NCBI RefSeq assembly: GCF_023115465.1 | Contig: NZ_CP096034.1 | Location: forward strand, 1,054,001 to 1,118,000 | DNA length: 64,000 nt | Source: Gottfriedia acidiceleris | GTDB taxonomy: Bacteria > Bacillota > Bacilli > Bacillales > Bacillaceae_G | Reading direction: 5' to 3' | In this document: positions 1 through 64,000 of the stretch, one piece after another | Numbering within the stretch: position 1 is the first letter of the stretch | Layout of the letters: each line of letters starts with the position of its first letter | Notes under the pieces: model-generated | Seen by the model: the letters and a program-made list of their open reading frames with translations, nothing else | Databases searched by the model: none | What the model was told of the DNA's origin: nothing | Translations under genes and position numbers: made by a program

Positions 1-2
1 CG

Positions 3-1253
3 GCTTTCCCAAGTAAGAAGGAATTAGAAGAGCATTTATTCTTATTAGAAGAAGCTAAAAAACGTGATCACCGTAAATTAGGTAAAGAACTTGAATTATT
101 CATGTTCTCTGAAGAAGCACCTGGTATGCCATTCTTCTTACCAAAAGGTACAATTATCCGTAATGAATTAGAACAATATGAGCGCGGATTACAAACTTCA
201 AAAGATTACAAAGAAGTTCGTACACCATTCATTATGAATCAAAGATTATGGGAGCAATCAGGTCACTGGCATCACTACCATGAAAACATGTACTTTACTG
301 AGGTTGATGAAACAAAATTCGCATTAAAACCGATGAACTGCCCAGGTCATATGTTAGTTTATAAAAATAAATTACATTCATACCGTGATCTACCGGTTCG
401 TATGTGTGAAAATGGTCAAGTTCACCGTCATGAATATTCTGGTGCCTTAAATGGTATGATGCGTGTTCGTACTTTTACTCAAGATGATGCACATATCTTC
501 TGTCGTCCAGACCAAATTGAAGGCGAAATTATTGAAGTAATTAACTTAATTAAAGAAATTTACGGCGTATTCGGATTCACTTATAAAGTAGAATTATCAA
601 CTCGTCCAGAAGATTCAATGGGTTCAGAAGAGTTATGGAACTCAGCAGAGCAGGCTTTAGAGAATGTTCTAAAATCTGAGAACTTAGACTTTAAATTAAA
701 CCCAGGCGATGGCGCATTCTATGGTCCGAAAATCGATTTCCATATTCAAGATGCATTAAAACGTAGCTGGCAATGTGCTACAATTCAATTAGATTTCCAA
801 ATGCCTGAGAAATTTGATTTAACTTATGTTAATGAAGATAACCAAAAAGAACGTCCAGTTGTTATCCACCGTGCAATTTATGGTTCAATTGATCGTTTCT
901 TAGGAATCTTAACTGAACATTTTGCTGGAGCATTCCCATTATGGTTAGCACCAGTTCAAGTAGCTGTATTACCAATTTCAAGTGTTCACAATGATTATGC
1001 TCAAAAACTTGCTGATCAATTAAAAGCTGCAGGAATCCGTGTTGAAGCTGATTTACGTGGCGAAAAAATTGGATATAAGATCCGTGAAGCACAACTTCAA
1101 AAATTACCTTATATGTTAGTAGTTGGTGATCAAGAGGTTGAAAATAATACTGTAGCTATTCGTAAACGTGGCGAAGGTGACATTGGTACTCAACCATTCG
1201 ATAGCTTCTTAGAAATGATTAAACAACAAAAATTAGAAAAAGTTCTATTTTAA
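3..1253 (+). CDS. thrS: Threonyl-tRNA synthetase, 3' part
   Basis: Partial gene. The reading frame is open from base 3, so the N-terminal TGS and editing domains lie outside the window. The visible part holds the class II catalytic core: the motif 2 region with RVRTFTQDDAHIFC, zinc-ligand-type residues (a Cys in KPMNCPGHM, a His in the DDAHIF segment, a late His in VVIHRAIYGS) and the C-terminal anticodon-binding domain (from about PVQVAVLPIS). The enzyme charges tRNA-Thr in the cytoplasm. A strong terminator follows directly. Any T-box leader would be outside the window. Confidence 0.97.
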   Translation, partial: AFPSKKELEEHLFLLEEAKKRDHRKLGKELELFMFSEEAPGMPFFLPKGTIIRNELEQYERGLQTSKDYKEVRTPFIMNQRLWEQSGHWHHYHENMYFTEVDETKFALKPMNCPGHMLVYKNKLHSYRDLPVRMCENGQVHRHEYSGALNGMMRVRTFTQDDAHIFCRPDQIEGEIIEVINLIKEIYGVFGFTYKVELSTRPEDSMGSEELWNSAEQALENVLKSENLDFKLNPGDGAFYGPKIDFHIQDALKRSWQCATIQLDFQMPEKFDLTYVNEDNQKERPVVIHRAIYGSIDRFLGILTEHFAGAFPLWLAPVQVAVLPISSVHNDYAQKLADQLKAAGIRVEADLRGEKIGYKIREAQLQKLPYMLVVGDQEVENNTVAIRKRGEGDIGTQPFDSFLEMIKQQKLEKVLF

Positions 1254-1260
1254 TTTTAAA

Positions 1261-1296
1261 AATCCTCTATTTTTTATTATAGAGGATTTTTTTATT
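1261..1296 (+). terminator. Intrinsic terminator after thrS
   Basis: Inverted repeat AATCCTCTAT / ATAGAGGATT with an AT-rich loop, followed by a run of T. It lies 7 bases after the thrS stop codon. Confidence 0.9.
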
Positions 1297-1498
1297 TAAC
1301 CGATATAATTAAAAATGATTGTTTTCTAGTAGAACTGATTGACTTTATTTTCTGGGAAATATGACGAAATTTGCAAAAACATACTTCATAAACATTTTTT
1401 TATAGGATAAATCCAGGAAATAGCGAACTTATATGAAGGATGTCTTTTCAGTTATTTAGTCTTAATAAATTACATAGTTATGATAAGAGGTGATGCAG

Positions 1499-3178
1499 TT
1501 GGATAATCAGAATCAAGATCTTCAAATAAAGGTAGAAAAGCTTGAAGAAGAAGTCAGAGAAATGAAGAAACAAATTGAATTTCTCTTAATCACGAAAGAA
1601 ACTTCAAACGAGATTAAACAAATGACTCAAACGAAAGTAAATAATCCTAAACCACAAAAAACAGTTAGTCGACAGGTTAAAGTAACAGTTGAAAACGAAA
1701 AGGTTGACTATGAAGCGCTTATTTTCCAAAAGTGGTTACCTAGATTTTTTATATTTATTTTCATTCTTGGCGTAATGTGGGGATTTAAAGCGGCATCAGA
1801 TTATGGGGTATTAAACAAGTATGCAAAAGTAGGAATTGGATTTGTTATAGCATTTGCCTTATTCTGGTACGGTAATCGTCAAATGAAAGCTAAACGATCA
1901 ACACTTGGCCAATCATTAATTGGTGGCGTGTTACCTGTATTATTTTTAACTACCTTTGCCATGCATCATTTATATCACATGGCTGGGTCAACGATTGCAT
2001 TTTCGCTTTTAATTATTTGGGTAAGTATTGGTTTTTATTCGATGAATAGATATAAATCAGAAGTAATTGGATTAATAAGTATAATAGGAGCTGTTTTTGT
2101 ACCATTCCTAGTTAAAAGTGATTCGCCAAACTATTTATTTTTCTCTATCTATGAAACAGTAATTTACTTATGCTTTATGTTTTATGCAACATTTAAGAAA
2201 TATAAATTCATCTATCTTTCGTCTGTAATATTATTGCATTTATCTTATTTAATTGTTGCTTTAGTTAATTTTAATACAAATGGAATTGAATATTTCGCAT
2301 TAAGTATTCTCGTTCAACATATTAGTTTGCTAGTTATATTGATAAAATCTAAGTTTGCTATTAAAAAGCTAGTAATAATTCTTCACACCAGTTTTATTTT
2401 AACAATTGGTTGGATCTTTAGTGCATTTGAAGATCAGACTAGAACAATGATTTTAATCTTTTTATGTGTAGGATATTTATTCCTGACTTTTTATTATAAA
2501 AAGAAATCCGATTTTTTCTTTGGATTTTCAACTAATTTTATATTAGCCATTTCATTCCTATGTTTGGACAGTGTTTCTGAAAACTTACTATGTACTGTAT
2601 TAATAATTCAAGCAGTATCAACTTATTTATTTTATTTAAGATATCGGGATCTACTGAAATTAATTATAGCGACACTTACATTCATTCCTGTAGGGATATC
2701 CATTTTATCTGTTGGAATAGATTCCTTTTGGTCTTTTGAAACGATGAATTGGCTTGTGTTAATTCTAGCTCTAATTACGATTGCAATTTTGGCTTATAAA
2801 AATGAAGATGAAAAGCAATTTATCTTATTAAGTAGTTCTTTATTAATTACGGTTATATTAATTGCTTTTATAACACAAATTGTTCAAATACTCGCAGTAG
2901 ATCAATCCGACAATATAATTCGATTATTAATTAATATCAGTTGGATCTTGCTTTCCATATTAGCCATGATACTTGGTAACATTAAGAAGTTCAAAGTTTG
3001 GACATATACTGGGATAGGTTTATTATTATTGACGCTAGGAAAACTTGTATTAATCGATTTACCAAATATTACATTGATGGTTAGAGCCGGTTTATTTATA
3101 CTGCTTGGACTGATTGGATTAGTCATTTCTAGAATATTTTTTAAGGGAAGCAGTAGTCAAAAAAACTATAAAATTTAG
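1499..3178 (+). CDS. DUF2339 family multi-pass membrane protein
   Basis: About 559 residues. A short N-terminal coiled coil with heptad-like Leu, Glu and Lys (KVEKLEEEVREMKKQIEFL) is followed, from about residue 80, by around 14-16 hydrophobic membrane segments. This layout matches DUF2339 membrane proteins, whose function is unknown. Start choice: the ribosome site AAGAGGTGA at 1485-1493 overlaps an upstream in-frame GTG (1490) and ATG (1493), so the TTG at 1499, about 8 bases downstream, fits best. It has its own upstream region of about 230 bases after the thrS terminator. No metal-binding or catalytic motif is visible. Confidence 0.75.
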   Translation: MDNQNQDLQIKVEKLEEEVREMKKQIEFLLITKETSNEIKQMTQTKVNNPKPQKTVSRQVKVTVENEKVDYEALIFQKWLPRFFIFIFILGVMWGFKAASDYGVLNKYAKVGIGFVIAFALFWYGNRQMKAKRSTLGQSLIGGVLPVLFLTTFAMHHLYHMAGSTIAFSLLIIWVSIGFYSMNRYKSEVIGLISIIGAVFVPFLVKSDSPNYLFFSIYETVIYLCFMFYATFKKYKFIYLSSVILLHLSYLIVALVNFNTNGIEYFALSILVQHISLLVILIKSKFAIKKLVIILHTSFILTIGWIFSAFEDQTRTMILIFLCVGYLFLTFYYKKKSDFFFGFSTNFILAISFLCLDSVSENLLCTVLIIQAVSTYLFYLRYRDLLKLIIATLTFIPVGISILSVGIDSFWSFETMNWLVLILALITIAILAYKNEDEKQFILLSSSLLITVILIAFITQIVQILAVDQSDNIIRLLINISWILLSILAMILGNIKKFKVWTYTGIGLLLLTLGKLVLIDLPNITLMVRAGLFILLGLIGLVISRIFFKGSSSQKNYKI

Positions 3179-3195
3179 TATACAGGAGTCAGGTA

Positions 3196-3702
3196 ATGAT
3201 AATCACTGAAACTAAAAATTTACTATTAATGACTTTTACAGCAGAAGCGATGCTTTCTGTTTTAAGTGGAAATAAAGAGTTAGAATTTGAAAATCAATTT
3301 TATAGTTTCGCTCAAGGGTGGCCAATTCTCGTATATAAAAATCTTTTCCCTTATAAAATCTCTCGTTTTCAAACGCATCCTACTGAAGAAAAATATGAAG
3401 GAATTATTATTCATAAAAAAGATCGAGTAATTATTGGGGACATGGGATTTAAAGGTGGTCCTGATGAAACTGGGATAATGGAGATAGGGTATAGTATTGC
3501 ACCTAGTTATCAAGGTAAAGGATATGCAACTGAAATGGGTAGCGCTTTTTGTGAGTGGGGATTAAAGCAAAATCATGTTACAAGAATATCCGCTATTTGT
3601 TCTATTTATAATCATGCCTCTATTAGAGTTTTAGAGAAAATTGGCATGATAAAAGTAAAAGAAGAAATTGAAAAGTATTATTGGATGTTAGACAAAAAAT
3701 AA
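3196..3702 (+). CDS. GNAT-family N-acetyltransferase
   Basis: 168 residues, the usual length for a single GNAT domain. The acetyl-CoA pyrophosphate-binding signature is seen as SYQGKGYATEMG, preceded by the beta-4 strand segment MEIGYSIAP and followed by the typical NHASIRVLEKIGM helix. It resembles the RimJ/RimL-like acetyltransferases that modify the N terminus of a protein or a small amine, but the acceptor cannot be named. It starts 15 bases after the membrane protein gene with a GGAGTCAGGT ribosome site, so the two may be cotranscribed. Confidence 0.85.
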   Translation: MIITETKNLLLMTFTAEAMLSVLSGNKELEFENQFYSFAQGWPILVYKNLFPYKISRFQTHPTEEKYEGIIIHKKDRVIIGDMGFKGGPDETGIMEIGYSIAPSYQGKGYATEMGSAFCEWGLKQNHVTRISAICSIYNHASIRVLEKIGMIKVKEEIEKYYWMLDKK

Positions 3703-3729
3703 ATTTGTGATTTGCATTGATTAGAATGA

Positions 3730-3963
3730 TTAATTTTTCTAGAAGAAGGTGGGCTTATTCTTACAACAAGAAATGCATCTATCATCTTTATGGTCATAAC
3801 TAAACGTGATTTTGGTCGATTCTTTTTGTACGATCTTATGATAAGTGGCTTAGTATATGGCACTCTAAAAAAATACTACTCAAGTGACCTAATCGCAATT
3901 TTTGGTAGCTTTACAATACCGACAGTTTTAAAAAGAGTGGCTGTATTATTAGAACAGAAATAA
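3730..3963 (+). pseudogene. Possible gene remnant or small membrane-protein ORF
   Basis: An open stretch of 77 codons in the same frame as the preceding acetyltransferase, after two stop codons. The only ATG is internal (3790) and gives 57 residues starting MVITKRDFGRFF and ending VAVLLEQK. The composition (alternating hydrophobic and basic residues) looks protein-like. There is no convincing ribosome binding site and I recognise no family. It may be a decayed gene or chance. Confidence 0.25.
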
Positions 3964-4170
3964 GAAGAGATGTGTACTTAATGGGGCAACCCATTAAGTG
4001 GAACATTATAGATGTTAAAATTCATATTTTAATAATGATTTTAAATGTTTAAGTGTTTCAACAATTTTAATATACCAATAAACTCTAGTAAATTTTTTTT
4101 AATAAACATCACTAAACTCCTTTTACGAAAATATGGAAATTTATTGGCAAGAGTTTTTTTCAACAATGTG

Positions 4171-4202
4171 AAAAGGATGCTCTAAATTGAGCATCCTTTT
4201 TA
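4171..4202. terminator. Bidirectional terminator downstream of hmp
   Basis: Perfect 12-bp stem (GGATGCTC with flanking A/T tracts) and a 6-base loop, just past the hmp stop codon on the minus strand. The stretch 3964-4170 before it is AT-rich and I see no gene in it. Confidence 0.7.
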
Positions 4203-4205
4203 ATA

Positions 4206-5450
4206 TTAATCATGATGTACAGGGCTTTTAGGTTCAGTGTCTAAATTCATTGCTGGTCCGAAGAATTCGTAGTGAATTTGTGTATCTTTAATGCCTAATT
4301 CTTTTAAGCTAGTTATAATTGCTTTTAAAAACGGTACTGGTCCACATACGTAATAATCTGCATTATCTGATTTAACATTGCTATTTAACCATTCTGCATC
4401 AATATAACCTTGCTTTTTAAAGTTGTTATTTTGAAGATCTTCCTCAGAAGGATTTTCATAAACAAATGATAAATTGTAATTTGTTAAGAGCTCTTTTAAT
4501 TGGTTTAGTTCGTTTTCAAATGCTTGTAATTTACCGTTTCTTGAAGCGCTTATGAAGCTGACTTGACGAGTTGGTTGATTACTTGCAATTGACTTAGCCA
4601 TACTGATTAATGGTGTAATTCCAACACCACCACTTAAGAAAACAACATCTGAATCAATTTCAGTATTTATAGTAAATTCACCTGCTGGAGCAGTAATTTC
4701 CAATGTATCACCAACATTTACTTGATTGTGTAGGTAGTTTGAGAATTTACCAAGTGGTTTATTTTCTTCAGCTTCTCTTTTTACTGAAATTCTAAAATAA
4801 TTTTTACCTGGTGCATCAGATAAACTATATTGTCTGTTTGATAAATATTCTTCACCAGGAATTTGTGAGCGAACAGTAATATATTGACCAGGTAAGAAAG
4901 TAGGAACTGAAGAACCATCTTTAGGAACTAAGTAGAATGAAGTAATTACATCGCTTTCATTAACTTTTTCAATGACTTTAAACTCTTTAAATTCAGACCA
5001 TCCACCTTCTTGTGAAGATGCTTCCTCATACATTTCTTTTTCGATATCGATAAATACTTGTGCAATAACTCCATATGCTTCCGCCCAAGCACCTAGTATT
5101 TCATCAGTTGCAGCATCACCAAGTACTTCTTTAATTGCCCCTAGTAAATGTTGCCCTACGATTGGATAGTGCTCTGGTTTTACTTGAAGACTGCGGTGTT
5201 TTTGCGCAATTTGTTTTACAACAGGAATAATTGTTGCTAGTTTATCAATGTTCTGTGCAGCAGCTAAAACAGTATTTGCAAGAGCAGTTTGTTGTCTACC
5301 TTGTTGTTGATTTGTGTGATTAAATACATTTAATAGTTCAGGATGATTAGTAAATAAATTTTTATAGAATACTTTAGTGATTTCTGTACCCTTTACTTCT
5401 AAGACTGGAACTGTTGACTTAATAATATCAATTGTTTTTTGAGATAGCAT
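4206..5450 (-). CDS. hmp: Flavohemoprotein, nitric oxide dioxygenase
   Basis: 414 residues in three domains: a globin domain (about 1-140) with the proximal heme His85 in AQKHRSLQV; a ferredoxin-reductase-type FAD domain (about 155-260) with the RQYSLSD flavin motif; and an NAD-binding domain with [11 protein letters not shown] and the late YVCGPVPFL motif. The family converts NO and O2 to nitrate using NAD(P)H, and protects the cytoplasm from nitrosative stress. The gene is divergent from an NsrR-type repressor and carries an NsrR-like palindrome directly upstream, so control by NO through NsrR is likely. Confidence 0.96.
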
Positions 5451-5475
5451 GATAAATCCCCCTAATCATGTTTTA

Positions 5476-5498
5476 AAGTAGTATTTTAAATACATCTT
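5476..5498. promoter_or_regulatory. NsrR-type operator upstream of hmp
   Basis: A 23-bp imperfect palindrome with half-sites of 11 bases around one central base. The right arm reads AAATACATCTT. The arms match at 9 of 11 positions and resemble the published NsrR consensus (AAGATGYATTT half-sites). It lies 26 bases upstream of the hmp start. A second similar half-site, AATACATCTT, is at 5536-5545, closer to nsrR. Confidence 0.65.
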
Positions 5499-5636
5499 TA
5501 TCTTAGACCTAGAATTTATTTAAAGCAATATGTAGAATACATCTTTTGTGGATTTTTTCGTAAAAATACATTAAAGTTTAAAAAAAGTTCACAATTATGC
5601 TATGATTAATCTTAAATAAAACAGTGAGGACAAGTT

Positions 5637-6080
5637 ATGCGTTTAACAACTTATTCGGATTACTCTCTTCGTGTACTAATATTTCTTAGCTCTGAGCCTA
5701 GTGAAAAATTAGTTAATATTAAAGACATCGCTGAAGCTTATGATATTTCTAAAAATCATTTAATGAAAATAATTTATAATTTAGGAAAGATGGGTTACAT
5801 CGAAACAATCCGTGGCAGAAACGGTGGAATCCGATTAGCTAAATTGCCATCAGAAATAAATATCGGTGAAATAATTCGCAAAACTGAAGAAGACTTTAAT
5901 ATTGTGGAATGTTTTGAACACGGTAATACTTGTGTTATTACACCTGTTTGTTCTTTAAAACATATATTTAATAATGCATTGGAACAATTTTTACAAGTTT
6001 TAGATCAATATACATTAGATGATATTGTAAAGAACAATGCGATGCTTAAAGATTATTTTTCAAATAATACAAAAGAATAA
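5637..6080 (+). CDS. nsrR: Rrf2-family NO-sensing repressor NsrR
   Basis: 147 residues. An N-terminal winged helix-turn-helix (MRLTTYSDYSLRVLIFL; ISKNHLMKIIYNLGKMGYI) is followed by the three cysteines expected for a [4Fe-4S] cluster, C92, C99 and C105 (ECFEHGNTC and VCSLKHIF). NsrR represses hmp and related genes until NO destroys the cluster. Gene context (divergent from hmp with an NsrR-like site between) supports the specific name over other Rrf2 members such as IscR or CymR. The ATG at 5637 follows a GTGAGGAC ribosome site. Confidence 0.92.
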   Translation: MRLTTYSDYSLRVLIFLSSEPSEKLVNIKDIAEAYDISKNHLMKIIYNLGKMGYIETIRGRNGGIRLAKLPSEINIGEIIRKTEEDFNIVECFEHGNTCVITPVCSLKHIFNNALEQFLQVLDQYTLDDIVKNNAMLKDYFSNNTKE

Positions 6081-6121
6081 ATAGTATGAAATAGAAGAGC
6101 GTTCGTAATTTAAAATGACAA

Positions 6122-6150
6122 AAACCAACAAAGGTTTACTTTGTTGGTTT
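6122..6150. terminator. Bidirectional terminator between nsrR and racE
   Basis: Stem of 12 bp, AAACCAACAAAG / CTTTGTTGGTTT, with a 5-base loop, placed between the convergent ends of nsrR and racE. Confidence 0.85.
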
Positions 6151-6176
6151 CTTCATTTAATGCGGTCTATTGACCT

Positions 6177-6968
6177 TTATAGTTTAATATACTTTACGTT
6201 TTCCATTGGTTCTTGGAATAAGGATGAAGCTATTTTACTAAAAATGGTTGGATCCCCAGTTGTAAAAAATTCATGTGAAGTGATATCAGAGTTAGATAAT
6301 AAATTTTGTTGATCTAGAATTGCACTTACTTCTAAAGCTGTTTCATCACCAGAGCTAATAAGATGAATTGATGGTCCCATCACTTTTTGGATGATTGGAC
6401 CGAGTAATGGGTAATGCGTGCACCCTAGTATGAGTGTATCAATATTTGAATTAATAAGAGGTGCAAGAGTGTGTTTAACAATCTCAAATATTTCAGGTTT
6501 ATTGTAGTCCCCATTTTCAACAATTCCAGCAAACTCTGGGCATGCCAAACCTTCAATGATAACTTTGTCATTAATCCGCTTTAGTGCAGAATGATATGCT
6601 TTACTATTAATAGTAGCATTCGTTCCTATGACACCGATTTGGTCATTTTGTGTTAATTTTATTGCTGCTCTAGCACCTGGGCGGACAACTCCAATGACTG
6701 GAATTTGAAGTTTTTCTCGCATTTCATTTAAGACTACTGAGGTTGCTGTATTACAGGCGATGACTAACATTTTTATATCTTTTTCCAATAGAAAATTAGT
6801 CATTTCCCAAGTGAATTCCCTGATTTCGGTATATGGTCTTGATCCGTATGGACATCTTGCAGTATCGCCTAAGTATAAAATGTCCTCTTTAGGTAATTGT
6901 CTTATAATTTGTTTGGCAACTGTTAAGCCCCCAACACCTGAGTCAATGACTCCGATTGGCTTATTCAA
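6177..6968 (-). CDS. racE: Glutamate racemase
   Basis: 263 residues, full length for MurI/RacE. Both catalytic cysteines are visible: VIACNTATS in the N-terminal half and [10 protein letters not shown] in the C-terminal half. The N terminus [14 protein letters not shown] is the family signature. It makes D-glutamate for peptidoglycan (and, in some Bacilli, poly-gamma-glutamate). In B. subtilis racE also lies close to gerE and gerM; here the thiamine operon separates them. Confidence 0.97.
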
Positions 6969-7206
6969 AAAATCCCCTCATTTTACTTAATAATTTGTTG
7001 ATGTAGTATATTCTTTATTCATTTAAGATTTTACTATAATAAATGATATTTTTGTTTATTATTCTCTTTTTAAAACTGTTGAAATTTCATAGTTCAGTGC
7101 GCCTATTAACAGAGTATTAAAACATTTAAACATAAGTTGAAAATAATTCGTAAATTTAATCATTATCTGTTATATTAATGAGGAAAAGTTTATATATGAG
7201 AAAAAT

Positions 7207-7303
7207 GTGGAGGAGCCAGTGTTGCTGGCTGAGATAGCGTCCTTAAGATGTTGACTCTTAGAACCTGATCTGGGTGATGCCAGCGTAGGGAACAGTATCT
7301 CTT
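7207..7303 (+). ncRNA. TPP riboswitch (THI box)
   Basis: Contains the hallmark THI-box blocks in order: the GGAGCC and GCTGGCTGAGA segment for P2/P3 (7210-7234), then GAACCTGATCTGGGTGATGC and CAGCGTAGGGAA (7261-7292). It lies about 105 bases upstream of thiY and is followed by an intrinsic terminator, which suggests transcription attenuation by thiamine pyrophosphate. Confidence 0.95.
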
Positions 7304-7330
7304 TTTAGATATGTTTTTTACAGCGCATTT

Positions 7331-7363
7331 ACGTCCGGGTTAGTATCCGGACGTTTTCTTTTT
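7331..7363 (+). terminator. Riboswitch expression-platform terminator
   Basis: GC-rich perfect 8-bp stem ACGTCCGG / CCGGACGT with an 8-base loop and a T-rich tail (TTTTCTTTTT). It sits between the TPP aptamer and the thiY ribosome site, as expected for the OFF state. Confidence 0.9.
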
Positions 7364-7396
7364 GTATAAACCAAAAACAAAAAGGAGTTATAGATA

Positions 7397-8389
7397 ATGA
7401 AAAAACTAGTAGTATTTTTAGTAGCTATTTGTTTAATGTTAACCGGGTGTGGTCAAAACAAAACTGCTACTACTAAAAAGACAAAGCAATTAAAAAAGGT
7501 GACTGTCGTACTAGACTGGACGCCAAATACAAATCATACTGGGCTATTTGTTGCTAAGGAAAAAGGTTACTTTAAGGAACAAGGACTTGATGTAGATATA
7601 ATCAGCCCGGGAGAAACAGGTGCAGACCAATTGGTGGCATCAGGTAAAGCAGACTTTGGTGTTTCTTATCAAGAGTCAATTACACAGGCAAGAGTTCAAA
7701 ATGTACCGATTGTATCAATTGCAGCAATTATTCAACATAATACTTCTGGGTTTGCATCACCGGTGAATAAAGAAATTAAGTCTCCAAAAGATTTCGTTGG
7801 AAAAACATATGGTGGATGGGGTTCGCCAGTTGAAAAGGCTATTTTAAAATCACTTATGTCAGAAGAAAATGCTAATGTTAATAAGTTAAATATCGTTAAT
7901 ATGGGTGATGCTGATTTCTTTACAGCAGTTAAAAGAGATATCGATTTTGCATGGATTTATCAAGGATGGACAGGGATTGAAGCAGAGCTACGTGGAGAAA
8001 AATTAAACATGATTTATTTAACTGATTATAGTAAAAAGCTAGATTACTATACTCCAGTTTTAGCTACGAATGAAAAAATGATTAGTAAAAACCCTAAAAT
8101 AGTAAAAGCGTTTGTGGCTGCTGCATCAAAAGGATATAATTTTGCGATTGATAACCCAAAAGAAGCTGCATCGATTTTAATAAAGGATAATCCAGATTTA
8201 GATAAAAAATTAGTGGAAAAAAGCCAAGAATGGTTAGCATCTAAATATAAAGATGATGCAGACCGTTGGGGTGAGCAAAAGTTATCGGTTTGGAAAAACT
8301 ATGCTGATTTCTTAGCTGAAAATAAATTATTAGAAGGAAACTTTAAGCCAAAAGAAGCATTTACGAATGATTTCTTACCAGCGAAATAA
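7397..8389 (+). CDS. thiY: Thiamine-pyrimidine precursor ABC transporter, substrate-binding lipoprotein
   Basis: 330 residues. A lipoprotein signal peptide with lipobox LTGC (Cys18) precedes an NMT1/THI5-like periplasmic-binding fold: VVLDWTPNTNHTGLFVAKEKGYF is the conserved start and the pocket motif YGGWGSPVE is present. Proteins of this kind bind formylaminopyrimidine or HMP-type precursors outside the membrane. It is first in the TPP-riboswitch operon, followed by its permease (thiX) and ATPase (thiZ). Confidence 0.92.
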   Translation: MKKLVVFLVAICLMLTGCGQNKTATTKKTKQLKKVTVVLDWTPNTNHTGLFVAKEKGYFKEQGLDVDIISPGETGADQLVASGKADFGVSYQESITQARVQNVPIVSIAAIIQHNTSGFASPVNKEIKSPKDFVGKTYGGWGSPVEKAILKSLMSEENANVNKLNIVNMGDADFFTAVKRDIDFAWIYQGWTGIEAELRGEKLNMIYLTDYSKKLDYYTPVLATNEKMISKNPKIVKAFVAAASKGYNFAIDNPKEAASILIKDNPDLDKKLVEKSQEWLASKYKDDADRWGEQKLSVWKNYADFLAENKLLEGNFKPKEAFTNDFLPAK

Positions 8390-8401
8390 GGAGGGGCAAA
8401 A

Positions 8402-8692
8402 ATGCAAACTACTTTAATGAGTGTCCAAATTATACCGAAAACAAATAATATTGAGGATGTTATTCCAGCAGTTGATGAAGCAATTAAAATTATTGATGAA
8501 TCAGGTGTAAAATATCAAGTTCAACCATTGGAAACAACTATGGAAGGTGACTTGAATCAATTATTAATGGTTGTTCAAAAAATGAATGAAAGAATGATTG
8601 AAATAGGTTGCCACAATGTAATTACTCAAATGAAAATACTTTATCAACCACAAGGTATTACGATGGATGTGTTAACGGAGAAGTACCGTTAA
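8402..8692 (+). CDS. Thiamine-binding DUF77 / YqgV-like protein
   Basis: 96 residues, typical of the MTH1187/YqgV family with its ferredoxin-like fold. Visible features are the first strand VQIIPKT, the IDESGVKYQVQPLETTMEGDLNQLL core that carries the conserved Tyr, Gln and Glu, and the C-terminal KMNERMIEIG helix. These proteins bind thiamine or related pyrimidines; the precise role is not settled. The ribosome site GGAGGGGC is 10 bases after thiY, and its stop codon overlaps the thiX start by one base (TAATG), so the two are translationally coupled. Confidence 0.85.
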   Translation: MQTTLMSVQIIPKTNNIEDVIPAVDEAIKIIDESGVKYQVQPLETTMEGDLNQLLMVVQKMNERMIEIGCHNVITQMKILYQPQGITMDVLTEKYR

Positions 8693-9459
8693 TGAAATTT
8701 AAAAATATAAAAGGATGGCAACCAACCGTTGTCATCCTGCTTTTTTTAATTTGCTGGCAGCTAAGTATTAAAATTTGGAAAATTGAATCTTGGTTATTAC
8801 CAGGACCAATCGCAATCTTTAAAGAAGGAATGAAATCAACTAATTCACTACTTCCTCATATTTCTTCTACAATTCAATTAACGATTATTGGTTTGTTAAT
8901 TGGTAGTTTATTAGGATTTTTAATCGCATTTTTATTGCATTTAATTCCAGGTGTTAGGGAAGCTTTTTACCCATTATTAATTCTTTCGCAAAATGTACCA
9001 ATTATCGTATTGGCACCGCTTTTAATTATTTGGTTTGGATTTGGTGTCTTACCTAAATTAATCATTATTTCTCTTGTTTGTTTTTTCCCTGTTACAGTTT
9101 CAGCGTTGGATGGTTTCCGACAAACACCAAGTGAACTATTAAATTATATGAAAATGGCGGGAGCATCCAAATCACAAATTTTTTGGAAAGTTGAATTACC
9201 TTTTTCTCTACCTTCCATTTTTTCTGGCTTAAAGATTTCAGCGACTTATAGTGTTATGGGAGCAGTTATTTCTGAATGGCTAGGAGCGAAATCTGGAATT
9301 GGAGTCTATATGACTTTAGCTTCATCTTCATTTAGAACAGATCGAGTATTTGTTTCAATCTTTATCATTATGTTTTTAAGTATGCTTTTCTTCTTCCTAA
9401 TAGTTGTAATTGAACGTTTTACTGTTAAATGGAAAGTTAAAGGGGGGAAACGGAAATGA
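8692..9459 (+). CDS. thiX: Thiamine-precursor ABC transporter permease
   Basis: About 255 residues with six predicted membrane helices and the binding-protein-dependent permease EAA loop (ELLNYMKMAGASKSQIFWKVELP) that contacts the ATPase. I place the start at the ATG at 8692, overlapping the stop codon of the previous gene. The frame is open further upstream, but that part lies inside the DUF77 gene. The 3' end overlaps thiZ (ATGA). Confidence 0.92.
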   Translation: MKFKNIKGWQPTVVILLFLICWQLSIKIWKIESWLLPGPIAIFKEGMKSTNSLLPHISSTIQLTIIGLLIGSLLGFLIAFLLHLIPGVREAFYPLLILSQNVPIIVLAPLLIIWFGFGVLPKLIIISLVCFFPVTVSALDGFRQTPSELLNYMKMAGASKSQIFWKVELPFSLPSIFSGLKISATYSVMGAVISEWLGAKSGIGVYMTLASSSFRTDRVFVSIFIIMFLSMLFFFLIVVIERFTVKWKVKGGKRK

Positions 9460-10187
9460 CATTACAAGTGGAACAATTATCAAAGAGTTATAGCGGTCAT
9501 CAAATATTAGAAAATATATCCCTTTATGTAAACGAGGGTGAATTTGTATCGATTCTAGGTCCATCTGGTAGTGGGAAAAGTACGTTGTTCCATCTTATTG
9601 GTGGTTTAGTAAAACCAGATTCTGGAGAAGTAAAGTTAAATGGTTCGATTATAAATGGAGAACTTGGTCATGTTAGTTTTATGCCTCAGGATCATTCATT
9701 ACTTCCTTGGAGAACCATATTAAAAAATATTGTTTTATCACAAGAATTAAAACATAAACCTGATGAAAAATTGGCAAGAGACTGGCTTAAAAGAACAGGT
9801 TTAGAAAACTATGAGAATGCTTACCCTAATGAATTATCTGGTGGTATGAAACAAAGAGTTTCATTTTTAAGGTCTCTACTAGCACCGCAGTCGTTCATGT
9901 GTATGGATGAGCCTTTTTCAGCTTTAGATGAATTCACTAGACTTGAAATGCAGCAATGGCTTTTATCAATTTGGGAGGAGCAACGACGATCCATTTTATT
10001 AGTAACGCATAATATTGATGAAGCGTTGTTACTGTCTGATCGAATATATATTTTTTCTGACAAACCCGCCAAAATCAAAGAAGAAATCATTGTGCCATTT
10101 CCAAGACCACGTAAAAAAGAATTATTATTAAGTGATGAATTTACGGAATATAAAAGAAAAATCTACTTGGCTTTAGAGAAGGAGTAA
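9456..10187 (+). CDS. thiZ: Thiamine-precursor ABC transporter ATPase
   Basis: 243 residues with a complete nucleotide-binding domain: Walker A GPSGSGKST, Q-loop PQDHSLLPW, ABC signature LSGGMKQR, Walker B FMCMDEPFSALD and the H-loop VTHNIDEA. It energises ThiX/ThiY. It belongs to the nitrate/taurine/HMP-type (NMT1) importer ATPases. It starts inside the thiX stop codon. A ribosome site GGAGTAAT at its end serves the next gene. Confidence 0.94.
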   Translation: MTLQVEQLSKSYSGHQILENISLYVNEGEFVSILGPSGSGKSTLFHLIGGLVKPDSGEVKLNGSIINGELGHVSFMPQDHSLLPWRTILKNIVLSQELKHKPDEKLARDWLKRTGLENYENAYPNELSGGMKQRVSFLRSLLAPQSFMCMDEPFSALDEFTRLEMQQWLLSIWEEQRRSILLVTHNIDEALLLSDRIYIFSDKPAKIKEEIIVPFPRPRKKELLLSDEFTEYKRKIYLALEKE

Positions 10188-10188
10188 T

Positions 10189-10959
10189 ATGATGAAAATG
10201 ATAGATGCTCATATTCATTTAGATTCTTATGATACTAGTCAAAGAGAAGAAATATTAATTAATTTAGAAAGTTACGAAATCGAGGCGCTCATTTCGGTCT
10301 CGATGGATTTAAAATCTAGTAAGAAAAATTTAGAGTTAAAAAATAAAAATAATAGTGTATATCCAGCATTCGGATTTCATCCTGAACAACAAATCCCTTC
10401 TGATGAAGAGGCTGATAAATTAATTGAATGGATTAAGAAGCATCAGGATGAAATGATCGCAATCGGAGAAGTTGGATTACCATATTATAAGAATTTAGAA
10501 GAACAGATTGATTACGTACCTTATATTCAATTACTAGAAAAATTTATCTCGCTTGCAAAAGAGTTAAATAAACCGATCATATTACATGCAGTTTATGAGG
10601 ACGCCGAAACCGTATGTAATCTATTAGAAAAGTATTTTATTAAAAAAGCCCATTTTCATTGGTTTAAAGGGGACGAACTTACAATAAATCGGATGATGAA
10701 AAATGAGTATTTTATCTCGATTACACCAGATGTATTATATGAATATGAGATTCAAGACTTAGTAAAAAAGTATCCTTTAGAATTAATGATGATAGAAACA
10801 GATGGTCCTTGGCCATTTGAAGGGCCTTTTGAGAATGAGTGGACACAACCTAAATTTATGCATCAAACAGTTGCAAAGATAGCTGAGTTAAAAGACATGG
10901 ATCTATCAAGTGTATATAAAACTTTATATGAAAATACTAAGAAGTTTTATAGCATATAA
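10189..10959 (+). CDS. TatD-like metal-dependent hydrolase in thiamine operon
   Basis: 256 residues. It shows the TatD amidohydrolase metal ligands: DAHIH near the N terminus, GEVGLPY (Glu), a His in IILHAVYED, a His in AHFHWFKG, and an Asp in MIETDGPWPFEGP. The family includes nucleases and other phosphoester or amide hydrolases. Being last in a TPP-riboswitch operon with a precursor importer suggests a role in salvage, such as processing an imported pyrimidine, but that is inference. The operon contains no tenA or ylmB-type gene. A terminator follows. Confidence 0.85.
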   Translation: MMKMIDAHIHLDSYDTSQREEILINLESYEIEALISVSMDLKSSKKNLELKNKNNSVYPAFGFHPEQQIPSDEEADKLIEWIKKHQDEMIAIGEVGLPYYKNLEEQIDYVPYIQLLEKFISLAKELNKPIILHAVYEDAETVCNLLEKYFIKKAHFHWFKGDELTINRMMKNEYFISITPDVLYEYEIQDLVKKYPLELMMIETDGPWPFEGPFENEWTQPKFMHQTVAKIAELKDMDLSSVYKTLYENTKKFYSI

Positions 10960-10965
10960 ATAAGA

Positions 10966-10997
10966 AAATCGTTTTCCAACAGGAAACGATTTTTTTA
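10966..10997 (+). terminator. Terminator of the thiamine operon
   Basis: Inverted repeat AATCGTTTTCC / GGAAACGATT with loop AACA and a T-run, 7 bases past the operon's last stop codon. The stretch 11000-11180 after it is AT-rich, with a weak CTATC/GATAG hairpin and no gene. Confidence 0.88.
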
Positions 10998-11184
10998 TTT
11001 TAATTTTAGATAGGTAAAAAGAGCTAAAATAAAATCCCCCTATAGCAGAGCATCTATCCTAATTTAAAGATAGGCTATTTATCTACTATAAGTAGGATAT
11101 AAAGTAAAAATTTCAATTTAGATAATCAGATTCTTTACAAGCAAGAAAATAGAGAAGTCTAAAACTTAAGTTTAAATGTAAATA

Positions 11185-11214
11185 CCAAAACCGGCATGTC
11201 AATTAGAATGCCGG
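11185..11214 (-). terminator. Terminator of gerE
   Basis: CCGGCAT / ATGCCGG stem with a 10-base loop. Read on the minus strand it is followed by TTTTGG. It is 38 bases past the gerE stop codon. Confidence 0.75.
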
Positions 11215-11251
11215 CAGTATGTTGGTTTGTAGAAGTGTTTCTACAAATGAA

Positions 11252-11476
11252 CTACAGTTCAAGCTCTCCCATACGAAGAAGCTCAATAACTGCTTGTGAT
11301 CGCCCCTTAACCCCAAGCTTCTGCATTGCATTTGAAATATGATTTCTCACAGTTTTTTCACTTATAAAAAGTTCTTCAGCAATTTCTCTTGTAGTCTTAT
11401 CTTGAACAAGAAGCTCGAAGACTTCTTTTTCACGCTTTGTGAGTGTGTGCTTTGTTTGATAGTCTCTATCCTTCAA
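11252..11476 (-). CDS. gerE: Sporulation transcription regulator GerE
   Basis: 74 residues from the TTG at 11476, exactly the length of B. subtilis GerE. That start has a strong ribosome site (GGAGGG at 11491-11486 on the minus strand, 9 bases away). A longer in-frame start at 11527 lies upstream of this site and is less likely. The protein is one LuxR-type helix-turn-helix (TTREIAEELFISEKTVRNHI). GerE acts late in the mother cell with sigma-K, controlling spore coat genes. Confidence 0.96.
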   Translation of the reverse strand: MKDRDYQTKHTLTKREKEVFELLVQDKTTREIAEELFISEKTVRNHISNAMQKLGVKGRSQAVIELLRMGELEL

Positions 11477-11682
11477 CTGTGCTAACCCTCCTTGCTTGAC
11501 CGAGCTGTTCTTCGGATGGGTATTCATTTAGTCTTTTTATCATATGAACGATAAGTCTTTTAGGTGAATATTTCCAGTAAATTTAGAGCTAGATTTAAAT
11601 TATTTATTTTTTTCTATTTAGCTTGTTCTAAAAATTGTACAGGCTCGTATAAATAGTAAAAAAGCGTGGGGGGAGTATGGTG

Positions 11683-12720
11683 ATGAAAAAAAGATTGTTA
11701 GTAACAGCGGCAGCGGTATGTGGAATTGCAACAATGAGTGGATGTAGTTTACTTCCAACGAAATCTTCAACTGACATTGATCCACCTAAAACTGTAGTTT
11801 ATAAAAGTGATCAACCTTCAAAAGAAGTGGCAAAGAAAGAGGAAACTGTAAAAAGGGAATTATATTTAATTGACCGTAACGGGTATGTTGTACCGCAAAC
11901 ATTCCAATTACCTAAGTCTACTAGTTTGGCTAAACAAGCGTTAGAGTACTTAGTAAAAGATGGTCCTGTTACAGATGAATTACCGAATGGTTTCCAAGCA
12001 GTTTTACCTCCGAATACTGAAGTTTTAGGTGTTCAAACTCAAAAGGATGGTACGATTATTGCTGATTTTTCTCCAGAATTTAAGCAATACCGCGCTGAAG
12101 ATGAATTAAAAGTGTTTCAAGCTGTAACTTGGACGTTAACTCAATTTGATAATGTTACAAAGGTAAAAATTCGAGTAAACGGAAAAGAGCTTGCATCGAT
12201 GCCAGTAAATAAAGCGCAGATTGGTGATGGGTTAACAAGAGATGATGGAATTAACTTTGATAAAGGTGACATTGTAGATATCATGAACTCCAGACCTGTT
12301 ACGCTATATTATGTTTCTCAAGGGGAAATGGGAGACACTTATTATGTACCTGTAACGACTAGGATTTCGAATGCAGAGAAAGATTCATATTCAGCAATCG
12401 TAAAGGAACTTGTAAAAGGTCCATCTGAATATTCAAATTTAGTATCCGATTTTGGGACTGATACGAAACTAGTTAGTCAACCTGTTTTCAAAGGCGGTAA
12501 GCTAGTACTTAATTTTAACGATGGTATCTATGGGAATATTGCAAAAAATATGATCAATAATGATGTATTACAGCCACTTGTACTTTCTTTAACTGAGCAA
12601 AAAGGTGTCAAGTCCATTGAAATTCAAATCAATGGTAAATTAACTGCGCTAGACCAACAAGGCAAGCCTTTAAGCCAACCTGTTTCAAGACCTAAGGATG
12701 TTAATACGAAAAAATTGTAA
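11683..12720 (+). CDS. gerM: Germination/sporulation lipoprotein GerM
   Basis: 345 residues. The signal peptide ends in lipobox MSGC, so the protein is lipid-anchored outside the membrane. Two GerMN (sporulation/spore germination) domains follow, at about residues 70-180 and 210-320, each with the LVKDGP / LVKGPS type helix and the VQ(V/I)NGK-type end. GerM is needed for asymmetric septation stages and germination in Bacillus. Start choice: GGGGGGAG at 11668-11675 favours the ATG at 11683 over the ATG at 11677. Confidence 0.93.
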   Translation: MKKRLLVTAAAVCGIATMSGCSLLPTKSSTDIDPPKTVVYKSDQPSKEVAKKEETVKRELYLIDRNGYVVPQTFQLPKSTSLAKQALEYLVKDGPVTDELPNGFQAVLPPNTEVLGVQTQKDGTIIADFSPEFKQYRAEDELKVFQAVTWTLTQFDNVTKVKIRVNGKELASMPVNKAQIGDGLTRDDGINFDKGDIVDIMNSRPVTLYYVSQGEMGDTYYVPVTTRISNAEKDSYSAIVKELVKGPSEYSNLVSDFGTDTKLVSQPVFKGGKLVLNFNDGIYGNIAKNMINNDVLQPLVLSLTEQKGVKSIEIQINGKLTALDQQGKPLSQPVSRPKDVNTKKL

Positions 12721-12774
12721 GCCGCTAGTTAGGAAAAAACAATAAATGCCTTTTAATAAAATGGTTTAATTAGT

Positions 12775-12822
12775 AACCTTGTACAAAAATTGTAATGATT
12801 TTTGTACAAGGTTTTTAATTTT
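12775..12822 (+). terminator. Terminator between gerM and rph
   Basis: Perfect 16-bp stem AACCTTGTACAAAAAT / ATTTTTGTACAAGGTT with a 7-base loop and a T-rich tail. Confidence 0.92.
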
Positions 12823-12907
12823 ATCTTTAAATTACACTTAATAAGTAGAAATGAAATCACATTTTTGTCTATACTAGTATTTGGAAGATTTTGTAGGAGG
12901 AACAATC

Positions 12908-13648
12908 ATGACAAGAACAGATGGAAGATTAAATAATGAACTTAGACCTATTGAGATTATTACTCACTATACAAAGCATGCAGAAGGTTCAGTGCTGATC
13001 AGTATTGGTGATACGAAGGTAATTTGTAATGCAACAGTTGAGGACCGTGTACCACCATTTTTGAGAAATAGTGGAAAAGGTTGGATTTCAGCTGAATATT
13101 CAATGTTACCTAGGGCTACACAAGAGCGTACAATACGTGAATCATCTAAAGGTAAAGTTACTGGTCGAACAATGGAAATTCAACGATTAATAGGAAGAGC
13201 GTTAAGAGCAGTAGTTGATTTAGAAGCACTTGGTGAAAAGACAATTTGGATCGATTGTGATGTAATTCAAGCAGATGGAGGAACACGAACTACTTCAATT
13301 ACTGGTGCATTTGTTGCAATGATGCTTGCTTTTGATAAATTAATTAAAATGGATAAATTGAAATCGTATCCTGTAAAAGATTATTTAGCAGCTACTTCGG
13401 TTGGTATTTTAGAAGACCTTGGACCAGTACTAGATTTATATTATGTAGAAGATTCGGCTGCAAGTGTTGATATGAATATTATTATGACTGGAAAAGGACA
13501 GTTTGTTGAACTTCAAGGAACTGGTGAAGAAGCAACATTTTCAAGAGAAGAATTAAATGAGTTACTATCTTTAGGTGAATTAGGAATTAAATCTCTAATT
13601 GAAAAACAAAAAGAAGTGTTATTACAAGAGGGTATTAAATTTCAATAA
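12908..13648 (+). CDS. rph: Ribonuclease PH
   Basis: 246 residues, full length. The RNase PH signature is present: RPITIEII-like start ([18 protein letters not shown]), [24 protein letters not shown], and the phosphate/metal site [13 protein letters not shown]. It trims the 3' ends of tRNA precursors using phosphate. The ATG at 12908 follows a perfect AGGAGG. It starts the rph-ysnA-ysnB cluster as in B. subtilis. Confidence 0.97.
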
Positions 13649-13672
13649 TCATTTCGAGGAGAGGCTTTAAGG

Positions 13673-14293
13673 ATGGAAACAATCATTATTGCGACAAATA
13701 ATCAAGGCAAAGTGAAGGATTTTGAAGCACTTTTTAACCCGATGGGATTTCAAGTTAAGTCTTTAAAAGACTTTCCTGAAATTAAAGAAATTGAAGAAAC
13801 AGGAACTACATTTGAAGAAAATGCGGTTTTAAAAGCTGAGTATTTAGCAAGTGAGTTAAATACGCCAGTCATTGCAGATGACTCTGGTTTAATAGTGGAT
13901 GCACTTGAAGGTAGACCAGGCGTTTATTCTGCTCGATATGCTGGATTACATAAAAGTGACGAAGATAATTTACAGAAAGTATTAAGTGAACTAGAAGGTG
14001 TTTTTCCTGGTAAAAGAACAGCACGATTTTATTGTGCTTTAGCTTTAGCGGTTCCAGGTAAAGAAACAATCACTGTTTATGGTACAGTTGAAGGGTATAT
14101 TGCCAATGAAAAAAGGGGAACAAACGGTTTTGGCTATGATCCAATATTCTTTTTGCCAGAATTAGATAAAACAATGGCTGAATTAACAACAGATGAAAAA
14201 GGTGGCTTAAGTCATCGCGCAAATGCCATTAAATCATTAATGACTGTTATAAAAAAAGAAGATAAAGATTTTTTATTTAGAGGATCAAATTAA
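13673..14293 (+). CDS. ysnA: XTP/dITP pyrophosphatase (RdgB/HAM1 family)
   Basis: 206 residues. Family motifs are seen: the N-terminal IIIATNNQGKVKDF, ADDSGLIVDAL, GVYSARYAG, GTNGFGYDPIFF and the C-terminal SHRANAIK. It hydrolyses non-canonical purine triphosphates so they are not built into DNA or RNA. Its last base overlaps the next ATG (TAATG). Confidence 0.96.
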   Translation: METIIIATNNQGKVKDFEALFNPMGFQVKSLKDFPEIKEIEETGTTFEENAVLKAEYLASELNTPVIADDSGLIVDALEGRPGVYSARYAGLHKSDEDNLQKVLSELEGVFPGKRTARFYCALALAVPGKETITVYGTVEGYIANEKRGTNGFGYDPIFFLPELDKTMAELTTDEKGGLSHRANAIKSLMTVIKKEDKDFLFRGSN

Positions 14294-14796
14294 TGAAAGT
14301 ACTAATTGTAAGTGATAGCCATGGATTGACAAAACCATTGCAAGAAATCGCCGACCGATATCGTGACAGTGTAGATTTAATGATACACTGTGGAGATTCG
14401 GAATTAGAAGTAAATGCTAAGGAACTAAGGGGTTTTAATGTTGTAAGAGGAAATTGTGATTTTAGGGGAGAATTCCCTGAAGAATTTATTCACCGAGGGA
14501 ATGAATTCACAATCTATGCAACACATGGTCATTTACATGGAATAAAACAGTCATTACAAAAGCTGTATTATCGTTGTAAAGAAGTTGGAGCAACAATTGC
14601 TTGCTTCGGTCACTCGCATGTATTAGGAGCCGAAGTAATTGATGGTTTGCTTTTTATTAACCCTGGCAGCATTTTATTACCGAGAATGCGAAAAGAAAAG
14701 ACTTATGCTATTCTTGAAACAAATGATATGAAAGCTAATGTTACTTTTTATAATACAGATGGAACGGTGCTTACTACTACTTCATTTGAATTATAA
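14293..14796 (+). CDS. ysnB: YfcE/MJ0936-type metallophosphoesterase
   Basis: 167 residues. A calcineurin-like small phosphoesterase with the metal ligands in order: SDSHG, HCGDSE, RGNCD, ATHGH and GHSH. The family acts on phosphodiesters such as 2',3'-cyclic nucleotides, but the natural substrate in Bacillus is not established. It is translationally coupled to ysnA. A weak hairpin without a good T-run lies at 14809-14834. Confidence 0.92.
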   Translation: MKVLIVSDSHGLTKPLQEIADRYRDSVDLMIHCGDSELEVNAKELRGFNVVRGNCDFRGEFPEEFIHRGNEFTIYATHGHLHGIKQSLQKLYYRCKEVGATIACFGHSHVLGAEVIDGLLFINPGSILLPRMRKEKTYAILETNDMKANVTFYNTDGTVLTTTSFEL

Positions 14797-14904
14797 TGAT
14801 TTAATGGAGGTTAGTAGCATATACGTTACTAACCTTATCTAAAACAAAATTCGGAGTACTAAAAGCTGGAAACCCCTAATAAACTAAGGTAATTATACAG
14901 CTTT

Positions 14905-14936
14905 AAACTTTTTTCCTTTATTTTGGAAAAAAGTTT
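14905..14936. repeat. Perfect hairpin upstream of tRNA promoter
   Basis: AAACTTTTTTCC / GGAAAAAAGTTT, 12-bp arms with an 8-base loop. It may end transcription coming from ysnB before the tRNA promoter. Confidence 0.6.
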
Positions 14937-14946
14937 TAAAAAAGTG

Positions 14947-14975
14947 TTGACTTTAATTTGTATAACGACTATACT
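14947..14975 (+). promoter_or_regulatory. Sigma-A promoter of the tRNA pair
   Basis: TTGACT, 17-base spacer, TATACT. The -10 box is 55 bases upstream of the first tRNA. It is the clearest vegetative promoter in the window. Confidence 0.85.
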
Positions 14976-15029
14976 AAATTATGTCGACAGGGTGATGTCG
15001 CGAAGAAATAAAAAAGAAATAAAAAATAT

Positions 15030-15103
15030 GCGGGTGTAGTTTAATGGTAAAATAGAAGCCTTCCAAGCTTCGGTCGTGGGTTCGATTCCCATCACCCGCT
15101 CCA
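15030..15103 (+). tRNA. tRNA-Gly (TCC)
   Basis: A 74-base cloverleaf. Acceptor arms are GCGGGTG / CACCCGC, the anticodon loop reads CTTCCAA (anticodon TCC), the T-arm is GTGGGTTCGATTCCCAT, and the CCA end is encoded. Confidence 0.97.
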
Positions 15104-15106
15104 TAT

Positions 15107-15180
<74 letters not shown>

Positions 15181-15183
15181 TCC

Positions 15184-15227
15184 AAAAGACACTTGTTTTA
15201 CGAAATGTAAAATAAGTGTCTTTTTTT
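15184..15227 (+). terminator. Terminator after the tRNA pair
   Basis: Extended stem AAGACACTT / AAGTGTCTT with an inner TTTTAC/GTAAAA stem, followed by TTTTTTT. Confidence 0.9.
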
Positions 15228-15391
15228 GTGTTTCAACTACTTTTAATTGAAGAACTTTAGAAATAAAATGATGAATTAAGTTTACTATATAAATTAGAGT
15301 AAATTCATATCAATTAATAGAAGTCTAGATCATCATGAAATTTATACTAGATATGTTATTCTAGTATAAATATAAGAGTGGAGTGATATAA

Positions 15392-15949
15392 ATGAATGAA
15401 AAAGAATTTTGGAGCTTAATATCCAAAATGCATATTGTTGAAGAACCGTATGAATGGGTAATAAATCATTTAGCTAAACAATCAGAGGAAGAGATAGCTA
15501 GTTTTGAAATTCATTTTGAAACTTATTTTTCCAAAGCGTATACCGCAAATCTTTTAGGAGCCGCATGGCTCATCATGGATGGCTGTTCTGAGGATTCATT
15601 TACACATTTTAGAGCTTGGTTAATCGGACAAGGAGAACAAGTTTACAAGAAAACGTTAATTGACCCAGATTATTTAGCTGAATACATCTTTCCTATTTAT
15701 GAAGAAGAAGGACTTACGCCAGAATTAGAAGATATGTTAGATCTAGCTTTACAAGCATATACAATCAAGCGTAAAGGCGATAATGATTGGAATGATCAAT
15801 TGTGGAATGAGTTCAACTCCCTAATTGAAAGTAAAGGCTATGATTATCCTGAACAACAATTGACGATTGATTGGAAATCAAAAGACGAACTAAAAACTAA
15901 GTTTCCAAAGCTATGGAAAAGATTTGGTAATAAACCGTTAGGGTATTAA
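15392..15949 (+). CDS. DUF4240 domain protein
   Basis: 185 residues, acidic. The N terminus MNEKEFWSLISK and the central segments (AANLLGAAWLIMDGCSEDSFTHFRAWLIGQGEQVYKK, shortened here to its ends) match the DUF4240 family, which is of unknown function and often found beside stress or toxin-immunity genes. No signal peptide or membrane segment is seen. The ribosome site GAGTGGAGTG is upstream. It stands alone between the tRNAs and ysoA. Confidence 0.75.
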   Translation: MNEKEFWSLISKMHIVEEPYEWVINHLAKQSEEEIASFEIHFETYFSKAYTANLLGAAWLIMDGCSEDSFTHFRAWLIGQGEQVYKKTLIDPDYLAEYIFPIYEEEGLTPELEDMLDLALQAYTIKRKGDNDWNDQLWNEFNSLIESKGYDYPEQQLTIDWKSKDELKTKFPKLWKRFGNKPLGY

Positions 15950-16066
15950 AGCTAAAAACAGATTCATCCATACACGTATCTTTAATATTTTAAATAATTA
16001 TAATTCATGATACACTTTTTCATAACTAGTTTGTGCAGGAAATAACAAATGTTAGGGGAGAGTAAC

Positions 16067-17050
16067 ATGGAAGACAATATTGTCTTTTTTCCTAAACTGA
16101 AGGATCGGATAATAAATTTAGGTAAAAAAGCATTAGAGGAAAAAAATTTTAGTAAAGCTTTAATGTTATGTGATCAATTAAAAGATATGAATGAGCATAA
16201 TTCACAAACAGAGCTTGCTGCAGTCGCTTGTTTATTAGAAGGAAATCGGGCTAGGGAAGCTAAGGAAAGATGTGAGGATTTAGTTTTCGGCCCATTTGAG
16301 AGTGATGAAGCAATTGAAGTATACATAAGCATTTTATTTCAGTTAAAAGAATATGAAGAATTACAAAAAAATATAAAAAAATTACTCACTCAAAAACGAA
16401 TTGATGAAAATCAGATGGATAAGTTTCAAGCGATGCTCTCATTATCAAAGAAAGTAGTTTCAGATCGTGAAGGCATTAAGGGTGAAGTTCTTAATTTACA
16501 TATGATCGTTGAAAATTCTGAGTCGATTGATAAGCAACTTGAATTAATTAATGAATTAAGAAGTTTAGATTGTAATCTTGTTATTGATCAAATTAGCGAA
16601 ATATTAAAAAGCACCAAAGCAAATCCGTTAATTCAAAGTTTTATTTTGTTTATTTTACAAGAACAATCAATCGATAAAGATTTTGAACTTAACAAAGTAA
16701 ACCAAAGGATGATTTGGAATACATCGGTTTCAGTCGATGAACATAAAATCTTTGTAGATGCTATATTAAAAAAATTAAGTGACGTATTAGAAAGTGAAGA
16801 CCCTTCTGCTTTCGAAATCGTAAAAACACACTTCCAACACTTTATAACAATTTACTTCCCGTTTATTCCAATACCAGCGGATATAAATATATGGGCAGCT
16901 TGTTTTTATTGCATCGGGCAACAATTTTTTGATCGTAGTGTAGATGAAGAGGAATTGAAAGACTTATTTAATGTAGAATATTTTCCTGTAAAAAGTGCAA
17001 TTGCTTTAGTAAAACGTTTTGAAGATGAAGGATACTTTAATATAAAATGA
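16067..17050 (+). CDS. ysoA: YsoA-like TPR-type protein
   Basis: About 327 residues, mostly alpha-helical with tetratricopeptide-like repeats (KALEEKNFSKALMLCDQL and CLLEGNRAREAKERCEDL). Its position directly upstream of tig matches ysoA of B. subtilis, whose function is unknown. Start choice: GGGGAG at 16054-16059 favours the ATG at 16067 over an in-frame ATG at 16049. A terminator follows at 17121. Confidence 0.8.
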   Translation: MEDNIVFFPKLKDRIINLGKKALEEKNFSKALMLCDQLKDMNEHNSQTELAAVACLLEGNRAREAKERCEDLVFGPFESDEAIEVYISILFQLKEYEELQKNIKKLLTQKRIDENQMDKFQAMLSLSKKVVSDREGIKGEVLNLHMIVENSESIDKQLELINELRSLDCNLVIDQISEILKSTKANPLIQSFILFILQEQSIDKDFELNKVNQRMIWNTSVSVDEHKIFVDAILKKLSDVLESEDPSAFEIVKTHFQHFITIYFPFIPIPADINIWAACFYCIGQQFFDRSVDEEELKDLFNVEYFPVKSAIALVKRFEDEGYFNIK

Positions 17051-17120
17051 AAGCAATCAGTATAAAATCATGTTTGCAGAACTTTTCTATACAATAATTT
17101 AATTTAAAATGAAATAGTTG

Positions 17121-17160
17121 AAAAAACATAGATGTTCCATTTGGGCTTCTATGTTTTTTT
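17121..17160 (+). terminator. Terminator after ysoA
   Basis: AAAAAACATAGA / TCTATGTTTTTT, a 12-bp stem with a 15-base loop and a T-run. Confidence 0.88.
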
Positions 17161-17189
17161 ATGTAAATAAAAGGAATTTGAAAATGTTG

Positions 17190-17296
17190 GAAGTGGAGAG
17201 AAAACCGATTTCCAATTCGAGCGAATGCGATGAGGGTCTTAGGTCATGCCTTGCGGAAAGCGAGCAATAGGGAATGGAAGTCGTCGTTCTACTTTT
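17190..17296. repeat. Degenerate Bacillaceae intergenic palindromic repeat
   Basis: A patch of about 100 bases that is more GC-rich than its surroundings, inside a 470-base gap. It includes GCGGAAAGCGAGC followed by GGAATGGAA, and its ends are imperfect inverted repeats (AAGTGGAGAG near the left end, TTCTACTTTTC near the right). This matches my memory of the dispersed 'GCGGAAAGCGAGC...TGGAGCGGAAATCAA' element common between genes in Bacillaceae. The right flank (17297-17520) is AT-rich and probably holds the tig promoter. Confidence 0.55.
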
Positions 17297-17523
17297 CAAA
17301 GGAACTAAACTGATTTAAAATTCAAAATTAAAAAACCTTAATATTTTCTTCTTATAAAAATAGGAAATATTGAAACAAAAAAGGAATGTGTTATAATAGA
17401 ATGGTTGTAACGACTATTTACTTAATTATACATGCATTTTCTTTATTAAAATGGACAGGCATGTATAGTACGAAAATACGTAAACACATATATTTTTTTA
17501 GATAATTTTGGAGGGAACTAACA

Positions 17524-18804
17524 ATGACTGCTAAATGGGAAAAATTAGAAGCTAACGTTGGTCTATTAACTGTAGAAGTCGAAGCTTCTGAAGTAGATAA
17601 AGGTTTAGATGCAGCTTTCAAAAAAGTTGTTAAAACTATCAATGTACCGGGATTCCGTAAAGGTAAATTACCTCGCCCAATTTTCGAACAAAAATTTGGT
17701 ATTGAAGCACTTTACAATGATGCTTTAGATGTAATTTTACCAGAAGCTTACAGCAAAGCTGTTGTAGAGGTTGGTATTGAGCCAGTTGATCGTCCAGAAG
17801 TTGACGTTGAGCAAATGGAAAAAGGTAAAACTTTAATCTTCAAAGCAAAAGTTACTGTAAAACCTGAAGTAAAATTAGGCGAATACAAAGGCTTAGAAGT
17901 TGAAGAAATGGATGCAACTGTAACTGACGAAGACGTACAAGCTGAATTAACTACATTACAAGAGCGTCAAGCTGAGTTAGTAGTTAAAGAAGATGGTACT
18001 GTTGAAAACGGTGATACAGCTGTAATTGATTTCGAAGGTTTCGTTGATGGCGTAGCTTTCGAAGGTGGAAAAGGTGAAAACTACCCATTAGAAATCGGTT
18101 CAGGTTCTTTCATTCCTGGATTTGAAGAAGCTTTAATCGGAGCTAAATCTGGTGTAGAAACGGATGTTAATGTAACATTCCCAGAAGAATACCACAGTGC
18201 TGAATTAGCAGGAAAAGCTGCTACTTTCAAAGTAACTGTTCATGAAATTAAAGCGAAAGAACTTCCTGAGTTAAACGACGAGTTTGCTAAAGATGTAAAC
18301 GACGAAGTAGAAACTTTAGAAGAACTTAAAGCTAAAATCAAAAATGACTTAGTTGAATCTAAAAAATCTCAAGCTGAAGGTAGCTTACGTGATGCTTTAG
18401 TTCAAAAAGCAGCTGAAAATGCTGAAATCGAAATCCCAGATGTAATGTTCGAAAGCCAAGTTGACCGTATGGTTAAAGACTTTGAACAACGTATTGCACA
18501 ACAAGGATTAAACTTAGAGCTTTACTACCAATTCACTGGTACTAAAGAAGAAGATCTTCGTGCTCAAATGCGTCAAGATGCTGAAGCTCGTGTAAGAATC
18601 GACTTAACAATCGATGCGATCATCGAAGCTGAAAAAATCGATGCAACTGAAGAAGAAATGAACGAAGAATTAGCTCGTTTATCTTCAATGTACAACGTTC
18701 CTTCTGAGCAATTAGTAACTATGCTAGGTGGAACTGACGCTGTACGTGATGATATTCAAATCCGTAAAGCTGTTGAATTATTAGTAGATAGCAGAAAAAA
18801 ATAA
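17524..18804 (+). CDS. tig: Trigger factor
   Basis: 426 residues. The ribosome-docking signature GFRKGKLPR lies near residue 45, then an FKBP-type peptidyl-prolyl isomerase domain ([14 protein letters not shown], about 160-245), then a long helical chaperone C-terminal domain. It binds nascent chains at the ribosome exit tunnel. Perfect GGAGG site upstream. Codon use is strongly biased (GAA, AAA, GCT, GTA), as expected for high expression. Confidence 0.97.
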
Positions 18805-18829
18805 GCGTTAAATAAACATATATTGACTT

Positions 18830-18863
18830 AAACAAGGCGCGAGATTTTTCGTGCCTTGTTTTT
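18830..18863 (+). terminator. Terminator after tig
   Basis: AAACAAGGC / GCCTTGTTT stem with inner GAG..TTCGT bases and a T-tail. In the gap before clpX there is also a hairpin (AATAATTCTTC, loop AAAA, GAAGGATTATT) at 18970-18995 of unknown role. Confidence 0.85.
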
Positions 18864-19158
18864 AAATAATGAAATATTTGGTAAAGTGAACTGTTTCCTT
18901 TAAAATATGCATATACATATGTTAGAATCTGTTATACAGATTTTAAAAAATAATTGTGGCTATACTAAAAATAATTCTTCAAAAGAAGGATTATTAGCTT
19001 TAGATTAGAATATATATATTCTAAAAATTTAAACAATTTTAGAGTAGTAATTAATTGCTTTGTTTATTTTGTATGCTATTATATAGCTACAAGATACATA
19101 TTTTTTTCGATTACATACATATTGAGTGTTTTTAGAAATTTTAAGAGGGAGTGAACAT

Positions 19159-20430
19159 ATGTTCAAATTTAACGAAGAAAAAGGACAGCTAAAATGTTCG
19201 TTCTGTGGGAAGTCACAGTCTCAGGTTAGAAAATTAGTTGCAGGACCTGGTGTATATATTTGTGACGAGTGTATTGAGCTTTGTACTGAAATTGTTCAAG
19301 AAGAGCTAGCAAAAGAAGAGGAAGTAGAGTTTAAAGACGTTCCGAAACCGAAAGAAATTTGCGAAATTCTTGATGAATACGTTATTGGACAGGACAATGC
19401 GAAAAAAGCGTTATCTGTTGCTGTATATAATCACTACAAACGTATTAATTCAAATAGCAAAATTGATGAGGTTGAATTATCAAAAAGTAATATTGCAATG
19501 ATTGGGCCAACTGGTAGTGGTAAAACATTATTAGCTCAAACTTTAGCACGTATTTTAAATGTACCATTTGCGATTGCAGATGCAACTTCATTAACTGAAG
19601 CTGGATATGTTGGGGAAGATGTTGAAAACATTCTTTTAAAATTAATCCAAGCAGCTGATTATGATGTCGAACGCGCTGAAAAAGGTATTATTTATATCGA
19701 TGAAATTGATAAAGTTGCACGTAAGTCTGAGAACCCTTCAATTACACGTGATGTGTCAGGTGAAGGTGTTCAGCAAGCACTTTTAAAAATTCTTGAAGGA
19801 ACAGTCGCAAGCGTACCTCCTCAAGGTGGTCGTAAGCATCCACATCAAGAATTCATTCAAATTGATACGACAAATATTTTATTTATTTGTGGTGGAGCAT
19901 TTGATGGGATCGAACAAATTATCAAACGCCGTTTAGGTAAAAAGGTAATTGGTTTCAGTGGTGATTCTGAAAAGAGTGATTTAAACTCAAAAGAAATCTT
20001 AAACCATGTATTACCAGAAGACTTATTACGATTTGGTTTAATTCCGGAGTTCATCGGTCGTTTACCAGTTTTAGCTAATTTAGAGCAACTTGATGAAGCA
20101 TCGTTAGTTGAAATTTTAACTAAACCAAAAAATGCTTTAATTAAGCAATATCAAAAATTACTAGAGCTTGACCAAGTTGAACTTGAGTTTGAGGATAACG
20201 CATTAATTGAAATTGCTAAAAAAGCAATTGAGCGTAAAACTGGAGCTCGTGGACTACGTTCGATCATTGAAGGGATTATGTTAGATATTATGTTTGAATT
20301 ACCTTCACGTGAGGATATCCAAAAATGTATTATCTCAGCAGAAACTGTTAAAACTGGCGCAGCTCCTAAGCTTGTACTAGAAGATGGAACTGAATTAGAG
20401 TTAAAGAAAAAAGCAAATAAATTAGCTTAA
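19159..20430 (+). CDS. clpX: ATP-dependent Clp protease ATP-binding subunit ClpX
   Basis: 423 residues. An N-terminal C4 zinc finger (CSFCGKSQ and [10 protein letters not shown]) precedes an AAA+ domain with Walker A GPTGSGKT, Walker [10 protein letters not shown], the [22 protein letters not shown] pore and sensor region, and the ClpP-binding loop IGF. It unfolds substrates for ClpP. Start at 19159 ([10 protein letters not shown]) with AAGAGGG upstream; the frame is open to 19126, but that extension is not in the family. Confidence 0.97.
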
Positions 20431-20436
20431 TTAAGG

Positions 20437-20467
20437 AACCAAATGCATTTTGCATTTGGTTTTTTAT
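20437..20467 (+). terminator. Terminator after clpX
   Basis: Perfect 11-bp stem AACCAAATGCA / TGCATTTGGTT with loop TTT and a T-run. Confidence 0.92.
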
Positions 20468-20618
20468 TTTGACTTTTTTAAGTGATTTTTTTAAATCTTT
20501 CTTAAATGCATAGAAACTTTACGTAGTAAACCTTATCTTTAATTTTTTAAATTTGGTTTATCCTTCCATTTAGAGGGCGATACTAAAATTAATTTCTACT
20601 TCAGTGGAGGGGTAAAGA

Positions 20619-22316
20619 ATGAGTTTAACAACTATTATATTATTAGCTCAATTAGCATTAGGTACAATCGTTGCATTGTATTTTATTCATTTATTAAAGG
20701 GTCAACGAACAACTAAAGTTTCGATTGACAGGGAATCTAAAAAAGAAATGGAGCAGTTACGTAAATTAAAGTCAATCTCTTTAACTGTTCCGTTAGCAGA
20801 GAGAGTTAGACCAACTACTTTTGATGATATAGTTGGCCAAGAGGATGGAATCAAAGCGTTAAAAGCCTCACTGTGCAGTGCTAATCCTCAACATGTAATC
20901 ATTTATGGGCCGCCTGGTGTCGGAAAAACGGCAGCGGCTAGACTTGTATTAGAAGAAGCGAAAAAGAGCCCGAATACACCTTTTAAACAAGATGCAGTAT
21001 TTATAGAATTAGACGCTACAACTGCTCGATTTGATGAAAGAGGAATTGCAGATCCTTTAATTGGTTCTGTACACGATCCTATCTATCAAGGTGCAGGTGC
21101 GATGGGGCAAGCAGGTGTTCCTCAACCTAAAAAAGGGGCAGTAACCGATGCACATGGAGGGATTTTATTTATTGATGAAATTGGCGAGCTTCATCCAATT
21201 CAAATGAATAAAATGCTGAAGGTACTTGAAGACCGTAAAGTAAAATTTGAGAGTGCTTATTACCAAGAAGAAAATCCTTCTATACCAGCACATATTCATG
21301 AAATTTTTAAACACGGTTTACCAGCAGATTTTAGATTAGTTGGTGCAACAACAAGATCTCCAGAAGATATCCCACCGGCAATTCGTTCACGTTGTTTAGA
21401 AATATTTTTCAGAGAATTAGAACAGGATGAAATTCAGGCAGTAGCTAAACGATCTGCTGAAAAAATTGAAATAAGCCTCTCAGAAAAAGCCTTAGAATTA
21501 GTAGGTACATATGCAAAAAATGGTCGTGAAGCGATTAACTTAATTCAGTTAGCGGGCGGGATGGTTTTAACTTCTGGACGAAAAGAATTAATAGAAGATG
21601 ATATTGGGTGGGTTGTTTCTGTAAGTCGTTTATCACCAAGACTTGTTAACAAAATTCCAGAAGCGCCAACAGTTGGATTGGTGAACGGTTTAGCTGTTTA
21701 TGGAGCAAATATTGGTGCGTTACTACCGATTGAAGTAATTGCAATGAAGGCAAAAGAAATCGGTAAAGGTTCAATTACGATTACTGGCATTGTTGAGGAA
21801 GAAAGCTTAGGTAATCAGGCTAAATCCATTCGTAGAAAAAGTATGGCAAAAGGCTCTTTAGAAAATGTTACGACAATCTTACGAAAAATTGGTGTACCAA
21901 TCGATGACTTTACGATTCACATTAATTTTCCAAGTGGCGCATTAATTGACGGCCCATCTGCAGGGATTGCAATGGTAGTTGGTATTTTTTCAGCTGTTAA
22001 CAATGTACCAGTTTTAAATACAATTGCTCTGACTGGTGAAATGAGCATTCAAGGTGATGTAAAACCAGTTGGCGGTGTTCCAGAAAAAGTAAAGGCAGCC
22101 GTTAAAGCAGGAGCAACAAAAATTATTGTTCCGAAAGAGAACGATCAAGCTACATTACATCAATATAAAGGTGTAGAAATATTAGCAGTAGATCGCATAG
22201 AAAAAGTTCTCCATGAAGTCTTTAAAGATAATTGGAAATTTGAACTACCAGCTGAAACAAAAACTGATTTCCAGCAATTAACATTGTTTGAAGAGAATCA
22301 ATCGCAATCTATGTAG
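20619..22316 (+). CDS. lonB: Sporulation-associated Lon-like protease LonB
   Basis: 565 residues. An N-terminal membrane anchor (about 5-25) precedes an AAA+ domain with Walker A GPPGVGKT and Walker B GILFIDEIGE, and then a Lon protease domain with the catalytic Ser in IDGPSAG and a downstream Lys. In B. subtilis LonB is forespore-expressed under sigma-F. It follows clpX, as in B. subtilis, but lonA is about 31 kb away here instead of next door. Confidence 0.95.
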   Translation: MSLTTIILLAQLALGTIVALYFIHLLKGQRTTKVSIDRESKKEMEQLRKLKSISLTVPLAERVRPTTFDDIVGQEDGIKALKASLCSANPQHVIIYGPPGVGKTAAARLVLEEAKKSPNTPFKQDAVFIELDATTARFDERGIADPLIGSVHDPIYQGAGAMGQAGVPQPKKGAVTDAHGGILFIDEIGELHPIQMNKMLKVLEDRKVKFESAYYQEENPSIPAHIHEIFKHGLPADFRLVGATTRSPEDIPPAIRSRCLEIFFRELEQDEIQAVAKRSAEKIEISLSEKALELVGTYAKNGREAINLIQLAGGMVLTSGRKELIEDDIGWVVSVSRLSPRLVNKIPEAPTVGLVNGLAVYGANIGALLPIEVIAMKAKEIGKGSITITGIVEEESLGNQAKSIRRKSMAKGSLENVTTILRKIGVPIDDFTIHINFPSGALIDGPSAGIAMVVGIFSAVNNVPVLNTIALTGEMSIQGDVKPVGGVPEKVKAAVKAGATKIIVPKENDQATLHQYKGVEILAVDRIEKVLHEVFKDNWKFELPAETKTDFQQLTLFEENQSQSM

Positions 22317-22371
22317 ATAAAAATAAGTGTTTGTTAGTAAAGTTGCAAAAGGCATCAATATTAATATTTAG

Positions 22372-22429
22372 TTTAGTAAACAACAAAGGAGCAACGACTA
22401 TAGTCGTTGCTCCTTTGTTGTTTACTAAA
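22372..22429. repeat. 58-bp perfect palindrome at left edge of island
   Basis: Two arms of 29 bases with no loop and no mismatch, centred between 22400 and 22401 (centre ACGACTA|TAGTCGT). It lies 55 bases after the lonB stop codon. It can form a very stable hairpin and may end transcription in both directions, although there is no T-run after it. Between lonB and etfB (about 365 bases) I see only this palindrome and the regulatory element at 22453. Confidence 0.95.
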
Positions 22430-22452
22430 GTCCAAAATAGATTAAATTTTAT

Positions 22453-22484
22453 TTAACGTACCTTTTAGATTATGAACTTTGAAA
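22453..22484 (+). promoter_or_regulatory. Island element copy 1 (etfBA)
   Basis: First of seven 32-bp elements: TTAACGTACCTTTTAGAT, four bases, then AACTTTGAAA. It lies about 200 bases upstream of etfB. See the finding on the seven-copy motif for the alignment. Confidence 0.75.
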
Positions 22485-22681
22485 AACAATTATTTAAATT
22501 TATTATCTAATTAGTAGCCTATTATTCAGAATATTCCATCTAATTTTTTTTCAGCAAGTGGTAATAAAAAGAATTTAGGAATATAGAGCATTTAGTATTT
22601 ACCTTTTGGGAGAGTATTGATTGTGGGGACGTGTAAATAAAAAATTTACGTTTGGAATTAAAAAGAATAGGGGATGGGAAT

Positions 22682-23446
22682 ATGAACATTTTAGTTTTAG
22701 TGAAGCAGACTTTTGATACGGAAGAGAAAATTGTGATTCAGAACAATGTTGTTAGTGAAGAGGGAGTAAACTTCATTATCAATCCTTATGATGAATATGC
22801 AATTGAAGAAGCGATTAAACTGCGGGATGAACATGGTGGAATTGTAACCGTTATCACAGTAGGAACAGAACGCTCAGAAAGTGCACTGCGTACAGCACTA
22901 GCTATGGGAGCGGATAATGCAGTAATTGTGGAGAGCGAAGATTTTGAACTTGATGAATACATTACTGCAAAAATTCTTGCTGCAGTTATTAAAGAACGTG
23001 AATTTGATATTATTTTAGGTGGAAATGTAGCAGTAGACTATGGTTCTGGACAAATAGGGCCACGTCTGGCAGAAGAACTTAATATTGCACAAGTTACGAC
23101 GATTACTAAGCTCGAGATCAGCAATAATGAAGCTATAATCGAGCGGGATGTAGAAGGGGATAAAGAGATCATCCAAGTTTCTCTCCCTGTATTAATTACT
23201 GCCCAACAAGGATTAAATGAACCACGTTACCCATCGCTGCCTGGAATTATGAAAGCGAAGAAAAAGCCAATAGAGCGTATAGAATTAGATGATTTAGATA
23301 TTGAAGTTGAAGCTGAAGTAAAAACGGCGGTAATGGAAACCTTTTATCCAACGAAAAAGGGAGCAGGTCGTATTCTAACTGGTGATATCAATAATCAGGT
23401 AATGGAACTAGCATCATTACTTCGTAGGGAAGCAAAAGTAATTTAA
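22682..23446 (+). CDS. etfB: Electron transfer flavoprotein, beta subunit
   Basis: 254 residues. The ETF-beta fold begins MNILVLVKQTFDTEEKI and contains the AMGADNAVIVE and GNVAVDYGSGQIGPRLAEEL AMP/FAD-site segments. With EtfA it takes electrons from acyl-CoA dehydrogenases. Four such dehydrogenases are in this island, which suggests a dedicated ETF in addition to any housekeeping copy. The start at 22682 has an AGGGGATGGG site; an in-frame ATG at 22652 is less likely because the usual N terminus begins at 22682. Confidence 0.95.
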   Translation: MNILVLVKQTFDTEEKIVIQNNVVSEEGVNFIINPYDEYAIEEAIKLRDEHGGIVTVITVGTERSESALRTALAMGADNAVIVESEDFELDEYITAKILAAVIKEREFDIILGGNVAVDYGSGQIGPRLAEELNIAQVTTITKLEISNNEAIIERDVEGDKEIIQVSLPVLITAQQGLNEPRYPSLPGIMKAKKKPIERIELDDLDIEVEAEVKTAVMETFYPTKKGAGRILTGDINNQVMELASLLRREAKVI

Positions 23447-23468
23447 TAATCTAGGGGGAAGAAAGAAT

Positions 23469-24437
23469 ATGAGAAAAGTACTTGTACTAACAGAAGCTAA
23501 GGCTGGTAATTTAAGAAGTGTTTCACTTGAAGTATTGACGTCAGCAAGGCGTATTGCAGAAGGCGGAGAAATTATTGCTGTTGCGATTGGTAGTAACTCT
23601 ACTCATTATGCCAATATTTTAGGTAAACACGGAGCAAATAAAGTTTATATCATTAGCAACGAAAAATTGGATGTGTATACAACTGATGCATACGCTCAAG
23701 CGATGCGTCAAGTCATTGAAGATGTCGAGCCAGATGCAATTTTATTTCCTCATACGGCTATTGGGAAAGATCTTGCACCACGCATTGCTGCACGTTTTGG
23801 CCTTGGTCTTGTGTCAGATGTCATTGACGTACAGATTGAAGATGATGATGTAATTTTTACGCGTCCAATTTATTCAGGGAAAGCGTTTGAGAAAAAGAAA
23901 GCAGTTTCTAGTATTCCTTTTGCAACAGTCCGGCCGAATAATATTGCAGTAGAGAAAGCTGGAGGTACTATTGAGGTTGTGTGGTTTAATGTTGAAATTA
24001 ATGACGTACGTACAGTCGTCAAAGATGTTGTACGAAAGGCTACTGGAGGTGTAGATCTATCAGAAGCGAAAATTGTTATCTCTGGAGGACGTGGAGTCAA
24101 ATCTGAAGAAGGATTTCAGCCTCTCCTAGAGCTTGCGGAGGTTCTTGGTGGTGCAGTAGGTGCATCTCGTGGTGCATGTGATGCAGATTACTGTGATTAC
24201 TCTTTACAGATTGGTCAAACAGGTAAGGTCGTTACACCTGACTTGTATATTGCCTGTGGTATTTCAGGCGCGATACAGCATTTGGCTGGCATGTCGAACT
24301 CAAAGGTTGTTGTAGCGATAAATAAAGATCCTGAAGCTCCAATTTTTCAGGTTGCTGATTATGGCATCGTCGGTGATTTATTCGAAGTAGTTCCAATGCT
24401 TACGGAAGAATTCAAAAAAGTACTAGTAAACGCATAA
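23469..24437 (+). CDS. etfA: Electron transfer flavoprotein, alpha subunit
   Basis: 322 residues. The C-terminal FAD-binding half has the signature VISGGRGVKSEEGFQPL, GASRGACDADYC, QIGQTGKVVTPDLYIACGISGAIQH (broken here by the family's usual spacing) and AINKDPEAPIF. It starts 22 bases after etfB with GGGGGAAG, forming an etfBA operon. The downstream hairpin GGCATTCC / GGAGTGCC (24458-24487) has no adjacent T-run. Confidence 0.95.
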   Translation: MRKVLVLTEAKAGNLRSVSLEVLTSARRIAEGGEIIAVAIGSNSTHYANILGKHGANKVYIISNEKLDVYTTDAYAQAMRQVIEDVEPDAILFPHTAIGKDLAPRIAARFGLGLVSDVIDVQIEDDDVIFTRPIYSGKAFEKKKAVSSIPFATVRPNNIAVEKAGGTIEVVWFNVEINDVRTVVKDVVRKATGGVDLSEAKIVISGGRGVKSEEGFQPLLELAEVLGGAVGASRGACDADYCDYSLQIGQTGKVVTPDLYIACGISGAIQHLAGMSNSKVVVAINKDPEAPIFQVADYGIVGDLFEVVPMLTEEFKKVLVNA

Positions 24438-24490
24438 ATAAAAAAAATCATTCGTCAGGCATTCCTCCGAGTAATAAGGGGAGTGCCGTT

Positions 24491-24504
24491 TGAAATCGTT
24501 TACG
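24491..24504. promoter_or_regulatory. Possible CcpA cre site
   Basis: TGAAATCGTTTACG matches the cre consensus TGWAANCGNTNWCA at 10 of 11 defined positions. It sits between etfA and the Spo0E-like gene. Short consensus matches occur by chance, so this is tentative. Confidence 0.4.
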
Positions 24505-24547
24505 AGCTTTTTTTTTAAAACGAATCTGAATAGGAGATGGAAACTTT

Positions 24548-24727
24548 ATGATGTTGAAAAAAATAGTGGAAGAATATGAAACGATAAAAGGAAATTTGAA
24601 AAAAGCCCAAAAGCTATATGGAGAACATTCTGATCATGTAAGCGAGTATCAAAATCAACTAGATAATCTTTGTATTCGATATTTCGGAAGTAAGCCGACC
24701 AATAAACATATGAATAGTAATCGTTAA
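24548..24727 (+). CDS. Small Spo0E-like protein
   Basis: 59 residues, starting MMLKKIVEEYETIKG, with a ribosome site AGGAGATGG upstream. It is a predicted helical hairpin: a first helix with basic and acidic repeats, a turn near YGEHSDH, then a second helix with YQNQLDNLCIRYF. This resembles the Spo0E-like aspartyl-phosphatase family (two helices around an SQELD-type motif). The Ser is replaced here (YQNQLD), so phosphatase activity is unsure. It lies 19 bases upstream of a sporulation-type kinase, which fits a phosphorelay role. Confidence 0.55.
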   Translation: MMLKKIVEEYETIKGNLKKAQKLYGEHSDHVSEYQNQLDNLCIRYFGSKPTNKHMNSNR

Positions 24728-24746
24728 TGTTTAGGCGGGATGTTGG

Positions 24747-26369
24747 TTGATCATTTTAAAATACATCGTTAATCTATCGGTTTTTTCAACATTTGTTATC
24801 ATTCCATTAGTTATCCATTCTTTTTTCAATTATATACCAGTTAAAAAGGTTCGACGTTGGGCCGGTTTATATGCTGTTCTTTTTATAGTTATACTCGTAT
24901 TGTTATCCATTAACCAACTTGGTTATTCTTTTGATTTGCGAATTGCAATAGTCATTGTTGCTTTTTCTTATCTTGGACCAGTAACTGGATTAGTTACTGG
25001 ATACGTTGCTTTAGTTGCGAGACTTTATGAAAATGATATTTGGTTTGGTTCTATTTATGCTTGGACACTTCTAATGGTTGGATTTTTAGCTATTAATTTT
25101 TATTTTTCAAAACTCACAACGATAAAAAGAGTCCTAATTTTATTTTGTACTTATGCGTGTAGCTATTTGGTTATTGAATCTATTTTTTACAACATAAAAG
25201 AGCATCCTTTCATTCATTTTGAATATCTATTATTTGTTTGTTTAGGAGTTATAATTGCTATATTAATAATTGAGTCATATCTTAGACTGTATGAATTAAA
25301 TAGTAAACTTGAATATATGTATAAGAAAGTTGGAAAAAGTGAATTAAAGTACCGATTAATAGTAGAGAATACGGTGGACATGACGGTGGTGCTCAATAAA
25401 AGTATGTCTTTACTTTATTATTCGCCTTCTCATTTGGTGATATTAGGGTATGAAGAATCAGAACTGGAAGGTATTAAATTTCAATCTCTTATTCATCCTG
25501 ACGATTATAGTAATTTTCGAGATATGTTAAATGTCATGTTTCAAAATAAAAAAGCTCAATCGGTCATTTTTCGAATCCAAAATAAAAAAGGGGAATGGAT
25601 TGAATTAGAGTCCAGTTTAATGCCCGTCAAGAGGGAAGACGAATCAATTGAACATATTGTCGTAAATAGCAGAGATATCTCGGAACGAAGAAAAGTTGAA
25701 GAGAGTCTGTTGCAATCTGAAAAATTATCAATTGTCAGTGAATTAGCAGCCGGAGTAGCACATGAAATACGAAATCCTCTCACGACAATAAAGGGGTTTG
25801 TTCAACTTTATAAGAAAGAAAATAAATCTGTTGTATATAGTGACTTGCTACTAAATGAACTAGACCGAATTGAAGAAATCACCAGCGAGCTTCTTACTTT
25901 AGGAAAACCCCAATCATTTAAACGTCACATTATTAATGTACAAGAATTAATGGAAAATACACTTGAATTATTAACCTTACAGCTTGGCAATAATGCTATA
26001 CAATTTAAACTGAATGTGGAACACTCTTCCATTATGATTGCCTGTGAAAAGAACCAATTAAAACAAGTATTTCTTAATGTCCTTAAAAATGCGGTAGAAT
26101 CGATGGAAGCTGGTGGTGAAATTAATATTAATATAAGTCAAACTTCATGTAGCGAGTGTATCATTTCAATTCGAGATCAGGGGTGTGGCATTCCGGAAGA
26201 CCTACTTCCACGTTTAGGCGAGCCCTTTTACTCTTTAAAGGACAAAGGCACCGGACTAGGATTGATGGTCTGCCATAAAATTATAGAGCAACACAATGGT
26301 AAAATCACCTACTCTAGTAAAGTAAACGAGGGAACACTTATTGAGATTATCCTACCATTAGTAAGTTGA
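24747..26369 (+). CDS. KinB-like membrane histidine kinase with PAS domain
   Basis: About 540 residues. There are five to six membrane helices in the N-terminal 180 residues (5TM-Lyt-type, with SYLGPVTGLVTGYVALVARL), then a PAS domain (about 205-320, LSYYSPSHLVILGYEESELEGI-like), then HisKA with the phospho-His339 in GVAHEIRNPLTTIKGF, and an HATPase domain with N box NVLKNAVESM, G1 DQGCGI and G2 GTGLGL. The layout resembles sporulation phosphorelay kinases such as KinB. No response regulator is nearby, so Spo0F is a possible partner. The start is TTG at 24747, after GGCGGGA. Confidence 0.85.
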   Translation: MIILKYIVNLSVFSTFVIIPLVIHSFFNYIPVKKVRRWAGLYAVLFIVILVLLSINQLGYSFDLRIAIVIVAFSYLGPVTGLVTGYVALVARLYENDIWFGSIYAWTLLMVGFLAINFYFSKLTTIKRVLILFCTYACSYLVIESIFYNIKEHPFIHFEYLLFVCLGVIIAILIIESYLRLYELNSKLEYMYKKVGKSELKYRLIVENTVDMTVVLNKSMSLLYYSPSHLVILGYEESELEGIKFQSLIHPDDYSNFRDMLNVMFQNKKAQSVIFRIQNKKGEWIELESSLMPVKREDESIEHIVVNSRDISERRKVEESLLQSEKLSIVSELAAGVAHEIRNPLTTIKGFVQLYKKENKSVVYSDLLLNELDRIEEITSELLTLGKPQSFKRHIINVQELMENTLELLTLQLGNNAIQFKLNVEHSSIMIACEKNQLKQVFLNVLKNAVESMEAGGEININISQTSCSECIISIRDQGCGIPEDLLPRLGEPFYSLKDKGTGLGLMVCHKIIEQHNGKITYSSKVNEGTLIEIILPLVS

Positions 26370-26538
26370 TAAAAAAGAATAATATAGGTAGAGATAAATC
26401 AAATCTAAAAAATGGAAAGTAAACAATAAAGGAATTACATTTAAATGTGAATACTGAAAAAGTAATGAGTAAACTAGGTAATTCCGAATCAGAAATAGTT
26501 GAAGTGAAAAAAATAATATAAATGAGGAGGTTATATTG

Positions 26539-27756
26539 ATGGATTTTTCATTAACAGCAGAACAAAAAAGTGTAAAAAAGGTAGTAAGATCTTTTGTAGA
26601 CCGTGAAATTATTCCATTTATTAAGGAGTGGGATGAAAAGGGACACTTTGAATCAAATATTCTAACACGCCTTGCTGAATTAGAATTAATGGGAGTATGT
26701 ATTCCAGAACAATATGGAGGAGTTGGAATGGACTATAATACTTTAGCAATTGTCTGTGAGGAGTTAGAACGAGGAGACACAGCTTTCCGTACTGCTGTTT
26801 CTGTACATACCGGTTTAAATAGTATGACCTTATTACAGTGGGGAAATGAAGGACAAAAACAAAAATATCTAGTACCTCAAGCGCAAGGTAAGAAAATTGG
26901 CGCATTTGGATTAACAGAACCAAATGCAGGATCTGATGTAGTAGCAATGACGACCACAGCTGTTAAAGATGGCGATAGCTATATTTTAAATGGATCTAAA
27001 ACATGGATTTCTTTATGTGATGTGGCTGACCATTTCTTAATTTTTGCTAAAACAAACCATGACTTAAAGCATCAAGGTATATCCTGCTTTATTGTAGAAC
27101 GTACATTTGAAGGCGTTTCCACTAAAGCAATCAAAGGAAAGATGGGTATTAGAGCAGGGAATACTGGTGAAGTGTTTTTAGATGATGTAAGAGTACCTGC
27201 TGAAAACTTATTAGGTATTGAAGGAGAAGGCTTTAAAATTGCCATGTCTGCACTAGATAACGGACGATTTACAGTTGCCGCTGGTGCTTGTGGATTAATC
27301 CAGGCATCACTTGAAGCAAGTATAAAATATTGTCATGAGAGAAAGACCTTTGGTAAGGAAATTGGTAAGCATCAGCTTGTTCAACAAATGATTGCTAATA
27401 TGTCTTCTAACCTTGAAATCTCACGTCTATTAGTCTATAAAGCTGGCTGGTTAAAAAATAACGGTAAGAGAAATACAAGAGAAACTTCACTAGCAAAATG
27501 GATTTCTTGTAATGCCGCAAATGAAGCTGCAAACGACGCTGTTCAAATTCATGGTGCATATGGATTCTCTAATGAATTCCCCGTAGAGCGTTATTTAAGA
27601 AACTCAAAAGCGCCGGTAATTTATGAAGGAACAAGAGAGATTCATACAATTATGCAAGCTGAGTATGAGCTTGGCTATAGAGAAGACAAAATTTTAAGAG
27701 AAATGCTTCCTTCATGGCCATTTGATGATGTTAAAGTAAAAACAGTTAACTCTTAA
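26539..27756 (+). CDS. Acyl-CoA dehydrogenase (glutaryl/cyclic-acyl type)
   Basis: 405 residues, the full ACAD fold: helical N domain, beta domain with GAFGLTEPNAGSDVVAM and GSKTWISL, and the C-terminal domain with the ERKTFGKEIGKHQLVQ signature. The catalytic Glu is in VIYEGTREIH. It resembles the ACAD branch that acts on short, dicarboxyl or cyclic acyl-CoAs (glutaryl-CoA, cyclohexanecarboxyl-CoA), but the substrate cannot be set. The ATG at 26539 follows GAGGAGG. It is monocistronic: a strong terminator follows, then convergent lysR. Confidence 0.9.
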   Translation: MDFSLTAEQKSVKKVVRSFVDREIIPFIKEWDEKGHFESNILTRLAELELMGVCIPEQYGGVGMDYNTLAIVCEELERGDTAFRTAVSVHTGLNSMTLLQWGNEGQKQKYLVPQAQGKKIGAFGLTEPNAGSDVVAMTTTAVKDGDSYILNGSKTWISLCDVADHFLIFAKTNHDLKHQGISCFIVERTFEGVSTKAIKGKMGIRAGNTGEVFLDDVRVPAENLLGIEGEGFKIAMSALDNGRFTVAAGACGLIQASLEASIKYCHERKTFGKEIGKHQLVQQMIANMSSNLEISRLLVYKAGWLKNNGKRNTRETSLAKWISCNAANEAANDAVQIHGAYGFSNEFPVERYLRNSKAPVIYEGTREIHTIMQAEYELGYREDKILREMLPSWPFDDVKVKTVNS

Positions 27757-27778
27757 TTTATATAATTTTAGAATTCTA

Positions 27779-27826
27779 AAAAAGACGACTTTAAGTTTGA
27801 ATTTTGACTTTAAAGTCGTCTTTTTT
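27779..27826. terminator. Bidirectional terminator between acyl-CoA dehydrogenase and lysR
   Basis: 14-bp stem AAAGACGACTTTAA / TTAAAGTCGTCTTT with T-run on + and A-run on the left (T on minus). It serves both convergent genes. Confidence 0.92.
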
Positions 27827-27856
27827 AATAGGTGCTGTGTGGATCTTATTAAAATT

Positions 27857-28777
27857 TTATTGTTCCTTTTTTAAACTATTGACTTGAAGATTGAGTTCTT
27901 TCATAAACGCCTGGGAAGCAGCAGAATAATGTTGATTTTTTAAGCGAATGCAGTAATAGGACATTTTAGAATCTAATCCTAGAACAGGCTTTACAATAAT
28001 ATCTTCGCGTCTGTAAAATGGATCGAATTTAGCTGTTAATTCAGGCTCAAATGAGACAGCTAATCCCTCTGCAATAAAATACTTCCTTGTATCAGAATTT
28101 TGCGATTGAATTTGTATATTGAAATTATCATGTTCTCCAAATAATTGAGAAAAATATTTATCTTTACCGTTACTGTTTTTAAAAGATAGTGCAAGTGGTT
28201 GTTTTAAAATATCTTCAATGTTAATCTGATTTAATTTAGCCAAATTAGAATCTTTTCTAAAACAGATCATCATTCGGCTATCTAATAGATGTGTTGAAAT
28301 AAGCATCTGATTTTCTTTCCCAGATGGAAATGGGTTAAAGGTTAAACCTATATCAGCTTTGCCGTTTAAAACGTCCTTACGAACTTGACTAGGGCCTGTT
28401 TCTTTAATCTCAAGAGTTATTCCTGGGAATTTTGATTTTAGTTTTGCGGAAGCTTTTGGAATAATACCTTTACATAAACTAGTAACCGCTGAAATTGATA
28501 TAAGTCCCTCTATATCCGAAGAGTCACTTTTAGCCTCTAGTTTAAATTCTTCTATACTATTTAAAATCCGTTGCGCCTTTATTATTAGTCTTTTTCCAAT
28601 TTCGGTCGGCTCTAAGCCAGTTCTATAACGTTCAAATATCTTCACACCAAGTTCTTCCTCAAGACCACTAATTGCTAGACTTATACCAGGAGAAGATACA
28701 TAAAGCCGTTCAGACGTATTTGCAATAGAGCCGGTTTTTGCTATCTCAGTGATATATAATAGTTGCTCGATACGCAT
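27857..28777 (-). CDS. LysR-type regulator, copy 1
   Basis: 306 residues. An N-terminal winged helix-turn-helix (MRIEQLLYITEIAKTGSI, then RLYVSSPGISLAISGLEEELG) is followed by a LysR substrate-binding domain. Start choice: GGAGGA lies 4-9 bases before the ATG at 28777; an earlier in-frame ATG overlaps that site. It is divergent from the alcohol dehydrogenase gene, the classic arrangement for a LysR activator and its target. It is paralogous to the LysR protein at 46095 (clear similarity over the whole length), so the two may share sites. Confidence 0.92.
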   Translation of the reverse strand: MRIEQLLYITEIAKTGSIANTSERLYVSSPGISLAISGLEEELGVKIFERYRTGLEPTEIGKRLIIKAQRILNSIEEFKLEAKSDSSDIEGLISISAVTSLCKGIIPKASAKLKSKFPGITLEIKETGPSQVRKDVLNGKADIGLTFNPFPSGKENQMLISTHLLDSRMMICFRKDSNLAKLNQINIEDILKQPLALSFKNSNGKDKYFSQLFGEHDNFNIQIQSQNSDTRKYFIAEGLAVSFEPELTAKFDPFYRREDIIVKPVLGLDSKMSYYCIRLKNQHYSAASQAFMKELNLQVNSLKKEQ

Positions 28778-28970
28778 AGATTCCTCCATAGAATATAAAT
28801 ATCATATTTAATAATTTAATCTACTTTTATTTTAACCTTAAAAAATAGTTAATGAATTAAAGATTCTTAAAGGTACCATTTATTTTTTAAAATTTAAAAA
28901 AATAAGAAATGAAAATATGATAGATAAAATGAATAGTTTGAATATTTAAAATTTATTAGGGGTGATTTTA

Positions 28971-30020
28971 ATGAAAGCAGCTGTCTTAGAAGAATTTAAT
29001 AAACCGTTAGTAATAAAAAACGTTGCAGATCCGGTTCTTTCTGCAGATGGGGTTATTTTAAGACTAGAAGCTACAGGTGTTTGTCGTTCTGACTGGCATG
29101 CTTGGCAAGGACATTTAACTGCACCTACATCCGAGAAGCTTCCTCATATTTTAGGGCATGAAATGAGCGGTGTGATTGAAGAAACGGGAAAAAACATTAA
29201 AAAATTTAAAAAAGGTGACCGTGTTATTGTTCCGTTTAATCAAGGAGATGGAGTCTGCCCTTATTGTGTAGCCGGACGTCACAATATTTGTGATAATCGA
29301 AAATTAGTAGGGTTTGACTTTTATGGAGGATTTGCATCACATATCCATATTCCTAATGCTGACTTAAATTTATTTCATCTACCAGAAAATGTTAGTTTCA
29401 TAGACGCAAGTGCGATGGGTTGTCGTTTTATGACTGCTTATCATGGTGTTATGTCACAAGGGAAAATTAAAGCGGGCGATTGGGTTTCCATTTATGGTGC
29501 AGGAGGAGTTGGATTGTCTGCCATCCAAATTGCTGTGTCAGCAGGTGCGAATGTAATTGCTGTAGATATAGGGGACGATAAATTAGATCTGGCAAAAAAA
29601 TTTGGTGCAGTCGCTTCAATTAATAGCAAACGTGACGATGCGCCCCAAGCAATAAAGGAAATCACAAAAGGAGGTAGTAACCTCTCGATTGACGCATTAG
29701 GCATCCAAGACACTGTAATCGGATCCATTATGAGTCTGAAAAAAGGTGGTAGGCATGTTCAACTTGGTCTAAGTCCAAATCCAGGAGGAGGGATGACTCC
29801 TCTACCTTTAAATTTAATATTGGGATATGAACTTGAAATCATTGGTTCTGCTGGTATGCCTATGCCTGAATATTCTACTTTAATACGCATGGTCGAGATG
29901 GGCCAATTACAACCTGGTAAATTAGTCACAAAGGAAATCTCTTTAGAGGAAGTTAATCAAGCTTTTGAAGACATGAATAGTTTTTCTGGAACGGGAATGA
30001 CGGTGATCACTAAATTCTAA
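28971..30020 (+). CDS. Zinc-dependent alcohol dehydrogenase
   Basis: 349 residues, MDR superfamily. Catalytic zinc ligands are Cys in GVCRSDWHAW and the HEM of ILGHEMSGV. The structural-zinc lobe reads DGVCPYCVAGRHNIC, in which Asp takes the place of the first of the usual four cysteines. The NAD-binding motif is GAGGVGLSAIQIA, with an Asp at the end of the second strand (VIAVDIGDD), which favours NAD. It likely oxidises a primary or secondary alcohol, and it forms an operon with the aldehyde dehydrogenase 77 bases downstream. ATG at 28971 follows AGGGGTG. Confidence 0.9.
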   Translation: MKAAVLEEFNKPLVIKNVADPVLSADGVILRLEATGVCRSDWHAWQGHLTAPTSEKLPHILGHEMSGVIEETGKNIKKFKKGDRVIVPFNQGDGVCPYCVAGRHNICDNRKLVGFDFYGGFASHIHIPNADLNLFHLPENVSFIDASAMGCRFMTAYHGVMSQGKIKAGDWVSIYGAGGVGLSAIQIAVSAGANVIAVDIGDDKLDLAKKFGAVASINSKRDDAPQAIKEITKGGSNLSIDALGIQDTVIGSIMSLKKGGRHVQLGLSPNPGGGMTPLPLNLILGYELEIIGSAGMPMPEYSTLIRMVEMGQLQPGKLVTKEISLEEVNQAFEDMNSFSGTGMTVITKF

Positions 30021-30097
30021 ACTTTTAAGGATTAAGGAATGGTCACACATAGATTTTGATTGTTTTTAGCTTTATCTAAAAAAGAGGAGTGTAAAGA

Positions 30098-31552
30098 ATG
30101 GAAAATAAGTTCACAAAACAATATATAAATGGAGTTTGGCGTGAAGGTTCTAGTGCGTCTTATTATAATAATACGAATCCTTATAATGATGAAGTAATCG
30201 TTCGTTTCAAATTAGGTAATAAAGATGATATAGATGAAGCGTATGAAGCTGCAAAAAAAGCTCAATTAGAATGGGCAAAAACATCTCCGGAAACGCGCAA
30301 ACAAGTTCTTTTAAATGTGGCACAAATTATTCAAGAGAGAAAAGATGAAATTATTACATTATTAATTCAAGAAACAGGATGTTCATATACTAAAGCTATG
30401 GCTGAAGTGTTAGGAAGTGTTCCATTCCTTTCAAGTATCCTTTCCTGTGCTGATCAAGTGAATGTCCCGATTGATTTGCCAGTTAATTCGGGTGGAAAAG
30501 TTAATCGAGTAATCCATCAACCTGCAGGAGTCGTAGGAATTATTTGCCCATTCAATTTTCCTATCATTTTAGCGCTACGAGCAATATCCCCTGCAATTGC
30601 AGTTGGAAATGCAGTTGTTTTGAAAGCTGATTTGCAAACACAAATCACGGGAGGAACACTTATTGCGGAAGTGTTTGAACAAGCAGGACTTCCAAAAGGT
30701 GTATTAAATATGGTGAATTTTGATGTTGCCGAGGTGGGTGACTATTTCGTTGAACATCCCATTCCAAATATTATTTCATTCACGGGTTCTACAAATGTTG
30801 GGCGTCATATTGGATCATTATGCACAAAAAATATGAAGAGAGCCTGTCTTGAATTGGGTGGTAATAATCCTGTCATTATTTTAGAAGATGCCGATTTGGA
30901 TTGTGCTGTAAATGCGATGGTATTTGGTAAATTCAATCACCAAGGTCAAATTTGTGTGATTGCGAACCGTATCTTGGTGCATCGCAAGTTATATTCAACT
31001 TTTATCGAAAAGTATGTTGAACGTGTTAAGGAAGTAAAATACGGTGACCCAACCGACCCAACAGTCTTTTTAGGACCTCTTGTCAATGAAAGACAGATCC
31101 AAAAAGTATTACAGCTAGCAGAAACGGCTAAAAGAGAAGGTGCAACGTGTCTGTTAGAAGGAAAACGAATAGGAAATATTGTTACTCCTTATATTTTTGG
31201 AGATGTAAAAAATGATTCTACATTAGCACAAACTGAGGTTTTCGGTCCAATTGCATCAATTATTCCTTTTGATACTGAGGAAGAAGCACTTACATATGCA
31301 AATAATACTGAATATGGGTTATCGAGTGCGGTATTCACGAAAGATGAAGAAAGAGGTCTTAGATTTGCTGAAAAAATAGAAAGCGGAATGTGCCATATAA
31401 ATGACATTTCAGCTAATATGGATCCGACAATGCCTTTTGGCGGAGTTAAATTATCTGGTATGGGCCGTTATGGTGGTCGATATAATCTGGAAGAGTTTAC
31501 AAATGTCAAATGGATTTCAATCCAAAAGGGACAACGGAAATATCCAATTTAA
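30098..31552 (+). CDS. Aldehyde dehydrogenase
   Basis: 484 residues. The NAD-site motifs are IICPFNFPII and SFTGSTNVGRHIG; the general-base Glu is in CLELGGNNP and the catalytic Cys in NHQGQICVIANR. The closest families are the benzaldehyde/vanillin and similar broad-range aldehyde dehydrogenases. Its likely job is to turn the aldehyde from the preceding alcohol dehydrogenase into an acid, which the CoA ligase at 34076 could then activate. A strong terminator follows. Confidence 0.92.
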   Translation: MENKFTKQYINGVWREGSSASYYNNTNPYNDEVIVRFKLGNKDDIDEAYEAAKKAQLEWAKTSPETRKQVLLNVAQIIQERKDEIITLLIQETGCSYTKAMAEVLGSVPFLSSILSCADQVNVPIDLPVNSGGKVNRVIHQPAGVVGIICPFNFPIILALRAISPAIAVGNAVVLKADLQTQITGGTLIAEVFEQAGLPKGVLNMVNFDVAEVGDYFVEHPIPNIISFTGSTNVGRHIGSLCTKNMKRACLELGGNNPVIILEDADLDCAVNAMVFGKFNHQGQICVIANRILVHRKLYSTFIEKYVERVKEVKYGDPTDPTVFLGPLVNERQIQKVLQLAETAKREGATCLLEGKRIGNIVTPYIFGDVKNDSTLAQTEVFGPIASIIPFDTEEEALTYANNTEYGLSSAVFTKDEERGLRFAEKIESGMCHINDISANMDPTMPFGGVKLSGMGRYGGRYNLEEFTNVKWISIQKGQRKYPI

Positions 31553-31560
31553 AAAAGAAA

Positions 31561-31597
31561 AAAGAAGATCAAACAATTTGTGTTTGATCTTCTTTTT
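31561..31597 (+). terminator. Terminator of the alcohol/aldehyde dehydrogenase operon
   Basis: Perfect 15-bp stem AAAGAAGATCAAACA / TGTTTGATCTTCTTT with a 5-base loop and a T-run, 9 bases after the stop codon. Confidence 0.95.
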
Positions 31598-31674
31598 TGA
31601 ATTCTAATCCATTACAAGTATCTGCTATTTAAATTCTATTAAGCATTATGGATATCCTTTTAGTTTAACTTTAC

Positions 31675-31706
31675 TTAACATACCTTTTAAATCTCAAACT
31701 TTTAAA
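31675..31706 (+). promoter_or_regulatory. Island element copy 2 (CoA-transferase operon)
   Basis: TTAACATACCTTTTAAAT, four bases, then AAACTTTTAAA; the closest copy to consensus. It holds two direct CTTTTAAAT repeats 15 bp apart. TCATTAATG follows 22 bases after AACTTT. It lies 122 bases upstream of the CoA-transferase start. Confidence 0.8.
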
Positions 31707-31827
31707 TATGAATAAATGAAACTATCATTAATGTAATGATTCTTATTATTGTGAATTTTTAAAAAATTAATTTATAAAGACTCTGTCATGGCATGTCTTT
31801 AAAAATCATATGGAAAGGAAGATTCCG

Positions 31828-33036
31828 ATGTCATTAGCTTTAGAATCTTTACGTGTTTTAGATCTCACAAGATTATTACCAGGACCTTTTTGTACTATGC
31901 TACTCGCGGATTATGGTGCGGAAGTTATTAAAGTAGAAGATACAGGATTAGGTGATTACATAAGAAATAGAGAGCCGAAAATTGGAGAAAATAGTGCAGT
32001 ATTTCATTCAGTAAATCGAAACAAAAAAAGTATTTGCCTAAATTTAAAAACAGTACAGGGGAAAGAAATCCTTAAGAAGCTCGTCGAGCATGCGGATGTC
32101 CTTGTTGAATCATTTAGACCAGGAGTAATGGACCGTCTTGGTGTTGGATACGACGAGCTAAAAACAATTAATCCAAGACTTATTTACTGCGCAATTTCTG
32201 GATATGGACAAACTGGCCCTTATGCCAATAAGCCAGGACATGATTTAAATTATATAAGCTATGCCGGAATACTTGAATATATGGGAGAACGTGGTAGTAA
32301 ACCGGTTATTCCTTCTATACAGGTCGCAGATCTTGGCGGTGGAGCTCTTATGGGAACGATAGGTATATTAATGGCGATTGTTGAAAGAGAGCGCTCTGGC
32401 AATGGCCAGTTCATTGATGTTTCGATGCTGGATGGGGCACTGTCATGGCTGCAACTTACCTTACCAGATTTTCTAGCTTCCAACATACAACCAAAACGAG
32501 GCGAGCATAAATTATTCGGTAGGAACGCTAATTACGCAGTATATGAGACAAAGGATAATCGATATTTATCAGTTGGATCAACTGAACAAAAATTTTGGAA
32601 TGAATTTTGCAAAACGATAGGTAGGGAAGATTTTTGCCAAAAAATTAACTCATCTATAGAGGAACAAGATCAAATGAAAGCTGTCATTCAATCTATTATT
32701 ATACAAAAAACTCTTCAAGAGTGGATGGAGATATTCGATTACGTAGATACGTGTGTGACTCCATTAAATAGATTTGAGGATCTAGAGAAAGATCCACATT
32801 TAATCGAAAGAGAAATGATTCAAACTCATCATGACCCTGAGGTTGGCGATGTTAAACTTATTGCTCCTCCAATTAAAATGTCTAAAACTCCTGGAACTAT
32901 AAGAACATTAGCCCCTAAATCAGGGGAACATACTGCAAAAATCTTGAATGAAATGGGCTTTACCAATGAACAAATCGAGATTTTAGAAAACGAAGGAGTA
33001 ATTTCCGGAACCTTTAGTAATTCATCTGTTCAATAA
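31828..33036 (+). CDS. Family III (CaiB/BaiF) CoA-transferase
   Basis: 402 residues. It opens ALESLRVLDLTRLLPGPFC and has EVIKVEDTGLGDYIRN and RNKKSICLNLKT, the CoA-binding landmarks. The catalytic Asp is in FIDVSMLDGA. Enzymes of this family move CoA between carboxylic acids (formate/oxalate, carnitine, benzylsuccinate, bile acids). The acid served here is unknown. It is the first gene after motif copy 2, followed by a crotonase 64 bases downstream. The start at 31828 has GGAAAGGAAG upstream; an in-frame ATG at 31810 overlaps it. Confidence 0.9.
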   Translation: MSLALESLRVLDLTRLLPGPFCTMLLADYGAEVIKVEDTGLGDYIRNREPKIGENSAVFHSVNRNKKSICLNLKTVQGKEILKKLVEHADVLVESFRPGVMDRLGVGYDELKTINPRLIYCAISGYGQTGPYANKPGHDLNYISYAGILEYMGERGSKPVIPSIQVADLGGGALMGTIGILMAIVERERSGNGQFIDVSMLDGALSWLQLTLPDFLASNIQPKRGEHKLFGRNANYAVYETKDNRYLSVGSTEQKFWNEFCKTIGREDFCQKINSSIEEQDQMKAVIQSIIIQKTLQEWMEIFDYVDTCVTPLNRFEDLEKDPHLIEREMIQTHHDPEVGDVKLIAPPIKMSKTPGTIRTLAPKSGEHTAKILNEMGFTNEQIEILENEGVISGTFSNSSVQ

Positions 33037-33100
33037 GGTGATAGTTACCCTAAATACCTAAAATTCAATAAATAGTTTTTACTTAAAATGGGGTGGAAAT

Positions 33101-33898
33101 ATGAGTATTAATAATTCAAAAGTTGAAGACAACACGATAACGATCATTAAGAACAATGTGTGCTTAATAAAAATGAATAGACCAGATATCCGCAATCCAA
33201 TACATGACATGTTCGATGGTTTAATGGATACTTTAGAAAAGATTCGAGATGATGACCAAGTAAAAGCAGTCATTTTAACTGGAGCAGAACGTGTATTTAG
33301 TGCGGGCGGAAATTTAAAAGCAAAAAGAGATGTATCTAACTTCTTTGCTACTCAAAAAAGAGTGAAAACGTTTCATAAACTTCTATTCGTGATGAGAAAT
33401 TTAACTAAACCTATTATAGCTGCAGTGAATGGAGTTGCTGCAGGGGCGGGTTCCAGTTTAGCTTTAGCATGCGATATGGTTATTGCTTCACGTTCTGCTT
33501 CCTTTATTCAAAGCTTTGTTAAAGTTGGTGCACTTCCTGACATGGGCGAAATTTATTTTTTGACAAAATTGCTTGGACCTCATCGTGCTAAAGAACTAAT
33601 GATGTTGGGGGATCGTATTTCAGCTGAAAAAGCTCACCAAATTGGATTGATAAATGAAGTAGTAAATGACGATGATTTATTAGCTGTGGCATATTCGATT
33701 GCGAATCAAATCGTAGCTGGTCCTAGTTTGGCAATTGGAATGATTAAACAATTAGTCAATCAAAGCGAAAATTTAAGTTTAGAAGACTTATTGGAATTAG
33801 AAGCTTTTGGACAAGGTGCCTGTTTCCAAACAGAAGATTTTAAAGAAGGGGTTTCTGCATTCATTGAAAAACGCACGCCTATTTTTAAAGGGAAATAA
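33101..33898 (+). CDS. Enoyl-CoA hydratase/isomerase, PaaG-like
   Basis: 265 residues. Crotonase fold with the oxyanion-hole segments FSAGGNLKAK and NGVAAGAGSSLALACD. The active-site loop FIQSFVKVGALPDMGE carries Asp in 'LPD', as in the PaaG ring-epoxide isomerase branch, instead of the two Glu of classical enoyl-CoA hydratases. So an isomerase or another special crotonase is more likely than standard hydration. It is probably cotranscribed with the CoA-transferase. GGGGTGG lies just before the start. Confidence 0.85.
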   Translation: MSINNSKVEDNTITIIKNNVCLIKMNRPDIRNPIHDMFDGLMDTLEKIRDDDQVKAVILTGAERVFSAGGNLKAKRDVSNFFATQKRVKTFHKLLFVMRNLTKPIIAAVNGVAAGAGSSLALACDMVIASRSASFIQSFVKVGALPDMGEIYFLTKLLGPHRAKELMMLGDRISAEKAHQIGLINEVVNDDDLLAVAYSIANQIVAGPSLAIGMIKQLVNQSENLSLEDLLELEAFGQGACFQTEDFKEGVSAFIEKRTPIFKGK

Positions 33899-34075
33899 CT
33901 TATTCTATAAAAATAGTTATTTATTAAATAGCACGATGATAATGAATTGCTATAAAAGACTATATTTAAGATAAAATTTTGGTCATATCTATTGTTCTAC
34001 TCATTACTGAAAATTAGATAAGCTGGATTAGACATACTCAATTAATAGACAACTTTTTGATTTGGAGGTTTTACT

Positions 34076-35608
34076 ATGAATATTGGAAGTTCTATTGGTA
34101 GGAACGCAAGAATAATACCAGATAAAGTTGCAATTTATTCTCAAGATAAAACATACACATTCGATCAATTGAATCGTATTGTTAATCGGCTAGCGCATGG
34201 ATTAATATCACTAGGAATTAAAAAAGGTGACAAAATCTGTTTGATGATGAAAAACACCGAGTACTTTCCAATTGCTATGTTTGCCGCATCAAAAATTGGA
34301 GCAGTAACTGTACCGATAAACATTCGATTAACAAAAGCAGAAGTTGCATACATTGTTGATCATTCGGATGCAAGATTAATCATCTATGATATTGAATTTG
34401 GTGATCTAGTTGAAATTGCACGTTCCAGTAAAGTGGTACATTGTATTTCTGTTCAGCAAGCAATAGTTAATGGACATTTGTCTTTTGATTTTGTATTAAC
34501 GGAAAATGAAAAGGATCCTGATGTTGTAGTAGAACAACATGATGATTCTCACATACTTTACACTTCCGGGACAACTGGGAAACCAAAAGGAGCTTTATTT
34601 GATCATTATGGTGCCGTCATGCTCGCTTTTAATAGTTTAGGTATAAAAGGTGAAAATATAGAACATTGCGTTATACAATTTATGCCATTTTATCATGGTG
34701 GAGGATTTAGCTCGCTATATAAAAGCCTTTTCTTAGGTCAAACAATTGTTATTCAACAAATTTTTAATCCAGTTGAGGTTTTAAAGGCTATTGAAAAATA
34801 TAAAGTAAGTTATATGCTTGCAGTACCTACAATGTATAACATGATTCTTCAGGTTCCTAATATTGAACAATATGATATTTCTTCTCTTAAAACTCTAGTC
34901 TATGGTGGAGCATCCATGCCTTCTGAGCTGCTTAGGTTATGTATGGAGCGTTTTAACTCAGCTCAGTTTGTTAACAGATGTGGATTAACTGAAGGTGGAC
35001 CTAATGGAATCGTTTTATTTCCGGAGGATCATAAGGAGAAATTTGGTACTAGTGGAAAAGCAAGATTTTTAATGGAAGCTAGGGTGGTGGACCTAGAAGG
35101 TAATGATATTGAACCAGGAGAAATCGGAGAATTAATTCTTCGGGGTGATATGGTTATGAAGGGCTATTATAGAAATCCAGAAGCAACTGCAGAAGCACTT
35201 CGTAATGGCTGGTTATATACAGGAGATATGTGTACGATTGATGAAGACAAATTTATTACTCTAGTTGATCGCAAAAAGGATATGATTATTTCCGGTGGAG
35301 CCAATGTTTATTCTATAGAAGTAGAAAACGTGTTGTATTCATTTGAGGGGGTACATGAAGCAGCTGTTATTGGACTTCCAGATGAAAACTGGGGTGAAAC
35401 AGTATCAGCTATTATTGTCCCAAAGCCTGGGTATGTAATTGAAACAGAAAAATTAATTGAATTTTGTCGCAAGCATCTTGCTGGGTACAAGCTTCCACGG
35501 AAAATTTTTTTCATGGATGAATTGCCGAGAAACGCAACAGGAAAAATCCTTAAGTATAAATTAAGAGAGGATCATTTGAAAAAAACTTCTTCTCACCTAA
35601 TAAATTAA
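34076..35608 (+). CDS. AMP-forming acyl-CoA ligase
   Basis: 510 residues, ANL superfamily. P-loop-like motif YTSGTTGKPKG (about residue 163), the acyl-pocket segment YGGASMP, the adenine-site GLTEGGPNG, hinge YTGDMCTIDEDKFITLVDRKKDMI, and the late catalytic Lys in PRNATGKILK are all present. It makes acyl-CoA from a free acid, ATP and CoA, probably the entry step of this pathway. The chain length or ring type cannot be told. Own GGAGG site after a 177-base gap. Confidence 0.92.
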   Translation: MNIGSSIGRNARIIPDKVAIYSQDKTYTFDQLNRIVNRLAHGLISLGIKKGDKICLMMKNTEYFPIAMFAASKIGAVTVPINIRLTKAEVAYIVDHSDARLIIYDIEFGDLVEIARSSKVVHCISVQQAIVNGHLSFDFVLTENEKDPDVVVEQHDDSHILYTSGTTGKPKGALFDHYGAVMLAFNSLGIKGENIEHCVIQFMPFYHGGGFSSLYKSLFLGQTIVIQQIFNPVEVLKAIEKYKVSYMLAVPTMYNMILQVPNIEQYDISSLKTLVYGGASMPSELLRLCMERFNSAQFVNRCGLTEGGPNGIVLFPEDHKEKFGTSGKARFLMEARVVDLEGNDIEPGEIGELILRGDMVMKGYYRNPEATAEALRNGWLYTGDMCTIDEDKFITLVDRKKDMIISGGANVYSIEVENVLYSFEGVHEAAVIGLPDENWGETVSAIIVPKPGYVIETEKLIEFCRKHLAGYKLPRKIFFMDELPRNATGKILKYKLREDHLKKTSSHLIN

Positions 35609-35723
35609 TTTTATTGAATTGTAAAAGTTTGATATAGAAAAATCATCACCTATACCGAACTAAAAATACAGACAAGAAAATAATAACTGCCTTATAAAGT
35701 TTTGCTAATATATTACTTTTTAT

Positions 35724-35755
35724 TTAACATACCTTTTAATTTGTAAACTTTAAAA
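35724..35755 (+). promoter_or_regulatory. Island element copy 3 (SCP-x thiolase operon)
   Basis: TTAACATACCTTTTAATT, four bases, then AACTTTAAAA. It is followed 22 bases later by TTATTAATATAAAG, the same 14 bases found after copy 7. It lies 88 bases upstream of the thiolase start. Confidence 0.8.
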
Positions 35756-35842
35756 TACTAAAGTAGAAAACTATTATTAATATAAAGGATCTAAAAAATT
35801 CTGAATGTTCAAAATAAATTGTTTATAAAGGAGTGGAGAAAG

Positions 35843-37021
35843 TTGAGTAAAAAAGCAAAAGTAATTGGCGTAAATATGGTACCGTTCACAAAACCTGGTA
35901 TGAATGAACCTTATGAAATAATGGCTTCAAAAGCTGTAATTGGGGCTTTGGAAGATGCGGGAATTGATTTTTTCGACATTCAACAGGCTTATGCAGGTTA
36001 TGTTTACGGTGATAGTACTTGTGGTCAGAGAGCTTTATATAATGTTGGGATGATAGGTATTCCAGTAATTAATGTCAATAACAACTGTGCTTCTGGTTCA
36101 ACTGCTCTTTACATGGCAAGACAAGCTGTAGAGTCAGGGGCAGTCGAATGTGCATTAGCTTTTGGTTTTGAAGAAATGAAACCTGGAGCTTTGAAATCTC
36201 ACTGGAATGACCGAACTCCAGCACTTGGATGGGTAGATAATCGATTGACAGAGCTATGGCCCGAGGCCCCAGAAGCACCTAGAGCAATCAGGTTATTTGG
36301 AGCAGCGTGTAATGAGTACATTGAAAAGTATAATGCCAATCCAGATATTTTTGCTAAGGTAGCAGTTAAAACAAGGAATCATGCGACACAGAATCCCTAT
36401 TCACTTTTCAATAAGCCACTAACAGTTGAAGAAGTGCTAAGTTCTCCGACGCTAATACCTAATATGACACGACTGATGGCATGTCCTCCTACCTGCGGAG
36501 CTGCAGCTGCTATAGTGTGTAGTGAATCTTTTGCAAAAAAACATGGGATTACAACTGCGGTGGAAATCGTTGGACAAGCTCTTACGACAGATACGAACGA
36601 TACGAATGACAATCTCATCAACTTAGTTGGTGCAGATATGACCCGTCGCGCTGCCAATCAGGTTTATGAGGCAGCTGGTATTGGTCCGGACGAGATCGAT
36701 GTAATCGAATTGCATGACTGTTTCACTCCAAGTGAAGTCATTACATATGAAGGGCTAGGACTTTGTGAATTAGGTGGCGCCGAGAAATTTATTAATGAGG
36801 GAAATAACACATATGGTGGGAAAGTAGTTGTAAATCCTTCTGGTGGGCTCATGTCAAAAGGTCACCCAATCGGAGCAACTGGACTTGCCCAATGTACCGA
36901 ACTAGTGTGGCAGCTTCGTGGTCAAGCTCAAAAACGACAAGTTGAAAATGCTAGAGTTGCCCTACAACATAACTTAGGTCTTGGTGGTGCTTGTGTTGTC
37001 ACAATGTATCGCTTGGGCTAA
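35843..37021 (+). CDS. SCP-x/lipid-transfer-type thiolase
   Basis: 392 residues from TTG at 35843, preceded by AAAGGAGTGG. The nucleophile is Cys82 in NNNCASGST; the base His is in IELHDCFTPSE; the HPIGATG loop and a second Cys in LGGACVVTMYR are kept, so it should be an active thiolase rather than an inactive aldolase-type relative. Homologues of this branch cleave branched or steroid side-chain 3-ketoacyl-CoAs. Bacterial members often pair with a DUF35 protein; none is seen here. Followed by SDR and MaoC genes. Confidence 0.88.
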   Translation: MSKKAKVIGVNMVPFTKPGMNEPYEIMASKAVIGALEDAGIDFFDIQQAYAGYVYGDSTCGQRALYNVGMIGIPVINVNNNCASGSTALYMARQAVESGAVECALAFGFEEMKPGALKSHWNDRTPALGWVDNRLTELWPEAPEAPRAIRLFGAACNEYIEKYNANPDIFAKVAVKTRNHATQNPYSLFNKPLTVEEVLSSPTLIPNMTRLMACPPTCGAAAAIVCSESFAKKHGITTAVEIVGQALTTDTNDTNDNLINLVGADMTRRAANQVYEAAGIGPDEIDVIELHDCFTPSEVITYEGLGLCELGGAEKFINEGNNTYGGKVVVNPSGGLMSKGHPIGATGLAQCTELVWQLRGQAQKRQVENARVALQHNLGLGGACVVTMYRLG

Positions 37022-37087
37022 TAGATGATCTTGTTTAGTAAGCTATTTATTTTATATAAATATAAATTTATAGAGAGGAAGATTTGA

Positions 37088-37903
37088 ATGGTTAAATTAT
37101 TAGAAAATCAAGTTGCAATCGTTACTGGTTCTGGAGCCGGAATTGGGAAGGCAACTGCCTTATTGTTTGCGGAACATGGTGCTCGTGTTATGGTTGCAGA
37201 CCTTGATGAAAAGCTAGCAGCTGAAACGGTTGCTGAAATCAAAAAATTAGGAAGCGATGCTGCCTCGATTTGTGGAAATCTTTTAGATCCAGAATTTCCA
37301 AAGCAAATTGTGGAGGCTACTATAGCGACATTTGGTAAACTTGACATCCTAGTAAATAACGCTGGTTATTGCCTGGACGGTTTACTTCATAAAATGACTG
37401 ACGAACAGTTTTTAGAAATTGTGAACATTCATTTAGTTGCTCCATTTCGCCTTATTCGTGCTGCATCCCCTTATATGCGAGACGTAGCGAAGCAGGAGAT
37501 TGAGCAGGGAATCGTTCATCACAGAAAAATTATTAACGTTTCTTCCGGTTCAGGAACAAGGGGAAATATGGGACAAGCCAACTATTCTTCTGCCAAAGCA
37601 GGGGTCATTGGACTTTCGAAGGTTGTTGCACAGGAGTGGGGCCAATTTAATATTAACAGCAACGCAGTAGCATTCGGTTTCATTGATACGCGTCTGACAC
37701 GTCCAAAAGAGGAAGGAACTGTCATTAATGGAGAGGTTGTAGGAATTCCTGACAAAGTGCGTAATTTGTTGATTAACAAAATTCCACAAAAACGAATTGG
37801 CACTGCAGAAGAGGCTGCTGCAAGTATTCTATTCCTAGCATCACCACTATCTAATTATGTTAATGGTCAGGTGCTTGGTGTAAATGGTGGTTCAATTACT
37901 TAA
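37088..37903 (+). CDS. SDR-family 3-hydroxyacyl-CoA dehydrogenase-like, copy 1
   Basis: 271 residues. Rossmann motif TGSGAGIG, NNAG, catalytic Ser in INVSSGSG and the YSSAK motif (Tyr and Lys) are all there. The Asp after beta-2 (VADLDEK) favours NAD. The insertion between the NNAG and Ser motifs (SPYMRDVAKQEIEQG) resembles the SDR domain of multifunctional peroxisomal-type beta-oxidation enzymes. With the MaoC genes downstream it could provide the dehydrogenase step. The protein at 49371 is about 90% identical. Confidence 0.9.
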   Translation: MVKLLENQVAIVTGSGAGIGKATALLFAEHGARVMVADLDEKLAAETVAEIKKLGSDAASICGNLLDPEFPKQIVEATIATFGKLDILVNNAGYCLDGLLHKMTDEQFLEIVNIHLVAPFRLIRAASPYMRDVAKQEIEQGIVHHRKIINVSSGSGTRGNMGQANYSSAKAGVIGLSKVVAQEWGQFNINSNAVAFGFIDTRLTRPKEEGTVINGEVVGIPDKVRNLLINKIPQKRIGTAEEAAASILFLASPLSNYVNGQVLGVNGGSIT

Positions 37904-37967
37904 TTTTTAACAAGTAAAATTAAGTGATTTTTAAAAGTTATTCATTATTTAAAAGAGGTGAATGAAA

Positions 37968-38420
37968 TTGTCTAAAGTAGAAGAATTAGTTGGGCTAAAA
38001 TTTGAACCATATACATTGGCGGTAGAACAAGGAAAAATACGTGAATTAGCACGTGCTATTGGGGATGATAACCCTATTTACTATGATTTAGAAGTAGCAA
38101 AAAAAGAAGGGTATGAAGGAATTCCGATTCCACCTACATTTTTTCAAGTAATTGATTTGTGGGGCGGATTAGGCTCAACAGAAAAAATGGAGAAGATGAA
38201 ATTAAACCTCGTTCGTGTGTTACATGGAAAGCAGGAATATGAATATCTTGGGGATATTGTAGCTGGAGATGTACTTTCAGTTACGAGTGAAGTTGTAGAT
38301 GTAGAAACAAAAACAGGCAGAACTGGAGTAATGGAGTTCATCACTTCGGAAAATCAATATAGAAACCAAAGAGGCGAACTGGTAGCCAAAGCAAGAAGCA
38401 CAATCGTGCATCGTTTATAA
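37968..38420 (+). CDS. MaoC N-terminal-type (FAS1-like) dehydratase subunit
   Basis: 150 residues from TTG at 37968, 8 bases after an AGAGGTG site; an in-frame ATG at 37962 touches that site. The hot-dog fold begins LVGLKFEPYTLAVEQGKIRE, and has the DDNPIYYD segment and the IPIPPTFF strand typical of MaoC_dehydrat_N subunits. These lack the full catalytic pair and work with a partner MaoC subunit. The next gene, 30 bases downstream, is that type, which suggests a two-subunit enoyl-CoA hydratase. Confidence 0.88.
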   Translation: MSKVEELVGLKFEPYTLAVEQGKIRELARAIGDDNPIYYDLEVAKKEGYEGIPIPPTFFQVIDLWGGLGSTEKMEKMKLNLVRVLHGKQEYEYLGDIVAGDVLSVTSEVVDVETKTGRTGVMEFITSENQYRNQRGELVAKARSTIVHRL

Positions 38421-38450
38421 GATCGCCATTACAGAAAGGAGAAATGAAGG

Positions 38451-38858
38451 ATGTTTTATGAAGATATTCAAGAAGGGTATGAATTCCCGGTATTGATCAA
38501 GGAGCCTGTCACTCGCGTTCAACTTGTACGATTTGCAGGTGCTTCTGGAGATTTCCATCCACTTCATTTAGTTGAGGAGGTCGCAGAGAAAGCCGGCATG
38601 AAGATTATTGCGCACGGTATGTTAGTTATGGGGATGCTATCGCAAGGAGTTACCTCATGGGTTTCTAGAAAAAACATAAAAAAATTATCAGTCCGATTTA
38701 GCAAAATGACGTTTCCAGGAGAAACTATTCATATAGTAGGGAAAGTGTTGGAGAAAAAGGATGATAATACTGTACTAGCTGAAGTGCTTGCAACGAATGA
38801 GGATGGGGAAGTGAAAGTGGCAGGAACTTTTGAAGCTACTTTACCTTCCAAGAATTAA
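38451..38858 (+). CDS. MaoC-type enoyl-CoA hydratase subunit
   Basis: 135 residues. The hydratase-2 motif is visible as FAGASGDFHPLHLVEE (Asp and His of the catalytic pair), followed by IAHGMLVMGM. Together with the preceding MaoC_N protein it should hydrate a 2-enoyl-CoA, and the SDR upstream would oxidise the product. AAGGAG lies upstream. It is the last gene of the copy-3 operon. Confidence 0.9.
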   Translation: MFYEDIQEGYEFPVLIKEPVTRVQLVRFAGASGDFHPLHLVEEVAEKAGMKIIAHGMLVMGMLSQGVTSWVSRKNIKKLSVRFSKMTFPGETIHIVGKVLEKKDDNTVLAEVLATNEDGEVKVAGTFEATLPSKN

Positions 38859-38937
38859 AATTTTGTCACTTCACTATCATTTTATTGCTTGCTCGAAATT
38901 TTTATTTAAAGTTACTACATTATTAGTTATTTAATCT

Positions 38938-39049
38938 AACTCCTTCTTCAGCTTACTCACCAGACTGTTGAAGGGGCAGAAGCAGTCAAGTAGATTTCTA
39001 GACTGTCCCTGTTCCTTCAAAAATTGGAAATATAGTTGGAGAAGGAGTT
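38938..39049 (+). other. Nested inverted repeats, possible structured RNA or large terminator
   Basis: In the 344-base gap between maoC and the flavin oxidase. Outer 10-bp stem AACTCCTTCT / AGAAGGAGTT, inside it TTGAAGG / CCTTCAA (38968-38974 with 39014-39020), CAGTC / GACTG, and TAG / CTA at the tip, all in nested order. Followed by TTTATTT. It may end the upstream operon or be a leader of the oxidase gene. Confidence 0.5.
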
Positions 39050-39202
39050 GTTTATTTAAATTGAATTATTTCAGACTGAAAAATTCAATCTCTAGAAGCT
39101 AATTACAATGATTTTGTAAAAAATTAAAACTAGTTTGTGAAGAAAGAAAAAGATTTAAAAAATTAAATCCAATACATTTCTTACACAGAGAGGATAATGA
39201 GC

Positions 39203-40543
39203 ATGGTGAAAATCATAAACAATCCTAATGGAGACTATGATGTAATTATTGTCGGTGCAGGTTTTGCAGGTATCACAGCTTCACGTGAATTAAGTTATCG
39301 CGGCTTTAAAACGTTGATACTAGAAGGAAGAGATCGTATTGGCGGTCGGACTTGGACAGATAATCGTCTAGGGGTAGATCTTGAATTAGGTGGAACATGG
39401 GTTCACTGGGGACAGCCTCATGTATGGACAGAGATTACACGTTATGGATTAAAGCTTACACCTTCTCCAGATAAAGAGGCTGCCTATTGGTTTGAAGAAG
39501 GAAAGTTGAAAAAAGGAACTAGAGAAGAATTTTTTGCCATTCTAGGACCAGCTCTTGCTAAATTTTTAGAGGAAAGTGAGTTACACATCCCTTTTCCTTA
39601 CGACCCACTAAATTCTCCCACTATTGAAGAAATTGATAAAAAATCGGCGATGGATCGATTAAATGAACTAAATTTAGATCCTATTTCAAGCGACCTTTTA
39701 AAGGTTTTCTTAGAAACAGCATATCAAGGTTCACCAGAATTAGGCGGTTATGCAACACTTCTTCATTGGCATTCTCTCGCTTTTCATGATATTAAACTAA
39801 TGCTTGAAATACTGGGGAAATACAAATTAAAACATGGTACTAAGTCCCTTATCGAAGAAATAGCTAAAGATTCCAATGCTGACCTTCAAATTTCTACAAT
39901 TGTTTCTCTTGTTGAAAAAGTGGATGACTTGTATATGGTGAAAACTAAAGATGGGGGACAATTCACTGCAAAAGCAGTTATTATTACAGCCCCACAAAAT
40001 GTATTGAAAAATATTAAATTTAATCCTGCTCTATCAGAACTTAAGCATATGGCATCAATTGAAGGACAAACTAGTCGAGGAGTTAAATATTTTGCAAGAT
40101 TACGTGGCAAGTATGAGAAATTTGCTTGCTATGCTCCTTCAGGCAGTATTTTAAGTAGTTGCTACAATGAATATGAAGTTGATGGTGACACTATTGTTGT
40201 CGGATTTGGTCCTGACGCTTCTAAAATCGATGTTAATGACTTGCCAGGTATTCAAAGAGAAATTCGCAAATGGCACCCAAAAGCTGAAGTCGTAGCATGT
40301 ACAGGTCATAACTGGACAGCAGACGAATTATCTGGTCAAACCTGGAATATGCAAAAAAAGAATCAACTAGTTCGATATCTCGATGAATTCCAACGTCAAG
40401 AACAAGGTGTGTTCCTATCAGGTTGTGACTATGCAAGTGGATGGCCAGGTATGATTGATGGAGCTATTGAAAGTGCACTAGTTGTAAGTAAAAAAGTTGA
40501 GAGATACTTAAATGTAGAAGCTGCTACCTTACAAAGTAAATGA
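39203..40543 (+). CDS. Flavin amine-oxidase-like enzyme
   Basis: About 446 residues. FAD dinucleotide motif VIIVGAGFAGITASREL, the RIGGRTW motif, the substrate-side ELGGTWVHWGQPHVW, and the C-terminal FAD segment FLSGCDYASGWPGMIDGAIESA all match the monoamine oxidase/phytoene desaturase superfamily, nearest in feel to bacterial cyclic-amine oxidases. It may oxidise an amine or desaturate a ring; the substrate is unknown. It is set apart from the beta-oxidation genes by long intergenic DNA. Start: ATG at 39203, 9 bases after AGAGAGG; an ATG at 39197 is possible. Confidence 0.85.
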   Translation: MVKIINNPNGDYDVIIVGAGFAGITASRELSYRGFKTLILEGRDRIGGRTWTDNRLGVDLELGGTWVHWGQPHVWTEITRYGLKLTPSPDKEAAYWFEEGKLKKGTREEFFAILGPALAKFLEESELHIPFPYDPLNSPTIEEIDKKSAMDRLNELNLDPISSDLLKVFLETAYQGSPELGGYATLLHWHSLAFHDIKLMLEILGKYKLKHGTKSLIEEIAKDSNADLQISTIVSLVEKVDDLYMVKTKDGGQFTAKAVIITAPQNVLKNIKFNPALSELKHMASIEGQTSRGVKYFARLRGKYEKFACYAPSGSILSSCYNEYEVDGDTIVVGFGPDASKIDVNDLPGIQREIRKWHPKAEVVACTGHNWTADELSGQTWNMQKKNQLVRYLDEFQRQEQGVFLSGCDYASGWPGMIDGAIESALVVSKKVERYLNVEAATLQSK

Positions 40544-40677
40544 AATAATAGTTAGAAACTAACACAATAAAATAGAAGTGTTTAAACAAACCCCTCTATT
40601 TTTATGGAAATGTTCAACAAGGAGAGAATGACTCAAATTAACTTAAAACTTATGTATGATTCTAAGAGGTGATTTGA

Positions 40678-41613
40678 ATGACATTAGCTTATTTATTTCT
40701 TTTATTTGTACAATTTTTATATGCAATTCCGTTGGTAATAAGTCAGGTTGCACTTGAACAAATTCCAATATTTTTATTTTTAGAAATAAGCTTTATCGCC
40801 GCTTTTGTTTTCTTACTTCCACTTGCTTTGATGAAAGAAAAAGTAAATTGGACAAATCTAGGTAAAAAAAATATCGGGAAATTATTATTACAGGGGCTAT
40901 TATTTAATGTTGTTTTTAATATCTTTTTGTTATTAGGAATAAGTCATACAAGTGCAACTGATACAGGAATCATTACAGGTACATCACCTGCACTTATACT
41001 AATCCTTTCATATTTTTTACTTCGTGAACGTATAAAGTTGCTTTCCATCCTTGCTATTTTTTTAGCAATAACAGGTGTTGTTCTCCAATCTTTTATAAGT
41101 TTAGGAGAAAGTCCAAAGACTTCTTTATTAGGGGATTTCTTTGTCATTTTAGCCATACTTACTCAATCCTTTTTTGTTATTTTTTCAAAAAAATTTGCAG
41201 CAGATGTACCTCCGATTACAACTGCTACTTTTATAATGCTTGTAGGAGTAATATTTTTTATACCTTTAGGTATTATGGATGCACATAATTTTAAATGGGA
41301 TTCAGTTTCAGCATCTAACTGGTGGATTGATATCATATATGGAATACCAGGAACTGCACTCCCTCTAATCCTTTATTTCTATGCTATTAGAAGAGTACCC
41401 GCAAGTACGGTTGGTATTTTTTCAGCGCTTCTTCCAATTTTAACGACGGTAACTGCCGTTCTAGCACTAGGAGAACCCATAACAGTAGCTCTGTTCGTTT
41501 CTCTTTGCTGTGTTGTGCTATCCATTGTTCTAGCTGTATTAGTAGGGAGAAACAATAAATCTGATGTTTATTTAAATCAAACTAATAATGATCTAAATGA
41601 AGTTAAATATTAA
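40678..41613 (+). CDS. EamA/DMT-family transporter
   Basis: 311 residues with ten predicted membrane helices in two EamA repeats (about 1-140 and 150-290; the second ends VFVSLCCVVLSIVLAVLVG-like). Drug/metabolite transporters of this family usually export small metabolites. Its place in the island suggests it moves a pathway metabolite or amine, but nothing in the sequence names one. GAGGTG upstream. No island element lies in front of it. Confidence 0.88.
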   Translation: MTLAYLFLLFVQFLYAIPLVISQVALEQIPIFLFLEISFIAAFVFLLPLALMKEKVNWTNLGKKNIGKLLLQGLLFNVVFNIFLLLGISHTSATDTGIITGTSPALILILSYFLLRERIKLLSILAIFLAITGVVLQSFISLGESPKTSLLGDFFVILAILTQSFFVIFSKKFAADVPPITTATFIMLVGVIFFIPLGIMDAHNFKWDSVSASNWWIDIIYGIPGTALPLILYFYAIRRVPASTVGIFSALLPILTTVTAVLALGEPITVALFVSLCCVVLSIVLAVLVGRNNKSDVYLNQTNNDLNEVKY

Positions 41614-41793
41614 GTGCCCAAATGCATAATTAAAAGTAATAGCAAGAGATGATTTTTTATTTGGAGGGTTGTATGTTTTAAGTTGTTTTTACATTCGCTA
41701 ATTCTAAATTCTGAGTGATACTCAATTTAATACTTAAGTTACTTTTTCTCTTTTTTTATTTTTAATAATGATTTTGTAAAGTGTGGTGTCAAT

Positions 41794-42108
41794 ATGAACA
41801 TAGAGGATTATGTTAAAGAAAAACATCCAAACGTATTTGAAGAGCATAATCGATTTATACGAAATTTTGTACCTTCAATTGGGTCTGAATTAGTTTCTTT
41901 AGTAGATAGTTTTGGAGGGCTTTCAGGTCAGCCTTTGGAGGTAACTGGGTATAGTGCTTTAGGATGTGGTATGGATGTATTCATAGAGTTGAAAAATGTT
42001 GCAACCGGGGAGCGCTATATGTGCCCAGTTAAAAAGTGGGATAATAAGGTCAAATTGATTAAGGGAGATTATATAGATGTAAGTTTTGTGAAATTCTATG
42101 ACGAATAA
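41794..42108 (+). CDS. Hypothetical protein, 104 residues
   Basis: I do not recognise this protein. It is soluble and mildly acidic, with an N-terminal helical part (MNIEDYVKEKHPNVFEEHNRF) and a C-terminal part that looks beta-rich (VFIELKNVATGERYMCPVKKW). There is no signal peptide and no metal or cofactor motif. It has a weak ribosome site (GTGTGG) and its own terminator at 42149. It may be a passenger gene in the island. Confidence 0.6.
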   Translation: MNIEDYVKEKHPNVFEEHNRFIRNFVPSIGSELVSLVDSFGGLSGQPLEVTGYSALGCGMDVFIELKNVATGERYMCPVKKWDNKVKLIKGDYIDVSFVKFYDE

Positions 42109-42148
42109 TTGTTTTAAAGTCATTAAAAGATAAAAAATTTACAAAAAG

Positions 42149-42187
42149 AAGCAACTTCAAATGGAATAATTGAGTTGCTTTTTTTTG
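42149..42187 (+). terminator. Terminator after the hypothetical gene
   Basis: AAGCAACT / AGTTGCTT, a 16-base loop and an 8-base T-run. Confidence 0.8.
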
Positions 42188-42220
42188 TTGATGCAGGCAT
42201 TAAATGTACTTTAAATTTAC

Positions 42221-42252
42221 TTAACGTACGTTATAAATTCTAAACTTTATTA
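42221..42252 (+). promoter_or_regulatory. Island element copy 4 (hydroxyacyl-CoA dehydrogenase operon)
   Basis: TTAACGTACGTTATAAAT, four bases, then AACTTTATTA. It is one of the more divergent copies. It lies 178 bases upstream of the dehydrogenase start. Confidence 0.7.
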
Positions 42253-42430
42253 TTGGTATTTAGGAATTTATGATAAATTTAAATATTCAATTTATTATGT
42301 GAACTAGAGTAATAGTTTTGAAGGATACAAAAGGTATAGGTATCAGATCTACTCTAAGATTTAATCTGAAAAGTAAAAATGCAAATATATCATTAAAAGC
42401 AAGGAGAATGGAAAAGAAAGGAGCGTAAAT

Positions 42431-43279
42431 ATGGAGAAAATGGCAGTAATAGGATCTGGTGTTATGGGGAGAGGTATATCTTATGCATCTGCACTTGGGG
42501 GCTTTCGAGTAAGCTTAAATGATGTCAGCCAAGAAAATTTGAATAAAGCCAAATTATATATTGAGACTGAAATGAAGAAGAGTGTAGAAAAAGGGATTCT
42601 GAGTAGAGAACAGGTTGCTAGAGCATTACAAAGAATTGAATATACTACAGATTTAGAAGTTGCTGCCGGAGATGCTGATATTGTAATTGAAGCCGTCTTT
42701 GAATTAATGGAGTTGAAAGTAGAAATCTTTAAAAAATTAGACAAGATATGTCCGGAGTATACGATTCTTGCGACTAATACATCAACAATGAGCCCGACAG
42801 AAATAGCGGCACAAACTTTAAGACCTGAAAAATGCATTGCAATGCATTTTTTTAATCCAGTTCATAAAATGAAGTTGATTGAAATTATCAGAGGGCTTGA
42901 GACCTCTGATGAGACGATGGCAAAAGTAAAGGAAATAAGTCAAAAATTAGGCAAGGAAATAGTTGAAGTGAATGAATTCCCGGGATTTGTTACAAGTCGG
43001 ATGAACTGTTTAATAGGAAATGAGGCTATGAATCTACTAATGGAGGGGGTAGCCTCTGCCTGTGACATTGATCGTGCCATGAAGCTTGGACTTAATCATC
43101 CAATGGGTCCGTTAGAACTTGCTGACTTGGTTGGACTCGATACCAGACTTCGAAATATGGAATACCTTTACAAAAATTTAGGAGAAAAATACCGACCATG
43201 TCCATTGTTAATCAAATACGTGAAAGCGGGACGTTTAGGCCGAAAGTCTGGACAGGGATTTTATAAATATAATAGTTAA
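42431..43279 (+). CDS. 3-hydroxyacyl-CoA (3-hydroxybutyryl-CoA) dehydrogenase
   Basis: 282 residues, the length of single-domain HBD enzymes. NAD motif GSGVMGRGIS, IEAVFE, NTSTMSPTEIA, the catalytic His in HFFNPVHKMKLIEI and FPGFVTSRMN are all present, and the C-terminal dimerisation domain is complete. It oxidises L-3-hydroxyacyl-CoA with NAD. In front of an acyl-CoA dehydrogenase and a thiolase, it repeats the gene content of the B. subtilis mmgABC operon in another order. Ribosome site AAAGGAGCG. Confidence 0.93.
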   Translation: MEKMAVIGSGVMGRGISYASALGGFRVSLNDVSQENLNKAKLYIETEMKKSVEKGILSREQVARALQRIEYTTDLEVAAGDADIVIEAVFELMELKVEIFKKLDKICPEYTILATNTSTMSPTEIAAQTLRPEKCIAMHFFNPVHKMKLIEIIRGLETSDETMAKVKEISQKLGKEIVEVNEFPGFVTSRMNCLIGNEAMNLLMEGVASACDIDRAMKLGLNHPMGPLELADLVGLDTRLRNMEYLYKNLGEKYRPCPLLIKYVKAGRLGRKSGQGFYKYNS

Positions 43280-43311
43280 CTTTTTTAACTTTTTTATTCC
43301 CTGCTAGTTTA

Positions 43312-43517
43312 CTCAGAGTGGCCTAGGAGGCAAGTGAAAGAATATGCACAGAAACTGAGCCAAAAAAGCCTTAAAGATTTCTGCTTAACGAGGATGCGAG
43401 GATGTAGCTATCACTGCGAAGATATTAAAATGGAAACCGAACTTTATTTAGTAAAGATTTCATAGTTCATTTTAATAGCCTCTGAGGAAAGCTCGAAGGA
43501 ACTCAAGCCTTTTTTGG
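43312..43517. repeat. Non-coding stretch with interlocked inverted repeats
   Basis: The 281-base gap between the dehydrogenase and the next gene holds no ORF with a start site. It has CTCAGAGTGGC (43312) facing GCCTCTGAG (43478), and CCAAAAAAGCCTT (43360) facing AAGCCTTTTTTGG (43505), plus an inner AT-rich hairpin. The two long pairs cross rather than nest. Confidence 0.45.
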
Positions 43518-43560
43518 AAAAAAGCAGCCACAATTTCAGGAGAAATAAGGAGGAGCGACA

Positions 43561-44709
43561 ATGGATTTTACATTACCTGAAGATATTCAACTTTTAAAGA
43601 AAGCAGTACATAATTTTGTTCAAGGTGAAGTTGAAAAGGTTGCAATGGAAATAGAGGAAAAAGATAAAATTCCTGGCCATATTTTAGCTTCATCAAAAGA
43701 AATGGGTTTATTCGGTTTAAGTATTCCTGAAGAGTATGGCGGCCTTGGTCTTAATATGGTAGGGAAATGTGCGATTTATGAAGAACTTGGGAAAACCCAT
43801 AATGGCTATACAACTTTAATTGGTGCACATACAGGAATTGGATCGGTTGGAATTGTGGAGCTTGGAACAGAGGAACAAAAAAAGAAATATTTACCAAATA
43901 TGGCAAGTGGTGAATGGATTGGCGCCTTTGCTTTAACAGAACCAAGCGCGGGGTCCAATGCTGCTAATTTAAAAACAAAGGCCGAAAAAAAGGGAGACAA
44001 ATATATTTTAAATGGTTCAAAGCACTATATAACCAATGCGGTTGAAGGTCATATTTTTACGGTTATGGCGGTTACTGATCCAAGTAAAGGGGCAAAAGGA
44101 ATAACTTCGTTTATTGTGGAAAAAGATTTTCCTGGATTTTATGTCGGTTCTGTTGAGAAAAAAATGGGTCTACGTGGCTCGCATTCAGCTGAACTTTTCT
44201 TCGAAAATTGTGAGGTCCCTGCAGAAAATGTCCTTGGAGAGGAAGGACAAGGGTATATTAATGCATTGAAAATCTTGGCGAACGGGCGTGCAGGACTAGC
44301 GGCTAGAAACTTGGGGTCTTGTGAGAAACTACTCGAGTTAAGTATGGATTATGCAACTCAGAGGATCCAGTTTAAAAAGTCCATCTTTGAACAACAAGCT
44401 ATTCAGCATATGTTAGCAGATATGGCAATGGAAATAGAGCTTCTAAGGTCGATGACTTATCGAGTTGCATGGATGACAGACCAAGGCATGCGTGTCGTAA
44501 AAGAGGCGGCTATGGCTAAGCTTTACGGGTCAGAAGTATATAATCGGGTGGCAGATTTGGCTGTCCAAATTCATGCGGGAATTGGTTATATGAAAGACTA
44601 TCCAATTGAAAGATTCTATCGGGATGCACGTATTACAAAAATATATGAAGGAACAAGCCAAATACAGAAAAACATCATTGCGGGTGAACTAAAGCGTGAG
44701 TATTTATAA
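43561..44709 (+). CDS. Acyl-CoA dehydrogenase (short/medium-chain type)
   Basis: 382 residues. Full ACAD fold with IGAFALTEPSAGSNAAN, GSKHYITNA, and the catalytic Glu in IYEGTSQIQKNII. This matches the classical butyryl/short-chain branch where Glu sits in YEGTSQIQ. It forms FADH2 and passes electrons to EtfAB. It starts after AAGGAGGAG and is 15 bases ahead of the thiolase, so the two are one transcription unit. Confidence 0.93.
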   Translation: MDFTLPEDIQLLKKAVHNFVQGEVEKVAMEIEEKDKIPGHILASSKEMGLFGLSIPEEYGGLGLNMVGKCAIYEELGKTHNGYTTLIGAHTGIGSVGIVELGTEEQKKKYLPNMASGEWIGAFALTEPSAGSNAANLKTKAEKKGDKYILNGSKHYITNAVEGHIFTVMAVTDPSKGAKGITSFIVEKDFPGFYVGSVEKKMGLRGSHSAELFFENCEVPAENVLGEEGQGYINALKILANGRAGLAARNLGSCEKLLELSMDYATQRIQFKKSIFEQQAIQHMLADMAMEIELLRSMTYRVAWMTDQGMRVVKEAAMAKLYGSEVYNRVADLAVQIHAGIGYMKDYPIERFYRDARITKIYEGTSQIQKNIIAGELKREYL

Positions 44710-44724
44710 AGAAGGGGTGTAAGG

Positions 44725-45918
44725 ATGAGGAATGCGGTTATTATAGACGGTGCCCGCACAGCAATCGGCAAAATGGGTGGGACACTTAAAGATATTGATG
44801 TAGATTTCCTATCAGAAAAAGTAATGCGGGAAGCAATTAAGAGAAGTAAAATCCAAGGAGCAGATGTTGAAGAGGTAGTTTGGGGGCACTCTAAACAAAC
44901 TTCTGATGTCCCTAATCTTGCTCGACTAGCCGCACTTAGAGCGGAACTTCCTATTGAAGTTCCTGGATATACGGTTCACCGTCAATGCGGATCAGGTCTC
45001 CAAGCAATCAATAACGCAGCCCAGCAAATAATCTGCGGACTTTCAGACATCGTTTTGGCGGGCGGAGCAGAGAGTATGAGTAATGCTCCGTTTTATTTAA
45101 GAAAAGCCCGTTATGGATACGAGGCTGGTAATGCGGAACTTGTGGATTCCAATACGGAAAGCCAGCCTAGGTCACAGCCAATTGAAGTTTATGGGCATTT
45201 GACGATGGGATTAACTGCTGAAAATCTTGCAGACAAATATAGTATTAGTCGGCAGGAGCAGGATCACTTTTCAATGGAGAGTCAGCAAAAGGCTTTTGAT
45301 GCGATTGAGGCTGGGAAATTTAAAAATGAGATTGTTCCATATGAAATTAAAATGAGAAAAGGGAATATTCTTTTTGATTCAGACGAACATCCTCGATTAA
45401 CTAGTTTTGAAAAACTTTCTGGATTAAAGCCCATTTTCAAAAAGGGAGGCACGGTTACAGCAGGTAACTCGAGCGGGAGAAATGATGGTGCAGCCGCACT
45501 AGTCATGATGTCGGAAGAAGAAGCAAAAAAGCGAGAGCTAGCACCGCGTCTCCGCATCTTATCTCAAGCAGCAGTGGGTGTGTCACCAGAGATTATGGGA
45601 ATTGGTCCTGTTCCAGCAACAATTAAAGCACTTAAGCTTGCAGGATTGACCATGGATGATATCGACTTAATTGAATTGAACGAGGCTTTTGCCGCGCAAA
45701 CAATAGCAGTTGTAAAAGAGTTGAAAATCGATGCTAAAAAATTAAATGTGAATGGTGGAGCGATTGCATTAGGACACCCAATTGGTGGTACGGGAGCTAT
45801 TTTAACAATAAAAATAATGAACGAACTTGAGCGACGAGGTGGACGCTACGGATTAATTACTGCTTGTATTGGTGGTGGTCAAGGAATTGCCACAATTGTT
45901 GAAAATTTAAGGGTGTAA
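44725..45918 (+). CDS. Acetyl-CoA acetyltransferase-type thiolase
   Basis: 397 residues. Nucleophilic Cys88 in HRQCGSGLQA, ELNEAFAAQ, NGGAIALGHPIGGTGA with the catalytic His, and the second Cys in ACIGGGQG. This is a complete degradative or biosynthetic thiolase that splits 3-ketoacyl-CoA into acetyl-CoA and a shortened acyl-CoA. AAGGGGTG site. A bidirectional hairpin ends the unit before the convergent lysR copy 2. Confidence 0.95.
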   Translation: MRNAVIIDGARTAIGKMGGTLKDIDVDFLSEKVMREAIKRSKIQGADVEEVVWGHSKQTSDVPNLARLAALRAELPIEVPGYTVHRQCGSGLQAINNAAQQIICGLSDIVLAGGAESMSNAPFYLRKARYGYEAGNAELVDSNTESQPRSQPIEVYGHLTMGLTAENLADKYSISRQEQDHFSMESQQKAFDAIEAGKFKNEIVPYEIKMRKGNILFDSDEHPRLTSFEKLSGLKPIFKKGGTVTAGNSSGRNDGAAALVMMSEEEAKKRELAPRLRILSQAAVGVSPEIMGIGPVPATIKALKLAGLTMDDIDLIELNEAFAAQTIAVVKELKIDAKKLNVNGGAIALGHPIGGTGAILTIKIMNELERRGGRYGLITACIGGGQGIATIVENLRV

Positions 45919-45970
45919 GTTTTAGGGGTATTAATTTATAAGTGATATTTTAAGAACTACAATACAAAAA

Positions 45971-45999
45971 GTTAAGCCACTATTATAGAGTGGCTTAAC
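45971..45999. terminator. Hairpin between thiolase and lysR copy 2
   Basis: Perfect 11-bp stem GTTAAGCCACT / AGTGGCTTAAC with a 7-base loop. The T tract on + is interrupted (TAAATTTTT). Confidence 0.8.
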
Positions 46000-46011
46000 T
46001 AAATTTTTAAC

Positions 46012-46056
46012 AAAAATAAAAGAAGAAAATTCACCTTTAGTGATTTACCTTCTTTT
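46012..46056 (-). terminator. Terminator of lysR copy 2
   Basis: AGAAG..AATTCAC / GTGATTT..CTTCT stem. On the minus strand it runs into TTTTATTTTT. Confidence 0.7.
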
Positions 46057-46094
46057 GGGTTTTATAAGTAAATTGTTTATTAAATTTTTTTAAA

Positions 46095-47012
46095 TTAGTC
46101 TTTGAAATTTTCAGCCTGAAGTTTAAGTTCTTTCAAAAATTCTTTAGCTGCAGCAGAAAAAAATTTACTTTTTAATCGAATACAATAATAAGAAAAGTTA
46201 TTATTTATTCCTAATACAGGCTTTACGATAATATCTTCACTTTGATAAAAGGGATCGGATTTAATTGATAGTGAACTTTCGAATCCAATTGCCAATCCCT
46301 GTGAAATAAAATGCTTTTTTGTTTCAGTTTGTTGTGATTGAACCAAAACATTAAAGTTAAGATTGCTATTTTCTCTGAATACCATAGAGTGAAACTTTCT
46401 TCTATCAAAATCACTTAAATTTGCCGCTAATGGGTATTGCTGTATATCCTCTATTGTAAGATTGTCTTTACTTGCTAATTCAGAATCTTTTCTAAAACAA
46501 AGCAACCATGGATTATCAATAATATGTGTTGTAATTAAGAGTTGATTTTCTTCTCGTAGACCGGAAGGATAACAGATTAAACCTATATCCGCATCACCAT
46601 TCAAAACGTCTTTTCGTACTTGTGAGGAAGATGCATCTTTAATTTCGGGATTTATTCCTGGAAATTTTGCTTTAACTTCAGCAAATGTTTTAGGGATCAG
46701 GCTCCTGCTAATGGCAGGGTCAGCAGAGATAGTTAGAGAACCTGTAATTTGAGAAGCATTAACCTGTGATTCTTGTCTTAATTCCTCTATATTATTTAAA
46801 ATCTTCTGTGCTTTAATTATTAGTTTTTTTCCAGTTTCAGTGGGCTCTAATCCTGTTCTGGAACGTTCAAATATTTTCACGCCAAGTTCTTCCTCTAAGC
46901 TGCTGATTGCAAGGCTTATACTTGGTGAAGATACGTAAAGTCTTTGAGCAGTTGTCGCTATAGAGCCAGTTTTCGCTATTTCAGTAATGTATAAAAATTG
47001 TTCGATTCGCAA
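46095..47012 (-). CDS. LysR-type regulator, copy 2
   Basis: 305 residues from TTG at 47012, preceded on the minus strand by GGGGTGG. The helix-turn-helix part (MRIEQFLYITEIAKTGSIA and RLYVSSPSISLAISSLEEELG) is nearly the same as in the LysR protein at 27857, while the effector domains differ more. This suggests shared DNA sites but different or overlapping inducers. Island element copies 5 and 6 lie 81 and 260 bases upstream of its start, on the other strand. Confidence 0.93.
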   Translation of the reverse strand: MRIEQFLYITEIAKTGSIATTAQRLYVSSPSISLAISSLEEELGVKIFERSRTGLEPTETGKKLIIKAQKILNNIEELRQESQVNASQITGSLTISADPAISRSLIPKTFAEVKAKFPGINPEIKDASSSQVRKDVLNGDADIGLICYPSGLREENQLLITTHIIDNPWLLCFRKDSELASKDNLTIEDIQQYPLAANLSDFDRRKFHSMVFRENSNLNFNVLVQSQQTETKKHFISQGLAIGFESSLSIKSDPFYQSEDIIVKPVLGINNNFSYYCIRLKSKFFSAAAKEFLKELKLQAENFKD

Positions 47013-47093
47013 AGTGCCACCCCTGTCAACTGACTTTAATAAAGTAAATTTTTAGATTCTCAATCATTCTAATAATCTCTTATTACAAATTTA

Positions 47094-47125
47094 TTAACAT
47101 ACCTTTTAATTTCAAAACATTAAAA
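47094..47125 (+). promoter_or_regulatory. Island element copy 5 (no gene directly downstream)
   Basis: TTAACATACCTTTTAATT, four bases, then AACATTAAAA. It faces a 65-base stretch that ends in a strong terminator. It may drive a small RNA, or control the divergent lysR copy 2, or both. Confidence 0.7.
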
Positions 47126-47144
47126 AAAGTATATTATAAGAATA

Positions 47145-47230
47145 TTCAAAATGTAAAGGGTTTCATCACTCTATTTGAGGGGCTTAAAAATAAAAGGAGT
47201 ATCGAAAATTTATTCGGTATTCCTTTTTTA
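47145..47230 (+). ncRNA. Candidate small RNA between element copies 5 and 6
   Basis: Between the -10-like AT-rich part after copy 5 (TATTATAAGAATATTC) and a terminator of 14 bp with two G-U pairs (AAAAGGAGTATCGA / TCGGTATTCCTTTT, 47192-47227, plus T-run). There is no ORF with a ribosome site. The 5' end is a guess from the spacing in the other copies. The expected length is about 80 bases. Confidence 0.4.
47192..47230 (+). terminator. Strong terminator between element copies 5 and 6
   Basis: 14-bp stem with two wobble pairs, 8-base loop and TTTTTT. No coding gene lies just upstream on this strand. Confidence 0.85.
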
Positions 47231-47272
47231 TGTCGAGAATGATTGTTTAACTAACAGACTATTACTTTTTAT

Positions 47273-47304
47273 TTAACTTACCTTTAAATATCTAAAATTT
47301 TAAA
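47273..47304 (+). promoter_or_regulatory. Island element copy 6 (citryl-CoA lyase-like gene)
   Basis: TTAACTTACCTTTAAATA, four bases, then AAATTTTAAA. It lies 77 bases upstream of the citrate-synthase-fold gene. Confidence 0.75.
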
Positions 47305-47381
47305 AGCTAACCAATAAAATTATGATGAGAATAAAGATTCATACTATTTTGAAATTTTAAATTTAAAAGAGGAGACTGAGA

Positions 47382-48170
47382 ATGAAATTTCAAACAAAAG
47401 TCGGGATGTCTAAACCTGAAGCAATCTATGTACATGGTTATAATTTGACGGAAGATTTAATAGGAAATATCACATTGGTTGATATGGCGTTTATAGGTGC
47501 AACGCATCGACTGCCTACCTTTGAGGAATCTAAAATGCTCAATGCATGCATGGTTGCAGTTTGTGAACATGGTTTTACTCCTAGTTCCATTTCTGCTCGT
47601 CTTACCTATTTAGGAGCCCCTGAAGCTGTACAAGCCGCAGTTGCAGCAGGTCTTTTGGGAGCAGGTTCCGTTTACCTTGGAGCAATGGAAAATACGGCGC
47701 AAATGCTCCAAGAAGGGTGGGAAAAGTACGGAGATAATCAAGATGTTGAAAGCATTGCTGCAAGTATTATCGAAGAACGGAAAGTAAGAAAATTACAAGT
47801 GGCGGGATTTGGACATCCCATCCATAAGCCAGTAGATCCACGTACAAAAAAGTTATTTGCACTAGCAAAAGAGTTAGGTTTAACCGGAAAACATATCGCA
47901 TTAATGAAAGAAGTTCATCGACAAATGAGTAAAGAAAAAGGAAGACAAATGACTTTAAATGCAGCGGGAGCAATCGGTGCAATTCTATCGGATATGAATT
48001 TACACTTTAGCGTTGTAAAATCTTTTGCAGTAGCATCTCGAGCAGTCGGATTAATTGCCCATATTGTAGAAGAAATAGAAGTAGGCCGAAAAGATAGTAT
48101 GGCTCAAAAACTTTATGATTATATTGAAGAAAACACGCTATATACAAATAACACCGATGCTATGAAATAA
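47382..48170 (+). CDS. Small citrate-synthase-fold protein (citryl-CoA lyase-like)
   Basis: 262 residues, far shorter than citrate synthase (about 370-430). It keeps the citrate synthase landmarks VCEHGFTPSS, GSVYLGAMENTAQML, VAGFGHPIHKPVDPR (the acyl-CoA-side His) and the late SRAVGLIAHIVEE. Proteins like this are annotated as citryl-CoA lyases and lack the large-domain part that condenses with oxaloacetate. It probably makes or cleaves a beta-hydroxyacyl-CoA, in keeping with the CoA-transferase and ligase nearby. GAGGAG site; element copy 6 is upstream. Confidence 0.75.
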   Translation: MKFQTKVGMSKPEAIYVHGYNLTEDLIGNITLVDMAFIGATHRLPTFEESKMLNACMVAVCEHGFTPSSISARLTYLGAPEAVQAAVAAGLLGAGSVYLGAMENTAQMLQEGWEKYGDNQDVESIAASIIEERKVRKLQVAGFGHPIHKPVDPRTKKLFALAKELGLTGKHIALMKEVHRQMSKEKGRQMTLNAAGAIGAILSDMNLHFSVVKSFAVASRAVGLIAHIVEEIEVGRKDSMAQKLYDYIEENTLYTNNTDAMK

Positions 48171-48331
48171 GAGATTAAACTTGTTTGAACAATAATGCAA
48201 CTTTAGGAAATTAACAGTTTTTGATAATTTAATAGATTTATTGAAAAAGTACTGAAAGCTATAAAGAGTAAATGAGTCCAAGAAATTGAAGAATGCTTTA
48301 GTGTATCGGTCAAAGTATAGGAGGATAAAAT

Positions 48332-49075
48332 ATGAAATTACAAGGTAAGGTTGCTATTGTAACTGGTTCCGGCAAAGGGATTGGCAAGGAAATTGTACAA
48401 AAATTTGTAAAAGAAGGAGCATTCATAACTGTAACTGATTTGAATAAGCAAACATGTGAGGAGACAGCTAATGAGATCATTCAAAGTGGTGGGAAGGCTA
48501 TCTCAGTGGCAGGAGATGTATCTAAAGCAGAGGATGCTAGAAATATAGTTGAAAAGACAATGGAAGCTTATGGTAAGGTTGATATCCTTGTGAACAATGC
48601 AGGAATTCTTAAAGATGTATTAATTAAAGACATGGAAGAAGATGACTGGGATAAAGTGATCGATGTTTGCCTAAAAGGTGCTTTTCTGTGCTCAAAATAT
48701 GTTTCAAAATATATGATGGAACAAAATTACGGCAAAATTATTAATATTTCATCGAGAGCTTATCTAGGAAATCCGGGTCAATCTAACTACTCCTCTGCAA
48801 AAGCAGGAATTGTCGGCTTGACACGCTCTTTAGCGAAAGAACTAGGAAAATTCAATATAAATGTAAATGCAGTTGCACCTGGTTTAATTGAGACAGATGC
48901 GCTAAGAAGTCATCCAAAATATGAAAAAATTAAAGAACTTCAAAAGAAAGATACACCAATTAAGAGAATTGGATTACCTGAGGATGTAGCGAACGCTGTT
49001 TTGTTTTTCTCCTCCGAGGATTCAGCATATATTACTGGAGATATTCTACACGTTTCTGGAGGGAGGTTTGGATAA
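48332..49075 (+). CDS. FabG-like SDR dehydrogenase
   Basis: 247 residues, classical SDR. TGSGKGIGKE, NNAGI, catalytic Ser in NISSRAY, YSSAK motif, and the PG-type loop VAPGLIETD are seen. The dehydrogenase or reductase acts on a 3-oxo/3-hydroxyacyl substrate. It is only distantly related to the SDR pair at 37088 and 49371. AGGAGG site, 161 bases after the citryl-lyase-like gene; a terminator follows, so the two may share the copy-6 promoter. Confidence 0.9.
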   Translation: MKLQGKVAIVTGSGKGIGKEIVQKFVKEGAFITVTDLNKQTCEETANEIIQSGGKAISVAGDVSKAEDARNIVEKTMEAYGKVDILVNNAGILKDVLIKDMEEDDWDKVIDVCLKGAFLCSKYVSKYMMEQNYGKIINISSRAYLGNPGQSNYSSAKAGIVGLTRSLAKELGKFNINVNAVAPGLIETDALRSHPKYEKIKELQKKDTPIKRIGLPEDVANAVLFFSSEDSAYITGDILHVSGGRFG

Positions 49076-49115
49076 GTAACGTTTGAAAGAAGTTATGATT
49101 AATTACGCTCAAATT

Positions 49116-49141
49116 AAGAGAGTCCAAGGGCTCTCTTTTTC
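49116..49141 (+). terminator. Terminator after the FabG-like gene
   Basis: AAGAGAGTCC / GGGCTCTCTT hairpin with a 2-base loop and a T-run. Confidence 0.85.
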
Positions 49142-49169
49142 TCTAGAAAATACTTGTCTTTAATTTTGC

Positions 49170-49201
49170 TTAACGTGTCTTTTAAATTGTTAACTTTTAA
49201 A
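49170..49201 (+). promoter_or_regulatory. Island element copy 7 (SDR copy 2 and acyl-CoA dehydrogenase genes)
   Basis: TTAACGTGTCTTTTAAAT, four bases, then AACTTTTAAA. TTATTAATATAAAG follows 23 bases later, identical to the bases after copy 3. It lies about 170 bases upstream of SDR copy 2. Confidence 0.78.
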
Positions 49202-49370
49202 TCACTATAATAGAAATTTATTATTAATATAAAGAGTTTAAAAATTTAGAATATTCTTTATAAAGGAATGGATAATCCTCGTAAAAAAATTCGATATTTG
49301 AGTTATCTAGTATTGATTCGAAAGAAAAATAATATCAAAAAAATATAAACTGATAGAAAGGAAGAGTTGA

Positions 49371-50186
49371 ATGGTTCAATTATTAGAAAATCAAGTAGCA
49401 ATCGTTACAGGATCTGGGGCTGGAATTGGAAAAGAAACTGCACTATTGTTTGCAAAACATGGTGCACGCGTAATGGTTGCTGATTTAGATGAAAAGCTTG
49501 CGGCCGAAACGGTAGATGAAATCAAAAAAATAGGAAGCGATGCTGCAACGATATGTGGAAATCTTTTAGACCCTGATTTTCCAAAGCAAATTGTGGAAGC
49601 TACTATATCGACATTCGGTAAGTTAGATATCCTAGTGAATAATGCTGGATATTGTCTAGATGGTTTACTTCATAAGATGACAGACAAACAGTTTCAAGAA
49701 ATTTTGGAGATTCATCTAGTCGCTCCATTCCGTCTTATTCGCGCGGCATCTCCATATATGCGTGAGGTTGCAAAGCAAGAGATTGAACAAGGAATCGTTC
49801 AACACCGAAAAATTATTAATGTTTCCTCTGTATCAGGACAAAGAGGGAATATGGGGCAAGCCAACTATTCCTCTGCTAAAGCAGGTGTCATTGGACTTTC
49901 AAAGGTTGTTGCGCAGGAATGGGGACAATTTAATATTAACAGTAACGCTGTAGCATTTGGTTTCATCGATACACGTCTAACACGCCCAAAAGAAGAAGGA
50001 ACTGTCATCAATGGTGAAGTTGTAGGTATTCCTGAAAAAGTTCGTAATTTGAAGATTAGCAAAATTCCACAAAAACGAATCGGAGATGCAAGTGAAGCTG
50101 CTTCAGGAATTTTATTCTTAGCATCGCCGCTATCAAACTATGTAAATGGACAAGTACTAAGTGTAAATGGTGGTTCCTATACTTGA
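49371..50186 (+). CDS. SDR-family 3-hydroxyacyl-CoA dehydrogenase-like, copy 2
   Basis: 271 residues, the same length as the protein at 37088 and about 90% identical by eye, with all SDR motifs kept (TGSGAGIG, NNAG, VSSVSG, YSSAK). Most differences fall near the C terminus and in the active-site loop (SVSGQ here, SGSGT there). The upstream element is also alike, so this is a recent duplication inside the island. It is followed by two acyl-CoA dehydrogenases. Confidence 0.92.
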   Translation: MVQLLENQVAIVTGSGAGIGKETALLFAKHGARVMVADLDEKLAAETVDEIKKIGSDAATICGNLLDPDFPKQIVEATISTFGKLDILVNNAGYCLDGLLHKMTDKQFQEILEIHLVAPFRLIRAASPYMREVAKQEIEQGIVQHRKIINVSSVSGQRGNMGQANYSSAKAGVIGLSKVVAQEWGQFNINSNAVAFGFIDTRLTRPKEEGTVINGEVVGIPEKVRNLKISKIPQKRIGDASEAASGILFLASPLSNYVNGQVLSVNGGSYT

Positions 50187-50339
50187 TCCATAATTTGTAA
50201 GTATCACTACTAATGATTTTCATCGCAATATCTCGTATTAGAGGCTGTTGAAAAAGCTGTGAGCTATATACTTTACACACAGTAGAATTTTTTAGTCTAA
50301 AGAATTCGTATTATCAAACTACAATCAGGAGGTTAGTAA

Positions 50340-51533
50340 ATGTCAAATTCAACTACTTCATCTAAACAATTACCATTCGATTTATTTAAAAGAAAAAGAC
50401 CTTTTTTTACTCATGAACATGAGATGTTTAGAATATCATTGCAAAAATTTCTTGAAAAAGAAGCAGTTCCTTATATTGAGAAATGGGAAGAAAATCAATG
50501 TACGCCTAAGGAATTTTATGAAAAACTAGGTGCTCAAGGATTTCTTTGTCCACAAATTAAATCCGAATATGGGGGGCTCGAACTCGATTTTGGCTTTAAT
50601 GTGATATTGGCTGAAGAGTTATTCCGTGTAGGAGCTGGAACTTTAGCAAGTACAAGTAGTTCTATTATTGTACCTTATTTAGAAACATACGGTACGGAAG
50701 AACAAAAGCAAAAATACTTACCGAAATTTGTAAGTGGAGAAATTACAACAGCCATTGCCATGACTGAACCAGGGATTGGCTCTGACTTAGCCAACTTGAG
50801 TACAACAGCGGTTAAAAATGGTGATCATTATATAGTAAATGGACAAAAAACCTTTATATCTAATGGGCTTAATGCAGGATTATTCTTTGTTGCAGTTAAA
50901 ACTGATTTGAAAGCGAATCCAGCAAGAAAAGGAATTAGTATCCTCTTGGTAGATGAGGAAACACCAGGATTTTCACGTGGACGTCAGTTAAAGAAATTAG
51001 GTCAAAAAACTGCAGATGTAGTTGAACTAATATTTGAGGATGCGCGGGTTCCTGTTGCAAACTTACTTGGTGAGGAAGGTCAAGGCTTCTATTATCTAAT
51101 GGATAGATTGCAACAAGAACGACTCATAATTGCTTGCAGTGCATTAGCAGTAGCGGAGGAAATGCTTAAATCAACCATTAGCTATGTAAAAGAGAGACAA
51201 GCATTTGGAAAAACGATTAGTTCCTTTCAGAATACACAGTTCCAAATTGCAGAGATGGCAACTGAATTGACAATGGCTCAAACTTTCCTTGACGATTTAA
51301 TAAGTAAGCACATACAAGGGGAAAATATCGTTACACAAATCTCTATGGCGAAGTGGTACATTACCGATATGGCAAGGAGAATGTCTTCTCGATGTTTACA
51401 ACTTTACGGTGGTTACGGTTATATGGAAGAATATCCAATTGCCCGTCGTTATCGAGATGTGGCGGTTTTACCGATTTATGGTGGAACAACGGAAATTATG
51501 AAAAATATCATTGCTAAAAATCTTGGATTATAA
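50340..51533 (+). CDS. Acyl-CoA dehydrogenase, QER-type, tandem copy A
   Basis: 397 residues. It carries AIAMTEPGIGSDLANL, GQKTFISNG, and ERQAFGKTISSFQNTQ. The usual catalytic Glu of YEGT is replaced by Gly (IYGGTTEIM), and a Glu is found in LQQERLII instead, as in the long-chain and isovaleryl branches where the base sits in helix G. CAGGAGG site. It is closely related (roughly 80% identical) to the next gene. Both may pair as a heteromeric enzyme, or the copies may serve different acyl chains. Confidence 0.9.
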   Translation: MSNSTTSSKQLPFDLFKRKRPFFTHEHEMFRISLQKFLEKEAVPYIEKWEENQCTPKEFYEKLGAQGFLCPQIKSEYGGLELDFGFNVILAEELFRVGAGTLASTSSSIIVPYLETYGTEEQKQKYLPKFVSGEITTAIAMTEPGIGSDLANLSTTAVKNGDHYIVNGQKTFISNGLNAGLFFVAVKTDLKANPARKGISILLVDEETPGFSRGRQLKKLGQKTADVVELIFEDARVPVANLLGEEGQGFYYLMDRLQQERLIIACSALAVAEEMLKSTISYVKERQAFGKTISSFQNTQFQIAEMATELTMAQTFLDDLISKHIQGENIVTQISMAKWYITDMARRMSSRCLQLYGGYGYMEEYPIARRYRDVAVLPIYGGTTEIMKNIIAKNLGL

Positions 51534-51559
51534 TGCTAGTTTTAAAACATAGTTTAATT

Positions 51560-51573
51560 ACAAAACGTTTTCA
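51560..51573. promoter_or_regulatory. Possible CcpA cre site between the tandem dehydrogenases
   Basis: ACAAAACGTTTTCA matches 9 of 11 defined positions of TGWAANCGNTNWCA with a palindromic AAAACGTTTT core. Tentative. Confidence 0.3.
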
Positions 51574-51720
51574 TTCGATGTACGAGTACATGTTTTTTTC
51601 AAATGAAAGCTTTTTAGTAGAACGGTTGTTTCAGATTTTTAAAATTTAATTAAAGAGCATCTTAAACGAGTAGATCGTCATGAGCTACATTGATTTAACC
51701 ATAAATTGGAGGGATAGATT

Positions 51721-52914
51721 TTGTCAGATACAGTTACTTCAACTAAACCAGGAACATTTGACCTATTTAAAAGAAAAAGATCTTATTTGACTCAAGAGCA
51801 TGAGATGTTTAGAATTTCTTTGCAAAAATTCCTTGAGAAAGAGGCAGTTCCATATATAGAGAAATGGGATGAAGAAAGTTATACTCCAAGAGAATTTTAC
51901 GAAAAGTTAGGAGCACAAGGATTTCTTTGTCCGCAAGTTGCTCCTGAATATGGTGGTTTAGGACTTGATTTTGGATTTAATATGGTTCTAGCTGAAGAGC
52001 TAAATCGCATTGGTGTCGGTACAATTGCGAGTTTAAGTAGTTCAATAGTTGTCCCTTATTTAGAACGATATGGAACAGAATATCAAAAGAAAAAATATTT
52101 ACCAAAATGTGTAAGTGGGGAAATCACAGCAGCAATTGCTATGACTGAACCAGGAATTGGTTCTGACTTGGCAAAATTGAGCACAACTGCGGTAAGAGTT
52201 GGTGATCATTATATTGTGAATGGAGAGAAAACCTTCATTTCGAATGGCCAAAATGCAGGATTGTACTTTGTAGCAGTGAAAACAGATACAAAGGCGAACC
52301 CTGCTAGAAAAGGTATTAGTATCCTATTGGTTGATGAAAATACTCCTGGATTTTCACGTGGGAAAAAGTTGAAAAAACTAGGTCAACATTCTGCAGATAC
52401 GAGTGAACTAATTTTCGAAGACGCTCGAGTACCTATAGCTAATTTACTTGGGGAAGAAGGACAAGGCTTCTATTATATGATGGATAAATTGCAGCAGGAA
52501 CGCCTTATCGTATCAATTGGTGCAATAGCTGTAGCTGAAGAAATGCTTAAGTCAACAATGGCTTATGTAAAAGAAAGGCAGGCCTTTGGAAAGCCAATCA
52601 GTTCATTTCAAAACACACAGTTTGAGATTGCAGAAATGGCAACAGAATTAACAATGGCGCAAACCTTCATTGATAATTTAACTACCAAACATTTAAAAGG
52701 TGAAAATATCGTCACGGAGACTTCGATGGCTAAATGGTTTATAACCGAAATGGCAAGAAACATGTCTGTACGTTGTCTACAGCTTTATGGTGGGTACGGT
52801 TATATGGAAGAATACCCAATTGCCCGTCGTTATCGAGATGTTGCGGTCATGCCGGTTTATGCAGGTACAACGGAAATAATGAAAAATATTATTGCTAAAA
52901 ATCTTGGATTATGA
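51721..52914 (+). CDS. Acyl-CoA dehydrogenase, QER-type, tandem copy B
   Basis: 397 residues from TTG after GGAGGG. It has the same layout as the preceding dehydrogenase. The YEGT position reads VYAGTTEIM (Ala) and LQQERLIV keeps the alternative Glu. The N-terminal 30 residues are also shared (FDLFKRKR). It is the last gene of the island. A terminator follows at 52926. Confidence 0.9.
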   Translation: MSDTVTSTKPGTFDLFKRKRSYLTQEHEMFRISLQKFLEKEAVPYIEKWDEESYTPREFYEKLGAQGFLCPQVAPEYGGLGLDFGFNMVLAEELNRIGVGTIASLSSSIVVPYLERYGTEYQKKKYLPKCVSGEITAAIAMTEPGIGSDLAKLSTTAVRVGDHYIVNGEKTFISNGQNAGLYFVAVKTDTKANPARKGISILLVDENTPGFSRGKKLKKLGQHSADTSELIFEDARVPIANLLGEEGQGFYYMMDKLQQERLIVSIGAIAVAEEMLKSTMAYVKERQAFGKPISSFQNTQFEIAEMATELTMAQTFIDNLTTKHLKGENIVTETSMAKWFITEMARNMSVRCLQLYGGYGYMEEYPIARRYRDVAVMPVYAGTTEIMKNIIAKNLGL

Positions 52915-52925
52915 TCATTTAAACT

Positions 52926-52972
52926 TCCCGTTCTAGAATTGTCTTTATAATAGACAGTCTGGAATGGGATTC
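52926..52972 (+). terminator. Terminator at right end of island
   Basis: Stem CCC.TTC.AGA..TGTCT / AGACA..TCT.GAA.GGG with a short AT loop, followed by ATTCTTTTG. The stretch from 52973 to 53335 before lonA is AT-rich; I see no gene in it. Confidence 0.75.
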
Positions 52973-53353
52973 TTTTGTATTAAAGGGATATCAAATATAC
53001 ATAAAGGCAATTAGATTTTAGTTAATCAAAAATAGATCATGTTGTGGTGTTATTATCCTCAAATTAATAAACAATCAGATCAGAATGATAATTTGCTTTT
53101 TCGTATGGATATATTTATAGAAAATAATTTACTACATAATAATTGAACGGTATTTTTCGCATTAATAAAAGAATAGACTAATACAACCGCATCAAATGTT
53201 TCTTCATATCAAGTTCAATTTATAAGTTATCTATTTTTTTATTTGTTGTTCAAGAAATCGCTTCTACATTTCTTTTAAAGCATAACATTGTAAATAATAT
53301 ATATGTTAAGGTAAAATAACTAGATAGAATGAAAAACATGGAGGTGTAACGTA

Positions 53354-55678
53354 ATGAATGTTACAAAAGAAAAAGTTGTACCCCTCCTACCTTTAAGAGG
53401 AATTAGTGTATTTCCTGCCACTATTGCACATCTAGATGTAGGAAGAACGAAATCGATAAAAGCTATACAAGAAGCTGATGAGTTAGATCATTTAATTTTT
53501 GTTGTTACTCAAATAGATGCAGATACTGAAAACCCAAAGATAGACGAATTGTACCAATTTGGAACTTTAGCTAAATTAACACAAAAAATTACACTTCCAA
53601 ACGGCACTGTTCGTATTACTGTTGAAGGATTACACAGAGGAAAAATCAAATCAATTATTGATCAAAATGATTTCTTAACTGCAAAGATAGAAGAATATCC
53701 AGATGTAGAAGACGAATCTAAAGAGCTTCGTGCTTTAATGAGAACTTTATTGCAGCATTTTAAACAATACAGTAAATTATCAAAGCGAATTTTGCCAGAG
53801 ACAATTGCTTCCATTGTTAAGCAAGACCGCCCAGGTAAACTTGCAGATGCAATGATCGATTCAATTCCATTAAGGGAAGAAGAAAAACAAAAAATATTAG
53901 CAACAATTGACGTTACTGAACGAATACATATTATCTTAAATTTCCTTCAAGATGAAAAAGAATTACTAAAGCTTGAGGAAAAGATTGGCCTACAAGTTAA
54001 GAAAAATATTGATAAAACTCAAAAAGAATATTTCTTGAGAGAGCAATTAAAAGTTATTCAACGCGAACTAGGTGATCGTGAAGGTAAAACTGAAGAAGTT
54101 GATAAGTTTTTAACCAAAATTGAAGAGGCAAATATGCCTGAAGAAACAAAGGAAGTAGTACTAAAAGAGTTAGCTAGATATGAAAAACTACCTCCTAATG
54201 CTGCAGAAGCAGGTGTAGTTCGTACATATTTAGATTGGATGGTAGCTCTACCGTGGTCTAAGCAAACCGAAGACACATTGGATATACATCGTTCCGAAAA
54301 GATACTGAATAATGAACATGAAGGTCTTGAAAAAGTAAAAGAGAGAATATTAGAATATCTAGCTGTTCAACAACTTACGAATTCACTACGTGGTCCAATT
54401 TTATGTTTAGCTGGTCCTCCTGGAGTTGGTAAAACATCTTTAGCGAAATCAATCGCAAACGCTTTGTCTAGAAACTTTGTACGCGTTTCTCTAGGTGGCG
54501 TAAGAGATGAATCAGAAATAAGAGGACATAGAAGAACATACATCGGAGCTATGCCAGGTCGAATTATCCAAGGTATGAAGAAAGCAGGAACTAATAACCC
54601 TGTATTCTTACTTGATGAAATTGATAAAATGTCTAGCGATTTTAGAGGTGATCCCTCATCAGCAATGTTAGAAGTTTTGGACCCAGAACAAAATCATACA
54701 TTTAGTGATCATTACATCGAAGAGCCATTTGATTTATCTCAAGTTTTATTTGTAGCAACAGCAAATGATTTATCTACTATTCCAGGTCCATTACGTGATC
54801 GAATGGAGATTATTACTTTATCTGGATATACCGAACTTGAAAAAGTTAATATAGCTAAAAAACATTTATTCCCTAAAAAATTAGCAGAGCATGGCTTAAA
54901 TAAATCTACTGTACAAATTCGTGAAAGTGCACTTTCTGCAATTATTCGTCATTATACACGAGAAGCAGGAGTAAGGTCATTAGAGCGAGTTTTAGCGACA
55001 CTATGTAGAAAAGCTGCAAAGTTAATTGTTTCAAACGAAAGACAAAAAATAATATTTACCGATAAAAACCTTGAAGAATTTTTAGGTAAGAAAACATTCT
55101 CTTATGGTCAAATGGAAAATGAAGACCAAATTGGTGTAGCTACAGGTTTAGCGTATACTGCATTTGGTGGAGACACACTTTCGATTGAAGTATCACTATA
55201 TCCTGGAAAGGGTAAGCTAACATTAACTGGTAAGCTAGGGGATGTAATGAAGGAGTCAGCACAGGCTGCATTTAGCTATATTCGCTCAAAAGCAGAAGAG
55301 CTGAATATTGACCAAAATTTCCATGAGAAATATGATATTCATATTCATGTTCCAGAAGGTGCAGTTCCAAAAGATGGCCCTTCAGCAGGTATAACGATGG
55401 CAACAGCATTGATTTCGGCATTAACAAATAAACCAATCCGTAAAGAGGTTGGAATGACTGGTGAAATCACGTTACGTGGTCGCGTATTACCAATTGGTGG
55501 ATTAAAAGAAAAAATGCTTAGTGCGCATCGTGCAGGTTTAACGACTATTATCATACCAAAAGAAAACGAAAAAGATTTAGAAGATGTACCACCAATGGTG
55601 AAAGAAGGTTTAACTGTTATACCTGTTTCCCATTTAGATGAAGTGCTTGCGCATGCAATAGTAGGAGTGAAAAAATGA
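53354..55678 (+). CDS. lonA: ATP-dependent protease Lon
   Basis: 774 residues, full length. N-terminal LonN domain ([14 protein letters not shown] onward), coiled coil, AAA+ with Walker A GPPGVGKT and Walker [11 protein letters not shown], and the protease domain with the catalytic Ser in KDGPSAG and Lys in the same domain. It degrades damaged and regulatory proteins in the cytoplasm. GGAGGTG site. It overlaps ysxC by four bases (ATGA), as is usual in Bacillus. Confidence 0.97.
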
Positions 55679-56259
55679 AAGTAACAACAGCGGATATTGT
55701 CATTAGTGCAGTCCGACCAAATCAATATCCAGATACACAATTTCCTGAAATCGCTTTGGCAGGTCGTTCAAATGTTGGGAAATCCTCATTTATAAATAAA
55801 ATGTTAAATCGTAAAGCATTAGCCCGAACATCATCAAAACCAGGAAAAACGCAAACATTAAATTTCTTTTTAATTAATGAACAGCTTTTCTACGTTGACG
55901 TACCAGGTTATGGTTATGCTAAAGTTTCCAAAAAGGAACGAGAAGCATGGGGTAAAATGATCGAAACATATATTACAACACGTGAGCAATTAAGAGCTGT
56001 TATTTTATTAGTGGATCTACGTCATTCACCAACAGAAGATGATGTAATGATGTATGATTTCTTAAAGCATTACCAAATCCCAGTCATTATAGTAGCAACA
56101 AAAGCAGATAAAATCCCTAAAGGAAAATGGGATAAACATGCAAAAGTAGTTCGTGAAACGTTACAGATTGAAGAAGGGGACGAATTAATTTTATTCTCAT
56201 CTGAAACTGGTATGGGTAAAGAAAAAGCATGGTCAGTAATTGATCGTATGTGTAAATAA
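55675..56259 (+). CDS. ysxC: Ribosome biogenesis GTPase YsxC (EngB)
   Basis: 194 residues. G1 [10 protein letters not shown]2/G3 SKPGKTQT and DVPGYGYA, G4 TKADK and the ending LFSSETGMG are in place. It is an essential GTPase in assembly of the large ribosomal subunit. It starts inside the lonA stop codon. Confidence 0.96.
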
Positions 56260-56261
56260 AA

Positions 56262-56297
56262 AATGCTGGTGGCTAAAAGCCACCAGCATTTTTTTGT
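56262..56297. terminator. Bidirectional terminator between ysxC and the K+ channel gene
   Basis: Perfect 13-bp stem AATGCTGGTGGCT / AGCCACCAGCATT with loop AAA and T-runs on both strands. Confidence 0.95.
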
Positions 56298-56342
56298 TCA
56301 GGTCTCGTCACACGAAAAGCGAACATTCCTGTTTTATTATAT

Positions 56343-57464
56343 TTATAAAGCTTTTTTAGTTATCTTTTTTAATAAACTTTCTTCGCAATAAATATACAAA
56401 CGATCAGTAGAATTCAATTTACATTCTCTTAGTTTTGGAATATTTAATTGTTCATTGATCGCTAACAAAGTTGCTCCTTTTTCAAATAATTGTAGAAAGG
56501 CATCTTCATAAGTTTTCCATTCTTTATTAGGCTCTATCACATGTATATTGCTTCCATCAAACTTTGTATTTAAAAAATGTCTAAAAATTGTTGAAGTTCC
56601 AGGATGCAAAGTTGTCTTAGCGATTAGACGGGAAACAGATTCATATGATAATACAAAATCATCGACATTTACATGCTTAAAATTAACGATATGGCTTTCT
56701 TTGGATATTTCGACAATTGTATGGATCGGCATTTTTTTCATAGATGACAGTGATTCGACTGCAGAGGCGATTAATAGCGTTTTTCCATCCTTTAGAACAC
56801 TATCTTCTATTGTAGAATCAGCAAATATACATACCCGTTTTGCCCCAAATATATTTGCATTTAGTAAGGTGTTTTCGATTGAAGGGTCTCCTTGAATAAA
56901 ATGAACTTGAGGATGCTCGTAAGGTGATGTTTCTAGATTTTCAATTAATACAATTTTTGCATTCGGTGAAGAATCGAATAGTTCCTCTATAGCATCTCTT
57001 GTTTTTTTAGACCAACCAATATAAATAAAGTGATCATGTTCCTTATACACAATTCTTCCCTCCAACTTTAAACGATGATATTTTGAAAAGGAATCAACAG
57101 TTTTAGATACTAGTAAGCCTATAATACCGACCCCAAATATAAATAAAAACATTCCTAAGCATTTCCCTGCAACAGTTTTTGGAAAGAAATCACCGTAGCC
57201 TACTGTTGTCAAGGTAGTCATTGTCCACCACAAACCATCAAATAAAGTTGGAAAGGTTTGTGGTTCTAATATATGTATAGTTATTGAACCGAAAGAAACA
57301 ATTAGAATAGATAGAATTAAAATTGAAACATAATTGAATGATACAAATTTTTTCCATAGTGCAAGGAAGTTAACAAAGATGTTCCTCCTTTTAAAACTGC
57401 TAGTTATGTATAAAAAAATATGTTTATTTTTTAGAAAATAGAAGATATAAACCGATAACAGCAA
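56343..57464 (-). CDS. K+ channel with RCK/TrkA-N domain
   Basis: About 345-373 residues depending on the start. Two membrane helices flank a pore loop with the K+ selectivity filter TTLTTVGYGDFF, then a cytoplasmic Rossmann-type TrkA-N (RCK) domain and a second C-terminal domain. It resembles YugO/MthK channels. The start is odd: the strong AGGAGG at 57389-57384 (minus) is followed by no in-frame ATG, GTG or TTG; the first codon after it near the right distance is ATC at 57380. The ATG at 57464 is in frame but overlaps the upstream gene. Confidence 0.85.
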   Translation of the reverse strand: MLLSVYIFYFLKNKHIFLYITSSFKRRNIFVNFLALWKKFVSFNYVSILILSILIVSFGSITIHILEPQTFPTLFDGLWWTMTTLTTVGYGDFFPKTVAGKCLGMFLFIFGVGIIGLLVSKTVDSFSKYHRLKLEGRIVYKEHDHFIYIGWSKKTRDAIEELFDSSPNAKIVLIENLETSPYEHPQVHFIQGDPSIENTLLNANIFGAKRVCIFADSTIEDSVLKDGKTLLIASAVESLSSMKKMPIHTIVEISKESHIVNFKHVNVDDFVLSYESVSRLIAKTTLHPGTSTIFRHFLNTKFDGSNIHVIEPNKEWKTYEDAFLQLFEKGATLLAINEQLNIPKLRECKLNSTDRLYIYCEESLLKKITKKAL

Positions 57465-57906
57465 TTAATATTGGCCAATAGTTCTGGAAATAAGAGACTT
57501 GTGATTGGAGTGAACTAAGCATTGTCGCAAGCTTTTCATTAAAAAGGAAAAATAAAGACATAATAAATAATAGTAAACCAGGTAATAGCTCACCTTTTCC
57601 TTTTCGAGATTGTAGTAACATTCCGATTGATATGATGAGTGTTAGAACGGACCAATGGTTTGGCCAATTTTGAAAATGTTCGATGGCATAAAAATGAATC
57701 CCAAATCCAAGAACGACAATTCCCGGGAATACATAATGAATTTCTCTTCCTTTAAAAGCTTGAACGAGAAGTGCAATACCAGTTATCAAGATCGGAGTCG
57801 TCCAAAATGTGAAAATATGTAAAGCTGGGACTTGCCATTTTGAAATAAGATAATAAATGCCAAAGCCAATTAATAAGATTCCAATAAATAATCGATTTTT
57901 TTTCAT
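57424..57906 (-). CDS. LiaI/LiaF-like small membrane protein
   Basis: 160 residues with five to six short hydrophobic segments (for example NRLFIGILLIGFGIYYL and VFPGIVVLGFGIHFY), arranged like the LiaI-LiaF-like transmembrane region family. Function unknown; relatives take part in envelope-stress sensing. It is upstream of the K+ channel gene and overlaps it if the channel uses its first ATG. The start ATG at 57906 follows AGGAGT. Confidence 0.7.
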   Translation of the reverse strand: MKKNRLFIGILLIGFGIYYLISKWQVPALHIFTFWTTPILITGIALLVQAFKGREIHYVFPGIVVLGFGIHFYAIEHFQNWPNHWSVLTLIISIGMLLQSRKGKGELLPGLLLFIMSLFFLFNEKLATMLSSLQSQVSYFQNYWPILIAVIGLYLLFSKK

Positions 57907-58127
57907 AGCAACTCCTGTTTAACATTATTTGTAATCACTTTTATTTTAAAATTATTGTATAATAAAATTTGTGTACATTTAATAGTATAAATCGGATTAA
58001 AAAAAATTCTACAAAATATTACATTTATGATAGCATATTGATGTAGAACATAGATATGATATTTTGCTAAGCAATGATAGATATAAAACACAAGTTTGTA
58101 TAAAGTTTTTTAGGGGGGCTTTAGGGC

Positions 58128-59480
58128 ATGCACATCATTACAATAGGGATTAATTATAAAACTGCCCCAGTTGAAGTGCGAGAAAGGGTAGCGTTTGCTC
58201 CAAATGAACTACAGGACGCAATGAACTTATTAAAAAAAGAAAAAAGCATTTTAGAAAACATTATTGTTTCTACTTGTAATCGTACGGAGATTTATGCAGT
58301 TGTCGATCAAGTTCATACTGGTCAATATTATATGAAACGCTTTTTATTACAACGTTTTGGCTTAAAAGACGAGGAATTATCACCATATTTAATCATTAAA
58401 ACTGGAAATGATGCAATCAACCATTTATTCACTGTAGCAAGTGGTTTAGATTCAATGGTAATTGGTGAGACTCAGATTCTTGGACAAGTAAAAGATAGTT
58501 ATTTACTTGCTCAAGAGAATAATGTGATTGGTACGATTTTTAATCAATTATTTAAGCAAGCAATTACATTTGCAAAAAAAGTTCACTCAGAAACTGGAAT
58601 CGGTGAAAATGCTGTATCTGTAAGTTATGCTGCTGTAGAGTTATCAAAAAAGATTTTTAGCAATTTAAAAGGCTGCAATGTACTAATTGTTGGAGCAGGA
58701 AAAATGAGTAACTTAGCTTTACAAAACCTGTATTCACAAGGAGTAGGAAAAGTTACAGTTATTAACCGAACTGTTGAAAATGCTGTTAGACTTGCAGACC
58801 AATTTAATGGAATCGGAAAAGGGTTAGAATCACTTGAAAATGCTTTAAAAGAAGCAGATATCGTAATTAGTTCAACTGGATCAAAAGAATACGTGATTAC
58901 GGAAAAAATGATTCGTCGAATTGAAAAATCAAGAAAAGGTAATCCATTATTCTTAGTTGATATCGCTGTTCCAAGAGATATTGAACCATCAATTCATCAT
59001 ATTGATAGTGCATTCTTGTATGATATTGATGATCTTCAAGGAATTGTTGCAGAGAATTTAGCAGAACGTGAACGTGAGGCAGTAAAAATAAAGAAGGCAA
59101 TAACTGAAGAAATTGATCTATTTCAATCTTGGTTATCAATGCTAGGTGTTGTTCCAGTAATCTCTGCATTACGTGAAAAAGCTTTAGATATTCAAGCAGA
59201 TACAATGAGTAGTTTAGAGAGAAAACTTCCTCATTTATCTGAAAGAGATTTAAAAATTATCCAAAAGCACACAAAAAGTATCGTAAATCAACTTTTACGA
59301 GATCCAATTATGAAAGCAAAAGAAATGGGTACATCAAAACACTCAGAAGCACAAATTGCCCTTTTTAAAGAAATATTTAGTCTAGATGAAATTTTACAAG
59401 AATCTAAAGATGAAAAACACATGCAAACGAATCAAGAAAAAGAGACTATTTCTTTAAAACAAAACTTAGGTTTTTTATGA
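58128..59480 (+). CDS. hemA: Glutamyl-tRNA reductase
   Basis: 450 residues. Catalytic Cys in [10 protein letters not shown] (about residue 50), the substrate-site [17 protein letters not shown], and the NADPH-binding fold with [12 protein letters not shown] are seen. It makes glutamate-1-semialdehyde, the first committed step of heme synthesis. It is the first gene of hemAXCDBL; GGGGGG upstream. Activity is normally feedback-controlled by HemX and heme. Confidence 0.97.
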
Positions 59481-59490
59481 GGTTTAGTTA

Positions 59491-60324
59491 GTGGCGCTTT
59501 TGGAAAGTAGTTTTATCTATCACTTATTAATCTTATTGTTTGCATGGAGTATCGTTTTTTCTTTTATAGATTTTATAGATACAAATAGGATGGCAAGTCG
59601 AGTAGCATTTTATTTGCTAGCGATTGTTTGGGTGTTTTCTTCTGTTTTAATGATTTACACCATTAGCCAATACAGTTTATATTCCTTTATTACTTCTAGA
59701 GAAGGGCTATATATTTATGTATGGATTATCATATCACTATCATTGTTTATTAATTGGGTAGTTAAACTAGAGTACTTAGTTTTCTTTACAAATGTTGTAT
59801 CATTTTTAGTATTTTCATTATCAATTTTAATTCCGAAAGCGGGTAAAACAGCTACATTAGTTGATCAGTTAAAATCGGAGTTATTATATATCCATATTGG
59901 ACTTGCTTTCTTAGCATACGGTGCATTTACCCTGTCCTTTATTTTTTCGGTTATGTACATTTTTCAATATGTTTTACTAAAAAAGAAGAAATGGTCTACA
60001 CATTTAAAGAAGTTGGGGAGTTTAGGTAAGTTGGAAAAAATGTTTATTACATTTAACTTATTTGGAGTTCCACTAATGCTAACTTCCCTTATTTTAGGTG
60101 TTATTTGGGCAAGTATTCGATTACACACATTTGTTTGGTATGACATGAAAGTAATAGGCTCTTTTTTCGTTTTAATCATGTATAGTACATTTATGTATTT
60201 AAAGGTAAGCAACCGTTTCTATGGCAAATCTCTTTGCATATTTAACATCTGTTGCTTCTTAGTTTTGTTCGGAAATTATGTTGTTTCAAATCTATATTCA
60301 AAGTTTCATTTATGGAGTACGTAA
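59491..60324 (+). CDS. hemX: HemX membrane protein
   Basis: 277 residues, start GTG at 59491 after GAGGT. Eight predicted membrane helices, related to the CcsA/cytochrome c assembly fold, with conserved WASIRLHTFVWYD near the C-terminal part. In B. subtilis HemX lowers the amount of HemA. Its place between hemA and hemC matches B. subtilis exactly. Confidence 0.92.
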   Translation: MALLESSFIYHLLILLFAWSIVFSFIDFIDTNRMASRVAFYLLAIVWVFSSVLMIYTISQYSLYSFITSREGLYIYVWIIISLSLFINWVVKLEYLVFFTNVVSFLVFSLSILIPKAGKTATLVDQLKSELLYIHIGLAFLAYGAFTLSFIFSVMYIFQYVLLKKKKWSTHLKKLGSLGKLEKMFITFNLFGVPLMLTSLILGVIWASIRLHTFVWYDMKVIGSFFVLIMYSTFMYLKVSNRFYGKSLCIFNICCFLVLFGNYVVSNLYSKFHLWST

Positions 60325-60336
60325 GGAGATGTAACA

Positions 60337-61269
60337 ATGCGTAAAATTATAGTTGGCACAAGAAGAAGTAAACTAGCATTAACACAAACGAAATGGTTTG
60401 TAGAGAAACTAAAAGAAGTAGCACCCGATTATGAATTTGAGTTAAAGGAAATCGTTACAAAAGGTGATGTTATACTTGATGTAACACTTTCAAAGGTTGG
60501 AGGAAAAGGTTTATTCGTTAAAGAAATTGAACATGCAATGCTAACGAGTGAAATTGATTTAGCTGTACATAGTATGAAGGATATGCCAGCTATATTACCT
60601 GAAGGTTTAATGATTGGCTGTACTCCAAAACGCGTTGATCCTAGAGATGCCCTACTTTCAAATAGTGGAAAAGGATTAATGGAACTTGAAGAAGGTTCAG
60701 TTGTCGGTACAAGTAGTTTAAGAAGAAGTGCTCAAATTAAAGCAGTTCGTCCAGATCTACAAATTAAATGGATTCGTGGAAATATCGATACACGTATTCA
60801 AAAGCTAAAGGATAATGAATACGATGCGATTATTCTAGCAGCTGCTGGTTTAACAAGAATGGGTTGGGCTGAAGAAAGCATAACTGAATATATTGACGAA
60901 ACAATCTGTGTACCAGCAGTAGGTCAAGGTTCACTTGCAATCGAATGTCGTGAAAATGATACGGAAATCCGTGAATTACTAAATAAACTAAATGATGAAA
61001 CAACATATACAACTGTAGAAGCTGAACGTGTATTTCTTCATAAAATGGAAGGTGGTTGCCAAGTTCCTATTGCTGGATTTGCAACGATCGATGATAAAGA
61101 TGAAATCTCGTTAACTGCATTAGTAGCTAAACCAGATGGAACAATCATCTTAAAAGAAACTGTTAAAGGTACTGATCCAACTGAAATTGGCGAAAAAGCT
61201 GCAAATCTATTAATTGAACGTGGAGCAAAGGATATTATTGATTCTGTAAAAGAGGCAGCGGATGAATAA
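60337..61269 (+). CDS. hemC: Porphobilinogen deaminase
   Basis: 310 residues. The N-terminal [27 protein letters not shown]-like site ([10 protein letters not shown]), [11 protein letters not shown], and the dipyrromethane cofactor Cys in [11 protein letters not shown] are present. It joins four porphobilinogen units to hydroxymethylbilane. GGAGATG site. It overlaps hemD by eight bases. Confidence 0.97.
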
Positions 61270-62026
61270 TTCCTTAAATGGAATGAAAATATTAGTGACA
61301 AGGGCAGAGCAACAAGCTGATGAATTCAATCAATTAATTCATCAGTTTGGTGGATGTCCTATTAATCTTCCACTTCAAAAAATAGTAAAAAGTGATATTT
61401 CAATTAATGAATTGGAAAAATTAGTTATTGATTCAGAATGGATTTTATTCACAAGTGTTAATTCAGTAAATTACTTTGTACAAAACATTACAAAGGATCT
61501 TAAACAAAAAATTCTTCAAAAAAAAATTGGTGCTGTCGGAGAAAAAACAAAGAACCGATTAGTTGAAGAAGGATTTGAAGTAGCTTTCCTTCCAAGTCAA
61601 TTTACTGGTAAAACATTTGCTTCTGAGTTAAGTTACATAGTAGAAAAAGGAACAAAATTTTTATTTTTGCGGGGCTCTTTAGCGAGTGATAACGTACCAA
61701 AAATACTAGGAGAACATGGCCATATAGTTAATTTATTAACTGTTTATGAGACCATTGCAAATCTTGGTATTAAAAATGAACTGTTAAATTTATTAATTAA
61801 TAAAAAACTAGATGTGATTACATTTTTGAATCCATTTAGTGTAGAACAGTTTTGTTTTTTGATTGGAAATGCAATTAGTATGGAAGATTTAAAAAATATT
61901 CAAATTGCTTGCATCGGTGAAGTAACCGCACAAAAAGCTAGAGAAAAAGGTTTGAATAATATTATTGTTCCTAGTAAATTTACAACAGAGGCTTTAATTA
62001 AAAAAATAGTAGATGATATTGATTAA
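61262..62026 (+). CDS. hemD: Uroporphyrinogen-III synthase
   Basis: 254 residues with the two-domain HemD fold; conserved pieces are [35 protein letters not shown], and [14 protein letters not shown]. The family is weakly conserved, and position in the operon supports the name. It closes and rearranges the tetrapyrrole. The start overlaps the hemC end. Confidence 0.93.
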
Positions 62027-62057
62027 TCAGATCGTCTTTAAGAAGAAGGAGAAAAAA

Positions 62058-63044
62058 ATGACTTATTCTATTCCGTTTGATCGTCACCGTCGTTTAAGAA
62101 GTACACAAGCATTACGTTCTATGGTTAGAGAGACTCATTTACATAAAGAAGATTTTATTTATCCTCTTTTTGTTGTTGAAGGACAAGGAGTAAAAAATCC
62201 TATTAGTTCAATGCCGGGTGTATTTCAATTTTCGTTAGATGAATTAAAAAAAGAAATGGATGAAATTGTATCATTAGGTATAAAATCTGTCATATTCTTT
62301 GGTATTCCTGATGTAAAAGACTCAGTAGGTTCTGAAGCGTACTGTGCAACTGGAATCGTTCAACGTGCGATTTCACAGACGAAACAACAATATCCTGAAA
62401 TGATTGTTATTGCAGATACATGTTTATGTGAGTATACAGATCATGGACATTGTGGGGTTTTAGAAGATGGGTATGTTAATAATGATGAATCGTTAATACT
62501 ATTAGCAAAAACAGCAGTAAGTCAAGCACAAGCCGGCGCAGATATTATTGCTCCTTCAAATATGATGGATGGTTTCGTAGCAACAATTCGCCATGCTTTA
62601 GATGAAGCTGGATTTGATAATATTCCAATTATGTCTTATGCAGTAAAATATGCTTCAGCATTTTATGGACCATTCCGTGAGGCAGCTCAAAGTGCTCCAG
62701 GACAAGGTGATCGTAAGGCATATCAAATGGACCCTGCAAATCGTTTAGAAGCGTTCCGTGAAGCAGAATCAGATACAGTTGAAGGTGCAGATTTCTTAAT
62801 CATTAAACCAGCTCTTTCATATTTAGATATCATTCGTGATATTAGAAATAACTATCACCAACCAATCGTTGCTTATAATGTTAGTGGAGAATATGCAATG
62901 GTTAAAGCTGCTGCTTTGAATGGTTGGATTGAAGAAGAAAAGGTTGTAATGGAAAAGTTAATTAGTATGAAACGTGCTGGTGCAGATATGATTATGACTT
63001 ATCATGCTAAAGATGCTTGCAGATGGTTATCAGAAGGGAAGTAA
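62058..63044 (+). CDS. hemB: Delta-aminolevulinic acid dehydratase (porphobilinogen synthase)
   Basis: 328 residues from the ATG at 62058 after AAGGAG. The active-site zinc cysteines ([14 protein letters not shown]) and both Schiff-base lysines (in SYAVKYAS and IIKPALSY) are present, which indicates a zinc-dependent enzyme. It condenses two 5-aminolevulinates into porphobilinogen. Confidence 0.97.
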
Positions 63045-63050
63045 TAATAA

Positions 63051-64000
63051 ATGAGATCATATAACAAGTCAATTGAAGCTTTTGAAGAGGCAAAACAAGT
63101 ACTTCCTGGTGGAGTAAATAGTCCGGTACGTGCATTTAAAAGTGTTAATATGTCACCAATTTTTATGAGTCATGGAAAAGGTTCTAAAATATATGATATA
63201 GACGGAAATGAGTATATAGATTATGTATTATCATGGGGACCTCTAATTTTAGGTCACTCAAATGATCGTGTAGTTGAAGGTTTAAAGAAAACAGCAGAAA
63301 CTGGAACTAGCTTTGGGGCACCAACATTAAAAGAAACAGAATTAGCTAAACTTGTAATCGAAAGAGTGCCTTCAATTGAAGTTGTTCGAATGGTTAACTC
63401 AGGAACAGAAGCGACAATGAGTGCTTTACGTCTTGCTCGCGGATATACTGGTCGAAACAAAATCTTGAAATTTGAAGGATGCTACCACGGACATGGTGAT
63501 TCCTTATTAATTAAAGCAGGTTCTGGTGTAGCTACACTTGGATTACCAGATAGTCCTGGTGTACCTGAAGGTGTTGCATCTAATACAATCACTGTTCCTT
63601 ATAATGATTTAGAAAGTATAAAATATGCTTTTGAACAATTTGGAGATGACCTAGCAGCGGTAATTGTTGAGCCAGTTGCAGGTAATATGGGTGTTGTTCC
63701 ACCAGTTGAAGGTTTCTTAGAAGGCTTAAGAGAAATTACGACTCAATATGGTACATTATTGATTTTTGATGAAGTTATGACGGGCTTCCGTGTAGGATAT
63801 AATTGTGCACAAGGTCATTTTGGTGTAACACCCGATATCACTTGCTTAGGAAAAGTGATCGGTGGAGGTTTACCAGTAGGTGCATATGGTGGTAAAGCTG
63901 AAATCATGAATCAAATTGCTCCAAGTGGTCCAATTTATCAAGCTGGAACTCTTTCAGGAAATCCTTTAGCGATGACGGCTGGTTACGAAACATTAAGTCA
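63051..64000 (+). CDS. hemL: Glutamate-1-semialdehyde 2,1-aminomutase, 5' part
   Basis: Partial, cut by the right edge of the window at about residue 317. Fold-type I aminotransferase: NSPVRAFK at the start, [39 protein letters not shown], and the PLP-binding Lys in [17 protein letters not shown]. It converts glutamate-1-semialdehyde to 5-aminolevulinate for HemB. Ribosome site GAAGGGAAG, 7 bases after hemB. Confidence 0.97.

Follow-up and report, generated by a model that had tools for sequence, protein, structure and literature searches.

A repeated element in an acyl-CoA gene island of Gottfriedia acidiceleris as the probable operator-promoter of a LysR-type activator regulon

The acyl-CoA island and its copies of one element

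The window, a stretch of 64,000 nucleotides of Gottfriedia acidiceleris, holds an island of acyl-CoA catabolic genes in which two LysR-type regulators are encoded on the − strand, lysR1 (27857..28789) and lysR2 (46095..47012; 59% identity to lysR1). LysR1 and LysR2, the proposed readers of the element described below, both match HTH_1 and the LysR substrate-binding domain (LysR_substrate) above the Pfam gathering scores, and they are the only island proteins in the window with a recognised DNA-binding domain. The nearest solved sequences to LysR2 are CysB (1al3, E 2.5e-20), OxyR (4x6g) and a Rubisco operon regulator (5y2v); proteins of the CysB, OxyR and CbbR type are only distant relatives, and LysR2 did not reach the curated cut-off of any of the 10 NCBIfam models listed for it. 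Carriage on plasmids was considered and set aside: 700 plasmid records match LysR, none at 60% identity or more (best 36%).

The predicted target genes are all encoded on the + strand, and copies of one element, also on the + strand, stand in front of them (E values are those of model R1). Copy 1 (putative operator and promoter, 22441..22520; block 22453-22484; TATTAT 22501-22506; E 1.6e-9) precedes etfB and etfA (22652..24437). Copy 2 (28856..28935; block 28868-28899; TATGAT 28916-28921; E 9.4e-8) lies between the divergent lysR1 and the genes for a zinc alcohol dehydrogenase and an aldehyde dehydrogenase (28962..31552). Copy 3 (31663..31742; block 31675-31706; TATCAT 31723-31728; E 9.4e-12) is followed by genes for a CoA-transferase III, an enoyl-CoA hydratase and an AMP-forming ligase (31810..35608), and copy 4 (35712..35791; block 35724-35755; TATTAT 35772-35777; E 2.8e-13) by those for an SCP-x-like thiolase, an SDR and two MaoC-type hydratase ORFs (35819..38858), a group kept in all five other regions compared. 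The top NCBIfam model for the thiolase at 35819 is "lipid-transfer protein", consistent with its SCP-x label in the first-pass annotation; a 104-aa ORF at 41794 matched no Pfam family. Copy 5 (42209..42288; block 42221-42252; TATGAT 42269-42274; E 5.1e-9) precedes genes for a 3-hydroxyacyl-CoA dehydrogenase, an acyl-CoA dehydrogenase and a thiolase (42431..45918). Two copies stand before the genes for a citryl-CoA-lyase-like protein and an SDR (47382..49075): copy 6 (47082..47161; block 47094-47125; E 3.9e-8), which lies divergent to lysR2, has no TATNAT and is followed by another full copy, and copy 7 (47261..47340; block 47273-47304; TATGAT 47321-47326; E 6.0e-11). Copy 8 (49158..49237; block 49170-49201; TATTAT 49219-49224, with spacing one base longer; E 4.7e-11) precedes SDR copy 2 and two acyl-CoA dehydrogenase genes (49371..52914).

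The first-pass annotation had reported seven of these 32-bp blocks; their coordinates, + strand and gap-free alignment were confirmed, none lies inside an ORF of at least 100 aa in the ORF list, and the genes that it named behind them (etfB, CoA-transferase, thiolase, 3-hydroxyacyl-CoA dehydrogenase, citryl-CoA-lyase-like and SDR) are as described. It had overlooked the eighth, weaker copy at 28868. With up to 3 mismatches allowed, the block consensus has 5 matches in the window, whereas none of 100 dinucleotide shuffles contained a single one. The existence of the seven 32-bp blocks is confirmed, and chance falls far short of explaining them.

Across the whole genome (4.69 Mb), model R1, applied to the best 150 of 6961 first-look candidates, gave 8 matches, all in the island, with E values from 2.8e-13 to 9.4e-8; the next match among those 150 has an E value of 0.013, a gap of five orders of magnitude, and the hundreds of genomic matches that would have spoken against a dedicated element were not seen. 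One pattern match at 3585367-3585398 on the − strand lies antisense within a 203-aa reading frame, which we take to be gerPC-like, and was dismissed as a chance coding match (R1 E 0.085); it recurs, with one base altered, in four genomes of the same genus.

Anatomy of the putative promoter

Conservation was measured over a set of 38 sites, all 38 of which are intergenic by our own ORF lists. This set leaves out the matrix hits at G151 136205 (15.2) and G151b 8771 (16.9), the duplicate at 49171 that is shifted by one base, eight near-duplicate copies in genome G010 and two copies in G793 that were found later; it includes G151b 1888, a weak site (R1 E 0.009). The conserved sequence begins some 12 bases before the block (CATTAATATTTAC) and extends to a TATNAT hexamer 16 bp past it. 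The whole, about 68 bp long, resembles a compound promoter in which a TTAA-N7-TTAA dyad is followed by the 32-bp block, a TTTWAA-like hexamer at the −35 place, 17 bp and TATNAT. The last hexamer stands at block position 49 in 32 of the 38 sites, compared to about 1% in shuffles, and is absent within two bases of its place in four, copy 6 included. An AT box resembling a −10 region had been proposed after some blocks; such a hexamer does exist, but it starts slightly nearer the block and overlaps the box first named. The hexamer 17 bp before TATNAT shares no more than 2 to 4 of its 6 bases with TTGACA.

The TTAAC called invariant holds in 7/7 original blocks but not in the wider set, where position 5 is C in 27/38 sites. 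Likewise, the CTTTTAAA direct repeats 15 bp apart, put forward as the organising feature, can be seen in the seven blocks, but across all 38 sites the two stretches are not the same (ACCTTTTAA versus AACTTTAAA), and the best LysR-type dyad sits just upstream of the block. Dyads of the form 4-N7-4 were scanned at 97 centres in 36 sites (G683 was omitted as nearly identical to G659); the best centre was −3, which corresponds to promoter coordinate −64 when TATNAT is taken as the −10 hexamer, as all promoter coordinates given here assume. At this centre T-N11-A occurs in 97% of the 36 sites and the arms are perfect in 17. A second dyad, at centre 8, also scores highly in the same scan, a symmetry score that counts the core as well places centre −3 outside its 12 best centres, and T-Nk-A pairs of many spacings are frequent in this AT-rich element.

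A general sigma-70 scan of positions 31000-50500 found 72 promoter-like sites versus 69.8 in shuffles, which is no excess, and two of the six copies in that region were among the 60 of the 72 sites listed. A terminator-like hairpin on the + strand (49116-49137) lies directly before copy 8, and another before copy 3 (31558-31598) was assigned to the − strand; because the terminator scan was no richer than shuffles (12 versus 9.9, s.d. 3.5), little was drawn on terminators as boundaries. An inverted repeat at the presumed transcription start, AAGATTC-N10-GAATCTT, is striking in a few individual sites; it was rejected as a general feature, as in only 5/38 sites were 5 or fewer of 60 shuffles as good.

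Occurrence in other genomes

A matrix built from the seven window blocks only was scanned on relatives and found the same element in the clusters of three other genomes, Cytobacillus horneckiae, Bacillus sp. AFS088145 and Neobacillus niacini, all of which had been retrieved via an enzyme gene and not via the element. Relatives of both LysR1 and LysR2, with 57-74% identity, are encoded in each of the five further element-bearing regions that were compared. Furthermore, separate searches for the LysR protein and for the element gave identical genomes in an order sample (3/397), a class sample (3/398) and one genus (2/26); the first two of these samples share genomes, the genome of the window among them. 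The element was not found in the other 394 and 395 genomes of the order and class samples, respectively. Three genomes (G659, G683 and G793) were found by LysR alone, and the element was then seen 71-78 bp from lysR. Altogether, the 12 LysR genes of the subfamily that were found, in 8 genomes, all have a divergent copy of the element 58-177 bp away. The tentative guess of the first-pass annotation that the LysR proteins read the element is strongly supported by this divergent arrangement and by the one-to-one co-occurrence in the samples searched; several enzymes also co-occur with the element, so co-occurrence alone is no proof of reading by LysR. These data demonstrate that the element and the regulator subfamily are found together in several Bacillus-like genera.

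N. niacini carries 15 copies, two of them on a second contig, and the element sequence is kept in two genomes with a GC content of about 46% in the cluster regions. Behind the C. horneckiae copy at 156150 (− strand) there is no gene of at least 100 aa for about 2 kb, and from four further copies the next such gene is 369-730 bp away.

Comparison with known LysR-type systems

That the element has the form of no known operator, as was first thought, is too strong a statement, since in layout it matches a classical LysR-type promoter. In PMC4834489, this layout comprises a site centred near −65, contacts past the −35 box and a divergent lysR. The island element is like such promoters, including those of ThnR and the tetralin genes, in its putative T-N11-A palindrome near −65, in a conserved stretch that runs down to the −35 place, where LysR-type promoters have their second contact region, in the divergent lysR beside one copy and in its catabolic targets. 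Compared to those promoters, it differs in that the island contains 8 copies of a near-constant operator-promoter, in that conservation continues through the putative activation region and −10 hexamer, and in that two paralogous regulators appear to share the operator. A further likeness is to the LysR-type CutR of Mycobacterium sp. JC1, for which PMC12609908 describes identical promoter sequences before two target operons, with cutR divergent from one of them and a site at −60. The same paper gives CutR as a dimer on T-N12-A with no recognised activation site, whereas the island element has an extended conserved stretch as its putative activation region.

Interpretation

Judged from its sequence and arrangement, the block is very probably the operator-promoter of a LysR-type activator regulon that serves the acyl-CoA catabolic island, with an operator probably common to LysR1 and LysR2. 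A LysR tetramer would hold the upstream dyad (centre about −64) as its recognition site and would contact the block as far as the −35 place, its activation site; an intermediate of the pathway, the probable inducer, would shift the tetramer, and the sigma-A RNA polymerase would then fire each transcription unit of the island. The copy divergent from each lysR would also autoregulate that lysR gene. The substrate of the island is probably a branched or alicyclic acyl-CoA, and the island itself was probably acquired horizontally.

It is unlikely that the LysR proteins are merely nearby and that the element is read instead by a DNA-binding protein from a gene elsewhere, or by a response regulator that partners the island histidine kinase. 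The island does contain a PAS sensor histidine kinase (24747-26369) with no response regulator among its island neighbours, and a 65% identical kinase lies near the G793 cluster; however, no counterpart of the kinase is encoded in the regions retrieved from the element-bearing G149, G151, G006, G659 and G683, and with a counterpart missing from five of six other element-bearing regions, its partner was rejected as the reader. A regulator encoded elsewhere would need to track the LysR subfamily exactly, and the dyad position and the divergent lysR fit LysR practice.

That the block is simply a sigma-A promoter, strong and AT-rich, that was multiplied by copying and is served by no specific activator, is very improbable. 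Such a promoter would account for the conservation of TATNAT and, 17 bp away, of a hexamer made up of TTT and A/T, but positions well upstream of the −35 place (C9, C10 and the TTAA dyad) are conserved as strongly as the hexamers, copy 6 retains the block without TATNAT, the sequence is held in the cluster regions of about 46% GC, and the element was found in only three genomes of the order sample and three of the class sample. It is more improbable still that the copies have no part in regulation and are repetitive or mobile DNA, or remnants of gene duplication: the many copies in one island, where SDR and acyl-CoA dehydrogenase genes are duplicated, would be accounted for, but similarity fades beyond about −13 to +82 of the block, the genes behind the copies are non-homologous, all copies but one face a gene no more than 730 bp away, and not one of the 38 sites is in a gene.

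Within the LysR-type regulon, the operator-promoter of about 68 bp may, tentatively and with considerable doubt, be a portable cassette that regulates an entire catabolic island, present in 8 to 15 copies and read by two LysR paralogues, one lineage of which (...SQAIR... versus ...SLAIS... in the recognition helix) is diverging together with its own subset of operators (CTGAAC versus CTAAAC), so that the regulon is splitting in two within the island.

A limited search of the open-licence literature found no paper on such a regulon in these Bacillus-like bacteria. The element and the LysR subfamily provide a concrete, testable regulator-operator pair for this group, and the dozens of natural operator variants with their own regulators are useful for the study of LysR sequence recognition and for building inducible promoters. 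In each genome, the element predicts the members of the regulon and hence the genes of one pathway, including N. niacini genes outside the main cluster.

Confinement of the element to the acyl-CoA island

The first-pass annotation had described seven 32-bp blocks of identical internal spacing, and all seven were recovered on the + strand in a gap-free alignment, at 22453, 31675, 35724, 42221, 47094, 47273 and 49170. Their consensus, with up to three mismatches, matched 5 of the 7 blocks in the window and nothing in each of 100 dinucleotide shuffles. A matrix built from the seven blocks scored 32.5 to 40.0 on the blocks themselves, 21.7 at 28868 and at most 15.2 in the rest of the window; the eighth copy at 28868 is situated between lysR1 (27857-28789, - strand) and an alcohol dehydrogenase gene. 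R1, a sequence-only element model trained on 19 sites, taken from the window together with loci L020-L023 of four relatives, was then applied to the window's genome (the window being C1:1054001-1118000 of a 4,690,333-bp contig). The eight island copies gave E values of 2.8e-13 to 9.4e-8, and the next-best match, with the best 150 of 6961 candidates scored, had an E of 0.013. Because matches fall off to this level directly after the island copies, the possibility that the block recurs at hundreds of similar genomic sites can be set aside. An extra pattern match at 3585367 was rejected, as it lies antisense within an ORF (R1 E 0.085).

The acyl-CoA island (22317-53353) is a genomic island insertion, because lonB and lonA are neighbours, approximately 280-470 bp apart, in 10 of 13 genomes of the genus, a total that includes the genome of the window; in one further genome the contig ends there. 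In the window the two genes are approximately 31 kb apart with the island between them, and no lonB end was found in the 1.5 kb ahead of lonA in the window's genome or in G010, a genome of the same genus that also carries the element.

Placement and predicted targets

The element is intergenic at 38 of 38 sites, a set without eight near-duplicates from G010 and two copies from genome G793 (ORF lists of at least 100 aa; at least 90 aa in genomes G659 and G683). The window copies precede etfBA; alcohol and aldehyde dehydrogenase genes; genes for CoA-transferase III, enoyl-CoA hydratase and acyl-CoA ligase; for an SCP-x-like thiolase, SDR and MaoC proteins; for 3-hydroxyacyl-CoA dehydrogenase, acyl-CoA dehydrogenase and thiolase; for a citryl-CoA-lyase-like protein and an SDR; and for an SDR and two acyl-CoA dehydrogenases. 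These genes are presumably grouped into common transcripts. Copies in relatives also lie ahead of MFS transporter genes that have alkyl-sulfatase-like metallo-lactamase genes behind them, and ahead of a gene for an esterase-like hydrolase with one for a flavin monooxygenase next to it downstream. By general pathway knowledge, the predicted target genes suggest that the island degrades branched or cyclic compounds by a peroxisome-like beta-oxidation. The 47382-48170 product is a short citrate-synthase-like protein exceeding the NCBIfam cut-off of citryl-CoA lyase subfamily NF004868; its relatives are in Bacillota and, more distantly, in Proteobacteria, Chloroflexi and one actinobacterium.

A terminator-like hairpin lies on the + strand at 49116-49137 ahead of the copy at 49170, a hairpin is visible 5' of the copy at 22453, and a terminator-like one ahead of the copy at 31675 is listed on the opposite strand; the terminator scan revealed no excess over shuffles. 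At 47094 the block is present, TATNAT is absent, and the copy at 47273 intervenes before the next gene. The 47094 copy looks like a putative binding site retained for lysR2 (46095-47012, - strand), its rightward promoter no longer being needed.

Anatomy of the predicted promoter

Conservation over the 38 sites starts at approximately -12 from the block start (CATTAATATTTAC), runs through the block TTAACGTACCTTTTAATTTCTAAACTTTAAAA onward to position 34, and resumes with TATNAT at 49-54 and a weaker TAAAGATTC around 60-68. TATNAT is exact at 32 sites, shifted by one base at 2 and absent at 4, compared with approximately 1% per site after shuffling. The hexamer 17 bp 5' of TATNAT is mostly TTT followed by A/T and shares 2 to 4 of 6 bases with TTGACA, a weak match of the kind that would fit a promoter dependent on an activator. 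The copies did not stand out in a general promoter scan. The TAAAGATTC motif lies near the predicted transcription start (approximately 60-87 past the block start, e.g., L021:5418-5445 in C. horneckiae), and its distance to TATNAT varies by 1-2 bases; in some sites it extends to an inverted repeat, AAGATTC-N10-GAATCTT, singly significant in only 5 of 38.

With TATNAT taken as the -10 box, a 4-N7-4 dyad scan of 97 centres over 36 sites (G683 left out) ranked -64 first, with an arm complementarity of 0.85 versus a mean of 0.34 (sd 0.14), T-N11-A in 97% of sites and perfect arms in 17. Other T-Nk-A pairs are likewise frequent in the element, and this centre falls outside the best 12 under a symmetry score that also counts core bases; assignment of the dyad to -64 is good but not certain.

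The element in relatives

Via the citryl-CoA-lyase-like gene, 41 loci of other genomes were collected, the nearest being one of G. acidiceleris with a 95% identical protein. The seven-block matrix alone found 10 places, scoring 21.5 to 37.6, in the clusters of C. horneckiae (L021), Bacillus sp. AFS088145 (L022) and N. niacini (L023), and nothing above 10.2 elsewhere in them. R1 detected 9 copies in C. horneckiae, 2 in G006 (the same genome as that of L022) and 15 in N. niacini, of which 13 are in the cluster and the other 2, including a weak one (E 0.009), lie on another contig. At E <=0.01, no copies were found in six enzyme-gene loci (L024-L028 and L036) or in 31 further loci of the same search; L024, a second C. 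horneckiae locus, has a citryl-CoA-lyase-like gene 66% identical, without a copy. On this other N. niacini contig (C103; L097), the two weaker copies accompany genes 66-84% like the island alcohol dehydrogenase, SDR and acyl-CoA dehydrogenase, possibly further regulon members outside the main cluster. A full copy in C. horneckiae (L091:15151-15205, - strand) has no gene of at least 100 aa behind it for approximately 2 kb; it may be a relic, or may serve as the promoter of a small gene or RNA.

Co-occurrence of the element and LysR

The two LysR proteins are the only island proteins in the window with a recognised DNA-binding domain, and relatives of LysR1 and LysR2 (57-74%) are present in 5 of 5 other element-bearing regions compared. 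Element and LysR protein were searched independently of each other, with the best few candidates per genome scored under stricter filters in the large searches. Among 397 genomes of an order-level sample, the element (E <=1e-4) and the LysR protein (E <=1e-85) occur in the identical three, the window's own, G006 and G010; among 398 of an overlapping class-level sample, the protein (E <=1e-75) and the element again share three, the window's own, G659 and G683. In the genus of G659, each occurs in 2 of 26 genomes, the same two both times. Genomes G152-G156 have the enzyme gene, no such LysR at E 1e-30, and a best element match of E >=0.0026. Of 61 genomes in the genus of N. niacini, two encode the protein; the element was looked for in the new one, G793, which has one copy at 71 bp from lysR and another in its cluster. 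G659, G683 and G793 were discovered through the LysR protein, and the element was sought afterwards. In G659 and G683 the cluster regions are approximately 46% GC, so base composition alone does not explain the AT-rich element in these genomes. Furthermore, each of the 12 subfamily lysR genes found (8 genomes) is divergent from a copy, at a distance of 58 to 177 bp as measured from its first aligned methionine. The shared genomes in separate searches and this arrangement favor the island LysR paralogues, earlier named as candidate readers. A PAS histidine kinase at 24747-26369 has no response regulator adjoining; a 65% identical kinase lies near the G793 cluster, and none in five other regions.

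The regulon may be splitting. CTGAAC is carried by the sites adjoining both LysR proteins with a SQAIR helix (C. horneckiae a, N. niacini b) and by two N. niacini neighbors (L091:13228-13282; L096:7626-7680, 9274-9328 and 14869-14923), and lysR-adjacent sites of SLAIS proteins have A at that position. The two SQAIR proteins cluster together (94/99); therefore, the pairing counts as one evolutionary event. TGAAC occurs in six sites in total, including window copy 22453, a counter-example whose genome is without a SQAIR protein.

A probable LysR-type regulon

In published accounts, LysR-type activators have a palindromic T-N11-A site near -65, a divergent regulator gene and additional contacts beyond the -35 box (PMC4834489), with recognition and activation sites and an inducer whose binding shifts the regulator between two activation sites (PMC11739112). 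The anatomy and confinement of the element, its co-occurrence with LysR and the divergent arrangement are read directly from the genomes. LysR1 and LysR2, with nearly the same recognition helices, would bind the element as one common operator and activate the promoters, the lysR genes would be autoregulated, and an inducer would probably act. A literature search of open-licence papers found no publication on this regulon. With LysR-type regulators as its proteins and a LysR-type promoter layout, the proposed regulon belongs to a known kind; less usual here are the many near-constant copies within one island, conserved across the activation region and the -10 box.
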